NCBI RefSeq assembly: GCF_000768685.1
Contig: NZ_AVPK01000002.1
Location: 186,001-250,000 of the forward strand
Direction: 5' to 3'
Source: Knoellia subterranea KCTC 19937
Lineage (GTDB): Bacteria > Actinomycetota > Actinomycetes > Actinomycetales > Dermatophilaceae
Length of the DNA: 64,000 nucleotides
The notes beneath the pieces were generated by a model. It did no database searches. It worked only from the letters and a program-made list of their open reading frames with translations, and was not told the DNA's origin. Below are positions 1-64,000 of the stretch, in pieces. Numbering within the stretch: position 1 is the stretch's first letter; the number at the start of each line of letters is the position of its first letter. The translations under genes were made by a program, and so were the position numbers.

Positions 1-1171
1 CAGCGGCCTCGGCGCCCGGACGGACGACATCGGTCGACTGGTAGAGCGGCTTGTCACCCACGGCGAGACCGAGCTGGCCGTACTGGTTGAGCGCGTAATT
101 GTTCGTGATCGTGTAGGTGCCCTCTGGCTGCACGAGCATGCCCTCGTACTGCTCCTTCTCGGCGTCGGTCACGGGAACCGTCGCGAGCGGGGTGGGCGTG
201 ACGGGCGCACAGTCCGTGGCCGGCGTGAGGGTGGCGTCCGTGAGCTCGGTGAGGCCGCTGAACTCGGTGACCGTCGCCTCGACGTCGAAGCAGTCGCCGA
301 TCTCCGCGTCCGTCTGCCGGAACACGAAGATGCCGTCCGAGGCGCCCGGCGTCGCGTCAGTGGTGCCACCCGTGCCCGGCGTCTGCAGATACAGACCGTT
401 GAACCCACCGGTGGGGTAGACCGCGGTGACGACACCCTTGGTGGTGACGAGCTTGCCCTGCATCGCCGAGGCCGCGCCGGTGCCCTGGATCTCCGCGATC
501 GTCGCCGTGGTGGGCTCGGGGTCGGGGTCCGGGTCGGTTCCGCCGCCGGATCCGGCCGGGGAGGGAGCCCCAACGGTGAAGTCGACGGAGTTGTTGTCGG
601 TGTCAACGGTGCCGGAACGCGAAGCCGACGTCGTCGCCGAGAGGTTCCCCGTGGGCGCTGTCTCCGAGTAGTTCGCTGCCGCGCCGAAACCGACGAAGTC
701 AACGATCGACGTCACCGAGCCGCAATTGGTGCTGCACGACAGGGCCGACGTGCTATTGACGAGGGCGACCTTGCCGCTGGTCCCGCTCATGGGGATGGTG
801 CCCGTGGCGTTCGGAGTGGGCAGTGGGGTTGTTCCACCCGAGCCCGCCGCCTCCTGGACGAGGTAGTGGGCACCCGGCGCGAGGGTCCCGCTCAGGGGCG
901 TGACCTGCCAGGTGTTGCCAGCGGACGACGCGTACTGCACCGACATCCCCGCGAGGCTCACGGGGGATGAGCCGACGTTGCGCAACTCGATGAAGTCATT
1001 GGTCCACGTTGCTCCGGAGTTACCACCTCCTCCATAGACCTCGGAGATGACGACGGTGGTGGACACGGCGGCAGCCGGTGCGGCGGTGAGCAGAGCCGTG
1101 GCTCCGGCCAGGGGAAGGGCGACGAGCGGTGCGGCGATCGCGGCACACGTTCGGCGAGTGAACGCGGACAT
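1..1171 (-). CDS. Secreted nuclease-like protein with lamin-tail domain (5' part)
   Basis: The gene runs off the left edge, so about 390 N-terminal codons are visible. Translation from the ATG at 1171 gives an Arg-containing start and an Ala-rich signal peptide of about 37 residues. A lamin-tail (LTD) domain follows at roughly residues 38-165, beginning with the typical ISEVYGGGG. After a Gly/Asp/Pro linker near residue 205 comes an OB-fold-like region that opens with IAEIQG and continues with VTTKGVVTAVYP. This order is known from extracellular ExeM/NucH-type endonucleases, whose exonuclease-endonuclease-phosphatase domain would lie outside the window. The product is probably exported and acts on extracellular DNA, but the catalytic domain cannot be seen, so nuclease function is inference. 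No neighbour shares its transcript. Confidence 0.8.
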   Translation of the reverse strand, partial: MSAFTRRTCAAIAAPLVALPLAGATALLTAAPAAAVSTTVVISEVYGGGGNSGATWTNDFIELRNVGSSPVSLAGMSVQYASSAGNTWQVTPLSGTLAPGAHYLVQEAAGSGGTTPLPTPNATGTIPMSGTSGKVALVNSTSALSCSTNCGSVTSIVDFVGFGAAANYSETAPTGNLSATTSASRSGTVDTDNNSVDFTVGAPSPAGSGGGTDPDPDPEPTTATIAEIQGTGAASAMQGKLVTTKGVVTAVYPTGGFNGLYLQTPGTGGTTDATPGASDGIFVFRQTDAEIGDCFDVEATVTEFSGLTELTDATLTPATDCAPVTPTPLATVPVTDAEKEQYEGMLVQPEGTYTITNNYALNQYGQLGLAVGDKPLYQSTDVVRPGAEAA

Positions 1172-1340
1172 GTGGGTCCTAACAGGGAGTGGACAGGGAA
1201 CGAACCACCGCACCGTATGCCGCCCGCTCACCTTTCGCGGGCGAAAATGGTAAGCGTTCGGCAAAGTCTTGATGACCACGAGTTCATCGAGGCTCGGTGA
1301 GGACGGCCACGTGTCATGGGCACGGCCTAGGCTGACCGCC

Positions 1341-3482
1341 ATGGCGTCCCCACTGACGATGGAGATCGACGGCCCGGACGGAATGCGGGAGGTGCGGCTC
1401 TCCAGCCCGGATCGGCTCATGTGGCCGGGTGACGGGATCACGAAGGGTGACCTCGCGGCATACATGGTCTCGGTCGGTGAACCCCTGGTGCGCGCGATCG
1501 GGGACCGGCCGGTCACCCTCCAGCGTTTCCCCGAGGGCATCGACGGCGAGGAGTTTTATCAAAAGAATCCACCGAAGGGGATGCCCGACTGGATCCGCAC
1601 GGTGTCGTGCCGCTACCCGTCGGGGAGGCGGCATCCTCAACTCGTCGTCGACGAGGTCGCCGCGGCGGTGTGGGCGGTGCAGATGAACACGGTGACCTTC
1701 CACCCGTGGCCGGTCCGGACGGCGAACAACGACAACCCCGACGAGTTGCGCATCGACCTCGACCCGCAGCCGGGCCGCACGTTCACCGACGCGGTCGAGG
1801 CGGCGGTGGCGCTCCGCGAACTGCTTGCCGAGCTCGGACTGACGGGGTGGGCGAAGACGTCCGGCAACCGCGGCGTCCACGTCTTCGCGCGCATCGAGCC
1901 CACACACGAGTTCCTCGACGTGCGGCACGGCGTCATCGGGATCGCCCGCGAGCTCGAGCGGCGTCTGCCCGATCTCGTGACGACGAGCTGGTGGAAGGAG
2001 GAGCGCGGGGAGCGCGTCTTCGTCGACTTCAACCAGGCCTGCCGCGACCGGACCATCGCCTCGGCCTACAGCCCCCGACCTCTGGCCGGGGCGCCGGTCT
2101 CCATGCCGGTGACGTGGGACGAGCTGCCGACGGTCGCACCGGGTGACTTCACCGTCCTCACCGTCCCCGAGATCGTCGCCGACCGCGGCGACGCATGGGA
2201 GGGCATGGACGACACGGTCGGCGACATCGCGCCCGCAATGACGTTGTGGGACAACGACATCGAGCGTGGTCTGGGCGAGCTGAACTTCCCGCCCGACTAC
2301 CCGAAGATGCCGGGCGAGCCACCGCGAGTGCAGCCGAGCAAGCGGCGTCAGGACAAGTCGGATGCTGAGTACATGGCGCCCAAGGCGGAGCGCGACGCTG
2401 CGCTTCGCGAGGAGTGGGGTATGCCGGTCGTGCCCCCGATCCCGCCGATGCTCGCCAAGCCGTCGAAGAAGCTCGTCGAGGGCGAGGTGAGCTACGAGCC
2501 GAAGTGGGACGGGTTCCGTTCGATCATCTATCGCTCCGGCGACCTCGTGGAGATCGGCAGTCGCAACGAGAAGCCCATGACGCGCTACTTCCCGGACGTC
2601 GTCGAGGCCGTCCTCGCGAACTTCCCCGAGAAGTGCGTCGTCGACGGCGAGATCATCCTCGTGCGACCGGGGGAGGACCGTCTCGACTTCGACCTGCTCC
2701 AGCAGCGCATCCACCCGGCCGCATCGCGGGTCAAGAAGCTCGCTGCCGAGACCCCGGCGAGTTTTGTCGCGTTCGACCTGCTGGCGTTGGGGGAGCGCGA
2801 CCTCATGGGCGACCCGTTCGAGGTGCGCCGGGCCGAGCTGGAGAAGGCGTTCGCCGGCGTCGAGGCACCGATCCACCTCACCCGCGCGACCCGCGATCCC
2901 GCCGAGGCCCAGCAGTGGTTCGAGCAGTTCGAGGGGGCCGGCCTGGACGGTGTCATGGTCAAGCCGCTCGACGGGACCTACGAGCCGGACAAGCGGACCA
3001 TGCACAAGTTCAAGCACGAACGCACCGCCGACTGCGTCGTCGCGGGCTACCGCACGCACAAGAGCGGCGACGATCTCATCGGCTCGCTCCTGCTCGGTCT
3101 CTACGACGACGAGGGGACGTTGGCGAGTGTCGGCGTGATCGGGGCCTTCCCGATGGCCCGGCGCAAGGAGTTGTTCGAGGAGCTCCAGCCGCTCGAGACC
3201 GACTTCGACGACCACCCGTGGGCCTGGGCCAAGCAGGAGGAGGGCACCCGCACCCCGCAGAACGCCGCCGGCTCGCGATGGGCCGCCGGCAAAGACCTGT
3301 CGTTCACGCCGCTCCGTCCCGAGCGGGTCGTCGAGGTGCGCTATGACCACATGGAGGGCGTCCGCTTCCGCCACACGGCGCAGTTCGTGCGGTGGCGCGA
3401 GGACCGCGACCCCGAGTCCTGCACCTACGCCCAGCTCGAGGAGCCCGTGTCCTACGACCTTGCCGACGTCCTCCGTGGCTAG
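1341..3482 (+). CDS. ligD: ATP-dependent DNA ligase LigD (polymerase-ligase)
   Basis: The 713-residue protein has an N-terminal LigD polymerase/primase domain at about residues 15-290. It shows the metal-binding DLD at residues 139-141 and the SGNRGVH nucleotide-binding motif at 174-180. A Lys/Arg-rich linker leads to an ATP-dependent ligase domain with the adenylated lysine in KWDG at residue 388 and a C-terminal OB fold. The family joins double-strand breaks in bacterial non-homologous end joining together with Ku. The phosphoesterase domain of mycobacterial LigD is absent, and no Ku gene lies in the window. I chose ATG 1341 over the upstream in-frame ATG at 1269 because a TAGGCT hexamer lies 13 bases before it, suggesting a leaderless start, and because homology begins there. 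The next gene starts inside its last codons. Confidence 0.93.
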   Translation: MASPLTMEIDGPDGMREVRLSSPDRLMWPGDGITKGDLAAYMVSVGEPLVRAIGDRPVTLQRFPEGIDGEEFYQKNPPKGMPDWIRTVSCRYPSGRRHPQLVVDEVAAAVWAVQMNTVTFHPWPVRTANNDNPDELRIDLDPQPGRTFTDAVEAAVALRELLAELGLTGWAKTSGNRGVHVFARIEPTHEFLDVRHGVIGIARELERRLPDLVTTSWWKEERGERVFVDFNQACRDRTIASAYSPRPLAGAPVSMPVTWDELPTVAPGDFTVLTVPEIVADRGDAWEGMDDTVGDIAPAMTLWDNDIERGLGELNFPPDYPKMPGEPPRVQPSKRRQDKSDAEYMAPKAERDAALREEWGMPVVPPIPPMLAKPSKKLVEGEVSYEPKWDGFRSIIYRSGDLVEIGSRNEKPMTRYFPDVVEAVLANFPEKCVVDGEIILVRPGEDRLDFDLLQQRIHPAASRVKKLAAETPASFVAFDLLALGERDLMGDPFEVRRAELEKAFAGVEAPIHLTRATRDPAEAQQWFEQFEGAGLDGVMVKPLDGTYEPDKRTMHKFKHERTADCVVAGYRTHKSGDDLIGSLLLGLYDDEGTLASVGVIGAFPMARRKELFEELQPLETDFDDHPWAWAKQEEGTRTPQNAAGSRWAAGKDLSFTPLRPERVVEVRYDHMEGVRFRHTAQFVRWREDRDPESCTYAQLEEPVSYDLADVLRG

Positions 3483-4644
3483 TCGATCGGGGCTGCGCCG
3501 GGCGGCGACGGCGGCGGCAGCAGTGGGGGCCACCACGACGCTGGCGAGCGCTGCAGGGTCCCTCGCGGCAGCGGCATACTTCGCCAGAAAGGTGCTCACT
3601 CCGGAACGGAAGCGGCCCGACGACGTCGAACTCCTCGAGGTTCGTGACGATCGGCTGCTGCTGAGCGCGACCGCCGAGACGGTCGTGCCGGGACTCTATG
3701 GCCTCTGGCTCGATGGCGGTCGCGGACACGTGCGCATCGGCGATCTCACGGGGACCGACGTGGCGGACGGAACCGTCGAACGCCTCGTCCTCGGGCTCGA
3801 CGCGGGACGGCTCGCGCCCGGAGGTGCGCGCTTCAACGGCTACCACTACGCCGGCACGCCCGACTCCGACCTGGGATTGCCGACGGAGCATGTCGACGTC
3901 GAGGGCGAGCTCGGTCGCCTCCCGGCGTGGGTCGTGCCGGCGCGGGAGGGGCGCGGGTCGCGCTGGGCTGTCCTCGTGCACGGCCGGGGTGCGCGACGGC
4001 AGGAGGCGCTCCGCGCTCTCCCGGCGCTGCACGCGGCTGGATGGACCTCGCTCGTGCCGACCTATCGCAACGATGAGGACGTCCCGGCCGGCCCCGACGG
4101 GCGCTACAACCTGGGACTGTCCGAATGGCGCGACATCGAATCCGCGGTGGAGTATGCCGTCCGGTCCGGTGCCCGAGAGATCCTCCTCGTGGGGTGGTCC
4201 ATGGGGGGAGCCATCACCCTGCAGTTCCTCGACCGTTCGCCCCTCGCCGACCTCGTGTCACGTGTCGTGCTCGATGGCCCGGTCATCGACTGGGCCGACG
4301 TGCTCGATCACCACGCACGCATGCACCACGTGCCCCGCCCGGTCGGGACCCTGTCGCGCACGATGATGGGCCGCCCCTGGGGCAAACGCTTCGTGGGCGT
4401 TCACGAGTCCGTCGACGTCGCACAGACCGACTGGGTGCGCCGGGCCGACGAGCTGCGTCACTCGATCCTGCTCATCCACTCGGCCGACGACGAGTTCGTC
4501 CCCGTCGGCCCGTCCAGGGCTCTCGCCCAACACCGCCCGGACCTCGTCCACTTCGAGGAGTGGCGGGTGGCTCGGCACTGCAAGGAGTGGAACACCGATC
4601 CCGAGCGGTGGGAGCAGCTCGTCCGCGACTTCGCCGCCAACTGA
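3475..4644 (+). CDS. Membrane-anchored alpha/beta hydrolase
   Basis: The 389-residue product starts at a GTG that overlaps the end of ligD by 8 bases, so it is probably translated from the same transcript. An Ala-rich hydrophobic segment near residues 10-40 looks like a signal anchor. The C-terminal half is an alpha/beta hydrolase: nucleophile elbow GWSMGG with Ser242, an acid in SADDEF (Asp338), and a candidate histidine at residue 368 in RHC. The substrate is unknown; the family includes esterases and peptidases. The pairing with ligD may be only positional. Confidence 0.85.
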   Translation: MASRSGLRRAATAAAAVGATTTLASAAGSLAAAAYFARKVLTPERKRPDDVELLEVRDDRLLLSATAETVVPGLYGLWLDGGRGHVRIGDLTGTDVADGTVERLVLGLDAGRLAPGGARFNGYHYAGTPDSDLGLPTEHVDVEGELGRLPAWVVPAREGRGSRWAVLVHGRGARRQEALRALPALHAAGWTSLVPTYRNDEDVPAGPDGRYNLGLSEWRDIESAVEYAVRSGAREILLVGWSMGGAITLQFLDRSPLADLVSRVVLDGPVIDWADVLDHHARMHHVPRPVGTLSRTMMGRPWGKRFVGVHESVDVAQTDWVRRADELRHSILLIHSADDEFVPVGPSRALAQHRPDLVHFEEWRVARHCKEWNTDPERWEQLVRDFAAN

Positions 4645-4725
4645 GTTCCGATGGGTGGACGTGTCGAGGTCGGTGGGAATAGCCGCGCGGTGATCTCGGT
4701 TGCCGCCCTCGTGTGCACTCCCGCC

Positions 4726-4797
4726 ATGACTCCTGACCTGTGGCGCAAGCTTCACGTGGACCTGCGGATGGATGCGAGCGACCGCTGTCGTCCCTGA
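4726..4797 (+). CDS. Putative 23-residue cysteine-type leader peptide (uORF)
   Basis: This short frame from ATG 4726 ends 42 bases before the symporter start. Its core reads LHVDLRMDASDRC, which matches the pattern I know from actinobacterial 'putative leader peptides': Arg/Lys, LHVDL or RHIDL, an Ala-Ser segment, then Cys near the end. Such uORFs usually precede sulfur or cysteine genes and are thought to act by ribosome stalling at Cys codons. The Cys here is a TGT codon, rare at this GC content, three codons before the stop. After the stop the symporter Shine-Dalgarno is preceded by a complementary CTCC (4821-4824), which could pair with GGAG (4829-4832). Regulation is inferred, not shown. 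Confidence 0.6.
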   Translation: MTPDLWRKLHVDLRMDASDRCRP

Positions 4798-4839
4798 CGG
4801 CCTCCGACCCCCATCCACTTCTCCTCCAGGAGTTTCGTC

Positions 4840-6282
4840 ATGTCCAGCATCACTCCCGAAGCCACTGAGCCCGAACCCGCGCAGGCTGCGCCCACGGCAG
4901 GCCCCAAGCGTCCACGCGTCCCCTTCTGGGCCCAGGTCTTCATCGGCCTCGCTGCCGGTGTCGTGCTCGGCTTCGTCGCCCGCCAGTTCGACCAGGCCTG
5001 GCTGGCCGAGACCCTCAAGACCGTCGGCGGCATCTTCGTCCAGCTGCTCAAGGTCATCGTCGTCCCGCTCGTCCTCACGGCGATCATCGTGTCCATCGCC
5101 AACCTGCGGCAGGTGACGAACGCGGCGCGTCTCGCAGGGGAGACCCTCGTGTGGTTCGCCATCACGGCGGCCGCGTCCGTCGTCGTCGGCATCACCCTCG
5201 GCCTGCTCACCAATCCCGGTGCGCGCGCCACGCTCGACACGAGCGCCGCCAAGGCGCCGAGCCACACCGGGAGTTGGCTCGACTTCCTCACCTCGATCGT
5301 GCCCGGCAACTTCCTCGGCCTCGAGGTCTCGACGTCCGCCGACGAGGCCGGAGCGCTCACGTCGAGCCCCGACTTCAACATCCTGCAACTCGTCGTCCTC
5401 GGCATCGCACTCGGCGCCGCGACGCTCTCGGTCGGAGCCAAGGCCGAGCCGTTCGTCAACCTCACCCGCAGCGCGCTCGAGGTCTTCAGCAAGCTCGTCT
5501 GGTGGGTCATCAAGCTCTCCCCGCTCGGCACTGCGGCCCTCATCGGCTCGGCCGTCGCGAACTACGGCTGGGACCTGCTCGGGCCGCTGGCGATCTTCAC
5601 GGCCGACGTCTACATCGGCTGCGCCATCGTGCTCCTCGTGATCTACCCGATCGTCGCTCGTGCCAACGGTTTGAGCCCGGTGAAGTTCTTTGCCGGGGCT
5701 TGGCCCGCGATCCAGTTCGCTTTCGTCTCACGGAGCTCCATCGGCACCCTGCCCCTGACACAGCGCGTCGTGACGCACAACCTCGGGGTCTCGCGTGACT
5801 ACGCCTCCTTCGCCGTGCCGATCGGTGCGACGACGAAGATGGACGGCTGCGCCGCGGTCTATCCGGCGCTGGCGGCGATCACCGTCGCGCAACTCTTCGG
5901 TGTGGACCTTGGTCTCACCGACTACCTCCTCATCGCCTTCGTGTCGGTCGTCGGCTCGGCCGCGACGGCGGGTCTCACCGGCGCCGTCGTGATGCTGACC
6001 CTGACGCTGTCGACGCTCGGCCTGCCGCTCGAGGGCGTGGGGCTGCTTCTCGCCATCGACCCGATCATCGACATGATCCGGACGGCGACCAACGTCGCCG
6101 GTCAGGCGCTCATCCCGACGGTCGTGGCCAAGCGTCACGGGCTGCTCGACGAGGGCGTCTACAACGCGAACACCTTCGGTGGCGCTGACGCTCGTCTCGA
6201 GCTCGACGAGGACGAGGTCAGCGTGTCGCACTCCAGCGACACACGCGCCGACGACGAGTCCCGCGTGGCGGTCCCGGCATGA
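4840..6282 (+). CDS. Dicarboxylate/amino acid:cation symporter (DAACS), possibly cystine
   Basis: The 480-residue integral membrane protein has about eight hydrophobic segments, after a Pro/Ala-rich cytoplasmic tail of about 28 residues. Family signatures are [12 protein letters not shown] in the re-entrant loop region and the following [17 protein letters not shown], where glutamate transporters usually have NMDGT. The GCAxxYPA variant resembles TcyP-type cystine carriers, and the upstream leader peptide also hints at sulfur amino acids; both points are suggestive only. The start is preceded by AGGAG at 4828-4832. It overlaps the downstream monooxygenase gene by ATGA, so the two form one operon. 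Confidence 0.88.
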
Positions 6283-7271
6283 GCCACGCAGGACCGCGGC
6301 TCTCGCTGCTCGACCTCGCCACGGTCGGGCGCGACCAGCCGATCAGTGAGGCGCTCGAGGCGAGCGTGACGTTGGCGCAGAAGGCGGATGAGCTGGGCAC
6401 CTTCGAGCGCCTCTGGTTCGCCGAGCACCACAACATGCCCTCGATCGCCTCCGCGGCGACCGCGGTCCTGCTCGCGCACGTCGCCGCCCGGACCGAGCGC
6501 ATCCGCGTCGGTTCGGGCGGCGTCATGCTGCCCAACCACTCGCCCCTCGTCATCGCCGAGCAGTTCGGCACCCTGGCCGAGCTGCACCCCGACCGGATCG
6601 ACCTCGGCCTCGGACGGGCCCCGGGGACCGACCAGGTGACGATGCGCGCCCTGCGTGTCGACCCGCGCGCCTCCGATCGGTTCGAGCAGGACGTCCTCGA
6701 GCTGCAGGGCTACCTGTCGGACGAGAGCATCGTCCCGACGATCAACGCCATTCCCGGGCGCGGCACGAAGGTCCCACTGCACATCCTCGGCAGTTCACTC
6801 TTCGGCGCGCACCTCGCGGCGCGCCTCGGCCTGCCCTACGCCTTCGCCAGCCACTTCGCGCCGGATGCGCTCCAGGCCGCAGTTGCGGTGTATCGCAACG
6901 AGTTCCAGCCCTCGGAGCAGTTGTCCGTACCACACGTCATCGCCGCGCTCAACGTCGTCGTCGCCGACGAGCAGGAACAGGCGGAAGCGCTGGGCGCCTC
7001 GGTGCTCAGGTCGCGTGTGCGTTCGCTCGCCTCGCGCGTGCCGGCGTATGCCGGCCGGCTGACTGACGCTGACATCGACCTCCTGCTCCACTCACCCGTG
7101 GGGCAGCAGGCTCAGCACATGCTGACGTACTCGGCCGTCGGCGATGCCGACACGGTCGGCCGCTACCTGACGTGGTTCGCCGAGCACGCGGACGCCGACG
7201 AGCTCATGGTCGTCAACGCGGCGCCGGGTCTCGACAGCAGGCTCCGCGCGCTCGAACTCCTCGCCGGCTGA
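6279..7271 (+). CDS. LLM-class flavin-dependent oxidoreductase (luciferase-like)
   Basis: The 330-residue protein is a single luciferase-like monooxygenase domain of the MsnO8-like subgroup. It shows the N-terminal [10 protein letters not shown], the WFAEHHNM motif and [26 protein letters not shown] split over the barrel, which are typical of the family. Such enzymes use reduced flavin and oxygen, and several act on sulfonates or other organosulfur compounds. Translational coupling to the symporter through ATGA suggests that the two handle the same imported substrate. The exact substrate cannot be read from the sequence. Confidence 0.88.
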
Positions 7272-7291
7272 CGTCCCCGCCACAGGTCGCA

Positions 7292-7387
7292 TCCCGAAGT
7301 CACCCAATTGGACACGCGAGCCGTCCCGAAGTCACCCAATTGGACACGCGAGCCGTCCCGAAGTCACCCAATTGGGTGACTTCGGGA
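7292..7387. repeat. Three 32-nt tandem repeat units, the last turned into a palindrome
   Basis: Two identical 32-base units start at 7292 and 7324. A third starts at 7356, but after its first 18 bases it continues as the exact reverse complement of its own first half. The repeat core is TCCCGAAGTCACCCAATTGG. There is no spacer between units, which rules out a CRISPR array. The block lies between two convergent genes. Confidence 0.9.
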
Positions 7388-7390
7388 CGG
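7353..7390. terminator. 38-bp perfect palindrome, probable bidirectional terminator
   Basis: A perfect inverted repeat with 19-base arms and no spacer is centred on AATT at 7370-7373. It lies 82 bases after the monooxygenase stop and 15 bases before the stop of the convergent reductase gene, a fitting place for a shared terminator. There is no U-tract, as is common in actinobacteria. Confidence 0.65.
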
Positions 7391-7404
7391 GGGTGGACCA
7401 GGGC

Positions 7405-8088
7405 CTACGGAGAGGTGACGCGCCAGAGGCCCAAGAGCGAGCCGTCCTCCTCGAGGAGGTGGACGATCTCGGCGTCGAGACCGGACGTCTCACCCAGCGG
7501 GGAACCGGCGACGACGCGCAGGTGGTCGCCACCGACGAGGCGCGGCGCCAACGTCAGGGCGAACTCGTCGACGACTCCTGCCTCGAGGAGGTCGTGGAAG
7601 AGGTGAGGACCGCCCTCGGCGAGGACGGCCGGCATACCGGATTCTCGCAGGCGACTCACGACGGCCGGGAGGTCGACGACATCGTCTCCGACGACCCAGA
7701 CGTCGTCGTCCTCGGTGCGCCCCGACGCGGCGCAGGTGACGAGGATGGCCCGGCCCTCCCCATCGGCGAGTGACTCGGGGAGGTGGCCGTGGGCGCTCAC
7801 GACGACGATCGGTGTGGAGCCCCGCCGATAGCCCTCTGCGCGGGCGGTTCCCGCGCCGACGAGGACACAGTCGGCGAGCTCCCGCTGGAGGTGGAAGACC
7901 CGACCGTCGGCGTCCGTGTTGATCGACCCGCTTCGCCCGTCTGCGCCCACGGCAGACCCGTCGAGAGTGCTGACGAAGTTCGCACGCACGCCGCCGCCCG
8001 AGGGCCACGCGTAGAGCCGCGCGAGAGCGTCGTCGCCGAGCAGGCCAGGGGAGAAGGAGCGTGAGCGGCTGTCGAGGAGGAGGCGCAC
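7405..8088 (-). CDS. RibD C-terminal-like pyrimidine/dihydrofolate reductase family protein
   Basis: The 227-residue protein shows the RibD_C fold. VRANFVSTLDGSAVG comes near the start, a central GAGTARAEGY follows, and later AEGGPHLFHDLLEAGVVDEF marks the NADPH-dependent reductase. In riboflavin synthesis this domain reduces the ribosyl side chain, but stand-alone copies like this one often have unassigned reductase roles. GTG 8088 was chosen because the conserved RLLLDS start follows at once, whereas the longer frame runs toward the divergent kinase gene. No other riboflavin genes are nearby. Confidence 0.82.
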   Translation of the reverse strand: MRLLLDSRSRSFSPGLLGDDALARLYAWPSGGGVRANFVSTLDGSAVGADGRSGSINTDADGRVFHLQRELADCVLVGAGTARAEGYRRGSTPIVVVSAHGHLPESLADGEGRAILVTCAASGRTEDDDVWVVGDDVVDLPAVVSRLRESGMPAVLAEGGPHLFHDLLEAGVVDEFALTLAPRLVGGDHLRVVAGSPLGETSGLDAEIVHLLEEDGSLLGLWRVTSP

Positions 8089-8138
8089 AGCGCGAGTCTC
8101 GCACCACCTGCGGCACCCATCACTGACAGGATGCTGGC

Positions 8139-9053
8139 ATGGCGAAGAAGAAGGCGAAGGACAGCAAGGACAAGAAGAGCTCGAAGGACGCCAAGGGCAA
8201 GGGCTCGGCGTCCGCACCCACGTCGTTCAGGGAGGCCCTGCGCGCAGGTGAGGGCTTCGACCTGGCTTCCCTCGACCCGCGATCGACACCCGGATTCGAC
8301 GGGGACAAGGTGGCAGGGGAGGAGGCCCTGGCCGGTCTCGGTGACGAACTCGCCGAGCTCCAGGAGCGCCTCTACGCCGAGTCCAAGGGCGGAGGCAAGC
8401 GCTCGGTCCTCCTGATCATTCAGGGCATGGACACGTCCGGGAAGGGCGGGATCATGCGCCACGTCGTGGGCGCGTTCGACCCGCAGGGTGTGGAGATCAC
8501 CTCCTTCAAGGCGCCCACCGACGAGGAGAAGAAGCACCCGTTCCTGTGGCGCATTCGCAACGCCCTGCCCAGCCCGGGTGACATCGGGGTGTTCGACCGC
8601 TCGCACTACGAGGACGTCCTCATCGTGCGTGTCCACGACCTCGTGCCACCCTCGCAGTGGTCGCGGCGCTACGCACAGATCAACGCCTTCGAGAAGAAGG
8701 TCGTCGAGTCCGGCACGACCGTCATCAAGGTGATGCTGCACATCTCGAGCGACGAGCAGAAGGCACGTCTGGCCGAACGGCTCGACCGACCGGACAAGCA
8801 CTGGAAGTTCAACCCCGGCGACCTCGACGAGCGTGCGTTCTGGGCGGACTACCAGGAGGCCTACCAGGTCGCCATCGACAAGTGCTCGACCGAGGTGGCG
8901 CCGTGGTTCGTCGTGCCGGCGGACCGCAAGTGGTACGCCCGCCTCGCCGTGACCGAGCTCGTCCTCGAGCACCTGCGCGCCCTCGATCCGCAGTGGCCGA
9001 AGGCCGACTTCGACGTCAAGGCGGAGCAGAAGCGCCTGGCTGCCATGCCCTGA
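8139..9053 (+). CDS. ppk2: PPK2-family polyphosphate kinase
   Basis: The 304-residue protein has a PPK2 domain. The Walker A motif GMDTSGKGG is at residues 96-104 and the Walker B/lid region FDRSHYED starts at residue 152. The enzyme transfers phosphate between polyphosphate and nucleotides; the SHYEDVL form resembles AMP/ADP-using members, but the class is not certain from sequence. The first 30 residues are a Lys/Ser/Asp-rich low-complexity tail. The gene is monocistronic: a divergent reductase gene lies upstream and a strong inverted repeat follows the stop. Confidence 0.92.
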   Translation: MAKKKAKDSKDKKSSKDAKGKGSASAPTSFREALRAGEGFDLASLDPRSTPGFDGDKVAGEEALAGLGDELAELQERLYAESKGGGKRSVLLIIQGMDTSGKGGIMRHVVGAFDPQGVEITSFKAPTDEEKKHPFLWRIRNALPSPGDIGVFDRSHYEDVLIVRVHDLVPPSQWSRRYAQINAFEKKVVESGTTVIKVMLHISSDEQKARLAERLDRPDKHWKFNPGDLDERAFWADYQEAYQVAIDKCSTEVAPWFVVPADRKWYARLAVTELVLEHLRALDPQWPKADFDVKAEQKRLAAMP

Positions 9054-9063
9054 TCACCCCCTG

Positions 9064-9115
9064 TGCCTTGTGTGCCCCAGCGCGAGCCAGAGGTCGCGCT
9101 GGGGCACACAAGGCA
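9064..9115. terminator. 22-bp perfect inverted repeat between convergent genes
   Basis: Arms at 9064-9085 and 9094-9115 are exactly complementary around an 8-base loop. The hairpin starts 11 bases after the kinase stop and ends 5 bases before the stop of the opposing gene, so it can serve both transcripts. Confidence 0.85.
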
Positions 9116-9119
9116 GGTT

Positions 9120-10763
9120 TCAGGCCAAGGTGCGGTCGAGGATCTGCGTGACCTCGGCCTCGCCGACGGCCTCGAGGGTGCCGAAGGCGAGACCACAGGC
9201 CCCTTCGCCAAGGCGGTTCGCGACGAACGTGTCGGCCATGGGGGCGGGGGAGTGCTGGACGAGCAGGGCGGCCTGCAGCGTGACGGCCAGGTGCTCGACG
9301 ATCCGACGGGCCTGCCACGGGGCGTCCTGTGCGCCCGCTGCTGCCACGAGCTCCGACACGGCGTCGATCGCCCGGTCGAGACGTCGGTCGTGCCCGCGGG
9401 CCAGCGAGAGTTCCTTGTCGAGGGCCGCGACGCTCGCAGGTTCACGCGTCATGGCGCGCAACACGTCGAGCGCGCTGACATTTCCCGATCCTTCCCAGAT
9501 CGAGTTCAGCGGGGCCTCGCGGTAGAGGCGGGCCAGTCCGTTCTCCTCGACGTACCCCGGGCCGCCGAGGCATTCGAGCGCCTCTCCGACGACCGTGGGG
9601 GTGCGCTTGCAGACCCAGAACTTCCCGAGGGCAACCCCGAGCCGGGCGAACTCGGTGTCACCCGAGTCGACGGCGTGGGCCAGCCTCAGGCCGAGCAGTT
9701 CCGAGGCCTCGGCCTCGATCGCGAGGTCGGCCAGCACGTTGCGCATGAGCGGTTGATCGACGAGCGGCGAGCCGAATGCCGAACGGTGACGGGCGTGGTG
9801 CACGGCCCGGACGACGGCCTGACGCATCGTCGCGGACGAACCGAGGACGCAGTCGAGCCGGGTCGACGACACCATGTCGAGGATCGTGCGGATACCGCGG
9901 CCGTCCTCGCCGACGCGCACCGCCCACGCCTCCTCGAACTCGACCTCGGACGAGGCGTTGGACCGGTTGCCGAGCTTGTCCTTGAGGCGTTGCAGCCGCA
10001 GGGCGTTGCGGGACCCGTCGTCGAGGACGCGGGGGACGAGGAAGCACGTGACCCCGGCGTCCGTCGTCGCGAGGACGAGGAAGATGTCGCTCATCGGTGC
10101 CGAGAAGAACCACTTGTGGCCCGTGAGTCGATACGTCTCTCCGCCCTCGATCGGGCCTCCGGGCGCGGCGACGGCACGGGTCGCGTTGGCCCGAACGTCC
10201 GACCCGCCCTGCTTCTCGGTCATGCCCATGCCGGCGATGGCCGAGACCTTCTCCCCGAAGGGAGCAAGCTCCGGAGCATACGTGCGCGAGGCGAGCCGGG
10301 GGAGCCAGCGCTCCGCAAGAGCGGGCGTCGACCGCAGAGCCGGCGCCGCGGCATACGTCATCGAAATCGGGCAGAGGTGACCCGCCTCGGCGCGGGACCA
10401 CGTGAGGAACCCAACGGCCCGCCGCAGGTGCGCCCCGGAGCCGGCCGGCTGCGTCCAGGCCTCGGCAGTGAGCCCGTGACCGACCGCGGTGCGCATGAGG
10501 TCGTGGTAGCTCCGGGTGTATGCCACCTCGTCGAGGCGGCGTCCCGTGCGGTCGTGCGTCAGGAGCCGCGGCAGGTCGCGGTGTGCATCGTCGGCCCACC
10601 CCTGCACCTCCGAACTGCCGGCCAGGGCCCCGAGTTCGGTCAGCCCGGCGACGTCGTCGGCCCGGCCCCAGCGCGCCACGGCCTCGACCGCGACCGCATC
10701 GGTGGTGAAGAGGTTGTGCCCAGAGAAGTCCGGCACCTGGTTCACGACGTCGTGGGTCTGCAC
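9120..10763 (-). CDS. aidB: AidB-like acyl-CoA dehydrogenase
   Basis: The 547-residue protein has acyl-CoA dehydrogenase architecture with the AidB-type motif GMGMTEKQGGSDVR and a long N-terminal extension (VVNQVPDFSGHNLF). Family members bind FAD. E. coli AidB belongs to the adaptive response to alkylation and binds DNA, with isovaleryl-CoA dehydrogenase activity reported. GTG 10763 fits the conserved start of the family. The gene stands alone, diverging from the YihY-type gene. No Ada or AlkA gene is visible to support the alkylation role here. Confidence 0.87.
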   Translation of the reverse strand: MQTHDVVNQVPDFSGHNLFTTDAVAVEAVARWGRADDVAGLTELGALAGSSEVQGWADDAHRDLPRLLTHDRTGRRLDEVAYTRSYHDLMRTAVGHGLTAEAWTQPAGSGAHLRRAVGFLTWSRAEAGHLCPISMTYAAAPALRSTPALAERWLPRLASRTYAPELAPFGEKVSAIAGMGMTEKQGGSDVRANATRAVAAPGGPIEGGETYRLTGHKWFFSAPMSDIFLVLATTDAGVTCFLVPRVLDDGSRNALRLQRLKDKLGNRSNASSEVEFEEAWAVRVGEDGRGIRTILDMVSSTRLDCVLGSSATMRQAVVRAVHHARHRSAFGSPLVDQPLMRNVLADLAIEAEASELLGLRLAHAVDSGDTEFARLGVALGKFWVCKRTPTVVGEALECLGGPGYVEENGLARLYREAPLNSIWEGSGNVSALDVLRAMTREPASVAALDKELSLARGHDRRLDRAIDAVSELVAAAGAQDAPWQARRIVEHLAVTLQAALLVQHSPAPMADTFVANRLGEGACGLAFGTLEAVGEAEVTQILDRTLA

Positions 10764-10878
10764 GCGCCGAACGGTAGCCCGACCTGACGCCCCGTGCCCA
10801 TCACTGTGACCACGTCGTGTCCGGCGCAGGGCCGTGTCACGTGCCGGAGCGTGCTAGGTGGGCGGCTAGCGTGAACGG

Positions 10879-12000
10879 GTGACCGACGCGAAGCGACGCC
10901 TCCGCCAGTGGCTGGCGCGCTTCCCTGCCCTCGAGGCCCTCGCCCGGCTGACGGTGGAGACGATCCGCATCTGCCTGCGCTACCGCGTGACCGGGCTGGC
11001 GTCCGAGGCCGGGTTCTTCGCGCTCCTGTCGCTGCCGCCGCTGGTCCTCGGACTCTTCGGTGGCGTCGGTTACGTCGGCCGCTGGCTCGGTTCCGACACC
11101 GTGGAGGAGGTGCGCTCGGCGATCACGGAGTATGCCGCTCGCTTCCTCACCGAGGACGTCATCTCGTCGACGTTGTCACCGACCGTCAACGACGTCTTCC
11201 GGGATGGGCGCTTCGACCTCATCTCCGCAGGCTTCGTGCTGTCGCTGTGGTCGGGTTCGCGCGCCCTCAACGTGCTCGTCGACACGGTGTCGATCATGTA
11301 TGGCCAGTCCGGCGTGCGCGGCATCGTCCAGACGCGGGCGCTGAGCTTCTCCCTCTACGTCGTCGCGCTGCTCGTCGGGGTCGTGACGATCCCCTTGGTG
11401 CTCATTGGCCCGACTCTCCTGGGGGACGTGCTCCCGGACCGCCTGGACTTCCTCACCTATCTCTATTGGCCCGTGGTCTCGCTGCTCGTCATTGCGGGCT
11501 TCACGAGCCTCTATCACGTGTCCACGCCGGTCCGGAGTCCGTGGACGCGCGACATCCCCGGAGCGGTGCTTACCCTGCTCATCTGGGTCATGGCCTCGTT
11601 CGCAGTGCGCGGATCGATCGCAGCCTCGCTGGGTGGCACCTCCATCTATGGTCCGCTGAGCGCCCCGATCGTCCTGCTCATCTGGCTCTACATGCTCGCC
11701 ATCGCGGTGCTCATCGGCGCGGCGCTCAACGCAGCGATCCGCAACCTCTGGCCCTCGGATGACGAGCGCGGTCTGCGGACCCGGATCGCCGACCTCGTGG
11801 TGCCGGGCCGAGCAGGCGTGCGTCGCTCGGAGGAGGCCTCGGCGGAGATGTCGGGTGGTGACGCCGAAGAGGAGAGTTCGGACGAGGACGACGACCTGGA
11901 CCTGCGGGGCCTGCGCGACGCAGCACGTCGCCCACTCACGCCGATCAGCGACGACGAGACCCTCGTGATCCCGCGGATCCGGGTCGGATCGGGCCGGTGA
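10879..12000 (+). CDS. YihY/BrkB-family inner membrane protein
   Basis: The 373-residue protein has about six hydrophobic segments between residues 35 and 285, with YRVTGLASEAGFFALLSLPPL at the first, as in the YihY/virulence factor BrkB family. The C-terminal 90 residues are acidic and hydrophilic (EEESSDEDDD). Family function is unresolved; an RNase BN assignment in old annotations is not supported. GTG 10879 follows a TAGCGT hexamer by 12 bases, suggesting a leaderless transcript. Confidence 0.85.
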   Translation: MTDAKRRLRQWLARFPALEALARLTVETIRICLRYRVTGLASEAGFFALLSLPPLVLGLFGGVGYVGRWLGSDTVEEVRSAITEYAARFLTEDVISSTLSPTVNDVFRDGRFDLISAGFVLSLWSGSRALNVLVDTVSIMYGQSGVRGIVQTRALSFSLYVVALLVGVVTIPLVLIGPTLLGDVLPDRLDFLTYLYWPVVSLLVIAGFTSLYHVSTPVRSPWTRDIPGAVLTLLIWVMASFAVRGSIAASLGGTSIYGPLSAPIVLLIWLYMLAIAVLIGAALNAAIRNLWPSDDERGLRTRIADLVVPGRAGVRRSEEASAEMSGGDAEEESSDEDDDLDLRGLRDAARRPLTPISDDETLVIPRIRVGSGR

Positions 12001-12010
12001 GGGGCCCAGT

Positions 12011-12040
12011 TTGGAATTCACCGGGATGATCAGTTAAGTT
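12011..12040 (+). promoter_or_regulatory. Candidate promoter for the tRNA Gly-Cys-Val cluster
   Basis: TTGGAA at 12011-12016 and TAAGTT at 12035-12040 are separated by 18 bases, and the first tRNA starts 42 bases downstream. This AT-rich patch stands out in its surroundings. Confidence 0.5.
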
Positions 12041-12081
12041 TCTTCCCGCACGCCAGCGAGGGAAACCGAGCAGGGCGCAGT

Positions 12082-12154
12082 GCGGATGTAGCTCAGTTGG
12101 TAGAGCGCAACCTTGCCAAGGTTGAGGTCGCCGGTTCGAACCCGGTCATCCGCT
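12082..12154 (+). tRNA. tRNA-Gly (GCC)
   Basis: All arms of the cloverleaf pair. The 7-bp acceptor stem GCGGATG pairs with CATCCGC, and the anticodon loop TTGCCAA holds GCC. The T-loop TTCGAAC is standard. The 3' CCA is not encoded. Confidence 0.97.
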
Positions 12155-12176
12155 CGGAGGGTAGCCACCCCTCAGT

Positions 12177-12247
12177 GGTGGAGTGGCCGAGAGGCGAGGC
12201 AGCGGCCTGCAAAGCCGTTTACACGGGTTCAAATCCCGTCTCCACCT
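12177..12247 (+). tRNA. tRNA-Cys (GCA)
   Basis: The acceptor stem GGTGGAG pairs with CTCCACC, and the anticodon loop CTGCAAA holds GCA. It is 71 bases long with a short variable arm, and CCA is not encoded. It is second in a Gly-Cys-Val series. Confidence 0.96.
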
Positions 12248-12265
12248 CGAAGATTTACCCCTCAC

Positions 12266-12340
12266 GGGCGATTGGCGCAGCGGTAGCGCGCTTCCCTGAC
12301 ACGGAAGAGGTCACTGGTTCAAACCCAGTATCGCCCACCA
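12266..12340 (+). tRNA. tRNA-Val (GAC)
   Basis: The acceptor stem GGGCGAT pairs with ATCGCCC, and the anticodon loop CTGACAC holds GAC. Unlike its two neighbours, the CCA end is encoded in the DNA (12338-12340). Confidence 0.96.
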
Positions 12341-12342
12341 CA

Positions 12343-12381
12343 GGAACCGCGGTTCCGGACTTCGGTCCGGGCCGCGGTTCC
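12343..12381 (+). terminator. Hairpin after the tRNA cluster
   Basis: GGAACCGCGG (12343-12352) pairs with CCGCGGTTCC (12372-12381). Inside it CCGGAC-TTCG-GTCCGG forms a second stem with a stable tetraloop. It starts three bases after tRNA-Val. Confidence 0.85.
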
Positions 12382-12425
12382 GTCGTTGTGGGGGCCTGAC
12401 AGGCCGCCTTTCGTCGGTCGGCCTC

Positions 12426-13010
12426 TCAGACGAGGTCGACGCTGCGGACTCCCGGAACGGTTGCGACGACGGCGCGTACTGCGTCGTCCAGGCCGTCATC
12501 CGAGCCGGTGAGCGTGACATGTCCCGACTGGACCATCGTGGGGCGCGGGGGCAGGCCGGCGATGGCGAGGGCCGTCGCGATGGCGTCGGCGAGGACGGGA
12601 TTCGGAGCCGAGAGGACTCGGACAAGATCGCTGCGGCTCACGACGCCGAGGAGCAGGCCTTGGTCGTCGACGACCGGCAGGCTCTTGAAGCTGGTCCCGG
12701 CGAAGGTCTGCGCGACGTCGGAGCAGTCCGCAACCGGAGTGACTGTCGTCGGGGCGGAGGACATGACCTCCGCGAGGAGCAGGCGGGGACGGGTGCTCGG
12801 GGCGTCGGGGCGGAGGTGGGCTCTGGGATCCCGGGGGAGGTGGTCTCGCAGGAGGTCGGCCTCGGAGACGATGCCGATGACGCGGCCGTGGTCGTCGACG
12901 ACCGGGACCGCGCTGATGCGCAGGCCGCCGAGAAGCTCTATGGCGTCGTCGACTGTCGCGCTCTGGTGCAGGCTGCGGGCAGGGCTGGTCATGACCTCAG
13001 AAACGAGCAT
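12426..13010 (-). CDS. CBS-pair and BON domain protein
   Basis: The 194-residue protein begins with two CBS motifs (about residues 1-58 and 75-135; VSEVMTSP and LAEVMSSAP starts, with ISAVPVVDDHG and SLPVVDDQG cores). It ends with a BON-like domain (about 150-194). CBS pairs bind adenine nucleotides and act as energy sensors; the mycobacterial dormancy protein Hrp1 is a CBS-only relative. It lies 66 bases downstream of the FMN-binding protein gene on the same strand, so the two are probably co-transcribed. A degenerate DosR-like half (ACCGAAAGGCCC on the minus strand, near 13016-13028) lies just before its start. Confidence 0.85.
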   Translation of the reverse strand: MLVSEVMTSPARSLHQSATVDDAIELLGGLRISAVPVVDDHGRVIGIVSEADLLRDHLPRDPRAHLRPDAPSTRPRLLLAEVMSSAPTTVTPVADCSDVAQTFAGTSFKSLPVVDDQGLLLGVVSRSDLVRVLSAPNPVLADAIATALAIAGLPPRPTMVQSGHVTLTGSDDGLDDAVRAVVATVPGVRSVDLV

Positions 13011-13076
13011 GGATGGGCCTTTCGGTGTGTGGAGTCCGGGCGGGACGGTCGAGCAGGCCTCGGGCAGCCGCCCGTG

Positions 13077-13517
13077 TCATGCCTGACGCACCCCGCCCTC
13101 GACCCGGATCCGCCGACCAGTGAGGGTGGTCGGCAGCAACCGGAGAAGGTGCGGCTTCGACCCGCTTGCCCACGGCAGCAGTGGGAGCCGCATCACCGCG
13201 ATCGTCTCGTCGAGATCGGTGACTTCGTGGACGGTGCCTCGCGCGACGACGCTCCAGGCCTCGGCCCGTTCGAGGTCGTAGCCGTCGACCTCGAACGCGA
13301 CGGCCTGGTTGCGTGCGGACGCGTGCTTCGTGCCCGCGGCCGTCCTTACGACGACGGTGCCGTGGGCGACCGCGAAGTTGACCGGGAAGATGTCCGGCGT
13401 GCCGTCGTGGATGACGGCCAGCCGCCCGATGACCGCTTGGCGAAGCAGGTCCCAGCACTCGTGGGAGTCGAGTTCGCGCGTCCCGTCGATGAGGGGTTCG
13501 TGCCGCATGGTGTCCAT
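13077..13517 (-). CDS. Pyridoxamine 5'-phosphate oxidase-family FMN-binding protein
   Basis: The 146-residue single-domain split-barrel protein shows the typical GRLAVIHDGTPDIFPVNF segment, then VVRTAAGTKH, then FEVDGYD and a Trp in the dimer region. Members bind FMN, F420 or heme and reduce diverse substrates; the substrate here is unknown. ATG 13517 is preceded by a DosR-like box 36 bases upstream. It heads a probable two-gene unit with the CBS-BON gene. Similar PPOX and CBS genes sit together in actinobacterial dormancy regulons. Confidence 0.8.
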   Translation of the reverse strand: MDTMRHEPLIDGTRELDSHECWDLLRQAVIGRLAVIHDGTPDIFPVNFAVAHGTVVVRTAAGTKHASARNQAVAFEVDGYDLERAEAWSVVARGTVHEVTDLDETIAVMRLPLLPWASGSKPHLLRLLPTTLTGRRIRVEGGVRQA

Positions 13518-13552
13518 GGCTCCAGCGTGCCGCCCTCGGCCGGAGCCACACA

Positions 13553-13566
13553 GGGTCCTTGGTCCC
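13553..13566 (-). promoter_or_regulatory. DosR/DevR-like box upstream of the FMN-binding protein gene
   Basis: On the minus strand the site reads GGGACCAAGGACCC, matching 11 of 14 positions of the mycobacterial DosR core GGGACTWWAGTCCC. It lies 36 bases before the ATG at 13517. The match is by eye; binding is inferred. Confidence 0.55.
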
Positions 13567-13606
13567 GGTTCTCCATCGTTGCTCCGAGGCGGGTGCAGGC
13601 ATGAAT

Positions 13607-13639
13607 GAGCCCGGCCCGCCGAGGGGGCGGACCGGGCTC
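13607..13639 (-). terminator. Hairpin after the DoxX-like gene
   Basis: GAGCCCGG-CCCGCC pairs with GGCGG-CCGGGCTC across a short loop. It lies 16 bases beyond the stop of the DoxX-like gene, just before the next promoter box. Confidence 0.65.
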
Positions 13640-13654
13640 CTGACGGTGGCGCGG

Positions 13655-14257
13655 CTACTTGAGGGCGGCGTTGCGCTGGACGATCGGAAGGCTCTCCCAC
13701 CAGCGACCGAGACCGAGGTAGCGACCGGCCGACACCGTTGCGAGCATGCCGAGCACGAGGGCGTAGACGATGTGGTCGTCGATGATCGGGTTGTTCTCCG
13801 GCAGGAGCGTGGCGCTCCACATCAGCACGAGCATCAGGGCGCCGGAGACGCTCGCGATCCTCGTGGCGACTCCGAGGGTGAGTGCGATGCCGATGCCGGC
13901 CAGTCCGATCATGAATAGCCAGTTGGCCCACGTGGCGCCGGCGAAGCTCTGGTAGAAGTCCGCGAGCGGCCCCTTGGTGCCGAACTTGAGGAAGCCTTCG
14001 GTGGGCGACCCCTCGTGGATCCAGGCAGCCGACCCGAAGCGGTCGACGACCCCGGTCTCGGGATTGCGGCCGGTCGAGAAGCCCAGGGCGAGGAGTTTGT
14101 CGAGGAAGGCCCACAGGAAGACCCAGCCGAGAGCGATGCGGGTCAGTCCGGCGAACCACGTGAAGGCGGACGAACCCTTCACGTCCGCCTCCGGCGTCGC
14201 CGGCGCGGTGGCGTGCGGGCCCTTCACGTTGTCACGAATGCGGACGGTGGAGCTCAT
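13655..14257 (-). CDS. DoxX-like membrane protein
   Basis: The 200-residue protein has a hydrophilic N-terminus of about 30 residues followed by four hydrophobic segments. RIALGWVFLWAFLDK in the first and GATWANWLFMIGLAGIGIALTLGV later resemble the DoxX/DoxD-like family of quinone-linked membrane proteins. The function is not established. A DosR-like box lies 76 bases upstream of ATG 14257, between it and the preceding gene, and a hairpin follows the stop, so it is probably its own transcript within the same regulon as the two genes downstream. Confidence 0.75.
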   Translation of the reverse strand: MSSTVRIRDNVKGPHATAPATPEADVKGSSAFTWFAGLTRIALGWVFLWAFLDKLLALGFSTGRNPETGVVDRFGSAAWIHEGSPTEGFLKFGTKGPLADFYQSFAGATWANWLFMIGLAGIGIALTLGVATRIASVSGALMLVLMWSATLLPENNPIIDDHIVYALVLGMLATVSAGRYLGLGRWWESLPIVQRNAALK

Positions 14258-14333
14258 GGTCGTTGCCTCTCCTTGAGGTGTGTCAGCGGCTTGCTGACAG
14301 CTCAAGCGTCGCCTCCGGGGCCCACACGGCACA

Positions 14334-14347
14334 GGGACCAAAGGCCC
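14334..14347 (-). promoter_or_regulatory. DosR/DevR-like box upstream of the DoxX-like gene
   Basis: The plus strand reads GGGACCAAAGGCCC, matching 12 of 14 positions of the DosR core GGGACTWWAGTCCC. It is the better of two such boxes in this 1.4-kb stretch. Confidence 0.6.
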
Positions 14348-14377
14348 GACCCGTAGGACCTCCGGAGGTCGGTCGGG
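14345..14377 (-). terminator. Nested inverted repeat after the DUF6328 gene
   Basis: CCCGACC (14345-14351) pairs with GGTCGGG (14371-14377) around the 14-base palindrome GACCTCCGGAGGTC (14357-14370). It lies 76 bases beyond the stop of the gene to its right and touches the DosR-like box. Confidence 0.5.
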
Positions 14378-14452
14378 AACGTGGTTGGGTCGCTCCGTGG
14401 TCGCAGCGCGCGAACCGAGCTTCGTCGTCCCCGGCGCCGCCGCTCTCTTCGT

Positions 14453-14940
14453 TCATTCCGTATGCCGTTCGCCCAGGTGGGAGCGAACGAAGAGTGGGAT
14501 GACGAGCCAGTTGACGACGAAGACGAGCGCCGCGACGACCGTCGAGACGACGGCCGCCCCGCGCCCGACGACGACGTCGAAGATGAGGAACGTGGCCGAC
14601 GCGATGCTCACGGCGAGCGTGACGAGGCCAACCCGGGCAGCGGTGTCGGCGAACCCGACGAGCAGGGCCTTGGCGTGGCGGCGGAACATGAGGCGGTGGG
14701 CGCTGACGGGCGCGACAAGGAGGGTCGTGGCGACGATGGCCGAGGCGAGCGCCACGAGGTAGGCCGTGCGCTGCCCACTGCTGATCTGGGCGAACCGCTG
14801 CTGGAACGGCAGCGTGAGGAGGAAGCCGGCCAGGAGCTGCACGCCGGTCTGCGTGACGCGCAGCTCCTGGAGAAGCTCCTCCCAGTTGCGGTCGAGGCGC
14901 TCGGTCGGAGTCTCGTTCTCACGTGCGGGCTCGTGGTCAC
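14453..14940 (-). CDS. DUF6328-family membrane protein, apparent N-terminal frameshift
   Basis: The main frame encodes ETPTERLDRNWEELL, then LRVTQTGVQLLAGFLLTLPF, which is the signature of DUF6328 membrane proteins, followed by hydrophobic segments to the stop at 14453. This frame is open back to a TGA at 14987-14989 but holds no ATG or GTG before the conserved part; its first GTG is at 14842, inside the domain. A GTG at 14940 in another frame gives MTTSPHV, a plausible family start, and joining it to the main frame needs a one-base shift near 14915-14930. Either the gene is frameshifted, the assembly has an indel, or a non-canonical start is used. It follows the thiolase gene closely on the same strand. 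Function unknown. Confidence 0.65.
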
Positions 14941-15002
14941 GGATCCAACCTGGTTGCAGGGTGTGGCCGAGCGTGAGGGACTGCCATCAGCCCACGCGTC
15001 GG

Positions 15003-16166
15003 TCAGCCCACGCGCTCGACGAGGAGCGCCACACCCTGCCCACCGCCGACGGCGATCGCGGCGAGACCGAGCCTCGGCCCGTCCGCACGCACCATCTGGC
15101 TGAAGAGGCGCACGACGAGGACGGCGCCCGATGCGCCCCAGGGGTGCCCGAGCGCCAGCGCTCCACCCTCGACGCAGACTCGTTCCTCATCGAGGCCGAG
15201 CTCGTCGCAGCAGGCGAGCACCTGGGCTGCGAAGGCCTCGTTGATCTCGATGACGTCGATCGAGTCGAGCGTGAGGTCGTTGCGCTGCAACAGGTTCCGG
15301 ATCGCCGGGACCGGACCCACGCCGGGAAGGTTGGGGTCGACGCCGACGGTTTCCCAGTCGAGACAGGCCACACCGGGTATGCCGGCCGCTCGCCTTCGTG
15401 CCTCCGTCACCATGGCGACTGCGGCCGCTCCGTCGTTGATGCCGCACGCATTGCCCACCGTGACAGTGCCTCCTTCGGTGAAGGCTGCCGGCAGCCGGGC
15501 CAGGGTCGCAACCCGCAGGTTGTCGCGCACCCGCTCGTCATGGCCGAGGCGGGGGAGGGGCACGAGCTCGTCGTCAAAGGCACCGGCAGCGCGAGCCGCG
15601 GCGGCACGAGAATGGGAGCGGACGGCATACGCGTCCTGTCGTTCACGAGCGATGCCCCAACGGAGGGCGATGTCGTCCGCGGCCACGCCCATCTCTGGGT
15701 CACCGACGTCTGCCGGAGCAAAGGGGGCGCGTGAATAGCGCTGTGGCTCAGCACCATTGGCAGGGGGCCACATGCGCCACGGTGCGGTGCTTGCGCTCTC
15801 GGCACCGCCGGCGAGGACGGCATCGGTCGTCCCCGAGCGGATGAGGGCGCACGCGGTCGTGATGGCCGCGAGCCCGCTTCCACACTGGAGGTCGACAGTG
15901 AGCGCCGGTGTGGCGAGGTCGAATCCGGCGGCGAGGGCCGTGACGCGGGCGATGTTGCCGCCGGGACCCATGCAGTTCCCGAGCACGACGTGGCCCGGGT
16001 CGCTGAGTCCGACATCGTCGGCGACAGCCCTCAGGACGGGAGTGCCAAGATCGGCGACGGGGACGTCGCGCAGAGCGAGACCCGATGTCCCGATGGGCGT
16101 GCGGCGGGCCGCGATCACGACCGGCGTCGAGGGCGCGAGGACGCGGCTTGAGTCGGACACGGTCAT
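15003..16166 (-). CDS. Thiolase-family protein lacking the second active-site Cys
   Basis: The 387-residue protein has the thiolase fold with nucleophilic Cys95 in DLQCGSG, the NEAFA motif, and GHPWGASGA carrying the catalytic His. The C-terminal motif, normally CxGGGQG, reads AVGGGQG, so the general-acid Cys is Ala372. Such a protein may still condense or cleave acyl-CoAs by another route, or may have a non-thiolase role. It overlaps the AMP ligase gene by ATGA, so acyl activation and thiolase are translationally coupled. The pathway is unknown. Confidence 0.82.
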   Translation of the reverse strand: MTVSDSSRVLAPSTPVVIAARRTPIGTSGLALRDVPVADLGTPVLRAVADDVGLSDPGHVVLGNCMGPGGNIARVTALAAGFDLATPALTVDLQCGSGLAAITTACALIRSGTTDAVLAGGAESASTAPWRMWPPANGAEPQRYSRAPFAPADVGDPEMGVAADDIALRWGIARERQDAYAVRSHSRAAAARAAGAFDDELVPLPRLGHDERVRDNLRVATLARLPAAFTEGGTVTVGNACGINDGAAAVAMVTEARRRAAGIPGVACLDWETVGVDPNLPGVGPVPAIRNLLQRNDLTLDSIDVIEINEAFAAQVLACCDELGLDEERVCVEGGALALGHPWGASGAVLVVRLFSQMVRADGPRLGLAAIAVGGGQGVALLVERVG

Positions 16167-17215
16167 GGCGCCACCTCGCTGGGCACCGTCGCGGTTCGTT
16201 CCTCGACGAGTCGGCGTGACACCTCACTGCGGTCGACCTTGCCAGCGGCCGTCAGTGGAAGGCGATCCCATCGGTGCCAGCGTCGCGGCAGGTGCGTCGC
16301 GGCGACGAGGGAAGCTGTGCGAGAACGGAGTTCGTCCAGATCGAGATCTGGGTGGCCGATGACGACCACCTCCAGGACCTCGCCGAGGTGCGGGTGCGGC
16401 GTCCCCACGGCGACCGCCTCCGTGACCGACGTGAACGATCGCACGGCCTCCTCGACGTCGGAACACGGGACGGTCGTCCCACCCGTCGTCACGGTGTCAT
16501 CCCCACGCCCGAGCACGACAAGCCCGAGCTCCGGGTCGAAGCGTCCCAGGTCGCCGACAGTCGCCCAGCCGTGTTCGTCGGTGCGGAGCGGGCCTGACTG
16601 TCCCGCCGCGTACCCCTGTGCCAGCCATGGGCTGCGCGCCCAGATCACACCGTCGCGCAGGTCGAGCTCGACCTCGGGGAACGGGTCGAGGCGCTCACCT
16701 CGACGAATCGCGACGAAACTCAGCTCTGCGGCCCCGTAGTAGTCGACAACCCGGAGCCCCGCCGCCAGCGCGCCCCGACGCACCCCATCAGGAAGCACCG
16801 CACCCGCGCACACGACCGTCCGAAGAAGACCGAGATCGCGCTCGAGCAGGCCCGCGAGCATGGCCGGTGTGAGGTGAGCAACGTTGCAGGACACCAGTGC
16901 TCGCTCGGCCTCGCGAAGACTCCAGCGGTTCAGTGCGACGACATCGGCACCGACGTGGGCGGCGTGGGCATGTGCGAAGGCGAACATGGACCCTGTCGGC
17001 GGCGCGGGGACGAGAACACGATCCTCGGCGGTCGTCCCGGTGAGATCGCTCAGGTGGTCGTAGCTGTCCTCCCAGGACGCGAGGGAGCGGACGACCGTGC
17101 GCGGGCGAGTCGTCGTCCCGGACGTCGACAGCTCCAGCCACGCATGCCCTTCGGCCTCGTGCAGCACACCCATGTCCCGCAGCACCGCGCGCGAAGGCGT
17201 CTCGATCACGGGCAC
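16163..17215 (-). CDS. Short AMP-dependent acyl-CoA ligase
   Basis: The 350-residue protein is about 150 residues shorter than most acyl-CoA synthetases but has the core motifs: the P-loop STSGTTTRPR, YYGAAE, DEHGWATVGDLG, and the C-terminal catalytic lysine in PLTAAGKVDRSEV. It starts close to the P-loop, as MenE-type ligases of actinobacteria do. No menaquinone genes are near, so a MenE role is not supported. Coupling to the thiolase suggests that it activates the acid whose CoA ester the thiolase uses. GTG 17215 faces the kdp operon across a 112-base divergent region. Confidence 0.8.
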   Translation of the reverse strand: MPVIETPSRAVLRDMGVLHEAEGHAWLELSTSGTTTRPRTVVRSLASWEDSYDHLSDLTGTTAEDRVLVPAPPTGSMFAFAHAHAAHVGADVVALNRWSLREAERALVSCNVAHLTPAMLAGLLERDLGLLRTVVCAGAVLPDGVRRGALAAGLRVVDYYGAAELSFVAIRRGERLDPFPEVELDLRDGVIWARSPWLAQGYAAGQSGPLRTDEHGWATVGDLGRFDPELGLVVLGRGDDTVTTGGTTVPCSDVEEAVRSFTSVTEAVAVGTPHPHLGEVLEVVVIGHPDLDLDELRSRTASLVAATHLPRRWHRWDRLPLTAAGKVDRSEVSRRLVEERTATVPSEVAP

Positions 17216-17327
17216 ACGCTCTCACAGTCCGGGCGTGCGCAGGGGCCCCTGTCAAGAACCCGTCAACGGTTGTCAGGGTGGCGTCAACGCCGTCGTCACG
17301 GACGGTTGGCAGGCCTTGACTCGAAGC

Positions 17328-17414
17328 GTGATCGACAACCTCATCGGCGCCATCGTCGGGCTCGCCGTTCTCGCCTACCTCGTGTACGCCCTCATCCGCC
17401 CGGACAAGTTCTGA
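17328..17414 (+). CDS. kdpF: KdpF, small subunit of the potassium-transporting ATPase
   Basis: A 28-residue single hydrophobic helix from GTG 17328 ends in ALIRPDKF, as in KdpF. Its stop overlaps the kdpA start (TGATG). KdpF stabilises the KdpABC complex in the membrane. The upstream 112 bases contain several GTCAA elements (near 17252, 17262 and 17282) that might be regulator sites. Confidence 0.85.
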   Translation: MIDNLIGAIVGLAVLAYLVYALIRPDKF

Positions 17415-19063
17415 TGGGCGACACCGTGAGCGGACTGCTCACCCTCGGTGTCCTTGTCTCGCTCCTCGTCGGCGTCGGACTTCCCCTTGGGTCGTGGATC
17501 GCCGCGACCCTCACCGACACCCGCCACTGGCGCATCGAGCGAGCGATCCATCGGTTCGTCGGCGTCGACACGAGTGCCGAACAGGGGTGGAGGTCGTACG
17601 CCACGAGCGTCGTGGCGTTCTCGGTCGCGGGCATCGCCGTGCTGTTCGCCCTCATCGTCGCCCAGACGTCGCTGCCCCTCGCCCAGGGAACCGCCGGAAT
17701 GCACTGGCACACCGCGCTCAACACCGCCGTCTCGTTCGTGACGAACACGAACTGGCAGTCGTATGCCGGTGAGTTGGGGGCCGGCCCGCTCGTCCAGACC
17801 GTGGGTCTCACCGTGCAGAACTTCGTCTCGGCGGCAGTTGGCATCGCCGTCGCTGGAGCGCTGATGCGGGCGCTGGCCCGCTCGGAGGGGACGTCGATCG
17901 GCAATTTCTGGGTGGACCTCACCCGCGTGGTCGTGCGGGTGCTCCTGCCCGGGGCCTTCATCGGGGCCGTGCTGCTGCTCCTCGGCGGCGTCATCCAGAA
18001 CCTCCGGGCGCCGATGACGATCACGTCGATCGACGGTGTCGACCAGGTCATCCGTGGCGGACTCGTCGCCTCCCAGGAGGCCATCAAGGAGCTCGGCACC
18101 AATGGGGGTGGCTACTTCAACGCGAACTCGGCCCACCCCTTCGAGAACCCGACGCCACTGACGAACCTGCTCGAGGTCTTCCTGCTGCTCGTCATCCCGT
18201 TCGCGCTGACCCGGACGTTCGGCATCCTCGTCGGTGACCGTCGGCAGGGATGGGCGTTGGCGGCGTTCGCCGGTGTGCTCTGGCTCGGCAGCGTCACCCT
18301 GGCGACGTGGGCCGAGGTGTCGGCGTCCAGTGCCCCCACGGGCTCGATGGAGGGCAAGGAGGTGCGCTTGGGCCTCTGGTCGTCGACGATCTTCGCCGCC
18401 TCGACGACCGGCACGTCGACCGGCGCGGTGAACTCGATGCACGAGAGCTACAGCCCGCTCGGAGGTGGCGTGCTGCTCGGCAACATGCTCCTCGGAGAGA
18501 TATCGCCGGGCGGGGTGGGATCGGGCCTCTACGGCATCGTCATCGTGGCCGTTCTCTCTGTCTTCGTCGCCGGCCTCATGGTCGGACGCACCCCGGAGTA
18601 CCTCGGCAAGACCATCGGACGCCCCGAGATCACGGCGGCCGCCCTCTACACCCTCCTCATGCCGGTGCTCGTCCTCGGCTTCACCGGGGCCTCGCTCGTC
18701 CTCGACGGGGCCACGGGCCAGATGTCGGCGTCCGGGCCGCACGGGCTGTCCGAGGTGCTCTACGCCTACGCGTCGGCGGCCAACAACAACGGCAGCGCCT
18801 TCGCCGGACTGAGCGCCGACATACCCTGGTTCAACCTCACGCTCGCACTCTGCATGCTCCTCGGCCGGTTCCTGCCGATGCTGCTGGTGCTGCGCCTTGC
18901 CGGTCTGCTCGTCGAGCAGCGCAAGCGCCCGGAGACAGCCGGGACCATGCCGACCCACACGCCGCTCTTCGTCGGCCTGCTCCTCGGCATTGCCCTCATC
19001 CTCGCCGGACTCACGTTCTTCCCTGCACTGGCCCTCGGACCCCTCGCGGAGGCACTCGCATGA
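17414..19063 (+). CDS. kdpA: KdpA, potassium-binding subunit
   Basis: The 549-residue polytopic protein is full length for KdpA and has intact selectivity-filter loops, including the TNTNWQSY and TNGGGYFNANSAHPFENP regions and a later STTGTSTGAVNSM. KdpA forms the channel-like K+ pathway of the high-affinity KdpFABC pump. The start overlaps the kdpF stop, and its stop overlaps the kdpB start (ATGA). The ATPase subunit that should follow is broken and kdpC is absent, so this copy cannot work as a pump unless the missing subunits are made elsewhere. Confidence 0.95.
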   Translation: MGDTVSGLLTLGVLVSLLVGVGLPLGSWIAATLTDTRHWRIERAIHRFVGVDTSAEQGWRSYATSVVAFSVAGIAVLFALIVAQTSLPLAQGTAGMHWHTALNTAVSFVTNTNWQSYAGELGAGPLVQTVGLTVQNFVSAAVGIAVAGALMRALARSEGTSIGNFWVDLTRVVVRVLLPGAFIGAVLLLLGGVIQNLRAPMTITSIDGVDQVIRGGLVASQEAIKELGTNGGGYFNANSAHPFENPTPLTNLLEVFLLLVIPFALTRTFGILVGDRRQGWALAAFAGVLWLGSVTLATWAEVSASSAPTGSMEGKEVRLGLWSSTIFAASTTGTSTGAVNSMHESYSPLGGGVLLGNMLLGEISPGGVGSGLYGIVIVAVLSVFVAGLMVGRTPEYLGKTIGRPEITAAALYTLLMPVLVLGFTGASLVLDGATGQMSASGPHGLSEVLYAYASAANNNGSAFAGLSADIPWFNLTLALCMLLGRFLPMLLVLRLAGLLVEQRKRPETAGTMPTHTPLFVGLLLGIALILAGLTFFPALALGPLAEALA

Positions 19064-19326
19064 ACACCGCAACCCTGACCACTGTTGCCCCCCAGGCGAT
19101 CCGCAAGCTCGACCCACGCCATGTGTGGCGTTCCCCCGTGATCTTCGTCGTGTGGGTCGGGTCCGTGCTCACCACTGCACTCGCCATCGTCGACCCCAGC
19201 ATCTTCGCCTGGTCCGGCGGAGGCCTAGCATCGTCGCCGTGGCGTGGGCGAGGTTCACTTCCCTGGACGGGGGAGTCATCGAGGCGAGTGGGGTCGACGC
19301 CGTCACCCACGACGTCGACGACCTGA
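19060..19326 (+). pseudogene. kdpB: kdpB remnant, truncated after about 53 codons
   Basis: The frame begins as authentic KdpB: AIRKLDPRHVWRSPVIFVVW, then VGSVLTTALAIVDPSIFAW, the first membrane helix. After about residue 53 (near 19218) similarity ends, and the frame continues through the start of pabB in the wrong phase to a stop at 19326. Normal KdpB has about 680-700 residues, including the DKTGT phosphorylation site, all missing here. kdpC and kdpDE are also absent. The break lies a few bases before the TAGCAT element of pabB, so it looks like a deletion junction or an assembly join. Confidence 0.85.
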
Positions 19327-20267
19327 CGTCCGGCTTCTGGGCCGTCGTCGTCACCTTCGAGGGAGACCTGACAGCGGTGCGTATGCCGTCCGTGTCCCAC
19401 CCGGAGGAGCGCTCACCTTCCGTGGAGGGCTGGCCCGGAGCGGACGGTGAGTGGACCGCGAGCCTGGACGACCCGGCATACGTCCAAGGGGTTGAAGCGG
19501 TGCGCGAGAGCATCGCGCGCGGCACGGTCTATCAGGTCAACCTCTGTCGCGTGCTCAGCACGGAGATCGGGATCGGCAGCATCCGAGCGCTGGGCGACGT
19601 TCTCGCACAGGGCAATCCGGCTCCGTACGCCGCGACGATCGACATCCCCGAGGCGGGGCTCGAGGTCGCGTGCGCGTCTCCGGAGGCCTACCTCGTTCGG
19701 CGCGGTGACCTGCTGACGTCGAGCCCGATCAAGGGGACGGCGCCGACGGCGGCAGAGATGTTGGCGAAGGACTACGCCGAGAACGTCATGATCGTCGACC
19801 TCGTGCGGAACGACCTGCAGCACGTATGCCGGCCGGGCACCGTTCGCGTCGACCACCTGTGCCGCGTCGAGGACCATCCGGGCCTTGTGCACCTGGTTTC
19901 GGACGTCACGGGGCAGCTGCGTACGGGGGTTGGGTGGCGCGAGGTGTTCGACGCGTCGTTCCCACCGGGGTCGGTGTCGGGGGCGCCGAAACACACGGCG
20001 CTGCAGGCGATTGCGCACCTGGAGACGGCCGAGAGAGGGCCGTACTGCGGGGCCATCGGCTGGATCGACGCGGACCGGGACGAGGCGCTGCTCGCGGTCG
20101 GGATCCGGACGTTCTGGGTGACGACCGAGGAGTCCGGGCGTCGGGTCCTTCGCTTCGGAACCGGTGCAGGGATCACCTGGGGCTCGGACGCCGTCGGTGA
20201 ACTGCGCGAGACCGAGCTCAAGGCGGCGCGGCTCATGGCGCTGGCGCGTGGTTCGGCCCGCGACTGA
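19239..20267 (+). CDS. pabB: Aminodeoxychorismate synthase component I-like chorismate-binding enzyme
   Basis: The 342-residue protein is the chorismate-binding catalytic domain with YQVNLCR, SSPIKGT, the metal site IVDLVRNDL, PPGSVSGAPK and GPYCGAIGWID. It makes 4-amino-4-deoxychorismate for folate with a glutamine amidotransferase (PabA), which is not in the window. It lacks the N-terminal Trp-binding domain of TrpE-like enzymes. GTG 19239 lies 13 bases after TAGCAT (19226-19231), implying its own leaderless promoter inside the kdpB remnant. It is followed by pabC in the same direction. Confidence 0.87.
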   Translation: MAWARFTSLDGGVIEASGVDAVTHDVDDLTSGFWAVVVTFEGDLTAVRMPSVSHPEERSPSVEGWPGADGEWTASLDDPAYVQGVEAVRESIARGTVYQVNLCRVLSTEIGIGSIRALGDVLAQGNPAPYAATIDIPEAGLEVACASPEAYLVRRGDLLTSSPIKGTAPTAAEMLAKDYAENVMIVDLVRNDLQHVCRPGTVRVDHLCRVEDHPGLVHLVSDVTGQLRTGVGWREVFDASFPPGSVSGAPKHTALQAIAHLETAERGPYCGAIGWIDADRDEALLAVGIRTFWVTTEESGRRVLRFGTGAGITWGSDAVGELRETELKAARLMALARGSARD

Positions 20268-20321
20268 CCGTTGGGGCGAGTCCCCGCTGGCGAGGTGGTG
20301 CGCATCTGTCATGGTTGGTCC

Positions 20322-21167
20322 ATGAGCGAGATCCGGGTGTGGGTGGACGGTCAGGTCGTCGACATGAACGCGCCGACGTTGCGCGCCCTCGACCACGGTG
20401 TGACGGTTGGTGACGGCGCGTTCGAGACGTGCAAGATCGTGGACGGCAAGGCGTTCGCGCTGACGCGGCACTTCCGTCGGTTGGGTCGCACACTCGATGG
20501 GCTCGGGCTCCCGCAGGTCGACGAGGCACACGTGCGCGAGGGCATCGAGGCCGTGCTCTCCGGTGACCCCATCCCGTTCGGACGCGTGCGCATCACGGTG
20601 ACTGGCGGTCTCGGGCCGCTCAGCTCCGACCGCACCGACTCGCCGGCGACCGTCATCGTGGCGGCCACGCCGTCCAGGCCGCACAAGCCGTCGGCCGCCG
20701 TCATCACTGTCCCGTGGGTGCGCAATGAGCGGGGTGCGACGGCCGGGCTCAAGACGACGTCCTACGCCGAGAACGTCATCGCCATCAGCCGCGCCATCTC
20801 GCAGGGCGCCGAAGAAGCGCTGATGGCCAACACGCGCGATGAGCTGTGCGAGGGCACGGCCTCCAACGTCTTCGTCGTCACCGACGGGGTTCTGCGCACG
20901 CCTCCGCTCGAGAGTGGCTGCCTCGCGGGCATCACCCGCGAACTCGCCATCGAATGGGGCCGGGCCGCTGGGCTGGAGGTCGTCGAGGAGACGTTGCCGT
21001 TCTCCGTCCTCGAGACCGCCGACGAGGTCATCATCAGCAACTCCTCGCGCGACGTGCAGGGCGTGCACGTGGTCGACGGGAGGCAATTGGCCGCACCGGG
21101 TCCGATCACGCAGAAGCTGGTCGACGTGTGGCGGCAGGCCGAACGCGACCTCGGGATGGACCCGTGA
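20322..21167 (+). CDS. pabC: Aminodeoxychorismate lyase (class IV aminotransferase fold)
   Basis: The 281-residue PLP enzyme shows the fold-IV order: LDHGVTVGDGAFET near the N-terminus, the PLP lysine in GLKTTSYAENV, and the ELCEGTASNVFVV and CLAGITRE segments. It would release pyruvate from aminodeoxychorismate to give p-aminobenzoate. Position directly after pabB supports this over a branched-chain aminotransferase role. ATG 20322 was preferred because family homology begins there. Its stop overlaps the next gene (GTGA). Confidence 0.88.
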   Translation: MSEIRVWVDGQVVDMNAPTLRALDHGVTVGDGAFETCKIVDGKAFALTRHFRRLGRTLDGLGLPQVDEAHVREGIEAVLSGDPIPFGRVRITVTGGLGPLSSDRTDSPATVIVAATPSRPHKPSAAVITVPWVRNERGATAGLKTTSYAENVIAISRAISQGAEEALMANTRDELCEGTASNVFVVTDGVLRTPPLESGCLAGITRELAIEWGRAAGLEVVEETLPFSVLETADEVIISNSSRDVQGVHVVDGRQLAAPGPITQKLVDVWRQAERDLGMDP

Positions 21168-21667
21168 CGGACGAGCGCGTGCCGGAGAACTCTGGCGCCG
21201 AAGCCTCGAAAGGCGCAGATGGCCTGCAGAGCGGGGACGGCGTCGACCACCACGTCCTCATCGACGCCGAGGACGACGACTGGGCCTGGCGCCGACGCAT
21301 TCGGGCCAACCCTACGAGCGCGAAGGTCTATCGCGTCGCGGTGTTCCTGCTCGGACTGGTCATCGTCGTCGTCGGTCTGCTGCTCATCCCGTTCCCCGGG
21401 CCGGGCTGGCTCATCGTCATCGGCGGGTTGGTCGTGTGGTCGAGCGAGTTCGAGAAGGCGCAGAGCGTCCTCGAGTTCGTCAAGAAGAACCTCCGCCTGT
21501 GGGAGGAGTGGGTCCGGCGACAGAACATCGTCGTCAAGGCACTCGTCGGGCTCATCGGCATCGTGTTCATCGCCACCGTGCTGTGGCTGACCTTCCACTT
21601 CTCCGGCATCCCCGGGTTCTTCCCGGACTGGCTCGTGGACTGGATGCGCACCACGGCCCGGGTCTGA
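21164..21667 (+). CDS. PGPGW-motif small membrane protein (TIGR02611-type)
   Basis: The 167-residue protein has an acidic N-terminus of about 55 residues, then two hydrophobic segments. Between them lies IPFPGPGWLIVIGGLVVWS, the PGPGW signature, followed by EFEKAQ. A second helix follows near residues 125-145. Function is unknown across the family. It is translationally coupled to pabC, though no folate role is known. Confidence 0.83.
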   Translation: MTDERVPENSGAEASKGADGLQSGDGVDHHVLIDAEDDDWAWRRRIRANPTSAKVYRVAVFLLGLVIVVVGLLLIPFPGPGWLIVIGGLVVWSSEFEKAQSVLEFVKKNLRLWEEWVRRQNIVVKALVGLIGIVFIATVLWLTFHFSGIPGFFPDWLVDWMRTTARV

Positions 21668-21745
21668 TCGGGACCCGCCCACCCCTGATTTCGTCGGGGG
21701 AGGAGCGGCAGGTATCCTCATCCAGCCTGCTCACGAGCAGGAGCC

Positions 21746-21819
21746 GGACGTGTAGCTCAGCTGGTTAGAGCGCTCGCCTCACACGCGAGAGGTCAGGGGT
21801 TCGAGTCCCTTCACGTCCA
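21746..21819 (+). tRNA. tRNA-Val (CAC)
   Basis: The acceptor GGACGTG pairs with CACGTCC, and the anticodon loop CTCACAC holds CAC. The T-arm GGGTTCGAGTCCC is standard. CCA is not encoded. Confidence 0.96.
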
Positions 21820-21826
21820 CCCTCTG

Positions 21827-21861
21827 GAAGGCCCGGTCACGCATGTCGTGTCCGGGCCTTC
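21827..21861 (+). terminator. Hairpin after tRNA-Val
   Basis: GAAGGCCCGG (21827-21836) pairs with CCGGGCCTTC (21852-21861) around a 15-base loop, eight bases after the tRNA. Confidence 0.85.
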
Positions 21862-21913
21862 GTCGTACCCGTCCGAGCGACTGCTCGCGAAGGCGAGAGG
21901 AAGCGGATCGGGG

Positions 21914-21926
21914 GCGGACGGCATAC
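21914..21926 (+). repeat. Extended copy of the dispersed GTATGCCG element (intergenic)
   Basis: GCGGACGGCATAC, one of six exact copies of this 13-mer in the window (others at 15618, 35002, 39352, 50716 and, reversed, 52564). Here it lies between a tRNA terminator and the tmsB promoter. Confidence 0.85.
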
Positions 21927-21993
21927 GCGCCGCTTGTCCACCCTTGAAGAACCCCCGCGACGGGTGTCGCACCACAGGCGTAACGTGCGTCAC

Positions 21994-23397
21994 ATGGAGC
22001 AAACCCTCCCGTCGGCGATCCGTACCGAGGGGGAGCGGCGGCTGCTCGACAGCTTCGCCGCGATCCCGAGCACCGAGCGCGTTCGGCTGGCCAAGCGCAC
22101 CTCCAACCTCTTCCGGCAGCGGCAGAAGACCTCGACGCCGGGCCTGGACACGAGTGGGCTCAGCGGTGTGCGCGTCGTCGATGCCGGCGCGCGTACGGCT
22201 GACGTCGACGGAATGTGCACCTACGAGAACCTCGTCGCGGCGACCCTGCCGCATGGGCTCGCGCCGCTCGTCGTGCCGCAACTACGGACGATCACCCTCG
22301 GAGGCGCGGTGACCGGGCTCGGTATCGAGTCGTCGTCGTTCCGCAACGGCCTGCCGCACGAGTCCGTCATCGAGATGGACATCCTCACGGGCAATGGCGA
22401 GATCGTGACGGCCACCCGCGACAACGAGCATGCCGACCTCTTCCACGGCTTCCCCAATTCCTACGGGTCGCTCGGCTACGCCACGCGGCTGCGCATCGAG
22501 CTCGAACCGGTGAAGCGCTACGTCGCGCTGCGTCACGTCCGCTTCGATGGCGTCGATGCCCTGTGCGCCGCCATCGACGCCGTGACGACGCAGCGCGAGC
22601 ACGATGGCGAGCCGGTGGACTACATCGACGGGGTGGTGTTCACGCGCGACGAGGCCTACCTCACCCTCGGGCGTCAGGTCGACGAGCCGCCGGCTGGTGG
22701 GCCGCGCTCCCCGAGCGATTACACGGGGCAGCAGATCTTCTACCGGTCGATCCAGCACGACGGCCCCGCGCCGAAGCGTGACCTCCTCACGACGCACGAC
22801 TACCTGTGGCGCTGGGACACCGACTGGTTCTGGTGTTCGCGAGCTTTTGGGGCGCAGAACCCGCGGGTCCGCCGACTGTGGCCGAGGCGATGGCGGCGAT
22901 CGAGCGTCTACTGGAAGCTCGTCGCCGTTGACCACCGCATCGGCTACTCCGACCGCGTCGAGGCGCGCAAGGGCAACCCGCCGCGAGAGCGCGTCGTCCA
23001 GGACGTCGAGCTGCCGCTGGACCGCACGGCCGAGTTCGTCGAATGGTTCCTCGACGACGTGCCCATCGAGCCAATCTGGTTGTGCCCGTTGCGTCTTCGC
23101 GGTGAAACCCGGTGGGGGCTCTACCCACTCGAGCCGGACCGGATGTACGTCAACGTCGGCTTCTGGTCCACAGTCCCGGGCAACCAGCACGGCAACGAGC
23201 CGGGCGCCACGAACCGCGCCATCGAGCGCAAGGTCGGCCAGCTCGACGGCCACAAATCGCTCTACTCCGACTCCTTCTACTCCCGTGAGGACTTCGACGC
23301 GCTCTACGGCGGCGACGAGTACGCCCCGCTCAAGGCGGCGCACGACCCGAACGGACGCTTCCCCGATCTCTACGACAAGGCGGTGCGAAACGCATGA
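21994..23397 (+). CDS. tmsB: FAD-binding oxidoreductase, TmsB/BfaB-like (10-methylene fatty acyl reductase)
   Basis: The 467-residue protein has an N-terminal FAD_binding_4 domain: GMCTYENLVAATL, VVPQLRTITLGGAVTGLGIE and SYGSLGYATRLRIELEP. It ends with a DHCR24-like C-terminal region rich in Trp and Arg. In mycobacteria, corynebacteria and Thermomonospora the pair TmsB/TmsA (BfaB/BfaA) makes 10-methyl branched fatty acids: TmsA adds a methylene to an oleoyl phospholipid and TmsB reduces it. Its coupling by ATGA to a cyclopropane-synthase-type methyltransferase is the main support. ATG 21994 follows TAACGT by 13 bases, suggesting a leaderless start. Confidence 0.82.
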   Translation: MEQTLPSAIRTEGERRLLDSFAAIPSTERVRLAKRTSNLFRQRQKTSTPGLDTSGLSGVRVVDAGARTADVDGMCTYENLVAATLPHGLAPLVVPQLRTITLGGAVTGLGIESSSFRNGLPHESVIEMDILTGNGEIVTATRDNEHADLFHGFPNSYGSLGYATRLRIELEPVKRYVALRHVRFDGVDALCAAIDAVTTQREHDGEPVDYIDGVVFTRDEAYLTLGRQVDEPPAGGPRSPSDYTGQQIFYRSIQHDGPAPKRDLLTTHDYLWRWDTDWFWCSRAFGAQNPRVRRLWPRRWRRSSVYWKLVAVDHRIGYSDRVEARKGNPPRERVVQDVELPLDRTAEFVEWFLDDVPIEPIWLCPLRLRGETRWGLYPLEPDRMYVNVGFWSTVPGNQHGNEPGATNRAIERKVGQLDGHKSLYSDSFYSREDFDALYGGDEYAPLKAAHDPNGRFPDLYDKAVRNA

Positions 23398-24677
23398 CCA
23401 GCACGACCCGCGAAACGCCGACGATTGCGGAACTCGTCGATGCGGCGGTGGACCGTCCACTGCCCCTGCGAATCACGGCATACGACGGTTCCAAGACGGG
23501 CCCCGACAGCGCTCCGCGCGCGCTCCACATCGCCAATCACCGCGCGGTGTCCTACATCGCGACGGCGCCGGGTGATCTGGGCATGGCCCGGGCCTACACG
23601 ACCGGCGATCTCGTCGTGGAGGGTGTGCACCCGGGGGACCCCTATGACGCGCTGGTCGATCTCGAGGAACTGCACTTCCGCCGACCCGACCCGAAGTTGG
23701 TCCTTGATCTGGCACGGGTTCTCGGGCTGCGCGGCCTGACTCCGCCCCCGCCGCCGCCGCAGGAGGCTCTGCCTCGCTGGCGCCGCGTGACGGAAGGGCT
23801 CCGCCACTCGTTCAAGCGAGACAGCGAGGCGATCCACCACCACTACGACGTCTCCAACCGCTTCTACGAACTCGTGCTCGGTCCCTCGATGGCCTACACC
23901 TGTGCGGTGTTCCCGCAACGGGACGCGCATCTCGATGAGGCGCAGGAGAACAAGTACCGCCTCGTCTTCGACAAACTCGGTCTCACCGCCAGTGACACCC
24001 TCCTCGACATCGGTTGTGGTTGGGGCGGGATGGTCCGGTATGCCGCTCGGCAGGGTGTCCGTGCCACGGGAGTCACGCTGTCGCAGGAGCAGGCCGAGTG
24101 GGCGCAGGCGGCCATCGAGCGCGAGGGCCTGAGTGACCTTGCATCGGTGCGCTTCGACGACTATCGCAATGTCACCGAGACCGGGTTCGACGCCATCTCG
24201 TCGATCGGCATCACCGAGCACATCGGGGTACGCAACTACCCCGCGTACTTCCAGTGGATGCTCGACCACGTCAAGGAGGGTGGGAAGGTCCTCAACCACT
24301 GCATCACTCGCCCCGACAACCGCCCGCGGAGCACGGGCGCGTTCATCGACCGCTACATCTTCCCGGACGGCGAGCTGACCGGGTCCGGACGCATCATCAC
24401 GACGATGCAGGACACGGGTTTCGAGGTGTTGCACGAGGAGAACCTGCGTGAGCACTACGCCCTGACCCTGACCGGGTGGAACGCCAACCTCGTCGAGAAC
24501 TGGGACGCGTGCGTGGCCGAGGTCGGCGAGGCCACCGCCAAGGTCTGGGGGCTCTACCTCGCCGGATCTCGGCGCGGCTTCGAGCGCAACGTCGTCCAGT
24601 TGCACCAGGTCCTCGCCCTGCGACTGGACGAGTCCCGTTTGCCCCAGGTGCCGTTGCGGCCCTGGTGGAAGTCCTGA
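23394..24677 (+). CDS. tmsA: Phospholipid SAM methyltransferase, TmsA/UfaA1-like
   Basis: The 427-residue protein belongs to the cyclopropane fatty acid synthase family. It has an N-terminal extension of about 140 residues, then HHHYDVSNRFYELVLG, the SAM motif LLDIGCGWGG, SIGITEHIG and FIDRYIFPDGEL. In the tuberculostearic acid pathway this enzyme methylenates oleate in phospholipids. ATGA overlap with tmsB makes a TmsB-TmsA unit. A plain cyclopropane synthase is the alternative, but the partner gene argues against it. Confidence 0.85.
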   Translation: MTSTTRETPTIAELVDAAVDRPLPLRITAYDGSKTGPDSAPRALHIANHRAVSYIATAPGDLGMARAYTTGDLVVEGVHPGDPYDALVDLEELHFRRPDPKLVLDLARVLGLRGLTPPPPPPQEALPRWRRVTEGLRHSFKRDSEAIHHHYDVSNRFYELVLGPSMAYTCAVFPQRDAHLDEAQENKYRLVFDKLGLTASDTLLDIGCGWGGMVRYAARQGVRATGVTLSQEQAEWAQAAIEREGLSDLASVRFDDYRNVTETGFDAISSIGITEHIGVRNYPAYFQWMLDHVKEGGKVLNHCITRPDNRPRSTGAFIDRYIFPDGELTGSGRIITTMQDTGFEVLHEENLREHYALTLTGWNANLVENWDACVAEVGEATAKVWGLYLAGSRRGFERNVVQLHQVLALRLDESRLPQVPLRPWWKS

Positions 24678-24689
24678 GAGGAGAGTGGC

Positions 24690-25817
24690 ATGACCGGACG
24701 CGTCGTCATCGTCGGTGGAGGTCTGGCCGGAGCAACTGCCGCGGAGGCCCTGCGCGACCGTGGGTTCGAGGGCGAGATCGTGATCCTCGGCGTCGAGGAG
24801 CACCTGCCCTATGAGCGGCCCCCGCTGAGCAAGAGCGTGCTGCTCGGCGCCAAGGAGGCCGGCACCGCGACCGTCCATGACGCCGCATGGTGGACCGAGC
24901 ACGACGTGGACGTGCGCACTGGTGTCGAGGTGCAGTCCATCGACCTCGGGGGTCGCCGGGTCGTGACGAACGCGGGGGAGGAGTCCTACGACTGGCTCGT
25001 GCTCGCGACGGGCTCCGAACCGCGCCCCTTGCGCCTGGCGGACGAGGCAGGTCGGCCGGTCCACTACCTCCGCACCATCGAGGACTCGCTCGCCCTCAAG
25101 GAGGCGCTCGGCCCGGGCACGAAGGTGGCGATCATCGGTGCAGGATGGATCGGGCTCGAAGTGGCCTCAGCGGCGCGCGCTGCGGGCGCCGAGGTCACGG
25201 TCCACGAGAGCGCCGAGCTGCCGTTACTCGCCGTGCTCGGCCCCGAAGTCGCCCAGCATTTCGCCGACCTGCACCGGGACCACGGCGTGGACCTCCGCCT
25301 GGGCGTCGCGGTCACGGCCGAGGACCTCGCCGACGCGGACCTCGTCGTGGTGGGCATTGGCGCCGCCCCGCGCACCGACCTCGCTGCGGCTGCCGGACTC
25401 GATGTCGACAACGGGGTTCTCGTCGACGAACTCCTGCGGACCTCCGACCCGCACGTCGTGGCCATCGGTGACATCGCGAACGAGGCGCATCCCGTGCTGG
25501 GACGTCGCGTGCGAGTTGAGCACTGGGACAACGCGATTGGCCAGGGCAAGGCCGCGGCAGCGACGATCGTCGGTGCCGCCGAGCCCTACGACAAGCTGCC
25601 CTACTTCTTCACCGACCAGTACGACCTCGGGATGGAGTACTTCGGGCACACCGGCCCGGACGGCTACGACCGGGTCATCACCCGTGGCGACTTCTCGGGC
25701 CCGTTCCGCGCGTGGTGGGTCAAGGACGACCGCGTCGTCGCCGCGATGCAGGCCAACGACTGGGACGCGTCGGACGAGATGCGCGCGAGTATCGGCCAGC
25801 CACCGCCGGCCGGCTGA
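24690..25817 (+). CDS. NAD(P)H:ferredoxin/rubredoxin reductase-like flavoprotein
   Basis: The 375-residue protein has two dinucleotide folds (VVIVGGGLAGATAAEAL at the start and VAIIGAGWIGLEVASAA near residue 147), and later VAIGDIANEA in the FAD domain. This is typical of single-component ferredoxin or rubredoxin reductases. A good Shine-Dalgarno (GAGAGGAGAG) precedes ATG 24690, only 12 bases after tmsA, so it is the third gene of the operon. That placement suggests it supplies electrons to the TmsB step, which is inference. No ferredoxin gene is adjacent. Confidence 0.85.
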   Translation: MTGRVVIVGGGLAGATAAEALRDRGFEGEIVILGVEEHLPYERPPLSKSVLLGAKEAGTATVHDAAWWTEHDVDVRTGVEVQSIDLGGRRVVTNAGEESYDWLVLATGSEPRPLRLADEAGRPVHYLRTIEDSLALKEALGPGTKVAIIGAGWIGLEVASAARAAGAEVTVHESAELPLLAVLGPEVAQHFADLHRDHGVDLRLGVAVTAEDLADADLVVVGIGAAPRTDLAAAAGLDVDNGVLVDELLRTSDPHVVAIGDIANEAHPVLGRRVRVEHWDNAIGQGKAAAATIVGAAEPYDKLPYFFTDQYDLGMEYFGHTGPDGYDRVITRGDFSGPFRAWWVKDDRVVAAMQANDWDASDEMRASIGQPPPAG

Positions 25818-25826
25818 CCCGACCCC

Positions 25827-26477
25827 TCAGGAAGGTGAGTCGTCCCGGCTGAGCAGCCACACGGCATACTCCTCGTTCGCCGGATGGAGTTCATAACTGC
25901 CGGCGCGCAGGTCCACGGTGAGGCCGGCGGCGGTCGCGTCCGCGACGAACTCCTCGGGCGCATAGGTCCGGCTACCTGCCGGGCCAGCGCTCAGGTGGAA
26001 GCCGATGAGCATCCGGCCACCCGGCGCGAGGAGGTCGCGCAGGGTCCTGAGCGCGCGTTGCTCGGTGCCCTCGGCAAGGAGGATGAAGACGTTGCCGACG
26101 GCAACGACGAGCGCGTATGCCGTGGGGCGGCCGTGTGCCTCCAGCACCTCGGGCGTCGTCTCGAGGATGTCGAGGGGGAGCAGTCCGAGCCCGGGATAGG
26201 TGGCCTCGGCCTGGGCGACCAGGGAGCGGTCGGGCTCGATGCCGGTGACCGTGTGGCCGCGGGCGCGCAGCCCTGCTGTCACGCGGCCCATGCCGGCACC
26301 GGCGTCGAGAATGGTCGCGCCTCGCTGGGTCAGCGCGTCCGCGAGACGCGCCTCGCCGTCAACGTCCTCTCCCTGGGCGACGAGTTCGGCGAAGCGCGAG
26401 CTGTAGCCATGCGTCCCGGGTTCGGCCAGCGACCACCGGGTGGGCGGGACATCGGGAGTGTCCGGGTGGCCGGTCAT
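25827..26477 (-). CDS. Class I SAM-dependent methyltransferase
   Basis: The 216-residue protein has the SAM-binding motif ILDAGAGMGRVT, an acidic residue after the second strand (VTGIEPD), and a C-terminal beta hairpin ending WLLSRDD. It resembles small-molecule methyltransferases; the substrate is not evident. Its ATG overlaps the stop of the fadE5 gene (ATGA), so it is translated with that acyl-CoA dehydrogenase and the TetR gene upstream. It ends convergent with the reductase gene, only 9 bases apart. Confidence 0.85.
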   Translation of the reverse strand: MTGHPDTPDVPPTRWSLAEPGTHGYSSRFAELVAQGEDVDGEARLADALTQRGATILDAGAGMGRVTAGLRARGHTVTGIEPDRSLVAQAEATYPGLGLLPLDILETTPEVLEAHGRPTAYALVVAVGNVFILLAEGTEQRALRTLRDLLAPGGRMLIGFHLSAGPAGSRTYAPEEFVADATAAGLTVDLRAGSYELHPANEEYAVWLLSRDDSPS

Positions 26478-28423
26478 GACTCCGGGAACGTGTCGGGGAG
26501 CGGTTCGAGGAGGCCGGGGGCGCCGAGCCAGGCGTCGGGGATGGCGAAGGCGTCGACGAGGGTGCGAGCGTGAGGTGCGAGGTCCTTGCAGAGGACCCCC
26601 ACGCTGCGGATGACAGCCTTGGAACCAGTGGGGGTGAGGCGACCGTGCTCGAGGTACCAGCCGCGGTGGCGCTCGATAGTCGAGAGGGCGAAGAGATCGG
26701 TGACGTCGTCGAGGAGCTCCTGGACCGGACCCTCCTCGCAGGCCTCGACGGCGGCGCACATGCCCTCGAGGAGCACCCGCTCGATGTGGGCCTCGGCGGC
26801 CGTCAGCATGTGGTCCTGGGCGTTGTTGAAGACCCGGAACGCGTCGGCTGGTTCGGCCTTGGCGGCCTTAGAGAGACGCAGTGCGACGCCCTCGAGCAGG
26901 TGCCGTTCGCGGTCGAGGAAGAGCGAGAGCTGGCGTCCGCGGTTGCGCTCGGATTCATCGTCGTCGGTGCTCGGGGCGCGCGACCGGAGCTTGGCGAGGA
27001 GGCCCGCGGCAGGGGTCTTCTCGAGGATCGACGACGCCGTGAAGCGCGAGGCGAAGGCGATCATCGCGAGCGGCGAGTTGTCCTCGAAGGTCTCCTGGAA
27101 CTCCGTGAGCAGGCCCTTCGCGACGAGCTGCAGCAGGACCGTGTTGTCACCCTCGAACGTCGTGAAGACGTCGGTGTCCGCCTTGAGTGCGGTGAGCCGG
27201 TTCGCGGCCATGTAGCCGGCGCCGCCGCACGCCTCGCGGCACATCTGGATCGTGTCGGTGGCATGGCGCGTGCCGATCGCCTTGAGTCCGGCCGCGCGCG
27301 CCTCCAGTTCGCGCTGCCGCTCCTCTGGGGCGTTGCCCTCGAAGTCGGCGACCTCGTGCATCATCTCGACGAGGTCGTTCTGGGCGAGCAGGAGGGCATA
27401 GCTCTTGGCGATGGCCGGCAGAAGCTTGCGTTGGTGGGCGCGGTAGCTGAGGATCGTCAACTCCTCCTCGCCCCCGGGAGAGCTGAATTGCCTTCTGTGC
27501 AGGGCGTATCGGGTCGCCAGCGTCAGCGCGGACCGGGTCGCCGCCCCCGCGCCGCCGGCCACCGAGACGCGACCGCGGACGAGGGTTCCGAGCATCGTGA
27601 AGAAGCGGCGGGACGAATTGTCGATTGGCGAGGTGTAGGTGCCGTCGGCGGCGATGTCGCCGTAGCGATTGAGGAGGTTCCACCGGGGGACCCGGACGGA
27701 GTCGAACTCCAGGGTTCCGTTGTCGACACCGGGCAGCCCGCCCTTGGCGCCGCAGTCGCCGATCGTCACGCCGGGCATCGGCTGGCCGCCCTCGTCACGG
27801 ATGGGGACGAGGACGCAATGCACGCCGTGGCTCTCGCCATCGGCGGTGACGAGTTGGGCAAACACGGCCGCCATCCGTCCATCGCGCGCCGCGTTGCCGA
27901 TGTAGTTCTTCTGGGCGCCGGGCGTGGGGGAGTGGATGACGATCTCGTCGCTGGTGGGGTCGTGCGTCGCGGTCGTCTCGAGGTGTTGGACGTCGGAACC
28001 GTGCCCGGTCTCCGTCATCGCGAAGCAGCCCAGGAGCGTTCCGTCCAGCATGCCGGGCAGGTATGCCGTGTGGTGACGTCCCGTGCCCAGGTTGGCGACC
28101 GCTCCGCCGAAGAGTCCGAACTGCACCCCGGCCTTGACGAGGAGCGACAGATCCCCGTGGCCGAGCATCTCGAACGCGGTCACCGACGCCCCGAAGTTCC
28201 CGGTGCCACCCATGCCTCGAGTCAATCCGTCCGGGGCGAAGGGCTCCGAGGTGAGGGCGAGCAGCTGGCGCTTGGTGTACGCCCGGTGCTCCTCCATCGA
28301 CAGCGGCTTCGGCGGGGGCGCGTAGCGCAGCGGGTCGCCCTCGGTGCGCAGCCGCTGTCGCACCTCGCCCCAGCGACCATCGAGAATTCGGGTGAGGTCA
28401 GGGGCGAGGTCGGTCACGGTCAC
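26474..28423 (-). CDS. fadE5: FadE5-like acyl-CoA dehydrogenase/oxidase
   Basis: The 649-residue protein is a large acyl-CoA dehydrogenase/oxidase-type enzyme. It has FAMTETGHGSDVQHLETTAT for flavin and substrate binding, a central QKNYIGNAA, MCREACGGAGYMAANRL, and FEGDNTVLLQLVAK. In Mycobacterium tuberculosis FadE5 (Rv0244c) lies next to fadA2, fabG4 and htdX and dehydrogenates acyl-CoAs of broad length; the same neighbourhood is found here. GTG 28423 overlaps the stop of the TetR gene, so regulator and enzyme are coupled. Expected to act in fatty acid beta-oxidation. Confidence 0.88.
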   Translation of the reverse strand: MTVTDLAPDLTRILDGRWGEVRQRLRTEGDPLRYAPPPKPLSMEEHRAYTKRQLLALTSEPFAPDGLTRGMGGTGNFGASVTAFEMLGHGDLSLLVKAGVQFGLFGGAVANLGTGRHHTAYLPGMLDGTLLGCFAMTETGHGSDVQHLETTATHDPTSDEIVIHSPTPGAQKNYIGNAARDGRMAAVFAQLVTADGESHGVHCVLVPIRDEGGQPMPGVTIGDCGAKGGLPGVDNGTLEFDSVRVPRWNLLNRYGDIAADGTYTSPIDNSSRRFFTMLGTLVRGRVSVAGGAGAATRSALTLATRYALHRRQFSSPGGEEELTILSYRAHQRKLLPAIAKSYALLLAQNDLVEMMHEVADFEGNAPEERQRELEARAAGLKAIGTRHATDTIQMCREACGGAGYMAANRLTALKADTDVFTTFEGDNTVLLQLVAKGLLTEFQETFEDNSPLAMIAFASRFTASSILEKTPAAGLLAKLRSRAPSTDDDESERNRGRQLSLFLDRERHLLEGVALRLSKAAKAEPADAFRVFNNAQDHMLTAAEAHIERVLLEGMCAAVEACEEGPVQELLDDVTDLFALSTIERHRGWYLEHGRLTPTGSKAVIRSVGVLCKDLAPHARTLVDAFAIPDAWLGAPGLLEPLPDTFPES

Positions 28424-29160
28424 TCCTTGTCGGGTGTGGCGTCCGCTGTCGGCCAGGCCGACGACAGGCCGCCCCAGATGAGTTCGGTGAGGTGCTCCTT
28501 GAGGGTCTCACGCGGCGTGCCCGAGGCGGCCGCTCCCGCGCGGAGCCATTCGTCCCCGGCGGCGCGGACCATGCCGACGACCGCGTGCCCCCACGTGGCA
28601 GCGGGAGCGGTGTCACGGCCACGAGCCTCCAAGGCCACTGCGATGACCGTCCCGATGCGGACGGCCACGACCTGGCTCACCGAGGACGCGAGGTCGAGCG
28701 TCTCGGTGCGCTCGGACGGAGGCACGAGCGGCGCGGCGACGATGAACCGATAGACCTCGGGGTCGTCCTCGACGAGCGAGAGGTAGGCGTCGACTGCCGC
28801 GGCGAGGAGGACACGAGGGTGTGCGGACGTCTCGCTCTGCCCACCCGTGAACGCGACGAAGTCGCCTCCGACGGCCTTGGTGATGTTGCGCAGGATGATC
28901 TGGTTGACCCGCTCCGCCACGGCCGAGTAGAGCCCGGCGCGGTCGGTGAAGTGCCGGTAGAAGACCGTCTTCGACGTGCCCGCGCCCGAGGCGATGCCGT
29001 CGATGCCCACGCCGGCGCCCTGGTCACGGATGGCGCGCAGGGTTGCCTCGACGAGCTCCTTGCGCCGCTGCGCCCGGTGCTCGGCCCATCGGCTGCTCCG
29101 CCCGTCGACGACGGTGTCCTCGTCGTTCGGGGTGCTCGGCGTGCTCGTGGTGCTGGTCAC
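28420..29160 (-). CDS. TetR-family regulator of the fatty acid cluster
   Basis: The 246-residue protein has a TetR DNA-binding domain near residues 30-85, with GIDGIASGAGTSKTVFYRHF in the helix-turn-helix, and a ligand domain behind it. GTG 29160 was chosen over the longer frame because the extra residues would cover the promoter region. It is the first gene of a TetR-fadE5-methyltransferase operon and faces fadA2-fabG4-htdX. The palindrome in between is its likely operator, with an acyl-CoA as probable ligand. Both statements are inference from layout. Confidence 0.87.
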   Translation of the reverse strand: MTSTTSTPSTPNDEDTVVDGRSSRWAEHRAQRRKELVEATLRAIRDQGAGVGIDGIASGAGTSKTVFYRHFTDRAGLYSAVAERVNQIILRNITKAVGGDFVAFTGGQSETSAHPRVLLAAAVDAYLSLVEDDPEVYRFIVAAPLVPPSERTETLDLASSVSQVVAVRIGTVIAVALEARGRDTAPAATWGHAVVGMVRAAGDEWLRAGAAASGTPRETLKEHLTELIWGGLSSAWPTADATPDKE

Positions 29161-29171
29161 AAGGTCGGACC

Positions 29172-29199
29172 GTAGCAGGTGAAGACAGGTACCTGCTAC
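29172..29199. promoter_or_regulatory. Palindromic operator in the TetR-fadA2 divergent region
   Basis: GTAGCAGGT (29172-29180) and ACCTGCTAC (29191-29199) form a perfect 9-base inverted repeat with a 10-base spacer. Inside it CAGGTACCTG (29187-29196) is a second palindrome. It is the only strong dyad in the 103-base divergent region and fits TetR control of both operons. Confidence 0.65.
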
Positions 29200-29263
29200 C
29201 GTCAGTACCGGATATGTGTCGCGTCCCACGCGATCCCTTCACCACCGACCACAGGAGCTTCCG

Positions 29264-30553
29264 GTGACCACTGCAAGTCCCCGCCGCGCCGCCATCCTCG
29301 GCGGCAACCGCATCCCCTTCGCCCGGCAGTTCGGCCCGTACGCGAAGGCCTCGAACCAGGACATGTTCACGGCGGCCCTGGAAGGCCTCGTCGCCCGCTA
29401 CGGCCTGGCCGGCGAGCGCCTCGGAGAGGTCGTCGGCGGTGCTGTCATCAAGCACAGCCGCGACTTCAACCTCACCCGCGAGGCCGTCCTCGGCTCGAGC
29501 CTTGCGCCCGAGACCACGGCGTTCGACGTCCAGCAGGCCTGTGGCACGGGCCTCGAGAACGCGATCCTCGTCTCCAACAAGATCAAGCTCGGCCAGATCG
29601 AGTCCGGAATCGCCGGTGGCGTCGACACCGCGTCCGACGCCCCGATCATGGTGACCGAGAAGCTGCGTCAGAAGCTGCTCAAGATCAACCGAGCCAAGTC
29701 GACGGTCGACATGGCCAAGGTCGCGCTGGAGATCCGTCCCGGCGACTTCGGCGTCGAGACGCCGGCCAACACCGAGCCGCGCACCGGCCTGTCCATGGGT
29801 GAGCACATGGCGATCACGGCCAAGAAGTGGGGCATCACCCGCGAGGCCCAGGACGAGCTGGCGGCGCTGAGCCACCAGAACCTCGCCGCGGCCTACGACC
29901 GCGGCTTCTTCGACGACCTCATGACGTCCTACCTCGGACTCGCCAAGGACCAGAACCTGCGTCCCGACTCGACCGTCGAGAAGCTTGCCAAGCTCAAGCC
30001 GGTCTTCGGCAAGGGCGAGGGCGCGACGATGACGGCCGGCAACTCGACCCCGCTGACCGACGGCGCGTCCGCCGTCCTCCTCGGCAGTGAGGAGTGGGCC
30101 GCCGCCCACAACATCCCCGTCCAGGCGTACTTCGTCGACGGTGAGGTTGCCGCTGTGGACTACGTCCACGGTGACGAGGGCCTGCTCATGGCTCCCGCGT
30201 ATGCCGTGCCGCGCCTTCTCGCGCGTCAGGGCCTCTCGCTGCAGGACTTCGACTACTACGAGATCCACGAGGCCTTCGCCTCCACGGTCCTGTCGACGAT
30301 GAAGGCGTGGGAGGACGAGGAGTTCTGCACCCAGCGTCTCGGCCTCGAGAAGCCCCTCGGTTCGATCGACCGCTCCAAGCTCAACGTCAACGGCTCGTCG
30401 CTCGCGGCCGGCCACCCGTTCGCGGCCACCGGCGGCCGCATCGTCGCCTCCCTCGCCAAGATGCTGCACGAGAAGGGCCCGGGCAGCCGCGGCCTCATCT
30501 CGATCTGCGCCGCTGGTGGCCAGGGCGTCGTCGCGATCCTCGAAGGAGCCTGA
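29264..30553 (+). CDS. fadA2: Acetyl-CoA C-acyltransferase (FadA2/FadI thiolase)
   Basis: The 429-residue thiolase carries the nucleophile Cys93 in QQACGTG, EIHEAFA, the catalytic His in AAGHPFAATGG, and the second Cys in SICAAGGQG. All catalytic residues are present. It releases acetyl-CoA in beta-oxidation. GTG 29264 has a Shine-Dalgarno AGGAG. It opens the fadA2-fabG4-htdX operon, whose gene order matches M. tuberculosis Rv0243-Rv0241c. Confidence 0.93.
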   Translation: MTTASPRRAAILGGNRIPFARQFGPYAKASNQDMFTAALEGLVARYGLAGERLGEVVGGAVIKHSRDFNLTREAVLGSSLAPETTAFDVQQACGTGLENAILVSNKIKLGQIESGIAGGVDTASDAPIMVTEKLRQKLLKINRAKSTVDMAKVALEIRPGDFGVETPANTEPRTGLSMGEHMAITAKKWGITREAQDELAALSHQNLAAAYDRGFFDDLMTSYLGLAKDQNLRPDSTVEKLAKLKPVFGKGEGATMTAGNSTPLTDGASAVLLGSEEWAAAHNIPVQAYFVDGEVAAVDYVHGDEGLLMAPAYAVPRLLARQGLSLQDFDYYEIHEAFASTVLSTMKAWEDEEFCTQRLGLEKPLGSIDRSKLNVNGSSLAAGHPFAATGGRIVASLAKMLHEKGPGSRGLISICAAGGQGVVAILEGA

Positions 30554-30556
30554 TCC

Positions 30557-31894
30557 ATGGCGTTCAACTACGGACAGTTCGTCAGTGGCGGCGTCGGCAA
30601 GCAGCTCGCCACGACTCTCGGCCTGCCGCGTCCCACGAAGCTGCGCCGCCACAAGCTGGGCGCGTCGCTGGTCCCGGGTGAGGTCCTCGTCGCGGGCCAC
30701 GGTGACGCTCCCGTCGCCGAGCGCGTCCGGCACCTCCTCTCCGAGGCGGGCGTCAAGGTCGCGACCTCGCCGTCGACCTCGGTCGCCGGTGTCGTGCTCG
30801 ACCTCACGGCGATCGAGACCCCGGCCGACCTCGAGACGCTGCGCGGCGTCGTCGGCCCGGCCCTGAAGACGCTCGCCCCGACCGGGCGCGTCATCGTCAT
30901 CGGTCGCCCGCCCGAGTCGGCCACCTCGGTGGCACAGGCTGCCGCTCGCCGCGCCGTCGAGGGCATCGTGCGTTCGATCGGCAAGGAGATGCGTGGCGGC
31001 GGCACCGCCAACACGGTTCTCGTCGCCGAGGGCGCCGACGCAGGTGTCGACGCGACGGTGCGCTTCCTCCTTTCGGGTCGGTCGGCCTATGTCTCGGCCC
31101 AGGTCTTCCACGTCGCCAAGCCGGTCGCCGACATCGCTGCCCCCGCCGACTGGGACCTGCCGCTCGCCGGCAAGGTCGCCGTCGTCACGGGTGCCGTCCG
31201 CGGCATTGGTGCGGCGATCGCCGACACCCTGGCCCGCGACGGCGCGACGATCATCGCCGTCGACGTCCCGCAGGCCGGCGGCCCGCTCGCCGAGGTGGCC
31301 AACCGCCTCGGTGGCACGGCGCTCCAGCTCGACGTCACCGCGGAGGACGCCGGCGCCAAGATCGTCGAGCACGCGAAGGCCCGTCACGGCGGCTTCGACA
31401 TCGTCGTGCACAACGCCGGCATCACCCGCGACAAGCTGCTCGCCAACACTGAGGCCGACCGGTGGGACTCCGTCCTCCAGGTCAATCTCCTGTCGATCCT
31501 GCGGATGAACGAGGCGCTCATCCCCGCGATCAACGACGGCGGGCACATCGTCAACGTCTCCTCGATCGCCGGCATCGCGGGCAACCGTGGCCAGACGAAC
31601 TACGCTGCGTCCAAGGCTGGTGTCATCGGCATGACTCAGTCACTCGCGGCGGACAAGACGGTCGTCAAGAAGGGCATCACCGTCAACGCGGTTGCGCCCG
31701 GCTTCATCGAGACCGAGATGACCGCCAAGGTGCCGTTCGCGACGCGTGAGGTCGGCCGTCTCATGAACTCCCTGTCCCAGGGCGGCCAGCCTGTCGACGT
31801 CGCCGAGACCATCGGCTTCTTCGCCTGGGACGCGAACCGTGGCGTCACGGGCAACGTCGTGCGCGTCTGCGGCCAGATGCTCATGGGGGCCTGA
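30557..31894 (+). CDS. fabG4: High-molecular-weight 3-oxoacyl-ACP/CoA reductase FabG4
   Basis: The 445-residue protein has a degenerate N-terminal Rossmann-like domain (about residues 1-205) followed by a complete short-chain dehydrogenase domain with VTGAVRGIGAAIA, HNAGITRDK, and the Ser-Tyr-Lys triad in NVSSIAG and NYAASKAG. The two-domain layout and length fit mycobacterial FabG4, an NADH-dependent ketoacyl-CoA reductase. It starts three bases after fadA2 and overlaps htdX (TGATG). Confidence 0.93.
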   Translation: MAFNYGQFVSGGVGKQLATTLGLPRPTKLRRHKLGASLVPGEVLVAGHGDAPVAERVRHLLSEAGVKVATSPSTSVAGVVLDLTAIETPADLETLRGVVGPALKTLAPTGRVIVIGRPPESATSVAQAAARRAVEGIVRSIGKEMRGGGTANTVLVAEGADAGVDATVRFLLSGRSAYVSAQVFHVAKPVADIAAPADWDLPLAGKVAVVTGAVRGIGAAIADTLARDGATIIAVDVPQAGGPLAEVANRLGGTALQLDVTAEDAGAKIVEHAKARHGGFDIVVHNAGITRDKLLANTEADRWDSVLQVNLLSILRMNEALIPAINDGGHIVNVSSIAGIAGNRGQTNYAASKAGVIGMTQSLAADKTVVKKGITVNAVAPGFIETEMTAKVPFATREVGRLMNSLSQGGQPVDVAETIGFFAWDANRGVTGNVVRVCGQMLMGA

Positions 31895-32751
31895 TGTCGC
31901 AGCAGGAGACCTTCAGCCAGGCACCGTCTCTGGCCAAGGTGTTCGTGCGGGCTGCGGTCGCGGGCAAGAAGTCCGGGACCTCGCTCCCCGCGAGCGAGCT
32001 GGTCCTCACGGGGCACAAGGTCGACCGCGACCACCTCATGAGCTATCAGCGGCTGTGCGGATTCGGCGTCGATGACGTTCTGCCGCACACCTATCCGCAC
32101 ATCCTGGGCTTCCCGCTGCAGGCCGAGCTCATGGCGCGCTCGTCGTTCCCGCTGCCCCTCGCCGGGCTCGTGCACGTCGAGAACACCATCACCGTTCGAC
32201 GTCTGCTCACCGCCGACGACGTCCTCGACGTGGCGATCCACGCCGAGGGCCTGCGTGACCACGCCAAGGGCCGCCAGGTCGACCTCGTCACCGAGGTCAC
32301 GGTCGAGGGCGAGTCAGTGTGGAGCGGCCGCTCGACCTATCTCGCGCGCGGCAAGGGCAACCCCGACGCCGAGCGCGGGGCTGAGCCGCCGGCGGTGCCG
32401 CAGGGCATCGCCGCCGCGCAGTGGTCATTGCCGGGCGATCTCGGTCGTCAGTACGCCGCGATCTCGGGTGACGTCAACCCGATCCACATGCACCCGCTCA
32501 CGGCCAAGGCGATGGGCTTCCCCAAGGCGATCGCCCACGGCATGTGGACGTACGCGCGTGTCCTCGGAGCGCTCGGCCGCCACGTCAACGGGCCGAGCAC
32601 GTCGAACGTGTGGTTCAAGAAGCCGGTGCTCCTGCCGAGCAAGGTCGACTTCGTCGTGGATCGCAACCAGGCGCTGGTCATCGCGGGGCTGCGCTCCACG
32701 CGCAAGCCCGAGGTCGAGCACCTCGCCCTCACCCTCGAGACGGCTCGCTGA
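31894..32751 (+). CDS. htdX: HtdX-like MaoC-type (R)-enoyl hydratase/dehydratase
   Basis: The 285-residue double hot-dog protein has the hydratase 2 motif DVNPIHMHPLTAKAMGF followed by AIAHGMW in the C-terminal half. It hydrates or dehydrates (R)-3-hydroxyacyl thioesters. It is the last gene of the operon and is followed by a very long hairpin. Function follows from family and from conserved position beside fabG4. Confidence 0.9.
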   Translation: MSQQETFSQAPSLAKVFVRAAVAGKKSGTSLPASELVLTGHKVDRDHLMSYQRLCGFGVDDVLPHTYPHILGFPLQAELMARSSFPLPLAGLVHVENTITVRRLLTADDVLDVAIHAEGLRDHAKGRQVDLVTEVTVEGESVWSGRSTYLARGKGNPDAERGAEPPAVPQGIAAAQWSLPGDLGRQYAAISGDVNPIHMHPLTAKAMGFPKAIAHGMWTYARVLGALGRHVNGPSTSNVWFKKPVLLPSKVDFVVDRNQALVIAGLRSTRKPEVEHLALTLETAR

Positions 32752-32767
32752 CCCGAGCCCACCCCGT

Positions 32768-32824
32768 CGAGAGGAGAAGGATCTCCGCCTGACATCAGGT
32801 CAGGCTGAGATCCTTCTCCTCTCG
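32768..32824 (+). terminator. Very long hairpin terminator (26-bp stem)
   Basis: An 18-base and a 7-base complementary run, separated by one mismatch, form a 26-bp stem (32768-32793 with 32799-32824) around a 5-base loop, 16 bases after the htdX stop. The T-rich TCTGTCT follows. Confidence 0.9.
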
Positions 32825-32843
32825 TCTGTCTAGGGTGGCTGGT

Positions 32844-33344
32844 GTGAGGCGCGTTCAGGCTGTCGGTGCCTTCGTCGCTGGCGCCCTGCTGGCGAGCGGA
32901 GGTGCGCTGTTCTGGGTTGGGCAGCGGGAGCGCGTCGCCGACAACGCGACCTGGCAGCAACCCGTCGTCACGATCGACGACAAGCAGGCCGTCGCGGTCG
33001 CTCAACAGTGGGACGCGCCGTTCGAGATCCGCTATGCCGCGGCGGACCCCGACATCGACGTCGTTCGAGGAGTGACGGGGTGGGACACCGGGACGGGTTC
33101 GACGGTCGGTGGCAAGGCCTTTCCGCCCACCCTCGACGGTGACCGCATCACCCACTGCGCCATTCTCGTCAACCACGAGCACGTCACCGACGCGGTCCTG
33201 GCCCACGAGATCGGCCACTGCCTCGGCCTGCACCACAGCACCGACCCGGCCCGCCTCATGTACGAGGTGACCGGCTCTCCTCGCAGCGCGATCGGCGTCA
33301 CCGACGCCGACCGCACTGCCCTGCGTCGCCTCTACAGCGACTGA
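32844..33344 (+). CDS. Membrane-anchored matrixin-like zinc metalloprotease
   Basis: The protein has an N-terminal hydrophobic helix (about residues 5-25), then a small protease domain with the zinc motif HEIGHCLGLHH and a downstream LMY Met-turn, as in matrixins. The catalytic domain would face the outside. Two GTG starts are possible, 32835 and 32844. I prefer 32844 because TAGGGT (32831-32836) lies 13 bases before it, as with other leaderless genes in the window; that gives 166 residues. The substrate is unknown. It is convergent with the S9 peptidase gene. Confidence 0.82.
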   Translation: MRRVQAVGAFVAGALLASGGALFWVGQRERVADNATWQQPVVTIDDKQAVAVAQQWDAPFEIRYAAADPDIDVVRGVTGWDTGTGSTVGGKAFPPTLDGDRITHCAILVNHEHVTDAVLAHEIGHCLGLHHSTDPARLMYEVTGSPRSAIGVTDADRTALRRLYSD

Positions 33345-33372
33345 CCCACAAGGGCCCTGAGGTCGGTCGGAC

Positions 33373-35256
33373 TCAGGCGGGGGTGAAGCCGAGGACCCGT
33401 CCGTAGAACGCGAGTTCGCGTGTCAGTGAGTCCTCGATCGCCGACGCCGCGCGGAACCCATGCCCCTCGTCCGGATAGATGACGAGGTCGACGTCCTGTC
33501 CAGCGGCCCGCATGCCCGCAGCCATCGCCTCGGCCTGGTTCGGGAGGACGACCTTGTCCTCCCCGCCCTGAAGCAGCAGCACCGCTGCGTGCACCGAGTC
33601 GAGGTGATGGATGGGGGAGCGCTCGACATAGACGTCCTTGGCATCGGGGTACGGCCCCACGACCTGGTCGAGGTAGCGCGACTCGAACTTGTGCGTGTCC
33701 GTCGCGAGCCCTTCGAGGTCGGCCACCCCGAAGTAGCTCGTCCCCGCCGCGAAGGCGTCGCTCGTTGTGAGAGCCCGCAGGACGGCATACCCACCGGCAC
33801 TGCCACCGCGGATGGCGAGCCGCACGCCGTCGACGAGTCCAGCGGCAGCCAGCGACCGGGCGCCCGTGATGATGTCGTCGTTGTCGACGACGCCCCACTG
33901 GCCGCGCAGACGGTTGCGGTATTCGCGCCCGTACCCGGTGCTTCCCGAGTAGTTGACGTCGAGCACCGCGAAGCCGCGCGTCGTCCAGAATGCCCGGGCG
34001 AGTTGGAGCCCGGCCTCGGTCCGTGAGGTCGGGCCTCCGTGGACGAAGATCAGCAGCGGCGGCAGCTCACCCTCGGGCCCGGACGCGTCGGGGTTGGTCG
34101 GCGGGAGGAAGACTCCGTGTGCCGGCAGCCCCGCGCTGTTGGTCCAGGTCCACGGCTGCGCCGTGCTCGCGTATGCCGGGTCGAGACCCTCGTCGCTGCT
34201 GCGCCGAATCGTCGTGAGCGTTCCGCCGGCCGGGCCGCGCACGATCACGGGCAGCTCGTCGAGGGTGCCCATGCGAACGACGATGTCACCGTCGGCGGCC
34301 TGGAGCTGGTCGAACTGGACGCCAGCGAGGTCGAGCTGGGTGATCGCGCCCGATCCGGCGTCGAGCACGCCGAGGTGCCCGACCTCGTCGGCCCACCAGT
34401 GAACCAGCAGGCGTGAGTCGTCGACGAAGGCGAAGTCAGACATGCCCAGACCCCACTGCGGCATCATCAGGTCGGCCTCGACGGAGTGCACCGACACGAC
34501 GCCAGAACCGTTGTCCCGCTTGAGGTTCCACCATCCCGACTCGTCGGAGGAGAACCACAGGGACCCGTCGGGGGCGAAGCGAGGCTGACCCACGGAGACC
34601 TCGTCATGGCCAGCGACGACGGTCCACTCGAGCGGACCCTCGTTCGTCAGGGCAGCGCGGCGCAGGGTCGTCGTGTCCCACGGCATGTTGGGGTGGTCCC
34701 ACGTCACGACGGCCACCTGCGACCCGTCGTCGCTCAGGGCGGGACGCGACACGAAGTCGGTGCCCTCCCACAGGACCCGACCACCGTCGGCGTTGTCACC
34801 GTCGAGCCGGAGCTGGACGAGCGTGTTGACCGGCTCGCCACCAGCAGAGTGGTCCTCACGCACGGCCAGCGCGAAGCCGTCGCCGAGGACGAGACCGCCG
34901 TAGCGGAACCCACCTTCCGGCGTGATCGCCCGCAGCCCACCGTCGGACTCGACGACGTCGACGCGCAGGTCCGGCACCGTCGTGACGACGACGACACCGT
35001 CGCGGACGGCATACGGTCCACCGCCGTACTCGTGAACCCGGGAACGGACGTTGACCCCGGCGCCGACCACGTCCTCGACCTCACCGGTCGCTCCGCTGTG
35101 CCGGACGAGGACCTCGCGTCCGTTCTCCCAGGGTCGTCCCTCGATCCAGTAGGTGTCGGGACCGTCCACCCGAACCTCATCGAGACGCCGGGTCGCGGCG
35201 GTGAGGTCGGACGCGGACAGGGGAGAGGGCCAGGAGCCGAAGGGGAGCGTGGACAT
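33373..35256 (-). CDS. S9-family (prolyl oligopeptidase) serine peptidase
   Basis: The 627-residue protein has an N-terminal beta-propeller (about residues 1-365) and a C-terminal alpha/beta hydrolase peptidase domain. Catalytic Ser lies in IRGGSAGGYA, Asp in GGEDKVV and His in YPDEGHGF; FVHGGPTSRT forms the oxyanion region. It resembles dipeptidyl/acylaminoacyl peptidases and lacks a signal peptide, so it is probably cytoplasmic. ATG 35256 was chosen because the earlier in-frame start would overlap the neighbouring gene. Confidence 0.92.
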   Translation of the reverse strand: MSTLPFGSWPSPLSASDLTAATRRLDEVRVDGPDTYWIEGRPWENGREVLVRHSGATGEVEDVVGAGVNVRSRVHEYGGGPYAVRDGVVVVTTVPDLRVDVVESDGGLRAITPEGGFRYGGLVLGDGFALAVREDHSAGGEPVNTLVQLRLDGDNADGGRVLWEGTDFVSRPALSDDGSQVAVVTWDHPNMPWDTTTLRRAALTNEGPLEWTVVAGHDEVSVGQPRFAPDGSLWFSSDESGWWNLKRDNGSGVVSVHSVEADLMMPQWGLGMSDFAFVDDSRLLVHWWADEVGHLGVLDAGSGAITQLDLAGVQFDQLQAADGDIVVRMGTLDELPVIVRGPAGGTLTTIRRSSDEGLDPAYASTAQPWTWTNSAGLPAHGVFLPPTNPDASGPEGELPPLLIFVHGGPTSRTEAGLQLARAFWTTRGFAVLDVNYSGSTGYGREYRNRLRGQWGVVDNDDIITGARSLAAAGLVDGVRLAIRGGSAGGYAVLRALTTSDAFAAGTSYFGVADLEGLATDTHKFESRYLDQVVGPYPDAKDVYVERSPIHHLDSVHAAVLLLQGGEDKVVLPNQAEAMAAGMRAAGQDVDLVIYPDEGHGFRAASAIEDSLTRELAFYGRVLGFTPA

Positions 35257-35275
35257 GCCGGCCAACCTACGTCGC

Positions 35276-36028
35276 TCAGAGGCGGTGACGGACCCAAACA
35301 CCCGGCTCGACGTAGACCGCGTGGTCGTGCTCGACGCTCACGTGCACCGGATTGAGGGCGAGCGGCACCTCGACGTCGCCGGACTCGTCGAAGGGGAGGC
35401 CGGTCCACCCACGCCACTCCGCGAGCGTCCCCGAGATCGTCATGGCCCGCGGGCACACGCCCTCGATCGTGCCGCCAACCCGTACGTGCAGTCGCAGCCA
35501 TGGGTCGACCGGCAGGCCGTCGTCGCGCGTCCGGCACGCGTACTCCGTCATCGGTGTGTGCGGTTCGTGATGCTTGCCGTTGGGCCGGACTGGCGCATAG
35601 AGGTCGGACACCCCGAGGCGAATGGCGTTGCGCCGCTTGGCTTCCAGCATCACCGAGGCCAGTCCGGTGCCCTGGAGGTCCGGCCGGATCGCGACCTCCA
35701 GCGCGGAGGCGTGCGTGGGTTCTCGGCCGGCGACCTCGTCGAGGAAGGACCAGAGGATGATGCCGTCCCAGCCGTCCTCGGGCAGCTCGGTCCGACCGAG
35801 CTCCTCACCCATGGCGAACGGGATGGAGTGCGACTTGGCCACGAGCCGAGTCGGATCGGCCGCGTCCCAGGCGAGCAACGTCCACTCCGGGTAGGTCGTC
35901 GACACGCGTGAGTAGTAGAGATCACCGACCGGGTCCCACTTCATGAATTCCGGCCACGGGTCGTCGAAATCGCGGAGCAGGTGGGCGAGGTCCGGGCGCT
36001 CCGCGAGGGTAGCGATCTGCAGGTCCAT
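35276..36028 (-). CDS. GNAT-like N-acetyltransferase
   Basis: The 250-residue protein has a central acyl-CoA-binding region (LEVAIRPDLQGTGLASVMLEA, with the QGTGLA variant of the RxxGxG/A motif) and a Trp/Pro-rich C-terminal half of about 100 residues that resembles an added recognition domain. The substrate is unknown. ATG 36028 is the only sensible start: the longer frame covers the thrS promoter region. It is 19 bases upstream of the S9 peptidase gene on the same strand and is probably co-transcribed. Confidence 0.75.
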   Translation of the reverse strand: MDLQIATLAERPDLAHLLRDFDDPWPEFMKWDPVGDLYYSRVSTTYPEWTLLAWDAADPTRLVAKSHSIPFAMGEELGRTELPEDGWDGIILWSFLDEVAGREPTHASALEVAIRPDLQGTGLASVMLEAKRRNAIRLGVSDLYAPVRPNGKHHEPHTPMTEYACRTRDDGLPVDPWLRLHVRVGGTIEGVCPRAMTISGTLAEWRGWTGLPFDESGDVEVPLALNPVHVSVEHDHAVYVEPGVWVRHRL

Positions 36029-36087
36029 GGATCGAAGGTCCCACAGGCGAACTCCGTCGCGCCCCGCATTTTCCGGCGGATAGCATC

Positions 36088-36123
36088 GGTATGCCGGGTC
36101 GGGACGTCCGCATCCGGCATACC
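36088..36123 (+). repeat. Inverted pair of GTATGCC elements before thrS
   Basis: GGTATGCCGG (36088-36097) and CCGGCATACC (36114-36123) form a perfect 10-bp inverted repeat with a 16-base loop, 32 bases before the thrS start. A TAGCAT hexamer (36081-36086) just upstream could be a promoter. I found no T-box features. Confidence 0.75.
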
Positions 36124-36155
36124 TTCCGCTTTTGGTCACCCCCCAGGAGAAGCCC

Positions 36156-38153
36156 GTGTCATCGCAGATCACCGTTCACGTCGCCGGAGACGAGCGATCG
36201 GTCGGTCTGGAGACGACGGCGGGTGAGCTGTTCGACGGCCAGCGCGACGTCCTGGTCGCCCGGGTCAACGGTGAGCTGCGCGACCTCGCGCACGTCCTCG
36301 CCGACGGCGACGTCGTCGAGCCGGTGACCGCGCAGGAGCAGGACGGGCTGGATGTGTTGCGGCACAGCGCTGCCCACGTCCTCGCCCAGGCCGTGCAACA
36401 GGTCAACCCCGACGCCAAGCTCGGCATCGGCCCGCCCGTGCGCGACGGCTTCTACTACGACTTCGACGTCGAGGAGCCGTTCACCCCGGACGACCTCAAG
36501 GCCCTCGAGAAGGCCATGCAGAAGATCGTCAACGAGGGGCAGACCTTCGTCCGCCGCGAGATCTCCGACGAGGACGCGCTCGTCGAGCTCAAGGACGAGC
36601 CCTACAAGTGCGAGCTCATCGGGCTCAAAGGGGGCAGCGCCGCTGGGGACCTGAACAACATGGCCGAGGGAGCGGACGTCGAGGTGGGCGGCGCCCAGCT
36701 GACGATCTACGACAACGTCCGCCGTGACGGCACCCGCGCGTGGGGCGACCTCTGCCGCGGTCCGCACGTGCCGACCACCAAGGTCCTCGGCAACGCCTTC
36801 AAGGTGATGCGCAGCGCCGCCGCCTACTGGCGCGGCTCCGAGAAGAACCCGCAGCTGCAGCGCATCTACGGCACCGCCTGGCCGGACAAGGAAGGCCTGC
36901 GCGCCTATCTTGACCGCCTCGCCGAGGCCGAGCGCCGCGACCACCGCAAGCTCGGTGCCGAGCTCGACCTGTTCAGTTTCCCCGACGAGCTCGGCTCCGG
37001 CCTGCCCGTCTTCCACCCCAAGGGTGGCGTCATCAAGCGCGAGATGGAGGACTACGTCCGCGCCCGCCACATCGAGGAGGGTTTCGACTACGTCGGGACC
37101 CCGCACATCACCAAGGACGGGCTCTTCCACACCTCGGGCCACCTGCCGTACTACGCCGACACGATGTTCCCGCCGATGGAGCTCGAGGGCGCGAAGTACC
37201 AGCTCAAGGCGATGAACTGCCCGATGCACAACCTCATCTTCAAGTCACGTGGCCGGTCCTACCGCGAGCTGCCGCTGCGCTTCTTCGAGTTCGGGTCGGT
37301 CTACCGCTACGAGAAGTCGGGTGTCGTGCACGGCCTCACCCGCGTGCGCGGCCTGACCCAGGACGACTCGCACTCCTACGTCACCCCCGAGCAGGCCCCG
37401 GGCGAGATCAAGCACCTTCTCGACTTCGTGCTCTCGCTCCTGCGCGACTTCGGCCTCGACGACTTCTACCTCGAGCTGTCGACCCGCGACGAGACCGGGG
37501 AGAAGAAGGACAAGTTCATCGGCAGCGAAGAGCAGTGGAAGATCGCGACCGAGGTTCTCGAGAAGGTCGCCACCGAGTCCGGCCTCGAGCTCGTCGCCGA
37601 CCCGGGCGGGGCCGCGTTCTACGGCCCGAAGATCTCGGTCCAGGCCCGCGACGCCATCGGCCGCACCTGGCAGATGTCGACGATCCAGTACGACTTCAAC
37701 CAGCCGCACCGCTTCGGTCTCGAGTTCCAGGCCGCGGACGGCTCCCGCCAGGAGCCGGTGATGATCCACTCGGCGAAGTTCGGCTCGATCGAGCGCTTCT
37801 TCGGCGTCCTCGTCGAGCACTACGCCGGCGCCTTCCCGGTGTGGCTCAGCCCGGTTCAGGTCCTCGGTGTCCCGGTCGCGGACGAATACAACGACTACCT
37901 CTGGGACGTCCTGTCGCAGATGAAGGCCAAGGGCATCCGCGTCGAGCTCGACGAGAGCGACGACCGCTTCCCGAAGAAGATCCGCAACGCGAGCAAGTCC
38001 AAGGTGCCCTTCACGCTCATCGCCGGCGAGGAGGACCGCAGCAACAACGCGGTGTCCTTCCGCTACCGCGACGGGTCGCAGAAGAACGGCGTCGCGATCG
38101 AGGACGCCATCGCCGAGGTCCTCACCGCCATCGAGACCCGCGCGCAGGTCTGA
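36156..38153 (+). CDS. thrS: Threonyl-tRNA synthetase
   Basis: The 665-residue class II synthetase is full length. It has an N-terminal TGS domain (about 1-65), an editing domain ([11 protein letters not shown] and the later GGAxL-like region), the catalytic core with zinc ligand Cys in MNCPMHN (about residues 352-358), and an anticodon-binding domain from about residue 560. GTG 36156 has a Shine-Dalgarno in CAGGAGAAG. In actinobacteria thrS often precedes the HIT-pgsA-patA-pimA genes, as here, although two extra genes intervene. Confidence 0.96.
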
Positions 38154-38190
38154 GCCGGAAGGCAACAGCCATGACCAGGAGCCCGCGAAC

Positions 38191-38649
38191 GTGAGCGCCG
38201 TCATCCGGCTCGCCGAGCCACGTGACGCGTTCGCGATCGCGGCCCTGACCATGCAGGACGACCGGGAGACCGGGGCCACGATCGAGTCGGGTTTCCTCGA
38301 CCGCTACGCCGACGCCTGGTTGGCCGACCGGCACCGGGTGACCTTCATCGCCGAGGCCACGGACGGGCGACCCATCGGGATGGTCACCGCAGCCGTCGTG
38401 ACCAAGCTGCCCAGCTCCCGACGTCCGGACTCGCGATGGCTGCACGTCTCGCTGCTCTTCGTGACGCCCGATGCCCGCGGAGCAGGGCTGGGCGCACGGT
38501 TGCTCGCCACCCTCAAGGAATGGGGCCGCGCCCACGCCGTCACACGCATGCAGCTCAACGCCGCACCGGAGGCGCGCTCCCTGTACGAGCGAGCGGGTTT
38601 CACGGCCGCCACGGCCGAGTTCATGGAATGGCACGCACCGAACACCTGA
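38191..38649 (+). CDS. GNAT-family N-acetyltransferase
   Basis: The 152-residue protein is a compact GNAT domain: RLAEPRDAFAI at the start, WLHVSLLFVTPDARGAGLGARLL with the acetyl-CoA loop RGAGLG, and LYERAGF near the end. The substrate is unknown. GTG 38191 lies 37 bases after thrS on the same strand and may be read from the thrS transcript. Confidence 0.85.
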   Translation: MSAVIRLAEPRDAFAIAALTMQDDRETGATIESGFLDRYADAWLADRHRVTFIAEATDGRPIGMVTAAVVTKLPSSRRPDSRWLHVSLLFVTPDARGAGLGARLLATLKEWGRAHAVTRMQLNAAPEARSLYERAGFTAATAEFMEWHAPNT

Positions 38650-38674
38650 GCCGGAATCTTTTCCGAGAGGCGAC

Positions 38675-38702
38675 GCAACCTTTCACCCGGGCCACCTCGT
38701 CT
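38675..38702 (+). promoter_or_regulatory. ECF-sigma-type promoter before the secreted protein gene
   Basis: GCAACC (38675-38680) and CGTCT (38698-38702) are spaced by 17 bases, and the -35 is followed by TTT. An upstream GGAATCTTTTCCG matches a similar block before the second copy at 39419. GCAACC/CGTC elements are typical of actinobacterial ECF sigma factors. The ATG of the secreted protein is 63 bases downstream. Confidence 0.55.
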
Positions 38703-38764
38703 GGGTGCAGTGAGGGGGCGGGGCCACAGGGGGTATCCGCCTCTCACCACCGAGAGGATCCACG

Positions 38765-39340
38765 ATGTTCAATCGCACCACTCGACTCGCTGCCGTTGTC
38801 GGCGCCGCGGCTCTGGCCGCGTCGATTCTGGGGGTCGGCCCGGCCTCGGCCAAGCCGGCCCGATCCGTGCTGCCTCAGACCATGGGGGGAGTGCCGCTCA
38901 GCATGGAGCTCTACAACGCACCCCAGGGACCCACCGTTCTCGGGCCTCAGGCCTGCGACCCCGACAACAACCCGGACGCCTCGTGGGCGAGGTCGCGCTG
39001 GGTCGGCAGCTACTGGGACGGCGACAACGCGACGCCCAACCTCACCTACGACGCCGTGATCTCGACCTGGCGCGACTCGCGTCAGGCGTTCACCGACGTC
39101 ATCGAGAACACCGGGCACTGTGCCTTCTTCGGCGTCCCGAACCGTGTCGACTGGCCCGGCCAGGACCCCGCAACCCACGCACTCTTCGACAACGGGGGTA
39201 GTTTCTCGGCCGTCATCCGCGACGGGCGGAGCCTCATCGCCGTCGACGCCGTCGACTGGAACGGTGACGGTGAGGCAGGTGACCCGGACCAGCGCGCGGC
39301 CGCGATCCGCGAGGCGCTGGCGCTGGAAGCCGCGCTCTGA
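38765..39340 (+). CDS. Secreted protein of unknown function
   Basis: The 191-residue protein has a Sec signal peptide (about residues 1-29, ending in ASA) and a mature part rich in Asp, Asn and Trp, with two Cys at about residues 60 and 119 that may form a disulfide. I recognise no domain; DWNGDGEAGDPDQ near the end looks like a calcium-binding loop. Its own ECF-type promoter and a strong hairpin behind it make it monocistronic, which suggests an envelope-stress or surface role. This is only a hint. Confidence 0.75.
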   Translation: MFNRTTRLAAVVGAAALAASILGVGPASAKPARSVLPQTMGGVPLSMELYNAPQGPTVLGPQACDPDNNPDASWARSRWVGSYWDGDNATPNLTYDAVISTWRDSRQAFTDVIENTGHCAFFGVPNRVDWPGQDPATHALFDNGGSFSAVIRDGRSLIAVDAVDWNGDGEAGDPDQRAAAIREALALEAAL

Positions 39341-39352
39341 TCGGAAGGTGAG

Positions 39353-39391
39353 CGGACGGCATACGAACGTCGTTTCTTCGTATGCCGTCCG
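39353..39391 (+). terminator. 15-bp hairpin built from two GTATGCCG elements
   Basis: CGGACGGCATACGAA (39353-39367) and TTCGTATGCCGTCCG (39377-39391) are exact reverse complements around a 9-base loop, 12 bases after the stop of the secreted protein gene. A T-run follows at 39403-39407. Inverted dispersed elements used as terminators are known from uptake sequences in other bacteria. Confidence 0.8.
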
Positions 39392-39418
39392 GTCCGGGAA
39401 AGTTTTTCGGTTCCCGAA

Positions 39419-39445
39419 GCAACCTTTTGGCGCCGAGCGGCGTCT
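39419..39445 (+). promoter_or_regulatory. Second ECF-sigma-type promoter, with a hairpin just downstream
   Basis: GCAACC (39419-39424) and CGTCT (39441-39445) are 16 bases apart, preceded by GGGAAAGTTTTTCGG, much like the copy at 38675. Ten to fifty bases later AGGGGCGGGAC and GTCCCGCCCT (about 39456-39494) can pair, so transcripts from here may end early or form a structured leader. The HIT gene, 88 bases on, also has its own TAGGAT. Confidence 0.5.
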
Positions 39446-39532
39446 CAGTAGGTGAAGGGGCGGGACGCCGGGCAGGGGCCGGTGTCCCGCCCTTCGGCTT
39501 GGGGGCCTGGAGCGGTGTCTAGGATCGTGCTC

Positions 39533-40081
39533 ATGGATGAGGTTCCGACGACTGACGCCGAGGACTTCGCGGGGGTTCCGGACGGGTTCGACCGGCTGTG
39601 GACGCCGCACCGTCTGGCCTACGTCACGGGGGAGCGGCCGACCAAGGAGGCCGGCGACGGCTGCCCGTTCTGCGCGGCACCCGGTCGTGACGACGAGGAG
39701 GGGCTCATCGTCCACCGGGGGGAGCACTGCTACGTCGTCATGAACCTCTTCCCCTACAACCCCGGGCACGTCCTCATCTGCCCCTACCGCCACGTCTCGC
39801 TCTACGTCGACCTCACGGACGAGGAGACGCTGGAGTTCACTGCGCTGACGAAGGCGGCGATCGCGGCTCTGGGGGAGTCGTCCGGGCCGCAGGGCTACAA
39901 CATCGGGATGAACCAGGGGGAGGTGGCCGGGGCAGGGGTCGCCGCGCACCTGCACCAGCACGTCGTCCCACGGTGGGGCGGGGACATGAACTTCCTCCCG
40001 GTCGTCGGCCAGACCAAGGCACTGCCGGTCCTTCTCGAGGACGCGCGGCGCCGTCTCGTCGACGCGTGGCCGGAAGCCTGA
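39533..40081 (+). CDS. HIT-family hydrolase (Ap4A phosphorylase-like)
   Basis: The 182-residue protein has the HIT triad HLHQHVVPRW at residues 139-148 and an N-terminal Cys pair in GCPFC. The mycobacterial counterpart in the same position, Rv2613c, is an Ap4A phosphorylase. ATG 39533 lies 13 bases after TAGGAT (39520-39525), suggesting a leaderless transcript; the longer in-frame start at 39452 would include the hairpin region. It heads the phosphatidylinositol mannoside genes. Confidence 0.88.
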   Translation: MDEVPTTDAEDFAGVPDGFDRLWTPHRLAYVTGERPTKEAGDGCPFCAAPGRDDEEGLIVHRGEHCYVVMNLFPYNPGHVLICPYRHVSLYVDLTDEETLEFTALTKAAIAALGESSGPQGYNIGMNQGEVAGAGVAAHLHQHVVPRWGGDMNFLPVVGQTKALPVLLEDARRRLVDAWPEA

Positions 40082-40107
40082 GCCCGGCCCACTAGGCTGA
40101 CCGCACC

Positions 40108-40749
40108 ATGCTCAACAAGTACGCGCGCCCGTTCTTCACCAAGCTCTTCACCCCAATGGCCTCCCTGCTGCTGCGCCTCGGGGTGAGCCCTGACGTCGTG
40201 ACGGTCGTCGGCACCCTTGGTGTGAGCCTCGGTGCCCTGATCTTCTATCCGCGCGGTGAGTTCCTCATCGGCACGCTCGTCATCACGGCCTTCGTCTTCT
40301 CGGACACCGTGGACGGGATCATGGCGCGCCGGATGGAGCGCTCGAGCGTGTGGGGGGCCTATCTCGACTCGACCCTCGACCGCGTGGCCGACGCGTCGGT
40401 GTTCGGCGGGCTCGTCCTGTTCTATGCCGGCGGACACAACCTCCGCTCGGACAGTGCCTTCGGCGTCCGGCCGGGTGTCATGGCGGCGTTGGCCCTTGCC
40501 TGCCTCATCCTCGGAATGGTCGTGTCCTATGCCAAGGCTCGTGCCGAGGGCCTCGGGATGACCGCCAACGTGGGTATTGCGGAACGAGCCGAGCGGCTGG
40601 TCGCGGTGCTCGTGACCACGGGGTTGGTTGGCTGGTTCCTCCCGGAGTTCTTCCTCACGATCGTGCTGGCGCTGTTGGCCCTGGCCAGCCTGATCACGGT
40701 CGTACAGCGCATGCTCGAGGTGCGCCGACAGGCCCTCGACGTCGCGTGA
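40108..40749 (+). CDS. pgsA: Phosphatidylinositol phosphate synthase (CDP-alcohol phosphotransferase)
   Basis: The 213-residue membrane protein has the CDP-alcohol phosphotransferase signature from Asp66: DTVDGIMARR, then GAYLDSTLDR, giving the DxxDGxxAR...GxxxDxxxD pattern. About six hydrophobic segments follow. Beside patA and pimA it is most likely the actinobacterial PI-phosphate synthase that joins CDP-diacylglycerol and inositol phosphate, not the phosphatidylglycerol enzyme. TAGGCT lies 15 bases before ATG 40108. Its stop overlaps patA. Confidence 0.92.
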   Translation: MLNKYARPFFTKLFTPMASLLLRLGVSPDVVTVVGTLGVSLGALIFYPRGEFLIGTLVITAFVFSDTVDGIMARRMERSSVWGAYLDSTLDRVADASVFGGLVLFYAGGHNLRSDSAFGVRPGVMAALALACLILGMVVSYAKARAEGLGMTANVGIAERAERLVAVLVTTGLVGWFLPEFFLTIVLALLALASLITVVQRMLEVRRQALDVA

Positions 40750-41699
40750 GCACCGTCCCCGCTGGCCTGGTCCGCCGCGCCACCGACACCGTGACGGTGG
40801 CCGGCTTCCGGATCGGCTGGACCGTCATCCGGCGTATGCCGGAGCGCGCCGCGTACGCGTTCTTCGACCGGATCGCGGACCTCACCGTTGCCCGCGGGGG
40901 TGGTGCGCGCCTGCGAGCGAACTATGCGACGGTGCGACCCGAGCTCGACGACGCGGAGTTGGATGCGTTGGTGCGAGAGGGCATGCGGGCCTACATGCGC
41001 TACTACTGCGAGGCCTTCCGGCTGCCGGTGCTCACACCTGACGAGCTCGCTGCGCGTGTGCGGGTCGAGGGGGACGGTCCCGTGCGGGAGGTTCTCGATG
41101 CCGACGGTTCGCTCGTCTGCTTCCTCGGGCACATGGGCAACTGGGACCTTGCCGGGGCCTGGGGCGCCGTGCATCTCGGGCCGGTGACCACGGTCGCCGA
41201 GCGGCTCAAGCCCGAGGAGGTCTTCGAGGAGTTCCTCGCGTTCCGCACGGGTCTCGGGATGACGATCCATCCCCTGACGGGTGGTCCGGCTCCCTTTCCC
41301 TTGCTGCGTCAGGCGGCCCGTCGTCGCGGCCTCATCCCGCTGCTGTCCGACCGCGATCTGTCGCGCGACGGCGTCGAGGTGGAGTTCTGTGGTGAACCCG
41401 CACGAATGGCCGCCGGGCCTGCTGCGCTGGCCCTCGCCGAACGTCGTCCACTCTTCCCGGTCTCGATCCGGCACGAGCAGCGTGAAGGGGGCGGTTGGGG
41501 TATCGTCATCACCTTCCACGAGCCGGTCGTCGTGCCTCCATCGGGGACGACCCGCGAGAGGGTCAGCGCGATGACCCAGGCCTGCGCCGACGCCCTCGGC
41601 TCGGCCGTGCGGACCCACACCGCCGACTGGCACATGCTCCAGCCGGTCTTCACCAAGGACCTCGACGTCGAGCGTCTTGCGAGAGTCGGCGCCCGATGA
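40746..41699 (+). CDS. patA: Phosphatidylinositol mannoside acyltransferase
   Basis: The 317-residue protein is an LpxL/HtrB-type acyltransferase with the catalytic GHMGNWDLAG motif and GLIPLLSDRDLSRDG plus AGPAALAL downstream. In mycobacteria this enzyme acylates PIM on the mannose at the inner face of the membrane. GTG 40746 overlaps the pgsA stop (GTGA), and its own stop overlaps pimA (ATGA), so the three are made together. Confidence 0.91.
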   Translation: MSTVPAGLVRRATDTVTVAGFRIGWTVIRRMPERAAYAFFDRIADLTVARGGGARLRANYATVRPELDDAELDALVREGMRAYMRYYCEAFRLPVLTPDELAARVRVEGDGPVREVLDADGSLVCFLGHMGNWDLAGAWGAVHLGPVTTVAERLKPEEVFEEFLAFRTGLGMTIHPLTGGPAPFPLLRQAARRRGLIPLLSDRDLSRDGVEVEFCGEPARMAAGPAALALAERRPLFPVSIRHEQREGGGWGIVITFHEPVVVPPSGTTRERVSAMTQACADALGSAVRTHTADWHMLQPVFTKDLDVERLARVGAR

Positions 41700-42886
41700 G
41701 GATCGGCCTCGTCTGTCCCTACGCCTTCGACGTCCCCGGAGGCGTGCAGTTCCACATCCGTGACCTCGCCGAGTACTTCATCGCTCAGGGGCACATGGTC
41801 TCCGTCCTCGCACCGGTGGACGACGACGATGCCGAGCTACCGGCATACGTCACGTCGTGCGGACGCGCCGTTCCGGTGCGCTACAACGGATCCGTCGCCC
41901 GCCTCACGTTTGGCCCGGTGACCTCCTCGCGGGTGAGCCGGTGGCTCGAGGAGGGTGAGTTCGACGTCCTCCACCTGCACGAGCCGGTGACGCCCAGCGC
42001 CTCCCTCATGGCCCTGTGGGCCTCGTCCGAGCCGGTCGTCGCGACGTTCCACACCTCGAACCTCAGGTCGCGGGCCATGCACGCCGCCAACCCGCTGCTG
42101 CGGCCCTCGACCGAGAAGATCCGCGCACGGATCGCCGTGTCCGAGGAGGCCCGACGCACGGTGGTGCGCCACCTCGGCGGCGATGCCTACATCATCCCCA
42201 ACGGCGTCGACACCCGACGGTTCGCGCCCGACGGTGCCGCGACGCAGTGGACCGGGACTCCTGAACGGCCGACGCTGGCGTTCCTCGGTCGCCTGGACGA
42301 GCCGCGCAAGGGCCTGGCCGTCCTGCTCGAGGCGATGCCCGCGATCCTCGACGCCCTGCCCGGTGCTCGACTCATCGTGGCCGGTCCGGGCGAGATCGAC
42401 GAGATCTCGGCAAGGCTCGACCCTCGGGTGCGCTCCGCCACGGAGTTCCTCGGCGCGGTGTCCGAGGACGACAAGGTGGCGCTGCTGCGGTCGGCCGATG
42501 TCTACATCGCCCCGCAGACGGGTGGCGAGAGCTTCGGCATCGTGCTGGTCGAGGCGATGGCCGCGGGTGCCCCCGTGGTCGCCAGCGATCTGGAGGCGTT
42601 CATCGCAGTGCTCGGTGACGGGCCCGCTGGTCGAACCTTCCCGGTGGGGGACAGCAGTGCGCTGGCCGTCACCGTCATCGATCTCATCGGCTCTCCCGAG
42701 GAGCGCCAGCGCCTGCGCGATCTCGGTCTGAGGCGAGCCCGCTCGTTCGACTGGAACGTCGTCGCCGGGCGCGTGATGGCCGTCTACGAGACCGTCATCG
42801 AGGGCGCGGACCACTCGCCGGTCGATCCGGTCCTGCGTGCCGGGTTGCTCAGCCGTCTGCGCTGGCCCCTGAGAGGTGAAGCCTGA
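41696..42886 (+). CDS. pimA: Phosphatidylinositol alpha-mannosyltransferase PimA
   Basis: The 396-residue GT4 glycosyltransferase begins with RIGLVCPYAFDVPGGVQFHI, which holds the GGVQ donor/acceptor loop of PimA. It continues with HLHEPVTPS and FHTSN, then PNGVDTRRF and the EX7E region ESFGIVLVEAMAAG. It adds the first mannose from GDP-mannose to phosphatidylinositol at the cytoplasmic face. It is the last of the pgsA-patA-pimA set and overlaps the next gene by TGATG. Confidence 0.93.
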   Translation: MRIGLVCPYAFDVPGGVQFHIRDLAEYFIAQGHMVSVLAPVDDDDAELPAYVTSCGRAVPVRYNGSVARLTFGPVTSSRVSRWLEEGEFDVLHLHEPVTPSASLMALWASSEPVVATFHTSNLRSRAMHAANPLLRPSTEKIRARIAVSEEARRTVVRHLGGDAYIIPNGVDTRRFAPDGAATQWTGTPERPTLAFLGRLDEPRKGLAVLLEAMPAILDALPGARLIVAGPGEIDEISARLDPRVRSATEFLGAVSEDDKVALLRSADVYIAPQTGGESFGIVLVEAMAAGAPVVASDLEAFIAVLGDGPAGRTFPVGDSSALAVTVIDLIGSPEERQRLRDLGLRRARSFDWNVVAGRVMAVYETVIEGADHSPVDPVLRAGLLSRLRWPLRGEA

Positions 42887-43470
42887 TGGACGTCCTGCAG
42901 GTCGCAACGATCGTCGCGCTCGTCGTGCTCGCGATCGCCTGGTATCTCTCGTACTCCGCGTCCCGCCTCGACAGACTCCACGCCAAGGTGGAGGGTGCCG
43001 TGTCGGCTCTCGACGCCCAGCTCGTCCGCCGCGCCGAGGCGACTCTCGAACTGGCCACGAGCGGCGACGTGGACCCGGCGAGTTCCCTGTTGCTGGCCGA
43101 TGCCGCGAGCGAGGCCCTGGAGCGGCACACGCATCAGCCGCTCAGCCACGACCCGCTCGACGGACAGACCTTCGCCGGACGCGAGGGGACTGAGACCAAC
43201 CTCACGGAGGCGTTGCGTGCAGCGCTGACGGAGGAGACGGTCGCCGAGTTGCGCAGTGACGTGGATAGCGCTGGGGCACAGGGACTTTCGCGCGTCGAGG
43301 CCAGTGCCCTGCGTGTCCAACTGGCCCGCCGATTCCACAACGACGCCGTGCGCGAAGTGCGACGCGTGCGTGCGAAAGCGGTTGTGCGCGCGTTCCGACT
43401 GGCCGGGCACGCAGCACTGCCGCAGGCGGTGGACTTCGACGATGGCCTTCCGCCTGCAGTGGTCGACTGA
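42886..43470 (+). CDS. LemA-like membrane protein
   Basis: The 194-residue protein has one N-terminal helix (about residues 5-23) followed by a helical cytoplasmic part, RLHAKVEGAVSALDAQLVRRAEATLELA, that recalls LemA proteins. It is coupled to pimA by TGATG. In mycobacteria a Nudix gene occupies this place, so the neighbourhood differs here. The function is unknown. Confidence 0.75.
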   Translation: MDVLQVATIVALVVLAIAWYLSYSASRLDRLHAKVEGAVSALDAQLVRRAEATLELATSGDVDPASSLLLADAASEALERHTHQPLSHDPLDGQTFAGREGTETNLTEALRAALTEETVAELRSDVDSAGAQGLSRVEASALRVQLARRFHNDAVREVRRVRAKAVVRAFRLAGHAALPQAVDFDDGLPPAVVD

Positions 43471-43491
43471 CGCGGCCCTACACTTGCGCGC

Positions 43492-44424
43492 ATGAGTGAG
43501 ACCTCCACCCCCGACACCGCCTCCACGACCGCCTCGCAGGGCACCCACACGGGCACGACCCGCGTGAAGCGTGGCATGGCCGAAATGCTCAAGGGCGGCG
43601 TCATCATGGACGTCGTCAACGCCGAGCAGGCCAAGATCGCCGAGGACGCCGGCGCCGTTGCCGTCATGGCCCTCGAGCGGGTCCCGGCCGACATCCGTGC
43701 ACAGGGTGGCGTGTCGCGCATGTCCGACCCCGACATGATCGACGGCATCGTCGAGGCGGTCTCGATCCCCGTCATGGCCAAGGCCCGCATCGGCCACTTC
43801 GTCGAGGCCCAGGTCCTGCAGTCCCTCGGCGTCGACTACATCGACGAGTCCGAGGTCCTCACGCCGGCCGACTACGCCAACCACATCGACAAGTGGCAGT
43901 TCACCGTGCCCTTCGTCTGCGGTGCGACGAACCTCGGCGAGGCCCTGCGCCGCATCACCGAGGGCGCGGCGATGATCCGTTCCAAGGGTGAGGCCGGCAC
44001 CGGTGACGTCTCCAACGCCACGACGCACATGCGCAAGATCCGCGCCGAGATCAAGCGCCTCCAGAACCTCCCCGAGGACGAGCTCTACGTCGCGGCCAAG
44101 GAGCTCCAGGCGCCATACGACCTCGTCAAGGAGGTCGCCCAGGCCGGCAAGCTCCCCGTCGTGCTCTTCACCGCGGGCGGCATCGCGACCCCGGCCGACG
44201 CCGCCATGATGATGCAGCTCGGCGCCGAGGGCGTCTTCGTCGGGTCCGGCATCTTCAAGTCCGGCAACCCGGCCCAGCGCGCCGAGGCGATCGTCAAGGC
44301 GACGACCTTCCACGACGACCCCGACGTCATCGCCAAGGTCTCCCGCGGCCTGGGTGAGGCGATGGTCGGCATCAACGTCGACGAGATCCCGGAGCCGCAC
44401 CGCCTCGCCGAGCGCGGTTGGTGA
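43492..44424 (+). CDS. pdxS: Pyridoxal 5'-phosphate synthase subunit PdxS
   Basis: The 310-residue protein is a classic PdxS/SNZ barrel with [30 protein letters not shown] in its first third, the [14 protein letters not shown] lysine region, and [29 protein letters not shown]. It makes PLP from ribose 5-phosphate, glyceraldehyde 3-phosphate and ammonia supplied by PdxT. TACACT (43479-43484) lies 13 bases before ATG, suggesting a leaderless mRNA. Its partner pdxT is 5.7 kb away, past an opposing four-gene block. Confidence 0.97.
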
Positions 44425-44454
44425 CCCCCAACTTTTGCTCCCCATGAGAGAACC

Positions 44455-44493
44455 TGAGGGGTCCGGAGGCTTCATAGGCCTCCGGACCCCTCA
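44455..44493 (+). terminator. 16-bp hairpin terminator after pdxS
   Basis: TGAGGGGTCCGGAGGC (44455-44470) pairs exactly with 44478-44493 around a 7-base loop, followed by TCTTCCCTCC. It lies 30 bases after the stop. Confidence 0.92.
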
Positions 44494-44541
44494 TCTTCCC
44501 TCCGGTCGTGCGTTCCCCCGCTCCAGAGTCAGGCTGCCGCG

Positions 44542-45036
44542 ATGACCTTTGTCACGATCCTTCTGTGGGCCGTTCAGGGCCTCGTCCTCCTGGTCGGGGT
44601 GTACTTCCTCTACCGGGTTGCCACGCACGGGCGCAGAGTCCGGGCCAGCGGCGCACCCGGTTTCGCTGCGGTCCAGCCGGGAGCCCTGTCGGGGACCTGG
44701 AACGCCGTGGTCACGGATGAGGGCAGCCACCCGAGCTTCTCGGGTCGGCGCGGCCACGTGCGCGTCGACAACGGCTGGATCGGGTTCCATGCCGATGGAT
44801 CACCTCAACCCACCTGGATCGTCCCGGCGAGCCAGGTCCGCGGGGGCCGCAACACGATGTTCGCCATGTCGGAGGTGTGGCTCGAGTCTGCGCAGACAGG
44901 GCGGATCAACCTCACGGTGAGTCACGAGCACATCAACGGGTTCGTGGACAACGACTTCAAGGACATGCGCGAGCGCCGATACGCCCACGAGTTCTTGCTG
45001 ATGCTCGGTCGTCACGGCGCCCACGTCGCCCCTTAG
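44542..45036 (+). CDS. Small membrane protein of unknown function
   Basis: The 164-residue protein has an N-terminal helix (about residues 5-27) and a soluble domain with a beta-rich pattern, GTWNAVVTDEG, HVRVDNGWIGFHADG and a C-terminal RRYAHEFLLML. I do not recognise the family. The single helix plus beta domain looks like a membrane-tethered PH-like fold, but that is a guess. It stands alone between the pdxS terminator and the convergent fdhD gene. Confidence 0.6.
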   Translation: MTFVTILLWAVQGLVLLVGVYFLYRVATHGRRVRASGAPGFAAVQPGALSGTWNAVVTDEGSHPSFSGRRGHVRVDNGWIGFHADGSPQPTWIVPASQVRGGRNTMFAMSEVWLESAQTGRINLTVSHEHINGFVDNDFKDMRERRYAHEFLLMLGRHGAHVAP

Positions 45037-45089
45037 CCATCACCACAGGTCGACTCTTCGCAGCCGGTCCCGGAAGCAGGGAAGGCGCG

Positions 45090-45920
45090 TCAGTGTGGGA
45101 TGCGGTGTGAGTGGGAGTAGACGCTCAGACGCCGACCGCGCGCGAAGGCCACCAGGGTCACCCCGAGGCGGTCGGCGGCCTCGATCGCCAGGCTGGACGG
45201 CGCGGAGACGCAGGCCAATACGGAGACGCCCGCGACCGCAGCCTTCTGGACGATCTCGAAGCTCGCCCGGCTCGACATGACCAGCAGCCCGCCGCGGGTG
45301 TCGACCTCGCCGACGAGTGCCGCACCAAGCACCTTGTCGGCGGCGTTGTGGCGGCCGATGTCCTCCCGAACGATCGCCAGCTTCACGGGGGAGTCCGGAC
45401 CAGTCGTCCCGGCCGGGGCCGGAGCCAGCCCCGCGGCGTGGGTGCCTCCCGTCTTGGCGAAAACCTGCTGGCGGGTTCGCAGCTCATCGAGGGCAGCCAC
45501 CACCGAGGCGGCTTCCCACACGACCTCCGGCGGTCGGTCGGACACGACGGACTCGACTGCCTCGACCGCGGTCGTTCCGCACAACCCGCACCCACCGAGT
45601 GTGGCGAGGTTGCGCGTACCGGTGGCCGCCGACGCGACGGAGCGGCCGGGAATGGTGAGGTTCAGGACGTTGAGCGTGTCGAGGTCGGAGCAGAAGACGG
45701 CCGACAGTACGTCCTCACGTTGAGCGATGACGCCTTCGGCGCGGAGCAGTCCGTGCGCCAGGTCGACGTCGGCACCCGGCGTCCGCATCGTCACCGTGAA
45801 GGTCTCGCCGTTGACGCGGATCTCGAGGGGTTCCTCGCCGGCGACCGTGTCGATCGAGCGGGTGGTCTCGCGGTCGAGGTCGATGCGGACGACCTTGTGC
45901 CGCGACGTGACGCGTCCCAT
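45090..45920 (-). CDS. fdhD: FdhD, sulfurtransferase for formate dehydrogenase maturation
   Basis: The 276-residue protein carries the CxxC sulfur-transfer motif in GGCGLCGTT, the GEEPLEIRVNG start and DIGRHNAADKVLG. FdhD passes sulfur from a cysteine desulfurase to the molybdenum cofactor of formate dehydrogenase-type enzymes. ATG 45920 overlaps the stop of the molybdopterin enzyme gene (TGATG), so the two are made together and FdhD most likely matures that enzyme. Confidence 0.94.
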   Translation of the reverse strand: MGRVTSRHKVVRIDLDRETTRSIDTVAGEEPLEIRVNGETFTVTMRTPGADVDLAHGLLRAEGVIAQREDVLSAVFCSDLDTLNVLNLTIPGRSVASAATGTRNLATLGGCGLCGTTAVEAVESVVSDRPPEVVWEAASVVAALDELRTRQQVFAKTGGTHAAGLAPAPAGTTGPDSPVKLAIVREDIGRHNAADKVLGAALVGEVDTRGGLLVMSSRASFEIVQKAAVAGVSVLACVSAPSSLAIEAADRLGVTLVAFARGRRLSVYSHSHRIPH

Positions 45921-48211
45921 CAGCGGGCCTCCAACCGCACGACGACCGACTTGGATGTCGGAGTGTTGCTGCCGCGAGCCGTCGAGTCGAGCGGCACAAG
46001 CACATTCGTCTCGGGGAAATAGGCCGCGGCGCAGCCCCGCGCCGTCGGGTAGGCCACGATCCGGAACTCCTCCGCGCGTCGCTCCGTGAGTGCGTCGTCG
46101 CCGTCGACGCCTCGCCACTCGGACACGATGTCGACGATCTGTCCGTCGGCGAGCCCGAGCTCGGAGACATCGGTCGGGTTGACGAAGACGACACGCCGCC
46201 CGGCCTTGATGCCCCGATAGTGGTCGTCGAGCCCATAGATCGTGGTGTTGTACTGATCGTGGCTGCGGACGGTCTGGAGCAGCAGGCGCCCCGGAGGGCA
46301 CGACGGGTACGCGAGCGGGTGGACGGTGAAGCGGGCACGTCCGCCCTCCACGGTGAAGGTCCGTTCGCGCGGTGGCAAGGGGAGCTGGAACCCGCCGCGG
46401 TCCTGGATCCGCTCCTCGAACCGCTCGAACCCGGGGACGACACGTGCGATGTGTTGCCGGATGACGCGGTAGTCGCCGCGCAGGCCCGCCCAGTCGACGG
46501 ACGACCCGGGGAGGGCCCGACGAGCCAGCTCACACACGATGGCGACCTCACTGAGCAACGTGTCGCTCGCCGGTGCGAGCCGCCCGCGAGACGCGTGCAC
46601 CATGGCCATGGAGTCCTCGACCGTCACGACCTGTTCGCCGGTGAGTTGTACGTCGCGCTCCGTGCGACCGAGCGTCGGCAGGATGAGGGCCTCGCGACCG
46701 GTGACAGTGTGCGACCGGTTGAGCTTCGTCGACACATGGCAGGTCAGACCGACGCGCTCGAGAGCGGCTTCGGTGACGTCACTGTCGGACATGGCGCGCA
46801 CGAAGTTGCCACCCATGGCGAAGAACACGCGCCCGCGGCCGTCGCGCATGGACCGGACTGCCTCGACCGCGTCGACGCCGTGTTCGCGTGGTGACTCGAT
46901 CGAGAACTCCGCATCGAGGGCGTCGAGGAACGCAGCCGAGGGCCTCTCGAAGATGCCCATGGTCCGATCGCCCTGCACGTTGGAGTGGCCACGAACCGGG
47001 CACACGCCCGCACCCTCACGCCCGATGTGGCCGCCGAGGAGGAGCACGTTGACCATCTCCTGGATCGTGGCCACGGCATGCCGGTGCTGGGTGATGCCCA
47101 TCGCCCAACAGACGATGACCGACCCGGCCGTGGCGACCTCGTCGGCCAGTCCGCGAATCTCCTGCTCGGTGAGCCCCGTCGCGAGCAGCGTTGTCTCCCA
47201 GTCGATCTCGCGCCGCGCCTCGGCATAGGCATCAAAACCCGTCGTATGCCGGTCGATGAAGTCCCGATCCACCGTACCTCGGGCGAGGAGCAGGTGTCCG
47301 ACCGCCTGGAAGAGCGCCTGGTCCCCGCCGAGGCGCACCCCGAGGTGACGGTCGGCCAGCGGAGTCCCACGGCCCACGACGCCACGGACCGTCTGCGGAT
47401 TGCGGAAGGTCATGAGCCCGGCCTCGGGCAGCGGATTCACGGAGATGACGCGAGCGCCGTTGTCCTTCGCGGCTTCCAGGGTCGACAGCATGCGGGGGTG
47501 GTTGGTGCCGGGGTTCTGTCCGACGACGAGCACGAGGTCGGCGGCGACGAGGTCGTCGATGGTCACGGTCCCCTTGCCGATGCCGATCGTCTCCATGAGC
47601 GCCGTGCCGCTCGACTCGTGGCACATGTTGGAGCAGTCGGGCAGGTTGTTGGTGCCGAACTCGCGCACGAACAATTGATAGGCGAACGCTGCCTCGTTGC
47701 TCGTGCGTCCGGACGTATAGAAGATCGCCTCGTCGGGCGAGTCCAGTTCGCGCAGGTGCCGGGCCACGATGTCGAGCGCGCGCTCCCACGTCACGGGTTC
47801 GTAGTGCGAAGCCCCCTCGGGCTTGTGCATCGGAGTCGTCAGCCGACCCTGGCGGCCGAGCCAGTGGTCGGACTTCTCGCGCAGCGACGCGATCGAGTGC
47901 TCCGCGAAGAACGCGGGCTCCACGCGTCGCTTCGTCGCCTCCTCTGCCACGGCCTTGGCGCCGTTCTCGCAGAACTCGGCCCGGTGAGAGTGCGCCGGAT
48001 CGGGCCACGCGCAGCCCGGACAGTCGAACCCCTTGTCCTGGTTGACCCGCAGCAGGGTGCGCGCTGTCCGTACGACGCCCATCTGCTCGACCGACATCCG
48101 CATCGAGCGCACAACTGCGGGCACGCCTGCGGCAGACGTCTTCGGCGAACCCACTTCGAGGTGGGCGTCGCCCTGGTCATCGAGTACGTCTTTGCGTGCC
48201 ATCGGTGCCAT
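45920..48211 (-). CDS. FdhF/YdeP-type molybdopterin oxidoreductase
   Basis: The 763-residue protein belongs to the YdeP-like branch of the formate dehydrogenase alpha family. The N-terminal Cys cluster (CPGCAWPDP, then FCENG) binds an Fe-S centre; molybdopterin motifs include TSGRTSNEAAF, CSNMCHESSG and GQNPGTNHPRML, and the C-terminal dinucleotide domain ends at the stop. The Cys in MCHESSG sits where formate dehydrogenases have Cys or Sec. Members of this branch act in acid resistance in E. coli, and the substrate is not certain. fdhD follows with overlap and kynU precedes by 10 bases. Confidence 0.9.
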   Translation of the reverse strand: MAPMARKDVLDDQGDAHLEVGSPKTSAAGVPAVVRSMRMSVEQMGVVRTARTLLRVNQDKGFDCPGCAWPDPAHSHRAEFCENGAKAVAEEATKRRVEPAFFAEHSIASLREKSDHWLGRQGRLTTPMHKPEGASHYEPVTWERALDIVARHLRELDSPDEAIFYTSGRTSNEAAFAYQLFVREFGTNNLPDCSNMCHESSGTALMETIGIGKGTVTIDDLVAADLVLVVGQNPGTNHPRMLSTLEAAKDNGARVISVNPLPEAGLMTFRNPQTVRGVVGRGTPLADRHLGVRLGGDQALFQAVGHLLLARGTVDRDFIDRHTTGFDAYAEARREIDWETTLLATGLTEQEIRGLADEVATAGSVIVCWAMGITQHRHAVATIQEMVNVLLLGGHIGREGAGVCPVRGHSNVQGDRTMGIFERPSAAFLDALDAEFSIESPREHGVDAVEAVRSMRDGRGRVFFAMGGNFVRAMSDSDVTEAALERVGLTCHVSTKLNRSHTVTGREALILPTLGRTERDVQLTGEQVVTVEDSMAMVHASRGRLAPASDTLLSEVAIVCELARRALPGSSVDWAGLRGDYRVIRQHIARVVPGFERFEERIQDRGGFQLPLPPRERTFTVEGGRARFTVHPLAYPSCPPGRLLLQTVRSHDQYNTTIYGLDDHYRGIKAGRRVVFVNPTDVSELGLADGQIVDIVSEWRGVDGDDALTERRAEEFRIVAYPTARGCAAAYFPETNVLVPLDSTARGSNTPTSKSVVVRLEAR

Positions 48212-48221
48212 TGTCTCCCGG

Positions 48222-49466
48222 TCAGGTCACGGTTGCGCGCGAGCGAAACTCCTCGCGCTCGAACTCCCGCCCGGTGATGACGTCCCGGACGTGCACGGCG
48301 GCCGCCAGCACGTCCTCGTGCGAGAGGTAGAGCGGCGCGAATCCCAGCCGCACGATGTCCGGCTCGCGGAAGTCCCCGATGACTCCGCGTGCGATGAGCG
48401 CCTGCACGACGGCATACGCGTCGGGGTGCCGGAGGCTCACCTGCGAGCCGCGCCGATCGTCACGAGGCGTGACGACCGGAAGGTCGATGCCGAGTCCGTC
48501 GAGGCACTCGACGAAGAATCCGGTCAGCGAGAGCGAACGACGCCTCACGTCCGAGACAGACAATCCGTCGTATGCCGTGAGCGCGCCTTCCAGCGCAGCG
48601 ATCCCGAGCACCGGGGGAGTTCCCACACGGGCCCGGGTGATGCCCTCGGCAGGAACATGGTCGGGCGACATGGCGAAAGGGGTGGCGTGCCCGTTCCAGC
48701 CGAGGATCGGGTTGGTGAACTCCGAGAGGTGCTCCGGCGCGACGTAGAGGAAGGCCGGCGCACCCGGCCCACCACTCAAGTACTTGTAGCCACACCCCAC
48801 CGCGAAGTCCGCTCCACCGTCGGCGAGACCCACCTCGACGACACCGGCGGAGTGGCACAGGTCCCAGCACGCCAGGGCGCCAGCATCGTGGGCCGCTGCC
48901 GTGATGGCAGCGAGGTCCCAGAGCTCGCCGGTGCGGTAGTCGACGTGCGAATAGGCAGCGAGCGCAACGTCATTGGATCCCTGGAGTCGCGTGACGGCCT
49001 CGCCCGGGGACACGAGTTCAAGGGTGAGTCCAAGCTGCTCGCACACGCCCCGGGTCACGTGGACGTCGGTGGGGAAGGAGTCGGGGTCGGTGAGGACGAC
49101 ACGACGGTTGGGGCGCAGGCGAGCGGCCGCGTGGACGGCCTTGTAGAGGCTCACCGTCGTCGAGTCACCTACGACCACCGAGCCACCAGGTGCGCCGAGG
49201 AGTGCCGCGATCCGATCACCGACGCGCTCCGGCGCGGTCCACCAGGCCGACTCGTTCCACGCCCGGATGAGCTGCTTGCCCCATTGCCGTTCGACAGCGT
49301 CGCGCGTCGCTTCCCGAGCAGCGACCGAGAGAGCTCCGAGGGAGTTGCCGTCCAGATAGATGACGCCGTCGGGGAGCTCGAAAGCGTCTCGGCGATCGGT
49401 GCCGGCGTGCTCCGCGTCGAGGTTCTGGGCTCGCCGAGTCAGCTCGGTCAGGGCGTCGTCGCTCAT
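48222..49466 (-). CDS. kynU: Kynureninase
   Basis: The 414-residue PLP enzyme of the fold-type I class shows VIYLDGNSLGAL near the N-terminus, CWDLCHSAGVV, the PLP lysine in GCGYKYLSGGPGAPAF, and the FTNPILGWNGHATPF loop typical of kynureninase. It splits kynurenine to anthranilate and alanine. Tryptophan dioxygenase and kynurenine formamidase are not in the window. ATG 49466 is preferred over 49478. It sits between a GNAT gene (13-base gap) and the ydeP-like gene (10-base gap), so all four may share one mRNA. Confidence 0.92.
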   Translation of the reverse strand: MSDDALTELTRRAQNLDAEHAGTDRRDAFELPDGVIYLDGNSLGALSVAAREATRDAVERQWGKQLIRAWNESAWWTAPERVGDRIAALLGAPGGSVVVGDSTTVSLYKAVHAAARLRPNRRVVLTDPDSFPTDVHVTRGVCEQLGLTLELVSPGEAVTRLQGSNDVALAAYSHVDYRTGELWDLAAITAAAHDAGALACWDLCHSAGVVEVGLADGGADFAVGCGYKYLSGGPGAPAFLYVAPEHLSEFTNPILGWNGHATPFAMSPDHVPAEGITRARVGTPPVLGIAALEGALTAYDGLSVSDVRRRSLSLTGFFVECLDGLGIDLPVVTPRDDRRGSQVSLRHPDAYAVVQALIARGVIGDFREPDIVRLGFAPLYLSHEDVLAAAVHVRDVITGREFEREEFRSRATVT

Positions 49467-49479
49467 GCAGTGAAGCATG

Positions 49480-50013
49480 TCACTTGCGGTCAGGTGCGGT
49501 CCTGCCGGGGAGAACCATGAACGCGACGTCGGGTTGGCCGTCGGGGAGCCAGGCCGGGCGGGCATGGCCCACGGTCGTCCAGCCTCGGCGCCGATAGAAC
49601 CGGCCGGCGCGCGTGTCCTCGCCGACGACGTCGAGCACGGGCTCACGCCCCAACGCGCGAATCTCCGCGACGGCCCGGTCGAGGAGGGCGCCGCCGACAC
49701 CGGTGCCGCCCTGGTCGAGGCCCACGAAGAGGATCGACACCTCGCCGAGCTCCGAGCCGGGCCGACCCAGCACCTCTGACCAGGTTGCCGACATCCAGTT
49801 CGTGGCGACGTCGGTCGCGGCCACATGACCAACGATCGAACCCTCGGCGACGGCCACCCAGGCGCCGAGTTCACCCGGGCGCACGATGAACTCCTCGACC
49901 GGGAAGGGGAGTGGCCAGCGGTGGGGGTAGCCCGACGAAGGTGCCTGGGCCGAGAGCACCTCGACGAGTTCGGGGAGGTCGTCGGGTCGGCGTTCGCGGA
50001 TCGTCAGGGACAC
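49480..50013 (-). CDS. GNAT-family N-acetyltransferase
   Basis: The 177-residue protein is a single GNAT domain: [13 protein letters not shown] at the start, [25 protein letters not shown] with the GGTGVG acetyl-CoA loop, and [11 protein letters not shown]. The start is GTG 50013. It is the first gene of the minus-strand GNAT-kynU-ydeP-fdhD block and diverges from pdxT across 80 bases. The substrate is unknown. Confidence 0.84.
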
Positions 50014-50093
50014 GACCGCACCGTATGCCGCGTGCCCGCCTCCCGCTGCGGGCGGGCCCAGCAGTGTCCAGCGAGCGACGTAGCATTCCGGGC

Positions 50094-50696
50094 GTGACCC
50101 TGCAGCCCACCATCGGAGTCCTCGCCGTCCAGGGCGACGTCCGCGAACACGTGCGCGCCCTCGAGTCGGCCGGAGCCAGGGCTGTCGCTGTGCGCCGCCC
50201 CAGTGAGGTGGAGGCGATCGACGGGCTCGTCATCCCCGGTGGGGAGTCGACCACGATGGACAAGCTGTGCCGGATCTTCGATCTGCGCGACCCGCTCGTG
50301 GCGCGGCTCCGGGCCGGCATGCCGGCCTACGGGTCCTGCGCCGGAATGATCATGCTCGCCGACCGCATCCTCGATGGACACCGCGACCAACAGACACTCG
50401 GAGGCCTCGACATCACGGTGCGGCGCAACGCGTTCGGGCGCCAGGTCGACTCCTTCGAGGACGACCTGCGGATCCGTGAGCTCGGCCCCGAGCCGGTGCG
50501 TGCCGTCTTCATCCGTGCGCCGTGGGTCGAGGAGACCGGCGACGACGTGCACGTCCTGGCGAGTGTCCACGTCGGGGGAGCGGACCACCCGGTCGCCGTC
50601 CGCCAGGGGGACATCGTCGCCACGAGCTTCCACCCCGAGGTCACCGGCGACCACCGGTTCCACCAGTACTTCGTCGACGTGGTCCGCCAGCGCTGA
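50094..50696 (+). CDS. pdxT: Pyridoxal 5'-phosphate synthase glutaminase subunit PdxT
   Basis: The 200-residue class I-type glutaminase has [22 protein letters not shown], the nucleophile in YGSCAGMI, and the His-Glu pair in SFHPE. It delivers ammonia to PdxS. GTG 50094 follows TAGCAT (50081-50086) by 13 bases, so it has its own leaderless promoter, which fits its separation from pdxS. yebC and ruvCAB follow, the usual actinobacterial order. Confidence 0.95.
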
Positions 50697-50715
50697 GCTT
50701 CACTGCGGAACGGGG

Positions 50716-50728
50716 GCGGACGGCATAC
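50716..50728 (+). repeat. Extended copy of the dispersed GTATGCCG element (pdxT-yebC gap)
   Basis: GCGGACGGCATAC, exact 13-mer match to five other sites, 20 bases after the pdxT stop. No hairpin partner is present. Confidence 0.85.
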
Positions 50729-50779
50729 GCCTTAGGATCGACGACGAGCACCTGACGATCGACAGCACGAGGAGACACC

Positions 50780-51538
50780 TTGTCCGGCCACTCCAAATGG
50801 GCGACCACGAAGCACAAGAAGGCCGCCATCGACGCCAAGCGCGGCAAGCTCTTCGCCAAGCTGATCAAGAACATCGAGGTCGCGGCGCGCACCGGGGGCG
50901 GGGACCCGACGGGCAACCCGACGCTCTACGACGCCATCCAGAAGGCCAAGAAGAGCTCGGTCCCCAACAACAACATCGACAACGCCGTCAAGCGTGGTTC
51001 GGGTGCGACGGCCGGTGGCGCCGACTGGGAGACCATCACCTATGAGGGCTACGCGCCCGGTGGTGTCGCGATCCTTATCGAGTGCCTCACCGACAACCGC
51101 AACCGCGCCGCGGCAGAGGTTCGCACGGCGCTGACACGAAACGGTGGCCAGCTCGGTGACCCGGGTTCGGTCGCCTATGTCTTCGACCGCAAGGGCGTCG
51201 TCGTCGTCCCCAAGGGTGACAAGTCTGAAGACGACATTCTCGAGATCGTCCTCGACGCCGGCGCCGACGAGGTCAACGACCTCGGCGAGTCCTTCGAGAT
51301 CATCTCCGAGGCGACCGACTTCGTCGCCGTGCGCAAGGCCGTTCAGGACGCCGGCATCGACTACGACTCCGCCGAGGCGTCGTGGGTGCCCAACCTCCAG
51401 GTCCCGCTCGACCTTGAGGGCGCCAAGAAGATGATCCGCGTCATCGAGGCGCTCGAGGACTCCGACGACGTCCAGGACGTCTTCGCCAACGGCGACATCC
51501 CCGACGACGTCCTGGCCCAGCTCGACGCCGAGGACTGA
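50780..51538 (+). CDS. yebC: YebC/PmpR-family translation or transcription regulator
   Basis: The 252-residue protein has the full YebC pattern: [20 protein letters not shown] at the start, [12 protein letters not shown], and [22 protein letters not shown] spread over three domains. Members were described as transcription factors and more recently as helping ribosomes at proline stretches. The start is TTG 50780, supported by the Shine-Dalgarno AGGAGA eight bases upstream and by the invariant SGHSKW. Confidence 0.95.
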
Positions 51539-51660
51539 CTCGGAAGACGGACTCTGCGGCTGAACGCCGCTGAGCGCCTGCGTGTTGCTGCGCGCCGCCT
51601 CCCACCATGCTGTGTAGCGTGGCACCGAACACCTGTTCGGTCTCGTGGAAGGCGGCGCGC

Positions 51661-52173
51661 GTGCGCGTTCTCGGCATGGATCCCGGTCTCACCCGGTGCG
51701 GCCTCGGGGTCGTCGACGGGCGAGCCGGTCGCGCATCGATGGTCGCCGTCGGCGTCGTCCGCACCCCTTCGGACGCCGAGGCGTCGCAGCGGCTCATCTT
51801 CCTCGAGCGCGAGTTCGAGGGTTGGCTGCGCAAGTTCACGCCCGACGTCGTGGCCGTCGAACGGGTCTTCGCCGACACCAACGTCACCCAGGTCATGAAC
51901 ACCGCCCACGCCACGGCGATCGCGCTCCTCACGGCCGGCAAACGCGGCATACCCGTCGTCTTCCACACGCCGACCGAGGTCAAGGCGTCGGTCACCGGAA
52001 CGGGCCGCGCCGACAAGGCGCAGGTGACCGCGATGGTGACCCGCATCCTCAAGCTCGACTCGCCGCCGAAGCCCGCGGACGCCGCCGATGCCCTCGCCCT
52101 GGCCATCTGCCATCTCTGGCGCGGTGCGGCAACGGCCAGGCTCGACGCCCTCGCGAAGGCAGGTGCCCGATGA
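51661..52173 (+). CDS. ruvC: Holliday junction resolvase RuvC
   Basis: The 170-residue nuclease begins [15 protein letters not shown], with the first catalytic Asp at residue 7; the second acidic residue lies in VAVERVF, and the pair in DAADALA ends the active site. It cleaves Holliday junctions with RuvAB. GTG 51661 follows GGAAGGCGG. A TAGCGT (51615-51620) would give a leader of about 33 bases. Its stop overlaps ruvA (ATGA). Confidence 0.95.
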
Positions 52174-52775
52174 TCGCGTCACTCACTGGTCGCGTCGGAC
52201 ACGTCGGGCTCGACCGCCTCGTCATCGAGGTCGGCGGCGTCGGCATGCTCGTCCACACGACACCGCGCACGGCGGCTGAGCTGCGGACCGGTCAGGAGGC
52301 CAGTGTCGCCACGACTCTCGTCGTGCGGGAGGACTCGCTGACCCTCTTCGGATTCGGGTCGGTAGCCGAGCGAGACATGTTCGAGACGGTGCAGACCGTC
52401 TCGGGCGTGGGGCCGCGACTCGCACTCGCGATGCTGTCGGTGCTCACTCCCGACGAGGTGAGTGCGGCGCTGCGCGGCGGAGACCTCGCGACCCTGACCA
52501 AGATTCCCGGTGTGGGCAAGAAGAGCGCCGAACGCCTCGTTCTCGAGCTCAAGGACAAGGTGGGTATGCCGTCCGCCCCCCAAGGTGCCTCCGCCACCTC
52601 TGCGGCCGCGCCCTCGGGAGACGTCCGTCGCGACCAGGTCGCCGAGGCGCTCGTCGGACTCGGCTGGTCGGCCAAGCAGGCCGGTGACGCCGTCGCAGTG
52701 GTGTCGAAGTCGGCCGATCCGGATGCCTCGGTTGCGGCGCTGCTGCGCATGGCCCTGCGAGAGCTCGGCCGATGA
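52170..52775 (+). CDS. ruvA: Holliday junction branch-migration protein RuvA
   Basis: The 201-residue protein has the OB fold ([18 protein letters not shown]), two helix-hairpin-helix motifs ([13 protein letters not shown] and [16 protein letters not shown]) and the C-terminal RuvB-binding domain after an Ala/Ser linker near residue 140. It binds four-way junctions and recruits RuvB. It overlaps ruvC and ruvB by ATGA on both sides. Confidence 0.96.
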
Positions 52776-53959
52776 GTCCGTCACCGATGCGTCCGACGGA
52801 TACGAGCGAGGACGATGCCGGCGGCTCGGTGCGGGGCTTCCGCTCCGACATCGTCGAGGTCGACGGGTTCGACGATCGCGCCGAGGACGGTTCGCTCGAC
52901 GCGACGGCACGCATCGTCGACGCCGGTGCCGACAGTGACGACGAGCGCGTGGTCGAGGCCGCCCTGCGTCCCAAGCGACTCTCCGAGTTCCCCGGTCAGG
53001 CGCGGGTGCGCGACCAGCTGTCGTTGGTTCTCGAGGCTGCTCGTCGACGGGGGAGCGTGCCCGACCACATCCTGCTCTCGGGTCCGCCCGGCCTCGGCAA
53101 GACAACGCTGGCCCTCATCGTTGCGGCGGAGCTCGAGCGCCCGATCCGGATCACCTCGGGTCCCGCCATTCAGCACGCGGGCGACCTCGCCGCAGTGCTG
53201 TCATCCCTCGACGAGGGCGAGGTGCTCTTCCTCGACGAGATCCACCGCATGTCGCGTTCGGCCGAGGAGATGCTCTATCTCGCGATGGAGGACTTCCGGG
53301 TCGACGTGATCGTGGGCAAGGGTCCGGGTGCGACGGCCATCCCGCTCGAGTTGCCGCCGTTCACCGTCGTCGGCGCCACGACGCGATCGGGTCTGCTCCC
53401 GGCGCCATTGCGGGACCGGTTCGGATTCACCGGACATCTCGACTACTACGACGCGGCCGACCTCACGACCATCCTGCGGCGCTCGGCCGGGCTGCTCGGC
53501 GTCGATGCCGACGAGAACGGCATCGCCGAGATCGCCGGTCGCTCGCGTGGCACGCCTCGCATCGCCAACCGCCTCCTTCGCCGGGTGCGCGACTGGGCGC
53601 AGGTGCACGGGTCCGGTCGCGTCGACCTCGAGGCGGCACACGAGGCCCTCGGCCTGTTCGATGTCGACGACGCCGGCCTCGACCGACTCGACCGGGCCGT
53701 GCTCGACGCCCTGTGCCGTCGCTTTGGTGGGGGACCAGTCGGACTGTCGACGCTCGCGATCGCCGTGGGGGAGGAGTCGGACACCGTCGAGACGGTGGCC
53801 GAGCCCTATCTCGTCCGCGAGGGGTTCATGGTGCGGACGCCGCGAGGCCGGGCCGCATCACCTCGGGCCTGGTCACACCTCGGTCTCACCCCGCCCAAGG
53901 AGTTCGCGACCCAGGACGCACTGCCCCTGGACGACAGCGTGGGCCGGCTCGGCGGGTGA
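52772..53959 (+). CDS. ruvB: Holliday junction branch-migration ATPase RuvB
   Basis: The 395-residue AAA+ ATPase has Walker [10 protein letters not shown], Walker [10 protein letters not shown], the sensor ATTRSG and the C-terminal winged helix domain. An N-terminal extension of about 65 residues, rich in Asp/Glu, precedes the conserved [12 protein letters not shown]. The start could also be ATG 52787, which would shorten this tail. It drives branch migration with RuvA and closes the ruvCAB operon. Confidence 0.96.
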
Positions 53960-54036
53960 CGGAGGCGCCCCACGGCACGGTTGCATCACGATCCGGCATC
54001 GTCTGAGCGCCGGGCACGTGGGGCGGGTGTGGTGCG

Positions 54037-54066
54037 TTGGTCGTGGGTGTGACCGTCACCTATGCT
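54037..54066 (+). promoter_or_regulatory. Candidate promoter of the yajC-secDF operon
   Basis: TTGGTC (54037-54042) and TATGCT (54061-54066) are 18 bases apart. The transcript would start near 54073 and run about 80 bases to the yajC ATG. The 192-base gap after ruvB otherwise holds an inverted pair CGCCCCACG/CGTGGGGCG (53966 and 54017). Confidence 0.5.
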
Positions 54067-54070
54067 GACT

Positions 54071-54098
54071 CGACGGCCCGGCGTCGACCGGGCCGTCG
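54071..54098 (+). promoter_or_regulatory. Stable hairpin in the yajC leader
   Basis: CGACGGCCCGG (54071-54081) pairs exactly with CCGGGCCGTCG (54088-54098) around six bases, at the expected 5' end of the transcript. It could stabilise the message or act as a weak attenuator. Confidence 0.55.
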
Positions 54099-54151
54099 AC
54101 GTGCCCAGCAGTGTGGCGGGCGCGCTCTGATCCAGACTCGAAGGACTCTTC

Positions 54152-54481
54152 ATGAATTCCGGTGCCGGTGTCGGCAACCTCCTCGTGCTTGCCCTGCCCC
54201 TTCTGCTGCTGGCGTTCCTCATGTTCAGCCAGCGCAAGCGCGGTCGGCAGATCCAGGAGTTCCAGTCCGCTCTGTCGGTCGGCGACAAGGTCGTGCTGAC
54301 CTCGGGTCTCTACGGCACCATCACGGCGCTGGACGACGTCGTGGCCACCCTCGAGATCGCGCCCGGCGTGCAGGTGCGAGTCGACCGTCGTGCGGTCGGT
54401 CTCACCCAGCCCGGTGCCACCGCCACGGACGCCACTGGCACCGTGAGCCCAGGTTCCGACACCACGCCCGAGGGCAACTGA
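54152..54481 (+). CDS. yajC: Preprotein translocase subunit YajC
   Basis: The 109-residue protein has one N-terminal helix (about residues 8-25) followed by the YajC core SVGDKVVLTSGLYGTI and IAPGVQVRVDRRAV, then a Thr/Gly tail. YajC joins SecDF in the accessory Sec complex. It begins the yajC-secD-secF operon with one base between its stop and secD. Confidence 0.93.
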   Translation: MNSGAGVGNLLVLALPLLLLAFLMFSQRKRGRQIQEFQSALSVGDKVVLTSGLYGTITALDDVVATLEIAPGVQVRVDRRAVGLTQPGATATDATGTVSPGSDTTPEGN

Positions 54482-54482
54482 C

Positions 54483-56306
54483 ATGGCCCAGATGAGTCAC
54501 GCGACGTTCGCGCGCCGTGCCCTGGCCGGCATGGCCGTTCTTGCCATCGCCCTCATGGGTCTGCTGTTCGGGGCGAACCAGTTCGGCGACGGCAGCTATG
54601 CCCCCAAGCTCGGTCTCGACCTCGAGGGCGGCACGGAGATCATCCTCAAGCCGCGCCTCACCGGCGACAGGTCGGTCTCGCCGGAGCAGATCAACCAGGC
54701 TCGCGACATCATCGTCCAGCGCGTTGACGCCGGTGGCGTCGCCGGCGCCGAGGTGACGACGCAGGGCGGCAACAACATCGTCATCAGCATGCCGGGAACG
54801 CCGAGCAAGCAGCAGGAGGACGGGATCCGTCGCTCCTCGCAGCTCCAGTTCCGTCCCGTTCTCGCCATCGCAGCCGGCACGCCCGAGCCGGCGCCGTCTG
54901 CCAGCCCGAGCGGCTCCGCGAGCCCGACGCCCAGCGGCTCGGCCAGCCCCAGCGCCAGCCCGTCGGCCAGCGCCCCGGTTGCCAGCCCGGCGCCGTCCGC
55001 GACGAACAATTCGGCCATACCCGGTGCGCTCTCGACCGAGGCGAGCCCGTCGCCGTCGGCCAGCGCATCGGCAACGCCGTCGACGTCCGCCAGCCCGTCC
55101 CCGAGCCCCAGCCCCAGCGCCAGCACGTCGGGCGCGGGTCAGGCTGCGGGCGACCCCTACAGCCTCGACCAGATCACCGAGGAGATGACGGCGCAGTTCA
55201 CCGCGCTCGACTGCTCCAAGCCGGAGGCTCTCGAGGGACTCGTCGACGACGAGACCAAGCCCATCGTGACCTGCGACCAGGACGGTGCCGCGAAGTACAT
55301 CCTCGGCCCGGTCGTCGTGTCCGGTGACAAGATCTCCGACGCCAGCGCCGGATACCAGGTCACCCCGCAGGGCCAGCAGACGACGACGGTCGAGATCCAG
55401 CTCAGCCTCAACAGCGAGGGCACGAAGCAGTACGCCGACGTGTCGCGCAAGATGGTGGGCCTCCAGCAGCCGCAGAACCAGCTCGCGGCCACGCTCGACT
55501 CGCGCGTCATCGTCGCCCCCTCATTCAACGAGGCGATCCCCAACGGCAAGGCGAGCATCACGGGCGGTTTCGGCATCACCGAGGCGCGTGACCTGGCCCA
55601 GCAGCTCAAGTTCGGTGCCCTGCCGATCTCGTTCGACCTGCAGACCCGCAACCAGATCAGCCCCACCCTCGGTAGCGAGCAGCTGCGCTACGGCTTCTAC
55701 GCCGGCCTCGTCGGTCTGCTCCTCGTGACGATCTACTCGTTGCTCCAGTACCGCGTGCTCGGGTTCGTCACCATCGCGTCGATCGTCGCGGCGGGTCTCC
55801 TGACCTACCTCGCGATCACGATCCTCGGCTGGTCGCACAACTACCGCCTCGACATGGCCGGAGTCACCGGTCTCATCGTGGCCATCGGCTTCACCGCGGA
55901 CTCGTTCATCGTCTACTTCGAACGCATCCGCGACGAGCTGCGTGAGGGACGCTCGCTCGAGAGCGCCGTCGCCACCGGTTGGGACCGGGCCAAGCGCACG
56001 ATCCTCATCGCCGATGGCGTGAACTTCCTCGCGGCCATCGTGCTCTACCTGCTCGCGAGCTCCAGCGTCCGCGGCTTCGCCTTCACGCTCGGCCTGACCA
56101 CGCTGCTCGACATCCTCATCGTCTTCCTCTTCACGCACCCGCTCGTGACGTTGCTCGCGCGCCGGAAGTTCTTCCGTGGTGGGCACCCGATGTCGGGTCT
56201 CGACCCGGAGAAGCTCGGTGCCGTGAAGAAGACCTCGTATGCCGGCCGCGGTCGGTTCACGACGAACCCGCCCCGCGTTGCGGGCGGCGAAGGGAGTGCG
56301 TCGTGA
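54483..56306 (+). CDS. secD: Protein translocase subunit SecD with a Ser/Pro/Ala-rich insert
   Basis: The 607-residue protein has the first membrane helix (about 15-33), LGLDLEGGTEI, the periplasmic P1 domain, and the C-terminal RND-type helices ending with GFTADSFIVYFERIRDEL. Between about residues 135 and 223 P1 is interrupted by a low-complexity stretch of Ser, Pro, Ala and Thr, with runs such as PSPSPSPSAS. SecD works with SecF to pull proteins across the membrane with proton flow. The insert lies outside the cell and is longer than I expect in the family. Confidence 0.95.
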   Translation: MAQMSHATFARRALAGMAVLAIALMGLLFGANQFGDGSYAPKLGLDLEGGTEIILKPRLTGDRSVSPEQINQARDIIVQRVDAGGVAGAEVTTQGGNNIVISMPGTPSKQQEDGIRRSSQLQFRPVLAIAAGTPEPAPSASPSGSASPTPSGSASPSASPSASAPVASPAPSATNNSAIPGALSTEASPSPSASASATPSTSASPSPSPSPSASTSGAGQAAGDPYSLDQITEEMTAQFTALDCSKPEALEGLVDDETKPIVTCDQDGAAKYILGPVVVSGDKISDASAGYQVTPQGQQTTTVEIQLSLNSEGTKQYADVSRKMVGLQQPQNQLAATLDSRVIVAPSFNEAIPNGKASITGGFGITEARDLAQQLKFGALPISFDLQTRNQISPTLGSEQLRYGFYAGLVGLLLVTIYSLLQYRVLGFVTIASIVAAGLLTYLAITILGWSHNYRLDMAGVTGLIVAIGFTADSFIVYFERIRDELREGRSLESAVATGWDRAKRTILIADGVNFLAAIVLYLLASSSVRGFAFTLGLTTLLDILIVFLFTHPLVTLLARRKFFRGGHPMSGLDPEKLGAVKKTSYAGRGRFTTNPPRVAGGEGSAS

Positions 56307-57499
56307 AGTTCTCGGACCTCGGCAACGACCTCTACACCGGCAAGCGGTCGATCCCGGTCGTCCCCAAGCGCCGGACGTTCTACCTCGTCTCGCTCGTCCT
56401 CATGGCGATCGCCATCGCGGGTCTGGGCATCAACAAGCTCAACCTGGGCCTCGAGTTCAGTGGTGGCTCCGAGTTCCGTGTGACCACTCCGGCGGTGCCG
56501 AGCGACTACGAGTCGCAGGCCCGTGACGCTCTGGGTGCCGCGGATGACTCCACCGGCGTCCGCGTGTCGAAGCTGGGCGCCACGACCGTGCGCGTCCAGA
56601 CCGAGCGGCTGTCCGAGGCCGAGAGTGCCCGGGTCGCGTCGGAGCTCGCGAAGACGTTCGAGGTCGACTCCGACAAGGTCAGCTCGACCTTCATCGGACC
56701 CTCGTGGGGTGACTCGGTCACGAAGCAGGCTCTGCGCGCCCTGATCATCTTCCTCATCCTCGTGGCCGCCGTCCTCGCCATCTACTTCCGCAACTGGAAG
56801 ATGGCCGTGGCGGCGCTCATCGCCCTGGCGCACGACCTCGTCATCACGGTCGGGATCTACTCGTTCTCCAAGTTCGAGGTCTCGCCGGCCACGATGATCG
56901 GCTTCCTCACGGTCCTCGGCTACTCGATCTACGACACGGTCGTCGTCTTCGACAAGGTCCGCGAGAACACCACCGAGGCCTTCGCCAACGGCCGGATGAG
57001 CTTCGCCAAGGCTGCCAACCTCGCCGTCAACCAGACGCTCGTCCGGTCGATCAACACGACGGCCATCGGCATCCTCCCCATCCTCTCCGTTCTGGTCGTC
57101 GGCACCATCTTCCTCGGCCCGGGCACCCTGCTCGACCTCGCGCTCGTCCTCTTCATCGGCATCCTCGTCGGTGCCTACTCGTCGATCTTCCTCGCGACGC
57201 CACTCCTCGTCAGCCTGCGGAGCAAGGACCAGTCGGTCGTCGAACTCGACAAGCGGTCCGCCCGCTCCGAGGCCAAGCGTGCCAAGGAGGCCAAGGAGGC
57301 GCCGGTTACGGTCGGCGCTCCGGCGCGCGGCCAGGCGTCCCCGGAAGGGTCGTCTGCCGTGGAGGAGGTATCCGGCTCGTCGGCACCTCTCGCGGACGAC
57401 GAGTCGCCGGCCACCGTCACCGGTCGCCAGGTCCACAAGTACGCACAGTCCGGCCCGCGCAACCAGCCGAAGCGCGCGCCGAAGTCCCGACGGAAGTAG
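56303..57499 (+). CDS. secF: Protein translocase subunit SecF
   Basis: The 398-residue protein has six hydrophobic segments, the LGLEFSGGSEFRV motif after the first, and YSIYDTVVVFDKVRENT in the fourth. A hydrophilic tail of about 90 residues rich in Lys, Ala and Ser follows. GTG 56303 overlaps the secD stop (GTGA). It completes the SecDF complex. Confidence 0.96.
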   Translation: MKFSDLGNDLYTGKRSIPVVPKRRTFYLVSLVLMAIAIAGLGINKLNLGLEFSGGSEFRVTTPAVPSDYESQARDALGAADDSTGVRVSKLGATTVRVQTERLSEAESARVASELAKTFEVDSDKVSSTFIGPSWGDSVTKQALRALIIFLILVAAVLAIYFRNWKMAVAALIALAHDLVITVGIYSFSKFEVSPATMIGFLTVLGYSIYDTVVVFDKVRENTTEAFANGRMSFAKAANLAVNQTLVRSINTTAIGILPILSVLVVGTIFLGPGTLLDLALVLFIGILVGAYSSIFLATPLLVSLRSKDQSVVELDKRSARSEAKRAKEAKEAPVTVGAPARGQASPEGSSAVEEVSGSSAPLADDESPATVTGRQVHKYAQSGPRNQPKRAPKSRRK

Positions 57500-57507
57500 T
57501 CACCACC

Positions 57508-58071
57508 GTGGCCGAACCGGACATCAGCGACCTCGTCGCGAACCGTCTGCGGGACGTCGCCGACTTCCCGAAGCAGGGCGTGGTGTTCAAGGACATCACG
57601 CCACTGCTGGGGGACGGCGACGTCTTCGGTGCGGTGATCCGGGAACTTGCGTCACGGCATACGGGATCGTCGTCGGCTCAGCCGATCGACGCGGTCGCCG
57701 GCGTGGAAGCGCGAGGATTCATCATCGGAGCCGCGCTGGCCCACGAGCTCGGCGTGGGCTTCGTGCCCGTCCGCAAGGTCGGCAAACTGCCCGGCGACAC
57801 GGTGCAGCGGACCTACGACCTCGAGTACGGCACGGCGACGATCGAGATCCAGTCGGATGCGGTGAGTCCGGGCCAGCGGGTGCTGCTCGTCGACGACGTG
57901 CTCGCCACCGGTGGGACAGCGATCGCGGCGTGGGACCTGCTTGGCGGGGTGGGTGCCGAGGTCGTCGAGTTCGCCACCATCGTCGAGCTCGCGTTCCTCG
58001 GTGGGCGAAAAGCCATGGGGGAGCGGCCCGTTCGCGCCCTGCATGTCGTGGGTGACGGCGAGGACGCCTAG
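57508..58071 (+). CDS. apt: Adenine phosphoribosyltransferase
   Basis: The 187-residue enzyme has FPKQGVVFKDITPLL, GVEARGFIIGAALA and the PRPP-binding loop RVLLVDDVLATGGT. It salvages adenine to AMP. GTG 57508 comes eight bases after secF; its stop codon TAG is part of the TAGACT hexamer that probably serves relA. The secDF-apt-relA order is conserved in actinobacteria. Confidence 0.95.
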   Translation: MAEPDISDLVANRLRDVADFPKQGVVFKDITPLLGDGDVFGAVIRELASRHTGSSSAQPIDAVAGVEARGFIIGAALAHELGVGFVPVRKVGKLPGDTVQRTYDLEYGTATIEIQSDAVSPGQRVLLVDDVLATGGTAIAAWDLLGGVGAEVVEFATIVELAFLGGRKAMGERPVRALHVVGDGEDA

Positions 58072-58080
58072 ACTCCGTTC

Positions 58081-60369
58081 ATGGCAGAGGAAACCACGCC
58101 GATTCCGGTGCGCAGCGGGGCAACCGCCTCGAGCCGCGCCCGCGCGCGTGCCCGCATCGCCCGCTTCGGCGGCGCGCGGCCCTCTGCCCATCCGGTCCTC
58201 GAGCCGCTCCTGACGACGGTGCGGCTCACGCACCCCAAGGCCGACCTCAGCATCATCGAGCGTGCCTACGACGTCGCCGAACGTGCGCACGAGGGGCAGA
58301 TGCGCAAGAGCGGGGACGCCTACATCACTCACCCGCTGGCCGTCACGACGATCCTGGCCGAGCTGGGCATGACCCCGCCGACGCTGGCAGCGGCCCTGCT
58401 CCACGACACCGTCGAGGACACCGACTACAGCCTCACGCAGCTCGAGAAGGACTTCGGGTCCGAGATCGCCATGCTCGTGGACGGCGTCACCAAGCTCGAC
58501 AAGGTGACCTACGGCCAGGCGGCCGCAGCCGAGACGGTGCGCAAGATGGTCGTGGCCATGGCCCGTGACATTCGCGTCCTGGTCATCAAGCTCGCCGACC
58601 GACTGCACAACGCGCGCACGTGGCGCTACGTGTCCAAGGAGTCGGCGCAGCGCAAGGCACGAGAGACCCTCGAGATCTATGCCCCGCTGGCGCACCGCCT
58701 CGGCATGAACACGATCAAATGGGAGCTGGAGGACCTGTCCTTCCAGACCCTCTATCCCAAGGTCTACGACGAGATCGTGCGGCTCGTCGCCGACCGCGCG
58801 CCGGCCCGCGAGGAGTACCTCGCGACGGTGCGCGCCAGCGTCGAGGGCGACCTGCGCGCCGCCAAACTCAAGGCGACGGTGACCGGCCGACCGAAGCACT
58901 ACTACTCCGTCTACCAAAAGATGATCGTCGGCGGCCGCGACTTCGAGCAGATCTACGACCTCGTGGCCGTGCGGGTCCTCGTCGACACGGTGCGCGACTG
59001 CTATGCGGCGCTGGGTGCGATGCACGCGCGGTGGACGCCGGTGCCGGGCCGCTTCAAGGACTACATCGCGACCCCGAAGTTCAACATGTACCAGTCGCTG
59101 CACACGACGGTCATCGGACCCGAGGGCAAACCGGTCGAGATCCAGATCCGGACCCACACGATGCACCGCCGCGCCGAGTACGGCGTGGCCGCCCACTGGA
59201 AATACAAGGAGAAGTCCGGCAGCGCCGAGGCGGCTCCGGGGCAGACCGGTGCCAACGACATGGCCTGGCTGCGACAGCTCCTCGACTGGCAGAAGGAGAC
59301 CGCCGACCCGGGGGAGTTCCTCGAGTCCCTGCGCTTCGAGATCAACGCCAGCGAGGTCTACGTCTTCACGCCGAAGGGTCAGCTCGTCGGGCTGCCGGCG
59401 AACTCGACGCCCGTCGACTTCGCCTACGCCGTCCACACCGAGGTCGGACACCACACGATCGGCGCCAAGGTCAACGGTCGCCTCGTGCCCCTCGAGTCCC
59501 GCCTGGACAACGGGGACACGGTCGAGGTCCTGACGTCCAAGGCTGATGGCGCGGGGCCCTCACGGGACTGGCTCTCCTTCGTCAAGTCCGCTCGGGCCCG
59601 CAACAAGATCCGCCACTGGTTCACCCTCGAGCGCCGCGAGGAGATGATCGACAACGGCAAGGAGTCGCTGGCCAAGGCCATGCGCAAGCGCAACCTCCCG
59701 GTCGCGCGTTTGTCGTCGGTCGAGTCACTCACGGGTGTCGCCGAGGAGCTCAAGGTCAACGGCATCGAGGGCCTGTATGCCGCGATCGGCGAGGGCCACG
59801 TCAGCGCCCAGCACGTCGTCGCGCGACTCGTGGCTGCCCAGGGCGGTGAGGAGGCCAGCGACGACATCGCCGAGGTCACCATGCCGCGGCCGATCTCGAA
59901 CCGCCGCCGACGTGCCGGTGACCCCGGTGTGGTGGTCAAGGGCACCTCCGACGTGTGGGTCAAGCTCGCCCGCTGCTGCACCCCGGTCCCTGGGGACGAC
60001 ATCCTCGGCTTCGTGACGCGCGGCCAAGGGGTCTCGGTTCACCGTCGTGACTGCACGAACGCGGAGGCGCTGCTCCGTCAGGACGACAAGATCATCGAGG
60101 TCGAGTGGGCGCCGACCGCCAACAGCGTCTTCCTCGTCCAGCTGCAGGTCGAGGCCCTGGACCGCTCGGCCCTGCTGTCGGACGTGACCCGCGTCCTCTC
60201 CGAGAGCGGCGTCAACATCCTCAGTGCGTCGGTGCACACCTCGAGAGACCGTGTGGCCGGGCTGAAGTTCACCTTCGAGATGGGCGACCCCAGCCACCTC
60301 GACCACGTCATCAAGGCCGTGCGCAACGTCGGCGGCGTGTTCGACGCCTACCGCATCACGCAGAACTGA
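58081..60369 (+). CDS. relA: Bifunctional (p)ppGpp synthetase/hydrolase RelA/SpoT
   Basis: The 762-residue Rel protein has an HD hydrolase domain ([20 protein letters not shown]), a synthetase domain ([34 protein letters not shown]), a TGS domain ([22 protein letters not shown]) and a C-terminal ACT domain. All catalytic motifs of both activities appear present. It makes and degrades the stringent-response alarmone. TAGACT (58069-58074) lies 12 bases before ATG, so a leaderless promoter inside the apt stop is likely. Confidence 0.97.
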
Positions 60370-60395
60370 CGCTCGCAGCGCTGCTCGGTCGGCGT

Positions 60396-60627
60396 CGCCG
60401 ACCCTTGCGCCGGGGGCGCCGACCCTTGCGCCGTGAGGCGCGCGCTCAGTCGTCCGGTGCTCCGCGCGCGACTTCGTGGGATCGCTCAGCTTTCGCGGCC
60501 GGCGCGCTCCGTCACCGGCCGAACGCACGCACCTCACGGCGCTGAGTGTCGGCTCAGGTCGGCCACATCGTCACCGGCCGAACGCACGCACCTCACGGCG
60601 CACAAGGTCGGCTCGGGAGCCGGGTGC
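60396..60627. repeat. Repeat-rich intergenic region between relA and the DUF349 gene
   Basis: The 392-base gap between these convergent genes holds no gene that I can support. Two 17-base copies start at 60396 and 60417 (core GCCGACCCTTGCGCC). Two exact 33-base copies lie at 60510-60542 and 60569-60601 (core GTCACCGGCCGAACGCACGC), a 59-base period. The GGCTCGGGAGCCGG block recurs at about 60610 and 60670. GCGCCGTGAGG (60428-60438) is the inverse of the end of the 33-mers, so large hairpins can form. Confidence 0.85.
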
Positions 60628-60723
60628 TGGCTCGGAAGCCGCATCGATCAGGCTCGCGAGCGCAGGTCCGGCTCGGGAGCCGGTTCTGATGTGACGACGC
60701 CCGACGCACCGCACGAGGGGCGG

Positions 60724-60754
60724 CGACCCGGCCCACCGATGGCGGGCCGGGTCG
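60724..60754 (-). terminator. Hairpin after the DUF349 gene
   Basis: CGACCCGGCCC (60724-60734) pairs with GGGCCGGGTCG (60744-60754) around nine bases, eight bases beyond the stop on the minus strand. Confidence 0.8.
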
Positions 60755-60761
60755 GCTCAGG

Positions 60762-62465
60762 TCAGGCGCCGAACTCGTTGCCGGCGGCCTCGGCCTGCTT
60801 GAGCCAGGCCTGTTGGGACTCGAGCTTCGCGGTGAGGTCCTTGACCTTCTTGTCGTTGCCCGCGGCAGTGGCCTTGGCCAGGTCGGCCTCGAGCGACTCG
60901 ATGGAGCCACGGAGCTGCGTGACGAGGGAGTTGGCGCGAGCGGCGACCTCCGGGTTGGAGGACTTCCACTTCGCCTCCTCCTGCTCTCGCACGGCCGTCT
61001 CGATCCGGCGGATGGCCTTCTCGGTGCGGTCGATGTCGGCACGCGGGACCTTGCCGGCGGCGTCCCACTTGTCCTGGATCGTGCGCAATTGGGCCTTGGC
61101 CTGGTCGAGGTCGGTGACCGGCAGGATCTGCTCGGCCTCCTTGAGGAGCTCCTCCTTGACCGCGAGGTTCGCCCTGAACTCCTCCTCCTCGGCCGCGGAG
61201 ACCTCGTCCTTGGCGTTGAAGAAGTTGTCCTGGGCGGTCTTGAAACGCTCCCACAGGGCATCGTCCTCGGCGCGCGAGGCGCGACCGGCCTGACGCCACT
61301 GGTCCATGAGGTTCTTGAAGGCGCGAGCCGTCGGACCCCAGTCCTTGCTCGTGGAGAGGGCTTCGGCCTCCTTGACCAGTGCCTCCTTCGCGGACTTCGC
61401 CGACGCGCGGGTCGAGTCGAGCTGGGCGAAGTAGGTGCGGCGGCCCTTGTCGAAGTGGTTGCGGGCGTGGCTGAACCGCTGCCAGAGGGCATTCTCCGTG
61501 GGCTTGTCGAGCTTGGTGCCCGAGCGCTGGTGCTGCTTCCACGTGTCGAGAAGCGCGCGCATCCGCTCGCCGCTCTGCTTCCACTGGGTCTGGTCCGGGT
61601 GCTGACCGGCGATGGACTCGGCCTCGGCCACGATGGCCTCGCGCTCGACGGTCGCGGCGGCCCGCGCCTCGGCACGGGCGGCCTGCTCGGTCTCGCGCTT
61701 CGTCGCGAGTCCGGACTCGATCGACGCGACCGTTGCGTCCAGCGCGGCGAGGTCGCCGACGACGTGCGCCTCGGCGATGTGGTCCTTGAGCGTGCTCAGC
61801 CCGTCAGCGACCTCCTTGGCCGGGACGTCGGGGTTCGCCAGGCGCTGGACCAGCAGGTCGGCGGAGGACGCGATCTCGTCGTACTTGCGGGCGAAGTACT
61901 GGAGGGCCTCGTCCGGGGTGGCCCCGGGGTACGAACCGACCTCGCGCTCCTCGTCACCCACCTTGACGAAGACGTGGCCCTCATCGTCGACGCGACCGAA
62001 CTTCGCCGACTCGGAGTGCTCGTGGACGACTGGAGCGACCGGCGGCGCGGGACGAGCGGCCATCTTCGAGGCCAGCGCGGCAGGAGAGGGGACCGCCGGC
62101 ATCGGCTTGGGAGCAGCAGCAGGTGCCGGGACAGCAGGTGCCTCGGGCGCGCTCTCGTCGACCACCGGGGCTTCCTCGGGGGCGCTCTCCTCGACGACGG
62201 GTGCGTCCTCGACGCCGGGTGCGTCCTCGGTGACCGACGCGTCGACGGCGACTTCCTCCACGGCAGGAGCTTCCTCCGCGACAGCGGCCTCCTCGGCGAC
62301 CGGGGCTTGCTCGGTGACCTCTTCGGCCGATGCCTGGGGGGCTTCCTCGGCGCCCGGGGTCTGCGGCGTGACCTCTTCGTTCACCTCCGCGGCGGGCGTC
62401 TCCTGCGGGGTGGCGGCCTCCACGGGCTCGTCCGCCGGGGTGGTGCTGGTCGTCTCGTCGCTCAC
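60762..62465 (-). CDS. DUF349 coiled-coil protein with acidic low-complexity N-terminus
   Basis: The 567-residue protein starts with about 145 residues of Glu/Ala/Val/Pro-rich low complexity (repeats like APVVEESAPEEAP). Several DUF349 helical repeats follow, each with a conserved Trp pattern such as WGPTARAFKNLMDQWRQAG and LWERFKTAQDNFF. It is predicted to be long and helical. The family is common next to relA and the cyclophilin in actinobacteria, and its role is unknown. GTG 62465 overlaps the cyclophilin stop (GTGA), so the two are co-translated. Confidence 0.88.
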   Translation of the reverse strand: MSDETTSTTPADEPVEAATPQETPAAEVNEEVTPQTPGAEEAPQASAEEVTEQAPVAEEAAVAEEAPAVEEVAVDASVTEDAPGVEDAPVVEESAPEEAPVVDESAPEAPAVPAPAAAPKPMPAVPSPAALASKMAARPAPPVAPVVHEHSESAKFGRVDDEGHVFVKVGDEEREVGSYPGATPDEALQYFARKYDEIASSADLLVQRLANPDVPAKEVADGLSTLKDHIAEAHVVGDLAALDATVASIESGLATKRETEQAARAEARAAATVEREAIVAEAESIAGQHPDQTQWKQSGERMRALLDTWKQHQRSGTKLDKPTENALWQRFSHARNHFDKGRRTYFAQLDSTRASAKSAKEALVKEAEALSTSKDWGPTARAFKNLMDQWRQAGRASRAEDDALWERFKTAQDNFFNAKDEVSAAEEEEFRANLAVKEELLKEAEQILPVTDLDQAKAQLRTIQDKWDAAGKVPRADIDRTEKAIRRIETAVREQEEAKWKSSNPEVAARANSLVTQLRGSIESLEADLAKATAAGNDKKVKDLTAKLESQQAWLKQAEAAGNEFGA

Positions 62466-63256
62466 GGCTGTGCCTTCTTCTCAGTCACCGCAACCCGAAG
62501 GATGCTGATGGGCGCGTTGGGGGCGCCGATGGTCTCCGACTCGCCGCCGGGCTGGACACCCTGTGCAGCGACCTTGTCGACGATATCCAAACCCTTGGTC
62601 ACCGTGCCGAAGATCGTGTAGCCATTCGGGTCCGGGAGGGAGGTCTCGCCGTTGATGATGAAGAACTGACCGCCGTTGCCGGCCTTCGGATCGCTGGTGC
62701 GCGCCATCGCGACCGCCCCGCGGGGGTACTTGCCGTCCGTCGGGGCGTTCTCGACGCCGAACCCATAGCCGGGGCTGTCATCGCCAGCTCCCGAGGGCGA
62801 GCCGCACTGGAGCAGCTTGAAGCCGTCAGCGACTCCGAGCCGGTGGCACGGAGAGTTGAGCCAGTAGTCGGCGCGTGCCAGCTGCACGAACGACGCGACT
62901 GCCTGGGGTGCCTTGGCGCCGTCGAGGTCCATGACGATGTCCCCGCAGTTCGTCGTCAGCGTCGCCGTCCACGTCGCGCCCTTGGCCGTCGCCTTGTCGG
63001 GCAGCTCGAGCTTGGCCGACGTCCCGAGCGGCTGGGGCGGCTGCTCGCACCCGGCGGCGGTCAGCTGCGGCTTGGCCGGCTCCTCGGGCTTGAGGGCAAC
63101 GGCCAAGCCGCCGACGAGCGCAGCCACGACGATGGCGGTGCCGGCGATGGCCGCGATGCGCTTGGTGCGGGCGCGGTTCTCCGCCCGTGCGGCCTGTGTC
63201 GCCTGCTGCTTTTCCCAGCGACGACGGGCCCGGTCGCGTTCCTGCTTCTTGGTCAC
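62462..63256 (-). CDS. Membrane-anchored peptidyl-prolyl cis-trans isomerase (cyclophilin)
   Basis: The 264-residue protein has a charged N-terminus of about 33 residues, one helix (about 34-54), then a cyclophilin domain with AVASFVQLARADYWLN, YPRGAVAMART, GGQFFIINGE and YTIFGTVTKGLDIVDKV. It faces outside and likely assists folding of exported proteins. The active-site Arg of the FHR motif is in the unusual SPCHRLGV context. GTG 63256 diverges from the MBL gene. Confidence 0.9.
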   Translation of the reverse strand: MTKKQERDRARRRWEKQQATQAARAENRARTKRIAAIAGTAIVVAALVGGLAVALKPEEPAKPQLTAAGCEQPPQPLGTSAKLELPDKATAKGATWTATLTTNCGDIVMDLDGAKAPQAVASFVQLARADYWLNSPCHRLGVADGFKLLQCGSPSGAGDDSPGYGFGVENAPTDGKYPRGAVAMARTSDPKAGNGGQFFIINGETSLPDPNGYTIFGTVTKGLDIVDKVAAQGVQPGGESETIGAPNAPISILRVAVTEKKAQP

Positions 63257-63313
63257 GCGGCTGAGTCTAGGGAGCGTGTATGCCGTGTGCTCACCCGACT
63301 AGGGTTGGTCACC

Positions 63314-64000
63314 GTGTTGACCATCGCCTTTCCCGCCGCAGCGTTCGGCACCAACTGCTACGTCCTCGCCCAGGGGGAGGGGGAGGAGTGCGTCGTCGTC
63401 GACCCCGGCATCGGGATCGAGGAGACGCTGCGGGAGGTGCTCACCCAGCACCGGCTCAAGCCGTCGGCCGTGCTGCTCACTCACGGGCACATCGACCACG
63501 TCTATTCGGTGACGCCGGTCTGCGGAGGCGACACCGCGGCATACATTCATTCGGATGACCGCTATCGGCTCACCGACCCGCTCGGGTCCGCCAGCCCGGG
63601 GATCGTCGGGATGCTTGAGCAGCAGTTCGGGAGCAAGGCGACGTGGCGCGAACCCGAGACGGTCGTTGAGATCACGGACCGCCAGGCGCTCACGGTCGCG
63701 GGACTGGACCTCGAGGTTCTTCACGCGCCGGGCCACACCGAAGGTTCCGCGATGTTCGGAATCGGGCTGCTCCCCGAGGGCGTGCGTGCGCCCGAGGAAC
63801 TCGACCGGACGATGATCACGGGCGACGTCCTCTTCGCCGGATCGATCGGCCGCACCGACCTGCCCGGTGGCAGCCACGACGCGATGCAGCGCTCGTTGCG
63901 GGACGTCGTCCTCCCGCGCCCCGACTCCACCCTCGTGCTCCCCGGGCACGGCCCCGCGACCACGATGCGGCACGAACGGACCACCAACCCCTACCTGCAA
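63314..64000 (+). CDS. MBL-fold metallo-hydrolase, glyoxalase II-like (5' part)
   Basis: The visible 229 codons encode a metallo-beta-lactamase fold with the metal motif LTHGHIDH, the later HAPGHTEGS, GDVLFAGSIGRTD and LPGHGPATT. This is the arrangement of glyoxalase II-like hydrolases. The gene runs off the right edge. GTG 63314 lies 14 bases after TAGGGT (63300-63305). In related genomes hisS usually follows, which would be outside the window. Confidence 0.9.
   Translation, partial: MLTIAFPAAAFGTNCYVLAQGEGEECVVVDPGIGIEETLREVLTQHRLKPSAVLLTHGHIDHVYSVTPVCGGDTAAYIHSDDRYRLTDPLGSASPGIVGMLEQQFGSKATWREPETVVEITDRQALTVAGLDLEVLHAPGHTEGSAMFGIGLLPEGVRAPEELDRTMITGDVLFAGSIGRTDLPGGSHDAMQRSLRDVVLPRPDSTLVLPGHGPATTMRHERTTNPYLQ

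What the first reader, a model, noticed from the sequence alone, without database searches (positions are those of the whole stretch)
1215..63544. Dispersed octamer GTATGCCG/CGGCATAC, hugely over-represented
By eye I found 43 copies of the octamer, about one per 1.5 kb, 24 in one orientation and 19 in the other. Examples start at 1215, 4152, 7046, 11130, 15377, 17761, 19381, 24038, 28061, 34171, 36089, 40834, 47244, 50023, 56237, 59775 and 63278, and reversed at 1456, 10349, 15623, 21919, 23476, 33783, 35007, 41841, 48410, 50721, 51945, 57655 and 63537. At about 70% GC I would expect only two or three. Copies occur in genes on both strands, where they bring in the rare Tyr codon TAT or Ala codon GCA, and in several gaps. 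The even strand split argues against a KOPS-like polar motif and fits a DNA uptake-like sequence, a recombination or methylation site, or a nucleoid protein site. I know of no description in actinobacteria.
Basis: partly seen in the sequence, partly recalled or inferred. Interest (0 to 1): 0.85.

Follow-up and report, generated by a model that had tools for sequence, protein, structure and literature searches.

The report
Likely DNA-uptake tags in Knoellia
The genome of this soil bacterium is peppered with thousands of copies of one 8-letter word, kept intact by selection and spelled differently in different relatives, which most likely marks DNA as the cell's own for uptake, as is known in Neisseria and Haemophilus but apparently not in actinobacteria.

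Summary
In detail: 44 copies of GTATGCCG in the window (shuffles 0.71), 2,444 in the genome against 54 of the reversed word. It is no codon artefact: 574 copies in genes against 65 after synonymous shuffling, 180 between genes against 2 expected. Where Tyr is kept among nine Knoellia genomes, TAT stays TAT in 96% of cases inside the word and 24% outside. Strands are balanced, and 33 of 34 neighbours under 40 bp apart are inverted, so it is not KOPS- or Chi-like. The three largest word-free gaps look like islands. In the family (Dermatophilaceae, my naming) 40 of 71 genomes carry it; relatives replace or accompany it with GTATGACG, GGATGCCG or GTACGCCG, and these labels cluster on a ComEC tree overall, though GTACGCCG alone does not. 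None of 362 sampled genomes of other families has the excess. Best explanation: a DNA-uptake sequence with dialects, probably read by Tad/Flp-pilus and ComEA/ComEC machinery. Uptake was not tested, no reader was found, and methylation or nucleoid roles are not strictly excluded.

The parts
1215..1222 (+). GTATGCCG, intergenic
   Evidence: gene calls
1456..1463 (-). GTATGCCG in gene 1359-3482
2419..2426 (+). GTATGCCG in gene 1359-3482
3572..3579 (-). GTATGCCG in gene 3523-4644
4152..4159 (+). GTATGCCG in gene 3523-4644
7046..7053 (+). GTATGCCG in gene 6279-7271
7630..7637 (-). GTATGCCG in gene 7405-8088
10349..10356 (-). GTATGCCG in gene 9120-10763
11130..11137 (+). GTATGCCG in gene 10879-12000
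14460..14467 (+). GTATGCCG in gene 14453-14842
15377..15384 (+). GTATGCCG in gene 15003-16166
15623..15630 (-). GTATGCCG in gene 15003-16166
17761..17768 (+). GTATGCCG in gene 17414-19063
19381..19388 (+). GTATGCCG in gene 19239-20267
19474..19481 (-). GTATGCCG in gene 19239-20267
19824..19831 (+). GTATGCCG in gene 19239-20267
21919..21926 (-). GTATGCCG, intergenic
23476..23483 (-). GTATGCCG in gene 23394-24677
24038..24045 (+). GTATGCCG in gene 23394-24677
25862..25869 (-). GTATGCCG in gene 25827-26477
26115..26122 (+). GTATGCCG in gene 25827-26477
28061..28068 (+). GTATGCCG in gene 26474-28417
30199..30206 (+). GTATGCCG in gene 29264-30553
33783..33790 (-). GTATGCCG in gene 33373-35256
34171..34178 (+). 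GTATGCCG in gene 33373-35256
35007..35014 (-). GTATGCCG in gene 33373-35256
36089..36096 (+). GTATGCCG, intergenic, left arm of an inverted pair (hairpin 36088-36123)
   Evidence: folds at -26.8 kcal/mol, z -5.0
36115..36122 (-). GTATGCCG, intergenic, right arm of the same inverted pair
39357..39364 (-). GTATGCCG, intergenic, left arm of an inverted pair (hairpin 39353-39391)
   Evidence: folds at -27.7 kcal/mol, z -6.5
39380..39387 (+). GTATGCCG, intergenic, right arm of the same inverted pair
40834..40841 (+). GTATGCCG in gene 40746-41699; intact in the 4 of 8 Knoellia relatives that could be aligned there (one gap, three without an ortholog)
41841..41848 (-). GTATGCCG in gene 41696-42886; intact in 6 of 6 aligned Knoellia relatives
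47244..47251 (+). GTATGCCG in gene 45920-48202; in none of 5 aligned Knoellia relatives (a recent gain here or losses there)
48410..48417 (-). GTATGCCG in gene 48222-49466; intact in 6 of 6 aligned Knoellia relatives
48570..48577 (+). GTATGCCG in gene 48222-49466; intact in 6 of 6 aligned Knoellia relatives
50023..50030 (+). GTATGCCG, intergenic
50721..50728 (-). GTATGCCG, intergenic
51945..51952 (-). GTATGCCG in gene 51661-52173 (ruvC by my reading); intact in 4 of 8 aligned Knoellia relatives
52564..52571 (+). GTATGCCG in gene 52170-52775 (ruvA by my reading); intact in 8 of 8 aligned Knoellia relatives
56237..56244 (+). GTATGCCG in gene 54483-56306 (secD by my reading); intact in 8 of 8 aligned Knoellia relatives
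57655..57662 (-). GTATGCCG in gene 57508-58071; intact in 7 of 7 aligned Knoellia relatives
59775..59782 (+). GTATGCCG in gene 58081-60369
63278..63285 (+). GTATGCCG, intergenic
63537..63544 (-). GTATGCCG in gene 63299-63949 (simple gene caller)

Best explanation
GTATGCCG is the core of a DNA-uptake-sequence (DUS/USS)-like self tag of Knoellia and its family, with a weak one-sided extension (T at +8, T at +18, A-rich at about -12 to -5). Shown here: abundance, strand symmetry, codon-independent conservation, inverted pairs, largest gaps at island-like regions, dialects whose labels cluster overall on the ComEC tree, and presence of ComEA, ComEC and Tad genes. Inferred: that the word affects uptake, that Tad/Com reads it, and that uptake bias rather than some other selection maintains it.
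For: 2,444 copies against 54 of the reversed control. Genes: 574 against 64.8 after synonymous shuffles; intergenic: 180 against 1.97. Intergenic share 182 of 768 (23.7%) on 8.6% of length; 377 + and 391 - over 25 bins of 50 kb; 33 of 34 neighbour pairs under 40 bp are inverted, where about 19 pairs of any kind are expected. Three pairs were folded and all three are stable hairpins. Conservation over nine Knoellia genomes, where the amino acid is kept: TAT in the word 130 of 136 against 102 of 423 outside; GCA 86 of 92 against 236 of 1,773. Flank against phase-matched control: chi-square 129 at +8 and 165 at +18. The three largest gaps hold IS110 transposases, an RHS-repeat gene, a weak rve-integrase match, a ResIII helicase and a polysaccharide cluster of 62.5% GC. 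Dialects, genome-wide: GTATGACG 1,954 in G034 and 1,557 in G011; GGATGCCGG 2,027 in G033 and 1,068 in G024; GTACGCCG 3,903, 2,618 and 2,216 in G047, G055 and G030. All labels together on the ComEC tree: 14 changes against 23.1 shuffled, 0 of 200 as low. All 40 motif- or dialect-bearing family genomes at least 90% complete have two or more TadA-like hits against 10 of 20 motif-free ones; in Micrococcus luteus both tad clusters are needed for transformation (PMC4322843 section 8). Neisserial parallels: eight dialects of one DUS, two dialects in one genome, inverted pairs in all DUS genomes, DUS-less relatives (PMC3630211 abstract and passages).
Against: No uptake or transformation data. No reader found: ComEC and Tad ATPase occur in nearly all genomes with or without the word (111 and 116 of 117); none of the 11 own-strain Tad-region genes used as queries tracks the word in 19 genomes, which would miss a gene absent from the own strain; the own strain's second Tad cluster is patchy (10 of 117), so the Tad-count association may be phylogenetic. 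PilT is absent at E 1e-60 from 69 of 71 family genomes, unlike Neisseria. On the ComEC tree the GTACGCCG label alone is no better clustered than chance (4 changes, shuffled 4.8, 91 of 500 as low) and main-word and word-free genomes are interleaved. Gap spacing over 1.24 Mb is not clearly more even than random (CV 0.93; random mean 1.00, minimum 0.88). The third largest gap (12.1 kb) barely exceeds the mean random maximum (11.6 kb), and gene content elsewhere was not compared. The downstream T at +18 is weaker in other genera and in the pooled other Knoellia (0.24). Phage TJE1 carries 2 copies, but its host's motif status was not tested.
Confidence: 0.77

Rival explanations
1. A methylation-linked highly iterated word, as proposed for HIP1 in cyanobacteria: an orphan or defence-linked methylase marks GTATGCCG and the mark (repair, replication or defence) favours the word.
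For: HIP1 is also an octamer at very high copy number with two orphan methylases that recognise its inner sequence (PMC4390886, abstract start only). The word has adenines on both strands.
Against: HIP1 is a palindrome; this word is not. Dialects change one base with the rest fixed, and two variants can share a genome (G011, G034). Inverted intergenic pairs and a one-sided flank out to about +36 are not expected of a methylase site. The one restriction-type gene met lies in a word-free gap. No methylase survey was made.
Confidence: 0.1
2. Binding site of a chromosome-organising or nucleoid-associated protein, spread on both strands.
For: Genome-wide, strand-balanced, about one per 1.5 kb; strongly conserved.
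Against: 31 of 71 family genomes have 293 copies or fewer, seven of these showing another spelling and 24 none recognised; a site for an essential chromosome protein would hardly be lost so often. Gaps of 12-15 kb at island-like regions and inverted pairs are not predicted.
Confidence: 0.07
3. Recombination hotspot or segregation word (Chi, KOPS).
For: Short, over-represented, conserved, and found in coding and non-coding DNA.
Against: Such words are recalled to be strand-polar; here 377 + and 391 - over 1.24 Mb, most lopsided 50-kb bin 7:12, and 1,233 to 1,211 genome-wide (contigs of unknown orientation).
Confidence: 0.03
4. Coding or composition artefact (preferred Tyr-Ala or Ala-Tyr codon pairs), or remnants of a dispersed repeat.
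For: 148 of 207 genic copies in 450 kb lie in the two Tyr/Ala reading frames.
Against: Synonymous shuffles give 64.8 against 574; intergenic excess is about 90-fold; TAT and GCA are kept far more often inside the word than outside; outside the 8 bases only weak base preferences remain, so it is no longer repeat (except in G023).
Confidence: 0.01

Closest known systems
DNA uptake sequence (DUS) and its dialects in Neisseriaceae
   Same: Short word at about 1,900-3,600 copies per genome, dialects consistent with phylogeny, two dialects in one genome, intergenic inverted pairs, relatives without any (PMC3630211 abstract and passages); DUS-dialect distribution has been used to find integrative elements (PMC7371117, title and abstract start only).
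   Different: Unrelated sequence, in Actinomycetota; PilT found in only two of 71 family genomes, so no ComP-bearing T4aP system of the neisserial kind is evident (ComP itself not searched); only 8 fixed bases; uptake function untested here.
Uptake signal sequence (USS) of Pasteurellaceae
   Same: 8-9 base core plus a weak one-sided extension with T-rich positions about a helical turn apart (USS extension recalled, not looked up); sub-types exist (PMC3630211 passage).
   Different: Sequence, phylum and pilus type; the Knoellia extension is T at +8 and +18 and mostly C/G between.
HIP1 (GCGATCGC) of cyanobacteria
   Same: Octamer at extreme copy number (PMC4390886, abstract start).
   Different: HIP1 is palindromic and linked to methylases; no dialects or inverted-pair stem-loops are recalled for it.
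Tad/Flp-dependent transformation of Micrococcus luteus
   Same: Same kind of machinery (ComEA, ComEC, Tad) in another actinobacterium (same order by recall); both tad clusters required (PMC4322843 section 8).
   Different: The term 'uptake sequence' does not occur in the main text of the two M. luteus papers searched.

Membership tests
DUS/USS kind of self-uptake word | Short non-palindromic word at hundreds of copies per Mb on both strands | tested here: met
   2,444 copies in 3.57 Mb, 1,233 + and 1,211 -; most lopsided of 25 bins 7:12
DUS/USS kind of self-uptake word | Intergenic inverted pairs forming stem-loops | tested here: met
   33 of 34 neighbour pairs under 40 bp inverted; 3 of 3 folded pairs z -5.0 to -8.1
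DUS/USS kind of self-uptake word | Dialects among related species that follow phylogeny | tested here: met
   ComEC tree, all labels 14 changes against 23.1 shuffled, 0 of 200 as low; but GTACGCCG alone 4 changes, 91 of 500 shuffles as low
DUS/USS kind of self-uptake word | Maintained at synonymous positions | tested here: met
   TAT 130 of 136 against 102 of 423; GCA 86 of 92 against 236 of 1,773; pairs not independent
DUS/USS kind of self-uptake word | Scarce in recently acquired DNA | tested here: inconclusive
   the three largest gaps in 1.24 Mb are at island-like regions, but no genome-wide statistic was made and other islands were not sought
DUS/USS kind of self-uptake word | Competence channel and a type IV-filament machine encoded | tested here: met
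   ComEC in 111 and Tad ATPase in 116 of 117 relatives, own genome included; ComEA-like gene beside ComEC in 21 of 21 loci examined
DUS/USS kind of self-uptake word | DNA with the word is taken up preferentially | not testable with these tools
   needs a transformation or uptake assay
Neisserial DUS-ComP system | T4aP with minor pilin ComP as reader | tested here: not met
   PilT family TIGR01420 at E 1e-60 in 2 of 71 family genomes, not in the own genome or its genus; ComP itself not searched
HIP1-like methylation-linked word | Palindrome | tested here: not met
   GTATGCCG is not its own reverse complement
HIP1-like methylation-linked word | Cognate methylase or methylation | not tested
   no methylome, no methylase survey made
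Chi/KOPS-like polar word | Strand polarity along replichores | tested here: not met
   377 + and 391 - over 1.24 Mb, no polar bin

The most novel reading that the evidence does not exclude
An independently evolved DNA-uptake-sequence system in Gram-positive Actinomycetota, read by a Tad/Flp-pilus machine rather than by ComP on type IVa pili, ancestral in Dermatophilaceae, repeatedly lost and split into at least four dialects that divide the family into groups able to exchange DNA.
Probability: 0.58. Interest if true: 0.92.

Novelty: new variant of a known kind. Interest (0 to 1): 0.86.

Why it matters
DNA-uptake words are best known from two Gram-negative families (Neisseriaceae and Pasteurellaceae).

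Tried and rejected
Looked for a machine component that separates motif-bearing from motif-free genomes. A count of TadA-like hits does separate partly (two or more in 40 of 40 motif- or dialect-bearing against 10 of 20 motif-free genomes; five doubtful genomes and the six family genomes under 90% completeness were left out; by genus 31 of 31 against 6 of 13), but relatedness is not controlled.

Dialect candidates: GTACGCCG was first doubted as a Tyr-Ala codon effect because Kribbella also shows about four-fold excess; the genome-wide table then gave clear outliers, but values of 300-900 in other genomes remain ambiguous. GGATGCCGG in G106 (another family) and its genus runs without a clear break from 82 to 1,656 copies in 59 genomes, and a 20 kb sample of G106 shows no clear leading word, so G106 is not counted as a dialect, although the tree labels it so. 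No word resembling a dialect stood out in samples of G009, G010, G016, G017, G018, G022, G044, G027, G035 and G043; samples of 15-80 kb could miss a weak one, and some other words did exceed expectation there (for example CGAGGACGA 39 against 2.8 in G044), which I took for coding repeats without testing. G023 copies sit mostly in a longer intergenic repeat (9 of 11) and may be something else.

More even spacing than random was seen in the first 450 kb (CV 0.79) but not clearly in 1.24 Mb (CV 0.93), so it is not claimed. The search of plasmids with an IS110 transposase only confirmed that it is a mobile-element family.
Full report
OBSERVATION. GTATGCCG occurs 44 times in the window (25 +, 19 -) against 0.71 in shuffles. 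The window is G000:C12:186001-250000 of a 3.57 Mb genome with 1,233 + and 1,211 - copies; the reversed word has 54. By ComEC the nearest named relative is Knoellia remsis at 77%; relatives recognised by equal contig lengths include Humibacillus xanthopallidus (G046), Intrasporangium oryzae (G028) and Dermacoccus abyssi (G017), so I call the genus Knoellia and family f1 Dermatophilaceae in the GTDB sense (my inference).

NOT AN ARTEFACT. In 1,160 called genes there are 574 copies; 30 within-gene synonymous-codon shuffles give mean 64.8, sd 6.0, maximum 81, and even that is raised by the TAT and GCA codons the word itself brings in. In 106 kb of intergenic DNA there are 180 copies where a first-order Markov model expects 1.97. 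Of the 24 one-base neighbours of the word most are near or below expectation; the highest are GTAGGCCG (102 against 26.5) and CTATGCCG (51 against 13.5). Codon conservation was scored over all ordered ortholog pairs among nine Knoellia genomes in the ruv region, where the amino acid is kept (each pair counted twice, relatives not independent): Tyr codon TAT inside the word is kept in 130 of 136 cases and outside in 102 of 423; Ala codon GCA in 86 of 92 against 236 of 1,773; Arg codon CGG in 59 of 61 against 2,209 of 5,159; His codon CAT in 54 of 65 against 106 of 366; Ile codon ATA shows little (24 of 44 against 4 of 11); whole sites are identical in 378 of 444 comparisons. Individual window sites range from 0 of 5 to 8 of 8 relatives.

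ANATOMY. In 1.24 Mb of the own genome (768 copies) the strands are balanced over 25 bins of 50 kb (most lopsided 7:12); 182 copies (23.7%) are intergenic on 8.6% of the length; 34 neighbour pairs lie under 40 bp apart, 33 of them inverted (about 19 pairs of any kind expected). Window pairs 36089/36115 and 39357/39380 and one pair outside the window fold as hairpins of -26.8, -27.7 and -39.9 kcal/mol. The flank is one-sided: T at +8 (0.51) with A avoided (0.02), A and T avoided at +12, T at +18 (0.41), A-rich at -11 to -5; against codon-phase-matched controls chi-square is 129 at +8 and 165 at +18 (207 genic sites of 450 kb). T at +8 recurs in the pooled other Knoellia (0.62), T at +18 less so (0.24); in other genera the flank is weaker. 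In genes two frames dominate: same-strand Tyr-Ala 89 and opposite-strand Ala-Tyr 59 of 207. Gap CV is 0.93 against a random mean of 1.00 (minimum of 1,000 trials 0.88), so spacing is not clearly regular. The largest gaps are 15.1, 13.2 and 12.1 kb, all in C1 (the random maximum averages 11.6). They hold a polysaccharide/glycosyltransferase cluster of 62.5% GC, two IS110 transposases, an RHS-repeat gene, a gene with an rve match below Pfam's cut-off (IS21-like by my reading), a ResIII helicase and a T2SSE gene (ten proteins of these gaps scanned, no control regions).

DISTRIBUTION. Of 71 family genomes (own included) 40 have 939 or more copies and 31 have 293 or fewer; none of 46 genomes of other families shows it (maximum 167 in G089, whose control is 184). 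In 396 genomes of the order, drawn evenly from a larger group, none of the 362 of other families exceeds 180 by my reading of the table; the further family genomes there include one in between (G359, 625). The low group is partly explained by dialects: GGATGCCGG 2,027 in G033 and 1,068 in G024, also 705 in G051, which has 1,217 of the main word too, and 1,103 in G106 of another family; the other genomes have about 30-350; GTATGACG 1,954 in G034, 1,557 in G011 and 834 in G012, in each beside the main word; GTACGCCG 3,903, 2,618, 2,216, 1,359 and 1,125 in G047, G055, G030, G031 and G061, others up to 900. Samples add GAATGCCG (14 in 22 kb of a Phycicoccus MAG, L078) and GTATGGCG (6 in 22 kb of L083; 10 in 20 kb of G034). 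Positions 1, 3, 5, 7 and 8 of the octamer are the same in all these spellings; 2, 4 and 6 vary. Seven of the 31 low genomes carry such a dialect; for the other 24 none was recognised. On a ComEC tree of 44 rows all labels together need 14 changes (least possible 7) against 23.1 shuffled, 0 of 200 as low; the two GTATGACG-rich genomes form a supported pair, as do the GGATGCCG genomes G024 and G033, within a group of main-word genomes; motif-free G009 is sister to G051. Against the reading: the five GTACGCCG genomes need 4 changes, no fewer than many shuffles (91 of 500), and main-word and motif-free genomes are interleaved (7 and 9 changes). One old origin in the family with dialect shifts and repeated losses fits, but repeated gains are not excluded, and the root and several forks are weak.

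MACHINERY. ComEC occurs in 111 and a Tad ATPase in 116 of 117 relatives; a ComEA-like gene lies beside ComEC in all 21 loci examined; PilT is found in 2 of 71 family genomes. The own Tad cluster (L056) has CpaE-, TadA-, TadB-, TadC-, Flp- and TadE-like genes by my reading. In M. [quoted passage not shown]). Among family genomes at least 90% complete, 40 of 40 motif- or dialect-bearing genomes have two or more TadA-like hits against 10 of 20 motif-free ones (Fisher p 2.5e-6; by genus 31 of 31 against 6 of 13, p 4.5e-5; five doubtful genomes left out; relatedness not controlled). The second cluster is not one orthologous thing, so this is a lead, not proof. No reader gene was identified.

INTERPRETATION. 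The combined pattern matches what was reported for DUS in Neisseriaceae: eight dialects, exceptional copy number, two dialects at nearly equal number in one genome, inverted pairs in all DUS genomes, five relatives without an obvious DUS (PMC3630211, abstract and passages seen). I therefore commit to a DNA-uptake word. It works like a DUS by the genomic criteria tested (island scarcity only suggestive); membership by function is untested, and the neisserial ComP/T4aP arrangement is not met. Methylation-linked (HIP1-like, PMC4390886 abstract start) and nucleoid readings remain possible at low weight; polar words (Chi, KOPS) and codon artefacts are rejected.

LITERATURE. Two searches joining uptake sequences with actinobacteria returned only one review of pathogens, which I did not open (PMC2734928); Intrasporangiaceae with DNA uptake gave none; a broader search listed four papers, all on Neisseriaceae and/or Pasteurellaceae by title and abstract start; the octamer as letters gave 643 papers, the 15 listed being unrelated by title. 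Only an open-access library was searched.

Noticed in passing
L067, L068 (G023): In G023 9 of 11 copies of GTATGCCG are intergenic and lie in a longer conserved repeat of about 30 bases, unlike the other genomes sampled; perhaps a repeat family or terminator that grew from the word.
   Followed up: partly
L056:12311-13636: Two similar small genes between tadC-like and flp-like genes of the own Tad cluster, looking like sortases by eye; no match in the Tad regions of the 18 other genomes compared, two other Knoellia included.
   Followed up: no
L167 (G034): Three spellings at once: GTATGACG 12 and GTATGCCG 9 and GTATGGCG 10 in 20 kb, as if position 6 were free in this clade.
   Followed up: partly
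G106 and its genus (family f19): GGATGCCGG varies from 82 to 1,656 copies among 59 genomes of one genus, strand-balanced, without a clear break; cause unknown.
   Followed up: partly
G000:C1:415881-429063 (L205, L206): Word-free island with an IS110 transposase, a weak rve-integrase match, a ResIII helicase of restriction type and a T2SSE gene.
   Followed up: partly
L205:3253-7473: RHS-repeat gene ending in DUF6973 in a word-free gap near an IS110 transposase; possibly a polymorphic-toxin type gene.
   Followed up: no
41849-47243: Longest gap between copies in the window (5.4 kb); the genes called there were not annotated further.
   Followed up: no
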